23,367 nucleotides of DNA from a virus: IMG/VR virus record IMGVR_UViG_3300032093_000863, positions 1-23,367 of that record, one strand, 5' to 3'. Position numbers and translations under genes: made by a program. The notes below the pieces were generated by a model. That model had not been told where the DNA came from. It did not search any database and was given only the letters and a program-made list of their open reading frames with translations. Shown in pieces: positions 1 to 23,367 of the stretch; the stretch's first letter is position 1, and each line of letters opens with the position of its first letter.

Positions 1-2
1 AT

Positions 3-578
3 ATTAAGAATGCATTTGAAAAGTTGGTAGAAAATGTATTCAACACATTCAAATTTACATATTTTGATAATAGTCCAATTGAAATTCAAAAAGAAACTGT
101 TGCGCATTTAGTTTCTAACATGAATAAATTTGAAGAAGGTAAAGGAAAAGCATTCAGTTATTTTAGTATAGTTGCTAAAAACTATCTCATTTTTCATAAT
201 AACGGTAATTATAAAAAATACAATCAACATGTAAACATTGCAGATACTCCAAGTGAATCTTCAGTGTGTTTACAGACAGTTGATGCACATCATAAAGATG
301 TAGAAACCAATGAATTTCTTAAGTTGATGGTTGATTATTGGGAAAGAAATGTTGGTCGTATTTTTACTAAACAAAGAGATTTAAATATTGCTAATGCAGT
401 AATAGAATTGTTTAGAAACTGTGATAGAATTGATGCATTTAATAAAAAAGCATTGTATCTCTATATTAGAGAAATTTCGTCATGTAAGACACAACAAATT
501 ACCAAAGTAATAAATAAAATGAAGAGTTACCAAAAAGTAATTGCTCAATCTTATTTAGATAGAGGTAAATTAAATTGA
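3..578 (+). CDS. 55: gp55-like late-transcription sigma factor, 5' partial
   Basis: The reading frame is open to the left window edge (codons from base 3), so the true start lies outside. The TTG at base 24 is only the first possible start inside the window. About 191 residues are visible. The stretch KAFSYFSIVAKNYLI followed by a basic, Asn-rich segment (NGNYKKYNQH) resembles the region 2 core of phage gp55-type sigma factors, where a similar aromatic 'F.YF...AKN' helix occurs. These proteins bind host RNA polymerase core and direct it to short -10-only late promoters. The C-terminal half (FTKQRDLNIANAVIELFRNCD, then a helical basic tail) could be a reduced region 4 or a phage-specific part. 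It lies just upstream of virion genes, which suits a late-transcription role. The family call rests on motif recall, not an alignment. Another sigma-like or DNA-binding protein is the alternative. Confidence 0.68.
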   Translation: MKNAFEKLVENVFNTFKFTYFDNSPIEIQKETVAHLVSNMNKFEEGKGKAFSYFSIVAKNYLIFHNNGNYKKYNQHVNIADTPSESSVCLQTVDAHHKDVETNEFLKLMVDYWERNVGRIFTKQRDLNIANAVIELFRNCDRIDAFNKKALYLYIREISSCKTQQITKVINKMKSYQKVIAQSYLDRGKLN

Positions 579-592
579 TAGTGTAATTATTC

Positions 593-622
593 AAATCCAT
601 ATCTATTTATAGGTATGGATTT
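593..622 (+). promoter_or_regulatory. Start-codon hairpin before gene 615
   Basis: Left arm AAATCCATATCTA (593-605) pairs with right arm TAGGTATGGATTT (610-622) through a TTTA loop (606-609). This gives 13 pairs, all Watson-Crick except one U-G. The ATG of the next gene (615-617) is within the right arm. The octamer TATTTATA (604-611) spans the loop. This is the longest and least A/T-only of the start-codon hairpins in the window. In RNA it should hide the start codon from the ribosome. Whether it acts in RNA or is a DNA site is not shown. Confidence 0.6.
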
Positions 623-977
623 AGATTTTGAATTGTATAAAGGTAAGAAATATTCAAACTTACTTAAGGATGTAGTAATCAATTCTGAACAGAAAAAAGA
701 CCAAATTGATATTTTGGTATCTGATCTCAGAAGTATGATTAAAACACCAAATGATGCTATTGTCATCGTTCCTCTTATAAAAGATTACTTGGATGTAAGT
801 GTGAGAAACGATGAACAATTAGTTAAATTAGCTGCAATAGTACAAAGATTGGTAAGTAACGATAATAAAGGGGCAGAAGAAGTAGGTGGATTATCAGAAG
901 AAGAAAGACAACAATTAATGGCTGAAGTAGGAAAGATTACAGAAACGATGAATACACCAATTGAAATAAAGAAATAA
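615..977 (+). CDS. Conserved small phage protein of unknown function
   Basis: This is a 120-residue soluble, mostly helical, charged protein with no signal peptide, membrane segment or cysteine. The middle (IKTPNDAIVIVPLIKDYLDVSVRN, with DEQLVKLAAIVQRLV after it) reads as two amphipathic helices. The C-terminus (LSEEERQQLMAEVGKI) is an acidic helix. The pattern is familiar from small proteins next to baseplate or packaging genes in large T4-like phages, but I cannot assign a function. The ATG lies inside a strong hairpin (593-622) and has no usable Shine-Dalgarno. The stop is separated from the next ATG by one base, suggesting coupled translation with the spike-like gene at 979. A chaperone, scaffold or small structural role are all possible. 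Confidence 0.8.
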   Translation: MDLDFELYKGKKYSNLLKDVVINSEQKKDQIDILVSDLRSMIKTPNDAIVIVPLIKDYLDVSVRNDEQLVKLAAIVQRLVSNDNKGAEEVGGLSEEERQQLMAEVGKITETMNTPIEIKK

Positions 978-978
978 T

Positions 979-2640
979 ATGCCATATTTTAATATAAAAT
1001 CTTCTCCTATTAGTTTTGGACAGTTAAATAACATTGGTTTGTCGGTTGGAAATCAAACAACTACAACCTCTGCGAATGAATTTTATGAATTGGAACCAGC
1101 AATTGTGTTGGATGTAATTTTGGATGAAACACATTCCGAAATAGTAAATAAAAGACATTTGGTGGATATTAGAAATATACCAGCAAACTATAAAAATGAA
1201 TTGCCTAATCAAAAAGATATAGATTACAGTTATATAGGTGCTTGTAGAGTAAGATTATGTTTTTCACAACAAGGATTGGAAAAAGAAAAGTTGTCATGGG
1301 CATTTCCAATGGAATCTACTGGTATAGTAGAATATCCATTATTAAATGAAGTAGTAATTGTTGTAAAGTATTTGGATAAATTATTTTATACGAGAAAATT
1401 AAATTTAAATGGATTTATTAATCAAGAATCTAATTTTCGACTTGAAAAATTTTATGGTAATAATGATGGAAATAAAGATTTAGTATCAGAAGACGGATTA
1501 AAAACCGAATCTGTCGAGGGTCCATTATCATTGAATTCATTTAAGAAAATTTCAAACAATCAAGTAAAAGGAGTACTTGGTTCATATTTCTTAGCAAATT
1601 CAAAAATTAGAAAATTGAGAAGATACGAAGGAGATACTGTTCTTGAAAGTCGTCATGGACAATCAATTCGTTTTTCTGCATATGATGATATAAGAGATAA
1701 TGATAAAGGTTTTTATTCTGATTATAAAGGCGATCCCACTGTAAATAAATCAAATGAAGGTTGTGGTAACCCAATGGTTTTAATTAGAAATAGACAGAGA
1801 AAATTATCATTGGATAAACCTATATCTGATAGTTCAAAACTGCCGCCAATTCCTGCAATTATAGATTCGCAAAAAAATGTTGGTGGTTTAATTGATGAAG
1901 ATATTAATCACGATGGTAGTTCTATTCACATTACATCTGGATTGACTAAATCTAAATGGAGAACAACTTGTTATAAATCTATATTTCAACAGGGAAAAGA
2001 AGAACAACCACTATTTTCACCAAAAGGTTCTACTGCATATAACTTTGATATAGAAAATTTAAAAGGCGATCAAATTGTAATTAATACAGATAGATTGATT
2101 CTAAGCAGTAGATTTGGTGAAACATTACACTTTTCAAAAGAAAGATATGGAATCGTAACTGATAGTGAATATACAGTTGATGCACATGATCAAATTGTAA
2201 TGACTACCAATAATAAAACAGTATTTAATAGTCCTGCAATTTATTTGGGACAATATGGTCAAACAAATGAACCAGTATTATTAGGACAAACTACAGTAGA
2301 TTGGTTATATGATTTATGTAATTGGTTACTAAATCACGTTCATTGGTATAATCATACACATCCAAAAACTGGTAATGCAAATCCAAATAAAACTCAAGAA
2401 TCGGTTCAAGATAAACAATTAAAGTTTTTAAGAGACAATCTTGACAAGTTAATGAGTAGAAGAGTATTCGTTACTGGTGGTGGTTATGCGCCAGGCGCAG
2501 ATGGTATAATGCCAGAAGGATTTAAAAATGCAACTGCACCAGTATCTGTAAATATAGTATCAGGTCAAGGATTGCCGGGAACATTTAAAGGAAAAGTAAG
2601 ACGAGAAGGTCCAGTAGAAATTCAATATGAAGAAATTTAA
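979..2640 (+). CDS. Baseplate hub/spike-like structural protein
   Basis: The product is 553 residues. The N-terminal ~150 residues look like an OB-fold or adaptor region (AIVLDVILDE, YIGACRVRLCF, then YPLLNEVVIVVKYLDKLFYTRKLNL). At about residues 217-232, EGDTVLESRHGQSIRFSAYD matches the 'GD...EGR.G.SIRFG' segment seen in hub and central-spike proteins of large myophages. A later part (DQIVINTDRLILSSRFGETLHFSKE, DAHDQIVMTTNNKTVFNSPAIYLGQ) has the short regular strands of a beta-prism or beta-helix spike. It ends with a WL..L..WL helix and HVHWYNHTHP (H453, H455, H459, H461), recalling metal-binding HxH of spike tips. I see no lysozyme motif, unlike T4 gp5. Its place directly ahead of gp25 and gp6 supports a baseplate role. 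The subclass is uncertain. Confidence 0.6.
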   Translation: MPYFNIKSSPISFGQLNNIGLSVGNQTTTTSANEFYELEPAIVLDVILDETHSEIVNKRHLVDIRNIPANYKNELPNQKDIDYSYIGACRVRLCFSQQGLEKEKLSWAFPMESTGIVEYPLLNEVVIVVKYLDKLFYTRKLNLNGFINQESNFRLEKFYGNNDGNKDLVSEDGLKTESVEGPLSLNSFKKISNNQVKGVLGSYFLANSKIRKLRRYEGDTVLESRHGQSIRFSAYDDIRDNDKGFYSDYKGDPTVNKSNEGCGNPMVLIRNRQRKLSLDKPISDSSKLPPIPAIIDSQKNVGGLIDEDINHDGSSIHITSGLTKSKWRTTCYKSIFQQGKEEQPLFSPKGSTAYNFDIENLKGDQIVINTDRLILSSRFGETLHFSKERYGIVTDSEYTVDAHDQIVMTTNNKTVFNSPAIYLGQYGQTNEPVLLGQTTVDWLYDLCNWLLNHVHWYNHTHPKTGNANPNKTQESVQDKQLKFLRDNLDKLMSRRVFVTGGGYAPGADGIMPEGFKNATAPVSVNIVSGQGLPGTFKGKVRREGPVEIQYEEI

Positions 2641-2642
2641 TT

Positions 2643-3599
2643 ATGATTAATAAATTAAAATCATTTGTTGACATTGATCCTGCTTTATCTGGTGCTCCAA
2701 CCGAAGGATCTAATGGATTGAAGTTTGTTACTGCGTTAAAATCCGATGTTTCCAGTAAAGTAGGTGGATCAATAGATAAATTTGCATCAAAAACACAACT
2801 TTCGATTGGTGATACTGCCGGTAATTTTGTTGGGGGTGCTATTGGCGGAGTAAGTAATTTTACGAAAGATGTTTTGAGTGGAGTTGATACGGGCATTTTA
2901 GGAAATGCAGCATCTAAAGTTTATGATGTTGCAGGTAATGTAGTATCAAAAGTTGATAGTGTTACGGGGGGTGTTATAGGTAAAACAACTGATATTGCAG
3001 GTAACATTTTAAATAAAGCGGAAAATATTACAGGAGGAGTAACATCAAAAGTTGGTATGGTTTCTAATACAATTACGGAAAAGACGGATGGATTAGTAAA
3101 TGTATCAGATTATAGTCCTTATAATTTTGATGCCAATAATTTAAAAGATAAAAGTATAGATCGTTTTACAGGAAAAGCGACAGACAAAGTTACATCAGTT
3201 ATAGGATCAACTCCGTTAGATGTAGTTGGAAAAGTAGAAAGTAAATCAATAACAGTAAACGAAAAAGTAGGAAGTGTGATTAACACCGTGTTAGATAGTA
3301 GTGTTGGTGAAAAAGTAGGTGGTTATGTAGGATCAAAAGTTGGAGAATCGGTTGGTTCTAAATTGGGAACTGCTATTGGTGGATATTTACCTACAAATAA
3401 AATTGCAAATACTATAGGATCAAACTTAGGAAGTGTTGGTTCAAGTGTTGGTAAATATGTAGGGAAAACGGCAGGAATTGAAACTCAATCTAAACTTAGA
3501 CAAACAATAGGAAAACGTGTAAAAGTCGTAAAAATACCAAAGTTACCTGACCCAGCTTCAATAAATAACAAAATAAATAATACAATAGGTAATATTTAA
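2643..3599 (+). CDS. Glycine/valine-rich repeat protein, probably baseplate-associated
   Basis: This 318-residue protein has low complexity in G, V, S, K, T, I and N, with no cysteine and no classic signal peptide. It contains a near-tandem 22-residue repeat: residues 95-116 begin DVAGNVVSKVDSVTGGV and residues 117-138 begin DIAGNILNKAENITGGV. A looser earlier copy starts near residue 58 (DTAGNFVGGAIGG). A second repetitive tract follows near residues 220-245 (VGGYVGSKVGESVGSKLGTAIGG), with glycine-zipper spacing. The C-terminus switches to a basic, proline-containing tail (KRVKVVKIPKLPDPA). Glycine-zipper amphipathic helices can insert in membranes or pack as bundles. A tail-tip or membrane-contacting role is thus possible but is inference only. 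It starts 2 bp after the spike-like gene and sits between it and gp25, so a virion role is likely. Confidence 0.72.
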   Translation: MINKLKSFVDIDPALSGAPTEGSNGLKFVTALKSDVSSKVGGSIDKFASKTQLSIGDTAGNFVGGAIGGVSNFTKDVLSGVDTGILGNAASKVYDVAGNVVSKVDSVTGGVIGKTTDIAGNILNKAENITGGVTSKVGMVSNTITEKTDGLVNVSDYSPYNFDANNLKDKSIDRFTGKATDKVTSVIGSTPLDVVGKVESKSITVNEKVGSVINTVLDSSVGEKVGGYVGSKVGESVGSKLGTAIGGYLPTNKIANTIGSNLGSVGSSVGKYVGKTAGIETQSKLRQTIGKRVKVVKIPKLPDPASINNKINNTIGNI

Positions 3600-3616
3600 T
3601 GATAATTATATAGAGT

Positions 3617-4099
3617 ATGAAAAGTAATGAATTAAAAGAACTAATTAGATCTGTGATTAAAGAAGAGTTGAATAAAACATTACCTACTTTAATTCCAAAA
3701 GTATTAACGGAAATATTGGCAGGCAATCAATCCAATGTAATTCAATCTAATGAACAGACAATTTTAACTAAAACTGTAGTAAAAGAATCGGTTCAAAAGC
3801 CAAAAGAAATTAAAAAGTATTCAAGTAACCCAATTTTAAATGATATTTTGAATCAAACAGTAGTTAAAATACCAAGTGAAGGTTCAATGGCTGGCCTTGA
3901 TTCTTCATTTAAATCACAAACATTTGCTGGTATGCAAATGAATGAATCCGTAGAAACACCACAACCAGCTGCTCCTGTAACAGAAGAACAAGGTAAAGTG
4001 ATGAATGTTCTTAATAGGGATTTTAGAAGTTTAATGAAAGCAGTAGATAAAAAGAAACAATCCGGAAGTATAGGTTCTGGAATGGTATCAATGGGATAA
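3617..4099 (+). CDS. Small helical phage protein, unknown function
   Basis: The product is 160 residues. The first ~33 residues (SNELKELIRSVIKEELNKTL and on to LTEIL) form a clear amphipathic helix of the 'LK.LIR..I.EEL' type common at the N-terminus of small T4-like phage proteins. The middle is polar and probably disordered (Q/N/S/P-rich, with ETPQPAAPVTEEQGK). The C-terminal ~30 residues contain another helix (VMNVLNRDFRSLMKAVDKKK) and a glycine/serine tail. No catalytic motif is visible. The start ATG follows TAGAGT, the same six bases that precede the ATG at 6537. One base separates its stop from the gp25 ATG, so it is probably translated with the baseplate genes. A baseplate assembly factor or minor structural protein is the most reasonable guess. 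Confidence 0.75.
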   Translation: MKSNELKELIRSVIKEELNKTLPTLIPKVLTEILAGNQSNVIQSNEQTILTKTVVKESVQKPKEIKKYSSNPILNDILNQTVVKIPSEGSMAGLDSSFKSQTFAGMQMNESVETPQPAAPVTEEQGKVMNVLNRDFRSLMKAVDKKKQSGSIGSGMVSMG

Positions 4100-4100
4100 T

Positions 4101-4496
4101 ATGAATCCAATAGGACTAACATTACCTCTTCAAATTGGTAAAAATGGATATTTTCAACAGAGTTATGATACATTAACTCAAGTAAAATCCAACATTACTA
4201 ATTTTTTAAGAACCAAAAAAGGTGAACGTAGAATGAATCCAAACTTTGGTTCTGGATTGCAAGAGTATTTATTTGAACAAAATATAGAAGAATCTCCTGA
4301 TATAATAAAACAGATTATAACGGACGAAGTTAAAAATTATGTACCAGGCGTAATAGTAAATAAAGTTGATATTAACATAGCAAATCAAGAAAAAAATAAA
4401 CTTACAGATAGTTATATATTATATATAAAAATACAATTTACGATTAATAATCAAACGGATACACTTAGTTTGAGAATTAGTCAAAATAATATATAA
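4101..4496 (+). CDS. 25: Baseplate wedge subunit, gp25-like
   Basis: The 131 residues match the gp25 / GPW family of contractile-tail baseplates in length and pattern: an N-terminal 'LPLQIGKNGYFQQS' strand, then helix TLTQVKSNITNFLRTKKGER, then the hallmark R-M-N-P-x-F-G-S-G-L segment and a helix ending in LFEQ. A second half (IIKQIITDEVKNYVPGVIVNKVDI) follows, with C-terminal beta strands. In T4, gp25 sits in the baseplate wedge core next to gp6, gp7 and gp53 and links the wedge to the sheath start. The gene begins one base after the preceding stop, and gp6 begins 2 bp after its own stop, the usual 25-6 order. The lysozyme name sometimes given to this family is not supported by visible catalytic residues. 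Confidence 0.94.
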   Translation: MNPIGLTLPLQIGKNGYFQQSYDTLTQVKSNITNFLRTKKGERRMNPNFGSGLQEYLFEQNIEESPDIIKQIITDEVKNYVPGVIVNKVDINIANQEKNKLTDSYILYIKIQFTINNQTDTLSLRISQNNI

Positions 4497-4498
4497 TT

Positions 4499-6481
4499 AT
4501 GGCAGACATCATACAAAAGTCTTTTAATAGTTCCCGTAGAGAAATTAAGTATCTTAATAGAGACTTTTCTTCTTTTAAAACATCTTTAATTGAATATTCA
4601 AAAACATACTTTCCAAGAACATATAAAGATTTTAGTGAAGCATCTCCTGGTATGATGTTTATTGAAATGGCATCATATATTGGAGATGTTCTTTCATATT
4701 ATACAGATTATCAATTTAAAGAAAGTTTAATGCCATTTGCAGAAGAAAGAAAAAATGTTCTCGCATTAGCAAATTATCTTGGTTACAAAACAAAACCAAC
4801 TAAATCTTCTACTACAAATATTGATTTATATCAATTAATTCCATCTATTAAGGATTCGAATAATAATTATATTCCGGATAATAACTACGCTCTCAAAATA
4901 AGAGAGTATATGGAAGTTTCTAATGAAAGTGGAGTAAGTTTTATTACAACCGATCCTATTGATTTTTCTCTTGATAGCAAGTTTTCTCCCAGAGAAGTTA
5001 CTGTTTATTCAAGAGACAATTATGGTGTACCACAATTTTTTTTATTAAAGAAATCTGCAAAAGTTATTGCAGGTAAGATTACAACCAAATCATTTACTGT
5101 TGGAGTTTCTGTGCCATTTTATAAAATATCATTGTCTGAACTTAATGTTGTAGACATAATTGATGTAAGAGATGGTGATAATAATAAATGGTATGAAGTT
5201 GATTATTTGGCACAAGATCTGATTTTTACTGAAACAGAAAATACTGATTTTACTAATAACACATATGTTCAATATTCATCTGAAGTTCCAAAATTAATTA
5301 AAAGTTTAAAAACATCAAGAAAGTTTGTTGTAAATGTTACTGCGAATAATGTAACATATCTTGAATTTGGTGCTGGTACAGATGCGACTTCTGATGAAGT
5401 AATTTATCCAAATTCCGAATTGGTTGGTGTAGGATTACAAAATATCAATAATTTGAATTTAAATTATGATACTAGTAAACTATTAAATTCCGAAACATTG
5501 GGTCAAGCGCCATCAAATACAGTGTTAACTGTACAATATTTGGTTGGGGGTGGATTGTTATCAAATTCACCATCGGATACAATCAAAAATATATCTTCAG
5601 TTACATATTTGAATGATACCACTGGTTTAACACCGTCACAAAATTCATTATTAACTACAGTTAAAAATTCATTAAGAATATCCAATCCTAATCCTGCGAT
5701 TGGTGGACAAAATGAAGAAAGTGTAGAAGAAATAAGACAAAATGCTTTGGCTAATTTTGGTTCTCAAAATAGAACAGTTACTGTTGACGATTATGTTTCT
5801 AGAATATATTCAATACCACCAAGATTTGGTTCAATTGCAAAAGTAATGGTAATACCAAATTCAGATTTATCAATTTCTACAAATCAAACACTATTAAACG
5901 GATTTGTAAATAATGAAAATCAAACAACATTGATCAATAATAGTTTAGAAAATAACTTTAGAAAAGTAAATTTTGATGTTTCTAATCCATTTAGTTTAAA
6001 TTTATATGTTTTGAGTTACAATTCAAATAAAAACTTGACACAAACAAATGAAGCATTAGTTTACAATATCAGACAATATTTACAAAAATACAAAATTATT
6101 TCGGATAGTGTTAATATTATTGATGGATATATCATTAATATAGGAATAGATTTTAAGATAGTAGTATATAATAATTTCAATAAAAAAGAAGTTTTGGACC
6201 AATGTCTTCAAAAAGCAAAAGATTTCTTTAATATTGACAAATGGTATTTTAATCAACCAATTAATACTAATCAATTTGAATTAGAATTAGCTAAAGTTGA
6301 AGGCGTACAGTCAATTGCGGAAGTAAAATTTAAAAATCTTACTCAAAATGATGGGGATTATTCTCCACATGAATACAACTTATCAGAAGCAACTCATAAT
6401 AAGATTATATATCCATCATTAGATCCATCGGTATTTGAAGTCAAATATCCAGATAATGATATTAGAGGTGCAGTAATTTAA
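4499..6481 (+). CDS. 6: Baseplate wedge subunit, gp6-like (baseplate J family)
   Basis: The product is 660 residues, matching T4 gp6 in size. The N-terminus (REIKYLNRDFSSFKTSLIEY, then FPRTYKDFSEASPGMMFIEM and a YIGDVLSYYTDYQFKE helix, then NVLALANYLGYK) is the typical gp6 opening. A central part carries the baseplate-J-like pattern of SVEEIRQNALANFGSQNRTVTVDDYVSRI, followed by AKVMVIPN. The C-terminus (IDKWYFNQPINTNQFELELAKVEGVQSI) is also typical of J/gp6 proteins. In T4 two gp6 copies per wedge form the ring around the hub and drive the baseplate conformational change. The ATG follows gp25 by 2 bp with no Shine-Dalgarno, implying coupled expression. A 55-bp gap after the stop ends this tight cluster. 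Confidence 0.93.
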   Translation: MADIIQKSFNSSRREIKYLNRDFSSFKTSLIEYSKTYFPRTYKDFSEASPGMMFIEMASYIGDVLSYYTDYQFKESLMPFAEERKNVLALANYLGYKTKPTKSSTTNIDLYQLIPSIKDSNNNYIPDNNYALKIREYMEVSNESGVSFITTDPIDFSLDSKFSPREVTVYSRDNYGVPQFFLLKKSAKVIAGKITTKSFTVGVSVPFYKISLSELNVVDIIDVRDGDNNKWYEVDYLAQDLIFTETENTDFTNNTYVQYSSEVPKLIKSLKTSRKFVVNVTANNVTYLEFGAGTDATSDEVIYPNSELVGVGLQNINNLNLNYDTSKLLNSETLGQAPSNTVLTVQYLVGGGLLSNSPSDTIKNISSVTYLNDTTGLTPSQNSLLTTVKNSLRISNPNPAIGGQNEESVEEIRQNALANFGSQNRTVTVDDYVSRIYSIPPRFGSIAKVMVIPNSDLSISTNQTLLNGFVNNENQTTLINNSLENNFRKVNFDVSNPFSLNLYVLSYNSNKNLTQTNEALVYNIRQYLQKYKIISDSVNIIDGYIINIGIDFKIVVYNNFNKKEVLDQCLQKAKDFFNIDKWYFNQPINTNQFELELAKVEGVQSIAEVKFKNLTQNDGDYSPHEYNLSEATHNKIIYPSLDPSVFEVKYPDNDIRGAVI

Positions 6482-6482
6482 T

Positions 6483-6511
6483 AAATTTATCATTAAAAGT
6501 CTTATAAATTT
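6483..6511 (+). other. A/T-only inverted repeat after gp6 gene
   Basis: AAATTTAT (6483-6490) and ATAAATTT (6504-6511) are perfect 8-base arms around a 13-base spacer. All pairs are A-T and no T-run follows, so this is a poor intrinsic terminator. In about 75% A+T DNA such a pair can arise by chance. It may simply flank the promoter-like TATAAATT next to it. Confidence 0.3.
6503..6510 (+). promoter_or_regulatory. Possible T4-type late promoter
   Basis: TATAAATT differs at one position from the T4 late -10 consensus TATAAATA read by gp55-type sigma. It lies in the longest early gap (6482-6536). Using T4 spacing it would start RNA near 6516, about 20 bases ahead of the ATG at 6537. A gp55-like gene is present at the window start. 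The motif is short and A/T-only, so this is only a candidate. Confidence 0.35.
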
Positions 6512-6539
6512 CATACTTATATTTATATAATAGAGTATG
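6512..6539 (+). promoter_or_regulatory. Start-codon hairpin before DNRLRE gene
   Basis: CATAC (6512-6516) pairs with GTATG (6535-6539). The inner TTATA (6517-6521) pairs with TATAA (6526-6530) around a TTTA loop, with TAGA (6531-6534) bulged. The ATG at 6537-6539 is in the right outer arm. TATTTATA (6520-6527) spans the loop, as at 604-611. It is weaker than the hairpin at 593-622 because of the bulge, but has the same loop and the same start-codon placement. Confidence 0.45.
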
Positions 6540-8162
6540 CACACATTTATATTTCCAAAACAAGACACATTCATAACTAACGAAACTGGTTATGCCGATA
6601 AAAATTTTGGAATTGACGAAATTTTAGAATTAAAAGCACAAAATCAATTAGTAACCAATGTAACTTTTTACAGTTCTGCAAGTCTTTCTGGTAGTTATTC
6701 TACATTTGATGTATTAAACTATTCAGGAAATATTTCTGGAAGTTACCTATCAGGTTCTACGGAATCATCAAATATATACATTAGTGGATCATCTCAATTT
6801 ACTTCAACAAATTATAATGGATATGTATCAGGAACATATGGTGCTGGAATTCCGATTACATCGAGTTTAACTAATTATAACGGTTCAGTTACTGGTAGTA
6901 TAAGTGGTAGTATAATAGGATCTTTTACTGGTTCAATTTTTGCTGCTAGTGGATCGTTAGTTAATTTCGATGGATGTATAAATGGAACTTTACAAGGAAC
7001 ACAGAGTGTTTACAATCCTACTACAACATTTACTAATGATCCAGAATTTAGCAGAATTTTGATTCAATTTGATTTAACTGCAATTTCAAGTTCCCTTTTG
7101 ACGGGAGATATAAATAATGGATCTAAATTTTTCTTAAAATTAAAGGCATCTTCTACAAGTGAAGTACCATTAGATTATAAAATTTATGCGTATCCAATTA
7201 GCAAAAGTTGGGATATGGGTATAGGAAGATATGACACTGAAGGACTAGGTAGTTTTGGTGCTAGTTGGTATTATAATACTACACAAAATACTTCTAGTTT
7301 GTGGTATTCACCTACGTCATCTACAGAAACTTATGATTTCAGTGATTATCTTTTAACATCAAGTTTAGGATCTGCATCATTCCAAAATGGAGGAGCTACA
7401 TGGTTGTATAATGTACCATCAACTTATTTACAACCAACTTCTAGCACATCATCATCATTTTATAATATTTCTAGCGGATCAAAGTATATATCATCATTTT
7501 GTTCATCTTCATTGAGCGGCAGTTCATTAATATGTTCACAATCATATTCTTATAGTACATCCGATATTTACATGGATGTTACTCCAATAGTTAAAGGTTG
7601 GATTTGTGGATGTATTCCTAACAATGGATTCATTTTAATAAGTTCACTTGAATTAATTCAATCAAATGATGTTAATTCTAGTATAAGATTCTTCAGTAAA
7701 GAAACTAATACTATTTATCAACCATATTTAGATGTTCAATGGGATGACAGCACATATTCTACAGGTAGTTTAATACCATTAACAGGATTTAATCCATATA
7801 CAGTAGTTATTAAGAATGTGGGTAGAGAATACAAATTTGGAAGTGTACCTCGTATAAACATATTTGCGAGAGAAAAATCACCATTAAAGAATTTTGTTAA
7901 AGGATATCAACAAAGTCAATATTTAAGTTCAAGTTTATTACCTTCTGATTCTTATTATGCGATTAAAGACAATGAAAGTGAAAATTTTGTAATTGATTTT
8001 GATGATTATACAAAATTAAGTTGTGACGGTGCAATTCATTATTTCAGACTAGATACAACTGGTTTACCTGTTGAAAGATATTATAGAATTTTAATAAAAA
8101 CAGAAATTAACGGTGAAATCGTAATATTTGATAACGGAAACATATTTAAAGTATCAAGATGA
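6537..8162 (+). CDS. DNRLRE-type tail/baseplate structural protein
   Basis: The product is 541 residues. It opens with FPKQDTFITNETGYADKNFG, a DNRLRE-type beginning. It continues after an insertion with FSRILIQFDLTAI (about residue 171), KLKASSTSEVPLDYKIYAYPISKSW, a W/G/Y-rich stretch, YMDVTPIVKGW (about 343-353), NGFILIS and a Y-x-P-Y-L-D-V-Q-W strand. This order is typical of the DNRLRE beta-sandwich. The insertion at roughly residues 47-150 is rich in S, G, T and Y, with four loose copies of N-Y/F-x-G-x-x-x-G near residues 61, 92, 113 and 143. The C-terminal ~135 residues (VGREYKFGSVPRINIFAREKSP onward) look like a separate conserved phage domain. The stop overlaps the next ATG by 4 bp. 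It is likely a wedge-periphery or fibre-attachment protein. The exact T4 counterpart is unclear. Confidence 0.72.
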   Translation: MHTFIFPKQDTFITNETGYADKNFGIDEILELKAQNQLVTNVTFYSSASLSGSYSTFDVLNYSGNISGSYLSGSTESSNIYISGSSQFTSTNYNGYVSGTYGAGIPITSSLTNYNGSVTGSISGSIIGSFTGSIFAASGSLVNFDGCINGTLQGTQSVYNPTTTFTNDPEFSRILIQFDLTAISSSLLTGDINNGSKFFLKLKASSTSEVPLDYKIYAYPISKSWDMGIGRYDTEGLGSFGASWYYNTTQNTSSLWYSPTSSTETYDFSDYLLTSSLGSASFQNGGATWLYNVPSTYLQPTSSTSSSFYNISSGSKYISSFCSSSLSGSSLICSQSYSYSTSDIYMDVTPIVKGWICGCIPNNGFILISSLELIQSNDVNSSIRFFSKETNTIYQPYLDVQWDDSTYSTGSLIPLTGFNPYTVVIKNVGREYKFGSVPRINIFAREKSPLKNFVKGYQQSQYLSSSLLPSDSYYAIKDNESENFVIDFDDYTKLSCDGAIHYFRLDTTGLPVERYYRILIKTEINGEIVIFDNGNIFKVSR

Positions 8163-8611
8163 GTATAAAATCACAAATCAATGACTTTTTATTAACAGGC
8201 CAATTCACTAATAACATTGATGAATTTGGTAATGTAAATTTATATATTAGTTCAAGTGAAGCAAATGAACAATATATTGCATTTGAATTGATAAATTTTA
8301 ATTATAAAAAAGATGAAATTGAAAATTTATATGATGTAGGTATTACTGAAATACAAACAGAACCTATAATTCAAAAACAAGTATTTGATCAAACTTTCTT
8401 AACTGAATATAATAAAGTATTATATGAAAATCAAGACTTGAAAGAAAAATTAAATCAATTGGTTGACGAAGTACAGTCCGATTCATCCAAGTCGCAATTA
8501 AGTGCAGCAAGAGATTTAATCATAGAATTAAGAATTAAATTAAAGCAAGGAAATAAACCTGAAGATTTTTCTAACGAATTTCCTTTTAATTTAAAATCTG
8601 AAAATGAATAA
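8159..8611 (+). CDS. Coiled-coil phage protein, unknown function
   Basis: This 150-residue protein starts within an ATGA overlap with the DNRLRE gene, so translation is probably coupled. The first ~80 residues contain beta-prone segments (NVNLYISSSEANEQYIAFELINF) and an acidic stretch. Residues from about 85 to 135 (FLTEYNKVLYENQDLKEKLN, then a Q-L-V-D-E-V segment, then SAARDLIIELRIKLKQG) have heptad-like leucines of a coiled coil. It has no cysteine, membrane segment or catalytic motif. Its position between two baseplate or fibre genes suggests a small trimerisation, chaperone or wedge accessory protein. That role is inferred from location only. Confidence 0.75.
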   Translation: MSIKSQINDFLLTGQFTNNIDEFGNVNLYISSSEANEQYIAFELINFNYKKDEIENLYDVGITEIQTEPIIQKQVFDQTFLTEYNKVLYENQDLKEKLNQLVDEVQSDSSKSQLSAARDLIIELRIKLKQGNKPEDFSNEFPFNLKSENE

Positions 8612-8614
8612 TTT

Positions 8615-11600
8615 ATGGCATTTCCATTTCCAACAATATCATCTAACAGTGGATCATTAAATAGTGGTTCTTACTTTTTACAAAATGATTTGGATACATT
8701 TAACGATGTACCATTTCAAGAATACTATTTTGGTAATTCGGAACAAGATATTATTGAATTTAGTGTGTATGACATCGAAGGTAATATTAACGTATGGAAA
8801 TATTTACCTGTTTCTGTCACATATACTGTATTAAATAAAACTTATAAAGACGTTGATAATAATACTTTAAATTACAGTTATAAACAATACAATAGCAGTT
8901 ATACGATTGCATTTAATAAAAATATATTATTAAGTACACTTCAAGATTTTTCCGGTTCAAATATTAATTCAGGTAACCATGTTGCAAGCTATAATTTCAT
9001 TAGAAATGTCGCCGGTAATCCTGATTATCAACTTTATATTAAAGAAATTTCTCCAAGTAGAAGAGAAGTAAAATTAACACCTTCATTTAAATTAGATTTA
9101 ACAAAAGAAGAAAACATACTTGTAAATCTTCAATATCAAGCATTTGCTAGAAAAGCAGTATTAGTCAGAGACACCATTCCACTGTTCAATTACTTTTTAG
9201 ATTCATATCAAATCTATAAAAATAGTGATACATTAATTAACAACAATAAAGCAATTTTTACACTATTAAGAACTAATTTTGGATTCAAATCAGATGCAGA
9301 TATACTTGCATTTTTAGACGATACATACAATGGTTTTAATCGTCCATTTGTTAATTCTCAAAACGGACAATTGATAGAAAATAGTTTTGAAGGTGCTAAA
9401 AATTATATTAAAGATTGGTTGTATACATATTACAAGTCAATTTATTCATTTGAACAGATTAAAACACAATTTAAATATATTGTTCAAAAGTCAATATCAA
9501 TTAGATTGAGTCAACTAAATTCATATTATACAAGTAATATTGAATTGACAACACAAGTTGAAAATTTCATCAATGATTTGTTTTTTACAAATTTTATATC
9601 AAATGTTGTTGATACAGTTCAAGTTTATCACGATAAAAAATTGTATGCATATTTGAAGAATGCATTGAATTTTGGCAATGATACATTTTATACAATATTA
9701 AATTATACATTCGTAGAAGAAGATGGTAATACAAATATTATTGTAAAATTGTTCAATGAATTACCATTAGATGTTTCATTAAGAGACAGATGTTGGATTT
9801 CAAATATATCATTGATACCAACAATTCAAAAATTTGTAATTAATGTTCCAGTTGTTAAAAGAAGTTTTAAAATATCTGGACCAAATTTTAAAGTGCCTAT
9901 TGATTCTTATAAGAGTTCACCTGTAAATTATCAAAATTCTAATGATTTAAAGTTAGATAATACTACAAAGAATGATGTAGAATTTTATAAGAAATTAAAC
10001 AATCTTAACGTAGATTATTCAAATTTTTCTAACTTTATAGTATTCAGTTCTGCAGAATTAAGAACTAAGTTATTTTTAAATAAAGTAACATCGATTAATC
10101 AACTTAATACATCAATTAATTCTATATTGACTACATTATCTGCTTCTGCTGCAAATAGTGCGTCATCATATACATTATTAACTTCCTATCCATTCATTAG
10201 CGCATCATATGCAGAAGAAGTAAATGGATATCAATCACAATTAAATACAATTTTCAATTCATTTGACGGATATGATTCATATTTGTATCAAAATATCACT
10301 TTAGTAAGTGGTAGTACAACATCATTTGTCAATGGTGCATATGTACAAAATTACAATTATCCAGACTATATTGAAAATGCAATTGAATTTGATAAAAATA
10401 ACAGAGATAGTCTTGTAAATAATACACCAGAATATATTTTATTGGATGATAATAATACCGATTATTTGATATTCTTGTCAATGATTGGACATCATTTTGA
10501 TAACATTTACTTGTATATTAAGAATTTTCCAACACAACAATATGTTCAAAATAATCTATCATCAAGTTATGTAAGTACCGTTGCCAATACTTTATTACAA
10601 CAATTTGGATGGAATCCAATTAGTTCATTTGATAATTCATCTATTGAAGCTAATTACTTGACGGGTTCAAATGCTTATTCTGATTATGATAAATTAAAGA
10701 TAATTTGGAATAGAATTCTAAAGACACTTCCATTGATTTACAAGACTAAGGGAACAGAAGAATGTATTAGAACAATATCTAACATTTATGGAATTCCTCG
10801 TAGTTTATTAAATGTTAAAGAATATGGTGGTAATAAGATTTCTGATGAAGATAATTCATCCTACACATATCAAAGTAAATATTACTTTACAAAATATACC
10901 AGAAATGGTGATGCAATAATAATACCTGTATTTGGCACATCAAGTTATGTCAATTCAATAGAATTTAAATTTAGAATTGATTCGGATTATATCTATCCAC
11001 AAAATACCAAAGTTTATTTGTTAAAAACAACTAATTGGGATGTATCAATCAAAAAGGAAGTTAAAGATACATTTGGAAAATTAAAATTTGATATGTCTCC
11101 ATCTGGAGCACCAACTGACTATCTTGAAACAGATTCATTGCCATTGTTTAATGGAAATGTATTCAATGTATTAATTAAACAAATCAATTTATCTGCAAGT
11201 TATGATTCGGGATCTGGCGGCCAATTACCATATCAATATTCATTAAGAGTTACATCTGTTGACAATGATGAAATTGTATTTGATGATAATAAATCAATTA
11301 TTAGTGGTACCGAAGGAATCAATGAATCATTCAATAGTTTCGGTTTGCTTTATGTAGGAAACTATACGGGTGGTGGAAATTTATTCCAAGGAAATATAGA
11401 CAAAATAAATCTATGGAAACATGAATTAGACGATGAATCTTTTATAGAACATTGTAAGAATTTTGATTCTTATAGAACAAATAATGACAGTACGACATAT
11501 GATAATTTGTATTTTAGATACAGTTATGATTATCCAGTTAATATGTACACTAGTTCATTCTTTGTTGTAAGAAATGCAAATAAATTATATTCACAATATA

Positions 11601-12841
11601 GTGCTTCTGCATATAACTTTGCACAAAATACAACTACACAATCAAATTGTTTAACCGTATCTGCATCTTTGTATCCATATCAATTTGATGAAATTGAAAT
11701 CAATCAAAACATTAAATTGGGACAATATGGACCTAATAAATTCAAGAATGTAAAGATTAATAAAGCAACACAAAATGTTGAAGCTAGATTGATGCCTAAT
11801 GAAACCAGTGTTGTAAATAATTTAGTAACCACCGATTCAAATTTATTAGCTGTATATATTTCTCCGTTTAAAGTAAGAGACGATGACATTTTAAATTTCT
11901 TGGGTGAATATGATATTATGGATTTAATCGGAAATCCATCCAATATTTTCGTTGACAATTATGAAAGTTTACAAACACTAAGAAACAATTATAACAAATA
12001 TAATTTATCCGAACAAGTCTTATATCAAGAGTTCATGACTCTATATAAGAATTATTTTGACGGATCTTTCTTTGAAACAGTTACACAATTGCTTCCAGCA
12101 AGAAGTAAAGTAATTGACGGTATATTGATTGAACCAAGTCTATTGGAAAGAAATAAATATCAAAACCGACCAATAGATAGTGCTATTGCTTACGATTTAA
12201 GTAGTTCATATCAACCACTTAGAAATTTTTCTGCTTCTTTTGAAAGAAATTATAAAAGCACAAGTCAAGTTAATTTAAGTAAAAATGGACTAAACTTTCC
12301 ATTAACATCTTCTACGTATGGTTCATTGACATCATCAATGCATCCATCATCATATACATCTAATAACTTCACAACATTCCAGTTCTCTAGTTTGAATTAT
12401 GATAAGAGATTAAGCACATTTTCTGTTAGTGGATCGTTTTTTGATAAATTTGAAAGTAATTATATTTACAGAAATAATAAGAATGTATATTTGTTTGGTA
12501 TCGATCCAAATACCAGTTTAGAAAATTCTAGCAGTAAATTTGTAAATATATATTCTTATGTAAATGTCAATTCCGCATCTTTATTTGCTACATATGACAA
12601 TAATTCTTCTATTTTTGATACCGAATCATATCCTATAGGACATTATTCGATGAAAAGAAGAATTTCAAGATTTTCAACAAATCAATATTTCGTCAATTCA
12701 CCAACAGGCTCATTTTATAAAAAATCTAGCCAAACTATATATACGACTGTAGATGATGAAGGAAATAGTGATAATTCATCACCAATTGAAAGAACTCAAA
12801 TAAATTTACAAGTTTCTGAAAATTCATTGATTAGTTCATAA
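8615..12841 (+). CDS. Large baseplate wedge/tail protein, gp7-like position
   Basis: At 1408 residues this is the largest protein here. The N-terminal ~185 residues (NDLDTFNDVPFQEYYFGNSE, then a W-K-Y-L-P-V-S-V-T-Y strand, later YIKEISPSRREVKLTP) look like a phage-specific beta domain. Residues ~185-400 are helical (RDTIPLFNYFLDSYQIYKN, YNGFNRPFVNSQNG). Around residues 620-640 is MIGHHFDNIYLYIKNFPTQQ, and at 695-728 IIWNRILKTLPLIYKTKGTE followed by ECIRTISNIYGIP. This 'LP..YKTKGT...I......YGIP' signature is found in tail protein I and gp7-type wedge proteins. Residues ~777-938 form a LamG/concanavalin-like beta-sandwich (VNSIEFKFRI, GLLYVGNYTGGGNLFQGNID, KINLWKHELDDESF). The C-terminal ~470 residues are S/N/Y-rich. 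The order 25, 6, then a giant gene echoes T4 25-6-7. I infer a wedge initiator with added binding domains. Confidence 0.65.
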   Translation: MAFPFPTISSNSGSLNSGSYFLQNDLDTFNDVPFQEYYFGNSEQDIIEFSVYDIEGNINVWKYLPVSVTYTVLNKTYKDVDNNTLNYSYKQYNSSYTIAFNKNILLSTLQDFSGSNINSGNHVASYNFIRNVAGNPDYQLYIKEISPSRREVKLTPSFKLDLTKEENILVNLQYQAFARKAVLVRDTIPLFNYFLDSYQIYKNSDTLINNNKAIFTLLRTNFGFKSDADILAFLDDTYNGFNRPFVNSQNGQLIENSFEGAKNYIKDWLYTYYKSIYSFEQIKTQFKYIVQKSISIRLSQLNSYYTSNIELTTQVENFINDLFFTNFISNVVDTVQVYHDKKLYAYLKNALNFGNDTFYTILNYTFVEEDGNTNIIVKLFNELPLDVSLRDRCWISNISLIPTIQKFVINVPVVKRSFKISGPNFKVPIDSYKSSPVNYQNSNDLKLDNTTKNDVEFYKKLNNLNVDYSNFSNFIVFSSAELRTKLFLNKVTSINQLNTSINSILTTLSASAANSASSYTLLTSYPFISASYAEEVNGYQSQLNTIFNSFDGYDSYLYQNITLVSGSTTSFVNGAYVQNYNYPDYIENAIEFDKNNRDSLVNNTPEYILLDDNNTDYLIFLSMIGHHFDNIYLYIKNFPTQQYVQNNLSSSYVSTVANTLLQQFGWNPISSFDNSSIEANYLTGSNAYSDYDKLKIIWNRILKTLPLIYKTKGTEECIRTISNIYGIPRSLLNVKEYGGNKISDEDNSSYTYQSKYYFTKYTRNGDAIIIPVFGTSSYVNSIEFKFRIDSDYIYPQNTKVYLLKTTNWDVSIKKEVKDTFGKLKFDMSPSGAPTDYLETDSLPLFNGNVFNVLIKQINLSASYDSGSGGQLPYQYSLRVTSVDNDEIVFDDNKSIISGTEGINESFNSFGLLYVGNYTGGGNLFQGNIDKINLWKHELDDESFIEHCKNFDSYRTNNDSTTYDNLYFRYSYDYPVNMYTSSFFVVRNANKLYSQYSASAYNFAQNTTTQSNCLTVSASLYPYQFDEIEINQNIKLGQYGPNKFKNVKINKATQNVEARLMPNETSVVNNLVTTDSNLLAVYISPFKVRDDDILNFLGEYDIMDLIGNPSNIFVDNYESLQTLRNNYNKYNLSEQVLYQEFMTLYKNYFDGSFFETVTQLLPARSKVIDGILIEPSLLERNKYQNRPIDSAIAYDLSSSYQPLRNFSASFERNYKSTSQVNLSKNGLNFPLTSSTYGSLTSSMHPSSYTSNNFTTFQFSSLNYDKRLSTFSVSGSFFDKFESNYIYRNNKNVYLFGIDPNTSLENSSSKFVNIYSYVNVNSASLFATYDNNSSIFDTESYPIGHYSMKRRISRFSTNQYFVNSPTGSFYKKSSQTIYTTVDDEGNSDNSSPIERTQINLQVSENSLISS

Positions 12842-12858
12842 GAAAAATTTAATGAATA

Positions 12859-12876
12859 ATATTTATTGATAAATAT
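12859..12876 (+). other. A/T hairpin in the gap before gene 12888
   Basis: ATATTTA (12859-12865) and TAAATAT (12870-12876) form a perfect stem around TTGA. There is no following T-run, so it is not an obvious terminator. Unlike the start-codon hairpins it ends 11 bases before the ATG. It overlaps the promoter-like GATAAATA. Confidence 0.35.
12868..12875 (+). promoter_or_regulatory. Possible T4-type late promoter before gene 12888
   Basis: GATAAATA matches the T4 late consensus TATAAATA at seven of eight bases. With T4 spacing, RNA would start near 12881 and give a leader of only about 7 bases before ATG 12888. The bases just after it, ATACTTATATT (12875-12885), are repeated exactly at 6513-6523 in front of gene 6537, which suggests shared control. 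The motif is short and A/T-rich, so support is modest. Confidence 0.38.
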
Positions 12877-12887
12877 ACTTATATTAT

Positions 12888-13517
12888 ATGGCATATCTAG
12901 ATAACAAAACTATAACAGTTGATGCGATTTTAACCCAAAAAGGTAGACAATTGTTGGCAAAGAATGGTTCTTTGAACATTACATCATTTGCTCTTGCGGA
13001 TGATGAAATTGACTATAACTTATACAATTCAACACATCCACTAGGCAGTGCTTTTTATGATATTGCTATAAGAAATACACCAGTATTGGAACCATTTAGT
13101 GATGAAACACAAGTAATGAAGTACAAGTTGGTAACATTGCCATCTGGAGTAACCGCAATTCCAGTAATTTCTATCGCACAAACAAGTATTATAACCAATA
13201 GATTGAATACTAGTGAATTTATAATTTCTCCAAGTACCAATCCAACATATAATACAACACTAGGATATACTGCTATATTGGGTAATAAGAATGCCGGAAC
13301 ATTATTAGTAACAGAAACAAATAGTATTAATTCTACAAGTGCTACTGTTCCAAGTTTTGCTGGTGATGCAGTTACTGCTGCTTCTCAAGTAGTAGTTGGT
13401 AATAAGTTTAAATTTGTACCAAATAACGCTTTGATATCTACCATAACTACAACATTGACTATCATTGGTAATGAAAGCGGTGGTAGTTTAACAATTCCAG
13501 TTACCATAACAGTTTAA
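12888..13517 (+). CDS. Tail/fibre structural protein
   Basis: The product is 209 residues. The N-terminus (MAYLDNKTITVDAILTQKGR, then QLLAKNGSLNITSFALADDEIDY and LYNSTHPLGSAFYDIAIRNTP) is highly patterned. It resembles a structural protein family I recognise from T4-like phages of AT-rich hosts, in which 'ILT.KGR..LA' and 'FAL.DDEIDY..Y...HP.GSA' recur. I do not know a firm functional name. The C-terminal half is T/N/S/V-rich beta sequence without cysteines, suitable for a virion surface. It is the first of a run of four structural genes and starts after a 46-bp gap with promoter-like and hairpin sequences, so it may head a transcript. The start is clear, with no other in-frame ATG nearby and no Shine-Dalgarno. 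Confidence 0.75.
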   Translation: MAYLDNKTITVDAILTQKGRQLLAKNGSLNITSFALADDEIDYNLYNSTHPLGSAFYDIAIRNTPVLEPFSDETQVMKYKLVTLPSGVTAIPVISIAQTSIITNRLNTSEFIISPSTNPTYNTTLGYTAILGNKNAGTLLVTETNSINSTSATVPSFAGDAVTAASQVVVGNKFKFVPNNALISTITTTLTIIGNESGGSLTIPVTITV

Positions 13518-13531
13518 CCGCTTAATAAAAT

Positions 13532-14638
13532 ATGATTTTTAAAAACTTTGAATCTACAGACATAGTAGCAGGAAGAATCAATACAGTTTCTTCTGGATTT
13601 TGGGTTGACGGCAATTATGCAGTAACACAATCAACTTTTACAACATCATCCACTCAAGTGGTATTGACTGGTTCAAACCAATATGATGTTCAAAATGGAT
13701 TGTATTATTACAATGTATATTACCAAAACCAACCACATTTTTCAATAACATATGGTGATTATTATGGTTCTGGTTCATCTATTACCGATGCAACATCATT
13801 ATATATTCGTCCAACACAAGCAATTTACAATCAATATAAGAATGTATTGTTGACACCGGACGATACATTTTTTAATTTTAAATCAGGTAATTACACTGTA
13901 GCTACAGCCACCGATTCAACTACATCTGTTACAGGATCTGGTATAGTAGTATTGAATTTCTCCGCTGATAAATATAAAGATCGTGTAGATGAAGGACAAA
14001 TTGAATTTAGTATTAGTGGTGCCAATGGTCAATTTACATTTATCGATGATTCTTCTGTAGTTAAGAAACAATTTGACGTTTATAATATCATTAGCGGTAG
14101 TGTAAATGACGGTGTTCCATCTGCATATTCAAGTGGTGGAGTAATTACATATAATTCCATTGGATTATTTTATCCAAAAACAGGTACAGTTGTATTAAAT
14201 GCAGGTGCAATTAGTTCTTCTGTTGGTGTATCTTTGACTGGATCATTCGCAAGTGTTGCTGATCAAACCAATACATACGCATTGAATCAAAGAACTATGT
14301 TCCAAGCAATTACTAAATGCACAACAAAGACATTTAAAGTAAGAAAATCCGAATATTTACCATCTGCTCAATATTTCGTAAGAGTAAAGAATCAAGATTT
14401 TAATTATACAAACAATCCAACATTTATTGCAAATGGTACTACTGATAGTTTAAATGGTACAGTATTAGCAAGAGGTGCGATCAAGATTAGTGATTTCGTA
14501 AATAATCCTACGACTTATATTACTACTGTTGGTTTATATGATAGTGATAATGAACTTGTAGCAGTTGCAAAATTGAGTCAACCAACACAAAAAACTTTTG
14601 ATAGTGAATTGTTGATTAGAGTAAGACTTGATTTTTAA
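13532..14638 (+). CDS. Tail/fibre structural protein with conserved C-terminal module
   Basis: This 368-residue structural protein begins MIFKNFESTDIVAGRINTVS with SGFWVDGN next, then ATSLYIRPTQAIYNQYKNVLLTPDD, a pattern seen in phage tail proteins. Its C-terminal ~100 residues contain YFVRVKNQDFNYTNNPTF, then ISDFVNNPTTYITTVGLYDS, NELVAVAKLSQPTQ and a short strand ending in LDF. The same landmarks reappear split in the 15271-17586 product (EFNYSTNPTS and YITTVGLYSGADLVAVAKLG), so the two proteins share a module, presumably for attachment to a common partner. The central region is S/T/G/V-rich beta sequence. It lies 14 bp after the previous gene and 12 bp before the next. A fibre or baseplate-periphery role is inferred from context. 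Confidence 0.72.
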   Translation: MIFKNFESTDIVAGRINTVSSGFWVDGNYAVTQSTFTTSSTQVVLTGSNQYDVQNGLYYYNVYYQNQPHFSITYGDYYGSGSSITDATSLYIRPTQAIYNQYKNVLLTPDDTFFNFKSGNYTVATATDSTTSVTGSGIVVLNFSADKYKDRVDEGQIEFSISGANGQFTFIDDSSVVKKQFDVYNIISGSVNDGVPSAYSSGGVITYNSIGLFYPKTGTVVLNAGAISSSVGVSLTGSFASVADQTNTYALNQRTMFQAITKCTTKTFKVRKSEYLPSAQYFVRVKNQDFNYTNNPTFIANGTTDSLNGTVLARGAIKISDFVNNPTTYITTVGLYDSDNELVAVAKLSQPTQKTFDSELLIRVRLDF

Positions 14639-14650
14639 ACTAATGGATAC

Positions 14651-15274
14651 ATGATTAAAAGTCTAAATAGAGATGATGTCCAAGTTACCCCATTTGTTGC
14701 TAAGAAACTCTGGAATCCTACAAATATTGAAGCTACGGATTTGATATTATGGATGTCTGGATCATTAAGTGGATCGATATCTCATATTTATATTGATTAT
14801 GGTGACGGTACAAGTTTGCCTACAACAAATAGTTATTGTAATTTAGCGTTACAACAACAAAGTGATGATTTTGTTCAATATCATCGTGGTTTAAACATTA
14901 CAGGCACATTTTTCCCGGTAGGAAATCAATATTATAATTCGGCATCCAATCCAACTAATACTGATGGTACTTATATGCGAATGGTATATAATACCAATAA
15001 ACAATTATTTTACAACACATATAATAATCCAACTCAATTATGGGGTGTAGAAAATTTCAATTTGGATACTACATATAGACTCTTGACAGATGTAATGGAT
15101 GTATTCACAATTCCAACAATTAATTTCGGAGAAAAAATTTCTCCATATAGTGTAACAATAATTGACGATCAAGATGATGCCAATTATGTAATTGTAGATG
15201 ATGGAAATGAAAATTTAATACTTAGTGGAAGTTATTTTTCTACTTATCAAGAAATAGAATTCACTGATATATGA
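14651..15274 (+). CDS. Tail structural protein
   Basis: The product is 207 residues. It begins MIKSLNRDDVQVTPFVAKKL, then W-N-P-T-N. It contains NSYCNLALQQQSDDFVQYHRG, a TFFPVGNQYYNSAS stretch, QLFYNTYNNPTQLWGVENF and FTIPTINFGEKISPYSVTI. I recognise this order (a 'CN.ALEQQ..D...Y..G' core and an 'F.IP...FGEKI.P.S' strand pair) from tail structural proteins of T4-like phages, but know no mechanistic role. The final acidic part (DDQDDANYVIVDDGNENL) could bind metal. The ATG at 14651 is used because the domain starts there. An ATG at 14642 is out of frame and ends at once in TGA. The stop overlaps the next ATG by 4 bp, linking it to the 771-residue protein, with which it may assemble. Confidence 0.72.
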   Translation: MIKSLNRDDVQVTPFVAKKLWNPTNIEATDLILWMSGSLSGSISHIYIDYGDGTSLPTTNSYCNLALQQQSDDFVQYHRGLNITGTFFPVGNQYYNSASNPTNTDGTYMRMVYNTNKQLFYNTYNNPTQLWGVENFNLDTTYRLLTDVMDVFTIPTINFGEKISPYSVTIIDDQDDANYVIVDDGNENLILSGSYFSTYQEIEFTDI

Positions 15275-17586
15275 CCGATCCAATTTATAAATTAAAAACA
15301 GGATATTCAATTGCTGCTGACGGTGATTATGTAGCAGTTGGAAATCCTACATCTTTTTTATCCGGATCATTCGTATTAAATAATAAAGGATCGGTTGAAG
15401 TATTTAAATATTCTAAAACAACAGATGTATACGATCCCAATTTTATATTTTATAAATACATAAATCCGGATGATTTTCCAGGATATTTGTCTGCGGATAC
15501 CAGTAGTGTAGACACTACATATATTAATGCAGATACATCATCTGTTCCTATTTTAGGATTGAACATAGAAATTGATTTAGGTGGATGGAATCCTGTTATT
15601 TATGATGATTCTTATGGCTTATCTGTAGATGTATCCGGATCAATAGTAGTAATTGGAAATCCATATTATAGATTTTCATTGATTAACGGTTCTATAGTTT
15701 ATACAGGTTCTTGTGTTGATATATACGATTTATCTGATTATTCAAGTAGTTATGTATCTGGAACGGTTTATTATCCAAAATATAGTATTACAAATTCATT
15801 TGACAATCTAGAATATTCTACATTTGGTGAATCGGTTTCAATTTTTGAAAACAAATTAGTAGTTGGATCAAGTAAAAATAATGCGGCTTATATATATACA
15901 CAATCTCTTGGTGTATGGAACCATTATCAAACATTATCTCCTGGTGGATTACCTGCGGATTATTATTATGGTAGTGTAGTTAAGATTGATCCGAGTGGAT
16001 CAAATAGAATAGTAGTTGGTAATAAATCAACAGGCAGTGCAGTTTTTGTATACGAATTAAATACATCTACAAATCAATGGGTGGAAAATGATAGATTGGA
16101 TCAAGACAGAAATATTACCGGTTCATTAAATTTCATTGATACCAAACCATATTTTCCTGGCAGTCAACCAAGCGGAAGTAATTATGGTAATTCGGTATCA
16201 ATCTATGGAGATACAATTATGGTAGGTTCTCCAAATGACATGTATTATTATGAATGGAGTGGTTCTACAGTTCTACGAAATAGAGGTGCAGTTTATTTTT
16301 GGAAAAAGTGTTCGGATGCAACTGATTGGTTTTTATTAGAAAAATCATTTGGAGATGATAATATTTTAGAATCAAATAATTTAGGATATTCCGTTGACAT
16401 TTACAAAGGCAATGCGATTGCTACCAGTACAAAAGATATTAGTCAATTTAGTTCTAGTTATATTAAAAATACAATTAATAAAAGATTTGATTGCAACCCA
16501 AATGACAATGTAATTGATACTTTAGGACAAATTGTTTACTATACATCATCACTATCTACTTCACTATGGGAAGTAAAATCTGTAGTTACTAAAAAGAAAA
16601 AATATGGTTATCCATACACAACATTTGGATATAGTACTGCAATTACAGATAATATAATATCAATTGGTTCCCCATTATTCTTGGTAAACCCAAATGAAAT
16701 GACATCTTCCGTATATGATACCATAAATGGTTATTCATATATTTATAATTTTAATGATCTAGTCACCAATTATCATATTGGAAATGTATTTTATAGAGAT
16801 GGTAAGATTATTTTGTCAAATAGTGGTTCTATTTTTGATAATTTATTAAAAGATCGTTCTAATCCATTACAATCTAAATATGACATTGAATATAAGAGCA
16901 ATGTTAAACTATATGAAAAACAAGTATTATGTAGAATTGAATCTGGAGAATTTAACTATAGTACAAATCCTACATCATTAGTTCCAAATACATTTGATTT
17001 TGATATTGATGGTAATAAATATTTTGATTTTACCGACCTAGATTTGATATTAAAATATATTAACTATCAAGTAAATGGTTCATATAATTGGTGGGATTAT
17101 ATGACATTTACAAATGAAGAACAATCACTATTTAATCTTTATTCTGTAGAATATAACATTTCATCTAGTTATACAACCAATTATACTTCATTATTGTCAT
17201 CAAACTATTATGATTTTGATATTGATGGTAATAATAAAGTTAATTTGAATGATATGTACATACTGTGGAAGTATTTCAATGATAATTTGAATCAAACCGA
17301 TATATTCAAGTATATAGAACCGAAGTCTATTAGAAAAACTGTACAAGAAATTGTAAGTTATATTGAACAAAAAACTGGTAAATTTGGTGGTAAGAGTATA
17401 AAAGAAGAATTTTTTGGATTTAATTATAGTTCTTCAATTGACCCAACTGGTTCTTATTTAGCTCCATATATAACAACAGTAGGGCTTTATAGTGGTGCAG
17501 ATTTGGTTGCGGTTGCTAAATTGGGTATGCCAATTAAAAATACTGGTGAATTACCACTAAATATTTTTGTAAAATGGGATATTTAA
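15271..17586 (+). CDS. FG-GAP beta-propeller / dockerin-like tail fibre protein
   Basis: This 771-residue protein is a mosaic. Residues ~11-470 carry seven spaced copies of a (Y/F/L)-G-x-S-V-x-(I/V)-x(4,7)-(V/I)-V-G-(N/S)-P/S unit, near residues 11, 115, 185, 233, 305, 371 and 452. This is the FG-GAP signature of integrin-like seven-bladed propellers. A possible eighth copy is near 502. Residues 550-570 carry the landmark CRIESGEFNYSTNPTS. Two dockerin-type EF-hand loops follow: D578-D580-N582-D586-D589 with TDLDLILKYI after it, and D650-D652-N654-N658-D661 with DMYILWKYF after it. Residues 732-771 (PYITTVGLYSGADLVAVAKL and a final strand) match the end of the 13532-14638 product. The likely role is a host-contacting fibre or adhesin anchored to the baseplate by its shared C-terminus. 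Calcium binding is expected from the loops but unproven. Confidence 0.75.
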   Translation: MTDPIYKLKTGYSIAADGDYVAVGNPTSFLSGSFVLNNKGSVEVFKYSKTTDVYDPNFIFYKYINPDDFPGYLSADTSSVDTTYINADTSSVPILGLNIEIDLGGWNPVIYDDSYGLSVDVSGSIVVIGNPYYRFSLINGSIVYTGSCVDIYDLSDYSSSYVSGTVYYPKYSITNSFDNLEYSTFGESVSIFENKLVVGSSKNNAAYIYTQSLGVWNHYQTLSPGGLPADYYYGSVVKIDPSGSNRIVVGNKSTGSAVFVYELNTSTNQWVENDRLDQDRNITGSLNFIDTKPYFPGSQPSGSNYGNSVSIYGDTIMVGSPNDMYYYEWSGSTVLRNRGAVYFWKKCSDATDWFLLEKSFGDDNILESNNLGYSVDIYKGNAIATSTKDISQFSSSYIKNTINKRFDCNPNDNVIDTLGQIVYYTSSLSTSLWEVKSVVTKKKKYGYPYTTFGYSTAITDNIISIGSPLFLVNPNEMTSSVYDTINGYSYIYNFNDLVTNYHIGNVFYRDGKIILSNSGSIFDNLLKDRSNPLQSKYDIEYKSNVKLYEKQVLCRIESGEFNYSTNPTSLVPNTFDFDIDGNKYFDFTDLDLILKYINYQVNGSYNWWDYMTFTNEEQSLFNLYSVEYNISSSYTTNYTSLLSSNYYDFDIDGNNKVNLNDMYILWKYFNDNLNQTDIFKYIEPKSIRKTVQEIVSYIEQKTGKFGGKSIKEEFFGFNYSSSIDPTGSYLAPYITTVGLYSGADLVAVAKLGMPIKNTGELPLNIFVKWDI
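16995..17018 (+). repeat. First copy of 24-bp direct repeat (EF-hand loop 1)
   Basis: Bases 16995-17018 are identical to 17211-17234, exactly 216 bp (72 codons) downstream and in the same frame. They encode the FDFDIDGN part of the first dockerin-like calcium loop. Identity at every base, including synonymous positions, points to recent duplication or gene conversion. Confidence 0.85.
17211..17234 (+). repeat. Second copy of 24-bp direct repeat (EF-hand loop 2)
   Basis: This is the exact partner of 16995-17018 and encodes YDFDIDGNN at the start of the second dockerin-like loop. Sequence beyond the 24 bases diverges, so the copies are not part of a longer perfect repeat. Confidence 0.85.
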
Positions 17587-17587
17587 A

Positions 17588-17617
17588 CATATTTATAAAA
17601 AGAAAGTATAATATATG
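17588..17617 (+). promoter_or_regulatory. Start-codon hairpin before gene 17615
   Basis: CATAT (17588-17592) and TTATA (17593-17597) pair with TATAA (17607-17611) and ATATG (17613-17617), with one bulged T at 17612 and a purine loop AAAAGAAAG (17598-17606). The ATG at 17615-17617 is in the right arm. TATTTATA is at 17590-17597. The purine loop could serve as a weak ribosome-binding region. The stem is nearly all A-T, so stability is modest. Confidence 0.42.
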
Positions 17618-17911
17618 CCAACACCAGTAAACAGAGAATCTTTAAACAAGAGTCTAGAACAAAGATATCAATCTCAAAGTTCAGGAGGTGCATTTAATGC
17701 TAAAGATATCAATACCAAACCAGATTCTATAACAACTGGTCCAAATCCTTCTGCAAAGGGTCAACAATTTACAATTGATAAAGGTGGATTTAGAGTAAAA
17801 CAACCAATTGGATTGTCAGATTTAGCGGATGTTCCAGATAGAAAAAATAGTACATCTAAAGAATTATCATCATTGGTAAAGGGTTTTAATAATAAAAAAT
17901 ATAAAGGATAA
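17615..17911 (+). CDS. Small phage protein of unknown function
   Basis: This 98-residue hydrophilic protein is rich in S, N, K, G and Q, without cysteine or membrane segments. Segments such as NRESLNKSLEQRYQSQSSGG, INTKPDSITTGPNPSAKGQQ and GGFRVKQPIGLSDLADVPDR suggest an extended or disordered polypeptide with a short beta core. The 'GLSDLADVP' element is reminiscent of linker pieces in phage fibre and neck proteins, but I cannot assign a function. It sits alone between the structural block and the DNA metabolism block, bounded by gaps of 28 and 23 bp that both hold start-codon hairpins, so its expression may be controlled separately. A minor virion protein or small regulator is possible. Confidence 0.68.
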   Translation: MPTPVNRESLNKSLEQRYQSQSSGGAFNAKDINTKPDSITTGPNPSAKGQQFTIDKGGFRVKQPIGLSDLADVPDRKNSTSKELSSLVKGFNNKKYKG

Positions 17912-17914
17912 TAA

Positions 17915-17937
17915 CATATACTATATATTAGTATATG
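17915..17937 (+). promoter_or_regulatory. Perfect inverted repeat over the resolvase start codon
   Basis: CATATACTA (17915-17923) and TAGTATATG (17929-17937) are perfect 9-base reverse complements around TATAT. The last three bases are the ATG of the RuvC-like gene. No Shine-Dalgarno precedes it. The element fills the whole intergenic gap after the stop at 17909-17911. It could be an RNA hairpin hiding the start codon or a DNA operator with twofold symmetry. Confidence 0.55.
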
Positions 17938-18501
17938 GTTATATTAGGTTTAGATTCATCCACATCAGTTACAGGTTGGGCATTTAGTAAAGACGGAAAA
18001 GTCTTAGATGCCGGTTATATTGATACCAAAAAATTTGAAACAACAAAAGAGAAAACTTTTTTTGTTATATCCGAATTGGAAAAGAATCTGTTAATTAAAG
18101 ATGTTACCGTCATTAATTTAGAAGCCGCTTTAAGTGGATTTGCTGGTGGATTCACATCACAACAAGTTATAATTACATTGGCTCGTCATAACGCAGTCTT
18201 TGCTTATATTATTGAAGAACACTTTAAAGTCAAGGTAAATCTGTTATCGGTTAATACTATGCGTAAACAATTATTTGGTAAGTGTAGAATTAAAGGCGTT
18301 AAATCAAAAGAATTTGTAAAATGTGAATTGGAATCACTTTGTCCTGATGTAGTTAAATTTACTGTTCTTAACAAAAAGGGTAATTGGGATGAACGAAATG
18401 GTGATATGTATGATGGTATAGTCTGCGCATTATACAAAGATGAACCGCAACAAAATAATAGAGTTAGCAAAAAAGATAAAAGCATTAGCCGAAAAGGGTA
18501 A
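17935..18501 (+). CDS. RuvC-like Holliday junction resolvase
   Basis: The 188-residue product has the RNase H-fold resolvase pattern. It opens with VILGLDSSTSVTGWAF (D7 in the first strand), has a second acidic residue in VINLEAALSGFAGG (E63), and ends with NGDMYDGIVCALY (D157 and D160) at the usual RuvC C-terminal catalytic helix. These four acidic residues would bind two metal ions and cut four-way junctions. T4 uses the unrelated endonuclease VII for this job, so here a RuvC-type enzyme probably clears branched DNA before packaging and during recombination-dependent replication. The last ~20 residues (basic, polar) overlap the next gene by 62 bp. The ATG lies in a perfect inverted repeat. 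The fold call is strong. The exact substrate is inferred. Confidence 0.85.
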   Translation: MVILGLDSSTSVTGWAFSKDGKVLDAGYIDTKKFETTKEKTFFVISELEKNLLIKDVTVINLEAALSGFAGGFTSQQVIITLARHNAVFAYIIEEHFKVKVNLLSVNTMRKQLFGKCRIKGVKSKEFVKCELESLCPDVVKFTVLNKKGNWDERNGDMYDGIVCALYKDEPQQNNRVSKKDKSISRKG

Positions 18502-19102
18502 GGGCGGAGAAAGAAATGCGGCTAAAGAAAAGTTAGAACGGATATGTCAAAAATATAATATATCCAAAAGTGAATTATCTACATCGGAAGAAGCTAAAAA
18601 TTATTACATTGTAATAAATGATTCAAATGAAAGAGAATTGCTTATTAATGTATGTTGTATGATATTGGATGTTCCTGGATTCAAATGGAAAGAAAAAAAT
18701 AATTGTATTTGTATTCATATTACTCAACCAGAATATGAAAATATTAATAGTGCATTTGAATATTATAGAGACATGTACAATGACTATAAAAGATATTTGA
18801 TGCAAGGAATAATTTCTAGACATGCAATTGGATATATCCCAAAACATCAAACATATACTCAAGAAAATATTCAACAAGATATTCCACCCACTCCATCCGA
18901 AGATATTAAAGACGAAGAAAAAGAACAAAAAACCGAAGGAAATGATGATGAAACATCAAGTGAAAGTAAAAATTCCGAAGATAAATCTGAAGATGTTGAA
19001 AAAGAAAAACCGATTGATCCAATCAAGTTGATGAAAATTGCAGTTGCATTGGATAAGAAACCGTGGGTGAAAAATGATCCAAATAAAAAGTTGATAGAAT
19101 AA
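18440..19102 (+). CDS. DUF2786-domain protein
   Basis: The product is 220 residues. Residues ~4-45 (IIELAKKIKALAEKGKGGER, then NAAKEKLERICQKYNIS) match the short helical DUF2786 domain, often found in phage proteins of unknown function. A second part (~50-135: IVINDSNERELLINVCCMIL, then NNCICIHITQPEYENINSAF and EYYRDMYNDYKRYLM) resembles the region that commonly follows DUF2786. The C-terminal ~75 residues are a highly charged, E/K/S/D-rich disordered tail ending in a short basic segment. The start must be the ATG at 18440 because DUF2786 begins at once, so the 62-bp overlap with the resolvase gene is real. Position among replication genes suggests a role in DNA metabolism, but no enzymatic motif is visible. 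Confidence 0.78.
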   Translation: MNRNKIIELAKKIKALAEKGKGGERNAAKEKLERICQKYNISKSELSTSEEAKNYYIVINDSNERELLINVCCMILDVPGFKWKEKNNCICIHITQPEYENINSAFEYYRDMYNDYKRYLMQGIISRHAIGYIPKHQTYTQENIQQDIPPTPSEDIKDEEKEQKTEGNDDETSSESKNSEDKSEDVEKEKPIDPIKLMKIAVALDKKPWVKNDPNKKLIE

Positions 19103-19103
19103 G

Positions 19104-19119
19104 ACTTTTATTGTAAAGT
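19104..19119 (+). other. Short hairpin ahead of primase gene
   Basis: ACTTT (19104-19108) and AAAGT (19115-19119) can pair around TATTGT. This is only 5 bp with no T-run. It ends 7 bases before the ATG at 19127, so it does not cover the start. It may be a degenerate member of the start-codon hairpin set or chance. Confidence 0.22.
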
Positions 19120-19126
19120 ATAGTTA

Positions 19127-20077
19127 ATGTTGTTATATCAAGAGACAATTGTATCCGTTTTAAATAAACTGTTACATCAAGTTCCTAAGATTCGTAAGGG
19201 AACTGATGCAGTTTATCATTGTCCATCTTGCAAACATTACAAAAGAAAACTAGAAATTAATTTACATACAGGTAAGTATAATTGTTGGGTATGTGGATTT
19301 AGTGGAACAAGTTTCAAGACTTTATTTAAGAAATTAAATGCTCCAGCAGAATATTATACAACAATTGGATTAAGTCAAAAATCTTTTTCTAAGAAACTAA
19401 CCACAGAATTTTCTATTTCTTTTGAAGATGAACCAGAAGAACTAAAATTGGTTAAGTTGCCTAAAGAATTTAAACCAATCAATGAACCCGTGAATGAACT
19501 GGAATATAAACATGCATTAAAATATCTAAAGTCTAGAAATATAACTAAGAATGATATTATTAGATACAACATTGGATATTGTACTGAAGGTGATTTGAAA
19601 AACAGAGTGGTAATACCATCATATGACAACAATGGCATATTAAATTTTTATACAGCTAGAAGTTTTTTTGAAACTAAAGGATTGAAATATGTTAGTTGTT
19701 CATCATCAAAGAATATTATTGGATTTGAATTATTTATTAACTTTGAACAACCAATAACATTAGTGGAAGGTCCATTTGATGCTATTGCAGTAAAAAATAA
19801 TTGTATACCATTGTTTGGTAAGACAATGAGTAAGCAATTAAAATTAAAATTATTAGAACACGATGTACCGATGGTACATATTTTATTAGACAATGATGCG
19901 ATAAAAGATTCCATCAAAATCTGTGAATTTCTAATCAAGAATAGTATTCCAACTAAATTAATAATGTTGGACGGTAAAGATCCAAGCGTAATAGGTTTTG
20001 AAAAAACTTGGCAACTGATAGATAGTTGTGATACGATGGACTTTGAAAAGTTATTTAAGTTAAAACTAAGAATATAA
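19127..20077 (+). CDS. DNA primase (zinc-binding plus TOPRIM)
   Basis: The product is 316 residues, near the size of T4 gp61 (about 340). The N-terminal zinc module has C32-x2-C35 and C53-x2-C56 (YHCPSCKHYK and KYNCWVCGFSG), the four-cysteine type of phage primases that reads the template trinucleotide. The middle has KHALKYLKSRNITKNDIIRY and IGYCTEG, then NRVVIPSYDNNGILNFYTAR, as in DnaG-type cores. TOPRIM signatures follow: LVEGPFDAIAV (E214) and HILLDNDA (D255, D257). I see no helicase domain, so a separate gp41/DnaB-type helicase is expected elsewhere. It starts 24 bp after the DUF2786 gene and its stop is one base from the nuclease gene. It would make RNA primers for lagging-strand synthesis. 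Confidence 0.88.
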   Translation: MLLYQETIVSVLNKLLHQVPKIRKGTDAVYHCPSCKHYKRKLEINLHTGKYNCWVCGFSGTSFKTLFKKLNAPAEYYTTIGLSQKSFSKKLTTEFSISFEDEPEELKLVKLPKEFKPINEPVNELEYKHALKYLKSRNITKNDIIRYNIGYCTEGDLKNRVVIPSYDNNGILNFYTARSFFETKGLKYVSCSSSKNIIGFELFINFEQPITLVEGPFDAIAVKNNCIPLFGKTMSKQLKLKLLEHDVPMVHILLDNDAIKDSIKICEFLIKNSIPTKLIMLDGKDPSVIGFEKTWQLIDSCDTMDFEKLFKLKLRI

Positions 20078-20078
20078 T

Positions 20079-23000
20079 ATGGCAAAATATCTTAAATCAG
20101 ATATAGAAAAATTCAAGAATGTATTTCACATTGCAGATATTCATTTGCGTCTTACAAAGAGACATGATGAATACAATCAAGTATTTGAAAGATTGTATAA
20201 AGCAGTAGAAAAGACACCTGCGGAAACTGTAGTTACCGTATTGGGAGATGTTTTGCATTCAAAGAGCGATCTTTCACCAGAATGTGTAAAGATTACAACT
20301 GAATTTCTACAAAACCTAGCAGATAGAAGACCTACAGTATTGATTGCGGGTAATCATGATGCTACATTAGCTAATAAAAATAGATTAGATAGTTTGAGTC
20401 CAATTGTTGACGCAATTAATCATAAAAACTTATTTTATCTAAAGGATTCTGGACTTTATATCTTAGGAGATATTCTATTTAATCATTATAGTGTCTTTGA
20501 CGAACCAGATAAGTATATTAAAGCGAAGGATATTCCCAAGGTTTATTTAAACGAAACTCGTTATAAAATTGCTTTATTTCACGGACCAGTAAATAATGCA
20601 ATTACAGATGTAGGATATAAAGTTGCAAGTAGAACCATCACAAATCAAATCTTTGATGGACATGACATTGTATTGTTAGGTGATATTCACAGACATCAAG
20701 TTTTAAATCAATCCGAACCAATTATTGTATATGTAGGTTCATTGATTCAACAGAATCATGGAGAAGAATTAAAAGGACATGGTTTTGTATTCTGGGATTT
20801 GAAGACTAAAGTATTTAAACACTTTGAAATTCCAAATGATTACGGTTTTTATACCGCAGAAATTAACAAAGGTAAGTTGACTACTGATATATCTGATATG
20901 CCTAAGAAGGCAAGATTGAGATTGAAGTGTTTTGAAAGTGTTGCTACTGAAGTTAAATCTGTATTATCACATATTCGTGAAAAATCTGATGTTACTGAAG
21001 TAACTTATGTTCGTGTAGATTCACCTAATACATCATCTAATAATATTATTGACAACAGTAATTTTAATTTGACTGATGTATCTGATGTGGATTACCAAAA
21101 TAAGTTAATCACTGACTATCTTAATAATAAGAATGTAAGTCCTACAAAAGACACACTTGAAAAGATTTATAAGATAAATAAAGATTTAAATGCATCTTTG
21201 GAAAAAGAATCTATCGTTAGAAATATTAGATGGAAACCTAAGAAGTTTGAATTTGACAATATGTTTAGTTATGGTGAAGACAATGTTATTGACTTTACCA
21301 AGATGCATAATGTAGTTGGATTATTTGCTAATAATGCTGCGGGTAAATCAAGTGTATTATCAGCATTATCTTTTTGTATTTTTGATAAATGTGATAGAGC
21401 GTTCAAAGCATCTCACATTCTTAATACACAAAAGATGACATTCCGTTGCAAGTTTAACTTTGAAGTTAACGGTGTAGATTTCTTCATTGAAAGAAAAGGA
21501 CATGCGGATAAAAAGGGAAATGTCAAAGTAGATGTAAAGTTCTGGAAAGAAGATGGTGGTAAAGTTGTAGAACTTAATGGTGAAGCTCGTAGAAGTACTA
21601 ATGATATCATTCGTGATTATGTTGGTACATATGACGACTTTATTTTAACTGTCTTGAGCATCCAAAACAATAAGGTTGGTTCATTCGTAGATATGGGACA
21701 AACAGAAAGAAAAGATCTGTTGGCCCAATTCATGGGACTAACTATATTTGACAGTTTGTATAACGATGCGTCTGATAAGACTAAAGAAATCAATTCGTTG
21801 TTAAAGAATTTCAAGAACAATGATTATACTCAGAAGTTGTTGAATTTAAATGCCGACATAGAAAACTTTTCTGGTTCACTTAGAAATGAAAATTCTAATT
21901 TAGAAAAACTATCTAATCAAAGAGATTCTGAAAATGATAGATTATTAGATGAAACCAAAAAACTAATTAATGTTAACGGTAATATTATTGATATTGTTTC
22001 TCTTGAATCAAAAAAAGTTTCATTAGAAAATTCTATATCAACACAATCTTCCAGTTTAAATTCATATAAGTCCCAGTTGTTATCTGTTGAATCAACATAT
22101 AAGGAATATGATGAAATTATAAAGAATTATGATAATGATGATATTACAACTAAGTATGAATCATTTAAAGAACTAGAAACATCTTTAAGTCAAAAAGAAC
22201 AGTTTATTGAAAAGAAGAAGATTGTTGTAACATCCAAATTACAAAAACTAAAGAAATTGGAAGAACATAAGTATGATCCAAATTGTACTTTTTGTACAAC
22301 CAATGTATTCGTTAAAGATGCAATTAAAACAAGAGAAGAACTTGAATCGGACAAAGTTGAAGCTCAAAGTCTTGTTGGAGAATATACTAATCTTAAAAAT
22401 AAAGTTGGGGAATTGTCTTATATAAAAGATCATTGGAAAGAATACAACGATATTCATAAATTACATGTTGAAACACAGATTAAAATTAACAAATTAAATA
22501 CTGAAATCTTAAAGTTATCAAATAATATTAGTTCCAATCAGAATTCATTAATTAATATTGATAGTCAAATCAAGGAATATTATAATAATAAAGATGCGAT
22601 TGAATTTAATAAGACTGTTAAAGATACAATTGATTCAATTAAATCTAATATTAAAACAATTGACTTGGAAATTAAGAATGTAAATAATAACATCATTAAT
22701 TATAATACTAAGATTTCTGGATTTGAAGAACAACGAAAGACTATTCAAAAGTCAATTGAAGATGTAAAAGTACTTGAAGTTGAATATGAAGCTTATCAAT
22801 TGTATACAAATGCAATTTCTAGAGATGGTATTCCATATGAATTGATTAGTCGAGCTTTACCAACTATTGAAAAGGAAGTAAATAACATATTAAACCAAAT
22901 AGTAGAATTTACTGTAATCTTACAGACCGATGGTAAAAATGTAACTACACATATTAATTATGAAGATAAACGATGGCCATTAGAGTTGGCGAGTGGTATG

Positions 23001-23264
23001 GAACGATTTGTTAGTTCATTGGCTATGAGAGTAGCGTTAATTAACATTAGTAATCTACCAAGACCCAATTTTATAGCTATAGATGAAGGATTTGGATGTG
23101 CTGATGCCGATAATTTATCATCTATGGGTGCTTTATTTGCGTTTTTGAAGACTAACTTTGATTTCGTATGGATTATTAGTCATTTGGATAGTATGAGAGA
23201 TATGGTTGACAATAGACTTGAAATTAAGAAAGAAAACGGGTTCTCTAAAGTTAATTATGTATAA
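20079..23264 (+). CDS. Single-chain SbcD-SbcC (gp47-gp46) recombination nuclease fusion
   Basis: This 1061-residue protein joins both subunits of the Mre11-Rad50 class. Residues ~14-260 are the calcineurin-like nuclease: ADIH (D20, H22), LGDVLH (D57, H60), GNHD (91-94), FHGP (H168) and LGDIHRHQ (200-207). Residues ~260-380 are a capping or linker part. The ATPase half begins FDNMFSYGEDNVIDF, with Walker A GLFANNAAGKSS near 414-425 and a Q-loop QNN near 529. Long coiled-coil arms flank a zinc hook DPNCTFC (C736, C739). At the end are the signature ELASGMERF (969-977), Walker B FIAIDEGF (998-1005) and H-loop ISH (H1035). All motifs are intact, so it should be active. In T4, gp47 and gp46 are separate and resect DNA ends for recombination-dependent replication. 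There is no stop or frame change between the halves. Confidence 0.93.
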   Translation: MAKYLKSDIEKFKNVFHIADIHLRLTKRHDEYNQVFERLYKAVEKTPAETVVTVLGDVLHSKSDLSPECVKITTEFLQNLADRRPTVLIAGNHDATLANKNRLDSLSPIVDAINHKNLFYLKDSGLYILGDILFNHYSVFDEPDKYIKAKDIPKVYLNETRYKIALFHGPVNNAITDVGYKVASRTITNQIFDGHDIVLLGDIHRHQVLNQSEPIIVYVGSLIQQNHGEELKGHGFVFWDLKTKVFKHFEIPNDYGFYTAEINKGKLTTDISDMPKKARLRLKCFESVATEVKSVLSHIREKSDVTEVTYVRVDSPNTSSNNIIDNSNFNLTDVSDVDYQNKLITDYLNNKNVSPTKDTLEKIYKINKDLNASLEKESIVRNIRWKPKKFEFDNMFSYGEDNVIDFTKMHNVVGLFANNAAGKSSVLSALSFCIFDKCDRAFKASHILNTQKMTFRCKFNFEVNGVDFFIERKGHADKKGNVKVDVKFWKEDGGKVVELNGEARRSTNDIIRDYVGTYDDFILTVLSIQNNKVGSFVDMGQTERKDLLAQFMGLTIFDSLYNDASDKTKEINSLLKNFKNNDYTQKLLNLNADIENFSGSLRNENSNLEKLSNQRDSENDRLLDETKKLINVNGNIIDIVSLESKKVSLENSISTQSSSLNSYKSQLLSVESTYKEYDEIIKNYDNDDITTKYESFKELETSLSQKEQFIEKKKIVVTSKLQKLKKLEEHKYDPNCTFCTTNVFVKDAIKTREELESDKVEAQSLVGEYTNLKNKVGELSYIKDHWKEYNDIHKLHVETQIKINKLNTEILKLSNNISSNQNSLINIDSQIKEYYNNKDAIEFNKTVKDTIDSIKSNIKTIDLEIKNVNNNIINYNTKISGFEEQRKTIQKSIEDVKVLEVEYEAYQLYTNAISRDGIPYELISRALPTIEKEVNNILNQIVEFTVILQTDGKNVTTHINYEDKRWPLELASGMERFVSSLAMRVALINISNLPRPNFIAIDEGFGCADADNLSSMGALFAFLKTNFDFVWIISHLDSMRDMVDNRLEIKKENGFSKVNYV

Positions 23265-23269
23265 TTAAT

Positions 23270-23298
23270 GGGTATATATATTTATAGTATATATGCCC
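23270..23298 (+). promoter_or_regulatory. Start-codon hairpin before the last gene
   Basis: GGGTATATAT (23270-23279) pairs with ATATATGCCC (23289-23298): ten pairs with one U-G, around a 9-base loop. The ATG at 23293-23295 is in the right arm. TATTTATA occurs at 23279-23286. The three G-C pairs at the base are notable in such AT-rich DNA. No T-run follows, so it is not an ordinary terminator for the nuclease gene. Confidence 0.55.
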
Positions 23299-23367
23299 AG
23301 CATAAAGACAGGTCAAATTTTAGGTTTATCAAGTCAAACTGTTAATATAGAAGATAAGACATACTTA
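23293..23367 (+). CDS. Unknown protein, 3' partial
   Basis: An ATG at 23293 opens a frame of 25 codons that runs off the window end. It begins MPSIKTGQILGLSSQTVNIE and ends in KTYL. It is too short to identify. Support comes from the 28-bp gap after the nuclease gene, the same start-codon hairpin as other genes, and + strand continuity. Confidence 0.6.
   Translation, partial: MPSIKTGQILGLSSQTVNIEDKTYL

Follow-up and report, generated by a model that had tools for sequence, protein, structure and literature searches.

At least two start codons in a stretch of DNA from a T4-like aquatic phage, those of g1 and g20, are buried in predicted RNA hairpins that carry a promoter-like box in or beside the loop. 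We consider it probable that these two hairpins act as translational insulators of late genes, in the manner of T4 but with the start codon itself occluded. The stretch, called the window below, comprises the 23,367 nucleotides of IMG/VR record IMGVR_UViG_3300032093_000863, and all features described lie on its plus strand. The g1 hairpin (593-622) consists of 13 contiguous pairs between arms 593-605 and 610-622, with the ATG (615-617) in the 3' arm and the late-promoter-like box TATTTATA (604-611) 3 nt 5' of it. g1 (615-977) encodes a conserved protein and is the first gene after g0, upstream of the baseplate genes. The g20 hairpin (23269-23299) has 14 pairs anchored by GGG/CCC, holds the ATG (23293-23295) in its 3' arm and carries the same late-promoter-like box at its tip (23279-23286), 6 nt 5' of the ATG. 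At 23293-23367 the window contains the start of g20, which encodes a large protein (in four close relatives, 1005-1023 aa) and lies downstream of an SbcCD-like gene. PHROG and Pfam searches of g0, g1 and g20 gave nothing usable.

Start-codon hairpins in the window

A sequence-only reading of the window had proposed that hairpins bury the start codon at five sites. We refolded the sites and found all five inverted repeats, each with the ATG in its 3' arm. In addition to g1 and g20, these are a g7 hairpin (6512-6539; arms 6512-6523 and 6529-6539, one bulge), a weak g14 hairpin (17588-17617), and a hairpin or palindrome (17915-17937) at the start of a RuvC-like Holliday junction resolvase gene (17935-18501; PHROG match, E 2.1e-6). 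Folding z-scores were -4.39 for g1, -2.42 for g7, -1.10 for g14, -2.41 for the ruvC-like gene and -3.80 for g20. We then scored all 19 window starts for an ATG that falls within an uninterrupted stem with an upstream partner, using 40 nt of upstream sequence and 5000 dinucleotide shuffles per start. The resulting p values were 0.0018 (g1), 0.052 (g7), 0.24 (g14), 0.042 (ruvC-like) and 0.0058 (g20). After correction for 19 starts, g1 was the only site below 0.05 (p 0.034), and g20 stood at 0.11. The g1 and g20 hairpins are thus strong, those of g7 and the ruvC-like gene are marginal, and that of g14 is like chance. The earlier observation is confirmed in part. We rejected a single uniform family for the five sites, since g14 is chance-like and at the ruvC-like site the letters themselves are conserved.

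Occlusion of the start codon was evaluated in silico. On read-through RNA, the probability that the AUG is unpaired was at most 0.0013 at g1, g20, g7 and the ruvC-like gene, and 0.0000 to four places at g1 and g20. On RNA starting at the AUG it was 0.79 for g1; the g20 RNA still paired its own AUG (0.16). The g12 start at 14651, which is outside the five, also had a low value (0.009). No perfect stem of at least 10 pairs occurs in the window because its hairpins contain G-T pairs, and Rfam returned no match at the gathering score. A set of 672 dereplicated gaps taken from the fetched loci contained 6 start hairpins at p<=0.001, against 0.7 expected. Hairpins shifted 25 nt upstream occurred at a similar frequency (4 at p<=0.001; 18 versus 12 at p<=0.01), and the excess therefore reflects intergenic hairpins generally, beyond those on the ATG.

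A box before gene starts and a candidate late sigma factor

The element common to the sites is a strand-specific box, [A/C]TATTTATA. TATTTATA begins at 604 and 23279, at 6520 for g7 (6520-6527, 9 nt 5' of ATG 6537) and at 17590 for g14 (17590-17597); the ruvC-like gene has the variant TATATATT at 17922-17929, 5 nt 5' of ATG 17935. At all five sites, the box or its variant is located within the hairpin loop or next to it. The sequence-only reading had noticed a shared 'GTAT...ATG' look in the right arms; this likeness is partly due to the box, which its list did not include. As a motif in its own right the 'GTAT...ATG' word was rejected, since none of the 13 window matches to GTATNNNATG (6.35 expected) falls at the five sites.

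What is unusual about TATTTATA in the window is its placement. Its count over the whole window shows no excess (8 seen, 8.8 expected), and it lies 2-20 nt 5' of 4/19 gene starts versus 2/454 internal ATGs (Fisher p 2.7e-5). Across 629 genes on eight contigs, TATTTATA was the top 8-mer in the zone 2-7 nt 5' of starts, with 53 occurrences against 1.5 expected from the -40 to -64 zone. This enrichment was strand-specific in the relatives, where the T4 word TATAAATA was flat. The spacer between box and ATG, measured for 97 boxes, peaked at 4 nt (27 boxes), with 13 at 5 nt, 6 at 3 nt and 5 at 6 nt.

Genes that follow the box tend to be structural. All box genes with a PHROG function (4 of 18 scanned) were structural, namely two adaptors, a tape measure and a portal, and none belonged to DNA metabolism. 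In Flavobacterium phage immuto, boxes precede the terminase, portal, sheath, tail completion and hub genes, with exceptions in the form of boxes before hypothetical genes or within genes. Another exception to the pattern is a major head protein gene among the boxless controls. GGAG, GAGG and AGGA were absent before 18 window starts, and a sigma-70 promoter scan gave fewer sites than shuffled sequence (119 versus 150.9). We regard TATTTATA as a probable late promoter. In a literature search covering few subscription papers, no title or opening of an abstract among those listed described such a box or leaderless late genes in a T4-like phage.

A protein that could recognize the box is encoded by g0 (3-578, 5' end cut by the window). 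The AlphaFold model of g0 has a mean pLDDT of 78.9 and a pTM of 0.47, and its top VIA-align row was 7d7c_F from a T4 gp55 complex (Z 8.0, 81 residues aligned), with other sigma chains tied within 1. Foldseek gave no match for the model at E<=0.001, hhalign against T4 gp55 found no sequence match (probability 2.4%), and a PDB sequence search returned one row at E 0.35. g0 is 72-99% identical across ten contigs and 45% identical in G011. The predicted fold is sigma-like, and we regard g0 as a candidate for the late sigma factor of this phage.

Conservation of hairpins, boxes and terminators in relatives

We surveyed the g1 slot in 79 closer loci drawn from the best 80 of 215. The box was present in 79/79, accompanied by a start hairpin in 37, by a terminator abutting the box in 23 and by neither in 19. 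The tree shows just three changes between these states, and the number of independent events behind the 79 loci is therefore small. Hairpin and terminator never occurred together in this set from the best 80 of 215; as a general rule this fails, since the distant relatives L079, L019, L080, L077 and L022 combine a start-stem score of at least 15 with a terminator identified by eye. Pairing at g1 was kept with altered arms in nine distinct sequences, and 7 of 2000 permutations of these nine did as well as the real pairing.

The Rho-independent terminators in other lineages of the clade occupy the same slot before g1, directly 5' of the probable late promoter, where they would likewise prevent expression of g1 from read-through RNA; unlike the hairpins, they act on transcription and leave the ATG free. 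The window hairpins might then themselves be transcription terminators or attenuators, given that relatives carry a G/C stem and T run in this very position. We find this very unlikely and reject the window sites as terminators, because no T run follows their stem and the 3' arm continues into coding sequence. A scan of window positions 1-20000 found 7 terminator-like sites (4.7 expected), none of them between genes or at a hairpin; 23269-23299 lies beyond the scanned range and lacks a T run by sequence.

Four lineages retain the g20 hairpin, with concerted changes in its two arms. Of the 24 possible arrangements of these arms, the native one pairs best (mean -15.6 kcal/mol, versus -10.0 when swapped). 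Codon 2 begins with a C in the window, opposite a G, and with a G in the three other lineages, opposite a C. The g20 hairpin can also occur without TATTTATA, as in G007, and the box without the hairpin, as in L317 (score 7.0). In relatives of the L094-L109 kind, counted without the window-clade loci in that range, the start stem after the SbcCD-like gene was absent at 11/11 scored loci (scores 4.5-7.0), and the box in that gap lay 39-45 nt away at 11/11.

The remaining sites behaved differently. Counting a start stem as kept at a score of at least 15, we found one at g14 in 1/12 distinct contexts, with the box in 10/12, and at g4 in none, with the box in 19/27. The g7 start hairpin was limited to the window's own clade (2/9 contexts, score 14.5). 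These data bear on the possibility that hairpins are by-products of an A/T-rich box in A/T-rich flanks near the ATG, and that only the promoter matters. The persistence of the box where the stem is lost at g14 and g4, the shuffle p values of g14 and g7, and the scarcity of start hairpins at p<=0.01 among near-box genes (3/65, 0.7 expected) all favor it. We nevertheless consider this explanation unlikely, since g1 and g20 beat their shuffles and, in several lineages, stay paired although their arms have changed, and since G/C-anchored arms (GGG/CCC and GGCC/GGCC) occur.

The ruvC-like gene kept a start stem of at least 15 in 12/21 contexts, with letters conserved along with pairing. The window and five other contigs each have a single copy of its TATACTATATATTAGTATATG, which is almost invariant among them, even in the loop. 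Such constancy would suit a DNA palindrome bound by a regulator, an operator over promoter and start for which RNA structure is irrelevant. As a general account of the hairpins this appears improbable, since at g1 and g20 the letters change while pairing persists, and we saw no common operator word besides the box. Compensating changes that keep the pairing are present at g20 and g1; at g14 pairing is not kept, and at g7 the hairpin was seen in one clade.

Proposed mechanism and relation to known systems

Our preferred model for g1 and g20 begins with read-through RNA from the upstream gene. This RNA would contain both arms, and the hairpin would bury the AUG and stop initiation. In the late phase, a phage sigma factor, for which g0 is the candidate, would direct RNA polymerase to initiate at TATTTATA on the hairpin tip, approximately at the AUG. 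A transcript starting there would be missing the 5' arm and so could be translated, and a box 3-6 nt from the AUG would make it almost leaderless. We infer both the transcript start position and the translation block from sequence. The proposal that the 5' arm is present on read-through RNA only, as in T4, fits g1 and g20 well: the box is in the loop, pairing survives changes in the arms, and relatives place a terminator in the same slot. Support does not extend to all five sites, given the unkept g14 hairpin, the clade-restricted g7 hairpin and the conserved letters of the ruvC-like site. The g7 and ruvC-like sites may share the mechanism; at g14 the promoter box is probably what matters, with the hairpin incidental to it. 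A broader model, which we advance tentatively and with somewhat less than even confidence, is a leaderless late regulon with TATTTATA about 4 nt from the ATG, mRNA beginning at the AUG, a terminator or a hairpin as alternative insulators, and g0 as a diverged sigma factor. In this arrangement g0 is encoded just 5' of the first insulated gene.

In T4, hairpins at e, soc, 49 and I-TevI mask the ribosome-binding site, the AUG or both on read-through RNA made early (PMC3014915). As in those genes, an inverted repeat here covers the start, and a probable late promoter lies between or inside the arms, which is predicted to yield late RNA without the 5' arm. One of the marginal examples in the window even sits on a Holliday-junction-resolvase-like gene, as in T4 gene 49 (EndoVII). 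The differences from T4 are that no Shine-Dalgarno site is seen here and the AUG itself is buried, and that the box lies close enough to the AUG to predict near-leaderless late mRNA; moreover, g1 and g20 were assigned no T4 counterpart. The same source describes T4 operators such as that of gene 43, and the hairpins could likewise bind a phage or host protein for autoregulation. We regard this as highly improbable because the loops differ and hold the promoter box, and the genes involved are different.

The box also resembles known late promoters. PMC2984593 and PMC7892883 give TATAAATA for T4 and NATAAATA for cyanophages, read by the sigma factor gp55. In common with these, the window has an 8-base -10-like box 5' of structural genes and encodes a sigma-like protein; unlike the T4 promoter, TATTTATA differs at two central bases and abuts the start codon. 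In PMC7892883, TATTTATA occurs as the template-strand sequence of a T4 promoter, and PMC5312081 reports that leaderless transcripts are frequent in phages. If late mRNAs here begin at the AUG, each such start codon would stage a natural contest between leaderless and internal initiation. The model would carry the textbook T4 control, a hairpin with a late promoter inside it, over to further genes, in a T4-like lineage that is large, mostly uncultured and shows no visible Shine-Dalgarno sites. For immuto and Mel-JY01, it would also supply a defined late-promoter box and a candidate for the late sigma factor, a protein that their records label hypothetical.

Hairpins of this type are known from homing endonuclease genes of T4-like phages (I-TevI to III, segB and Aeh1 mobE; PMC2988022). 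The window genes differ from these in not being endonucleases by any match found. One relative carries a strong start hairpin on a GIY-YIG-like gene (L177:9837), as in the endonuclease genes. By eye, this hairpin has a TATTTATT box beside its loop, and the GIY-YIG match falls below Pfam's cut-off.

Start-codon hairpins in the window and its relatives

The 23,367-base virus record carries its long genes on the + strand. PHROG and Pfam matches identified baseplate wedge proteins of the gp25 and gp6 types. Profile matches identified a primase and a RuvC-like resolvase (17935-18501), and a domain match revealed a Metallophos protein that we took for SbcCD-like, judging by gene order and length; all are encoded on the + strand. 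Through the gp6-type protein, the closest named phages are Microcystis phage Mel-JY01 (42%) and the Flavobacterium phages immuto (38%). In the automatic gene set, GGAG, GAGG, and AGGA are absent from -18 to -4 at all 18 starts, and equally from the control zone (-38 to -23). No between-gene terminator-like site was found in positions 1-20000, making read-through plausible.

The sequence-only reading described five inverted repeats that place a start codon in the 3' arm. Folding confirmed all five: at g1 (593-622; gene 615-977), g7 (6512-6539), g14 (17588-17617), the ruvC-like gene (17915-17937), and g20 (23269-23299), which follows the SbcCD-like gene. We forced the ATG of each of 19 window starts into a contiguous stem and compared it with 5000 shuffles. 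The p values were 0.0018 for g1, 0.0058 for g20, 0.042 for the ruvC-like gene, 0.052 for g7, and 0.24 for g14; the remaining 14 starts gave 0.30 to 1. The proposed family of five was upheld in part. The element is real at two genes (g1 and g20, both well supported) and possible at two more (g7 and the ruvC-like gene, both marginal), and it is unsupported at g14.

Folding energies were compared with 300 shuffles for the window and ten related contigs. At gaps of at least 20 nt, 18 of 454 starts reached p≤0.01 (4.5 expected), versus 1 of 311 at gaps below 10 nt (3.1 expected). Over all 814 starts, 19 reached this level (8.1 expected), and the mean energy was no different from that of shuffles (-1.45 vs -1.48). 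A second survey covered 672 dereplicated gaps from relatives' loci with 1000 shuffles. Start hairpins numbered 6 at p≤0.001 (0.7 expected) and 12 at p≤0.01 (6.7 expected). With the test position moved 25 nt upstream as a decoy, the counts at these thresholds were 4 and 18; a decoy 30 nt inside the gene gave 0 and 6. By eye, 10 of the 15 upstream-decoy hairpins listed are terminator-like, with a run of at least four T after the stem. These counts indicate that only about 1% of gaps carry a strong start hairpin and that gaps have excess hairpins both on and before the ATG. Start hairpins thus exceed shuffled controls, as had been anticipated, but the excess is not confined to the ATG. Strong start-codon hairpins in relatives include those of a DUF7487 protein gene (L192:11190), a GIY-YIG-like gene (L177:9837; match below the Pfam cut-off), and an unassigned gene (L173:13668-14331).

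A promoter-like box and a candidate late sigma factor

The late-promoter-like box is the part that the sequence-only reading missed. The 8-nt sequence TATTTATA lies on the coding strand in four of the five hairpin gaps, and the variant TATATATT lies in the fifth. Across eight relatives' contigs (631 genes), TATTTATA peaks directly 5' of starts and TATAAATA shows no peak. TATTTATA is the top 8-mer at 2-7 nt 5' of starts (53 vs 1.5 expected). TATATATA (21 vs 1.0 expected) and TATTTATT (18 vs 1.0 expected) in the same zone are tolerated variants. Among 97 boxes, the spacer to the ATG was 4 nt in 27, 5 in 13, 3 in 6, and 6 in 5. The preceding base was A in 76% and C in 24% of boxes listed at most 30 nt away, including those of contig G011.

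We scanned 18 box genes against PHROG (10 of 15 in contig G009 and 8 of 11 in G001). Four had functional matches (head-tail adaptor twice, tape measure, and portal), two matched families of unknown function, and 12 had no match. Ten of the 41 boxless genes in G009 served as controls: five matched PhoH, primase, UvsX, exonuclease, and DnaB, two matched unknown families, and two had no match. The remaining control was a major head protein, which argues against a strict rule linking the box to structural genes. In 150,000 of the 160,366 bases of immuto, the box occurs 28 times on the + strand and 14 times on the - strand. Some lie 10-30 nt 5' of terminase, portal, sheath, tail completion, hub, and one spike gene; others precede hypothetical genes or fall inside genes. 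These distances indicate that tight spacing is typical of the window's lineage more than of immuto.

The gene upstream of g1, g0 (3-578, 5' end cut by the window edge), codes for a protein with 72-99% identity to its counterparts in ten contigs and 45% to that of G011; its homolog in immuto and Mel-JY01 is listed as hypothetical. PHROG and Pfam searches with g0 gave no match. Its structure model (mean pLDDT 78.9, pTM 0.47) combines a sigma-2-like part with another helical part. Foldseek returned mostly sigma factors (PDB rows 1-19 all sigma by title), none at E≤0.001. In a second structural comparison, 49 of the 50 rows shown had titles naming sigma factors or RNA polymerase complexes. The top row, 7d7c_F, reached Z 8.0 (3.4 A, 81 residues), a value that helical models can reach by chance, with other rows tied within 1. 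The title of 7d7c names a gp55-dependent complex, and we take chain F to be gp55. Aligning g0 with T4 gp55 in hhalign gave no match (probability 2.4%). On these grounds, we label g0 a sigma-like protein and candidate late sigma factor rather than gp55.

Predicted occlusion and comparison with T4

We calculated the probability of an AUG free of pairing at all three bases. In read-through RNA, it was 0.0000 for g1 and g20, 0.0001 for g7, 0.0013 for the ruvC-like gene, and 0.0051 for g14; a start outside the five (14651) was also low (0.009). In RNA starting at the AUG, it was 0.79 for g1, 0.89 for g7, 0.93 for the ruvC-like gene, and 0.72 for g14. The value of 0.16 for g20 is a point against the mechanism. 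An excerpt of PMC7892883 describes T4 late promoters as a -10-like element in the usual -10 position. If the box is positioned as in T4, a spacer of 4-5 nt would start the transcript at or beside the A of the ATG. Read-through RNA would then be silent, and late RNA active, at g1 and g20.

According to PMC3014915 (section 29), a helix in long transcripts of T4 e, soc, 49, and I-TevI contains the SD and/or AUG, and late promoters remove the 5' part for e and I-TevI. A passage of PMC2988022 tells of the same arrangement of hairpin and late promoter for homing endonucleases. By analogy, the window sites would share this known mode of action. As read from sequence, they differ from T4 in lacking a visible SD, hiding the AUG itself, using the box TATTTATA, and having almost no leader. 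The ruvC-like gene, with its resolvase match, resembles T4 gene 49 (EndoVII), a parallel drawn here. The T4-type occlusion first suggested for these sites was largely right in kind for g1 and g20 and is possible for g7 and the ruvC-like gene; it is unsupported for g14 and had left out the box. Our literature search, incomplete in coverage, found no earlier report of such a box or of leaderless late genes in a T4-like phage.

Conservation and replacement of the hairpins

We compared the g1 slot among the best 80 of 215 places, 79 of which contain g1. A start stem (score at least 15) was present at 37 of the 79 loci (11 distinct sequences), a terminator adjoining the box at 23 (8 distinct sequences), and neither at 19 (3 distinct sequences). 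No locus had both, and all 79 had the box by a relaxed pattern. The three states, labeled by hand, require 3 changes on a g0+g1 tree of 29 of these loci and three contigs (the hairpin of G006 being weak), indicating few independent events. In a wider set, 13 of 32 distinct contexts reached a stem score of 15. By eye, five distant loci that reached it (L079, L019, L080, L077, and L022) have a terminator as well, so the two devices can coexist in some relatives. With these exceptions, the choice at g1 fits a shared need to insulate. Terminator-like hairpins end right at the box 5' of g1 in L282 (GAGTGGTTTTTCTATTTATAGATATATG), L291, L268, L293, and others.

Four lineages share the g20 hairpin but differ in its arms (the window clade, L115, L319, and G007); the arms are GGGTATATAT.../...ATATATGCCC, GGCCATATA.../...TATATGGCC, GCCATATA/TATATGGC, and CCATATGT.../ACATATGG. 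Exchanging arms between lineages weakened pairing, from a mean of -15.6 (own) to -10.0 kcal/mol (swapped), and the own arrangement was the best of 24. At g1, own arms gave -10.6 versus -9.2 kcal/mol swapped and beat the row and column means in 6 of 9 cases; 7 of 2000 permutations matched the own pairing, the sequences being related and not independent. L317 has the g20 box and no hairpin (score 7.0). No start stem follows the SbcCD-like gene at 11 other loci (L094-L097, L099, L100, L103-L106, and L109; scores 4.5-7.0). These 11 carry ATATTTATA 39-45 nt 5' of the next ATG and a GAAAGGAAA stretch before the ATG.

The expected covariation of arms was borne out at g1 and g20, which pair across changed arms, and not at g14 or the ruvC-like gene. 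At g14, the exact box is present in 10 of 12 distinct contexts and the start stem in 1 of 12; at g4, these counts are 19 and 0 of 27. The g7 stem (score 14.5) is found in two of nine contexts, both in the window's clade. The ruvC-like start stem occurs in 12 of 21 contexts with nearly unchanged letters: the palindrome TATACTATATATTAGTATATG (17915-17937) is near-identical, loop included, in the window and five other contigs, once in each. It may double as an operator. The RuvC-like protein shares 92-93% identity with its homologs in G009 and G010, compared with just 63% for g1, and the upstream region differs. This pattern suggests that the RuvC-like gene was recently exchanged.
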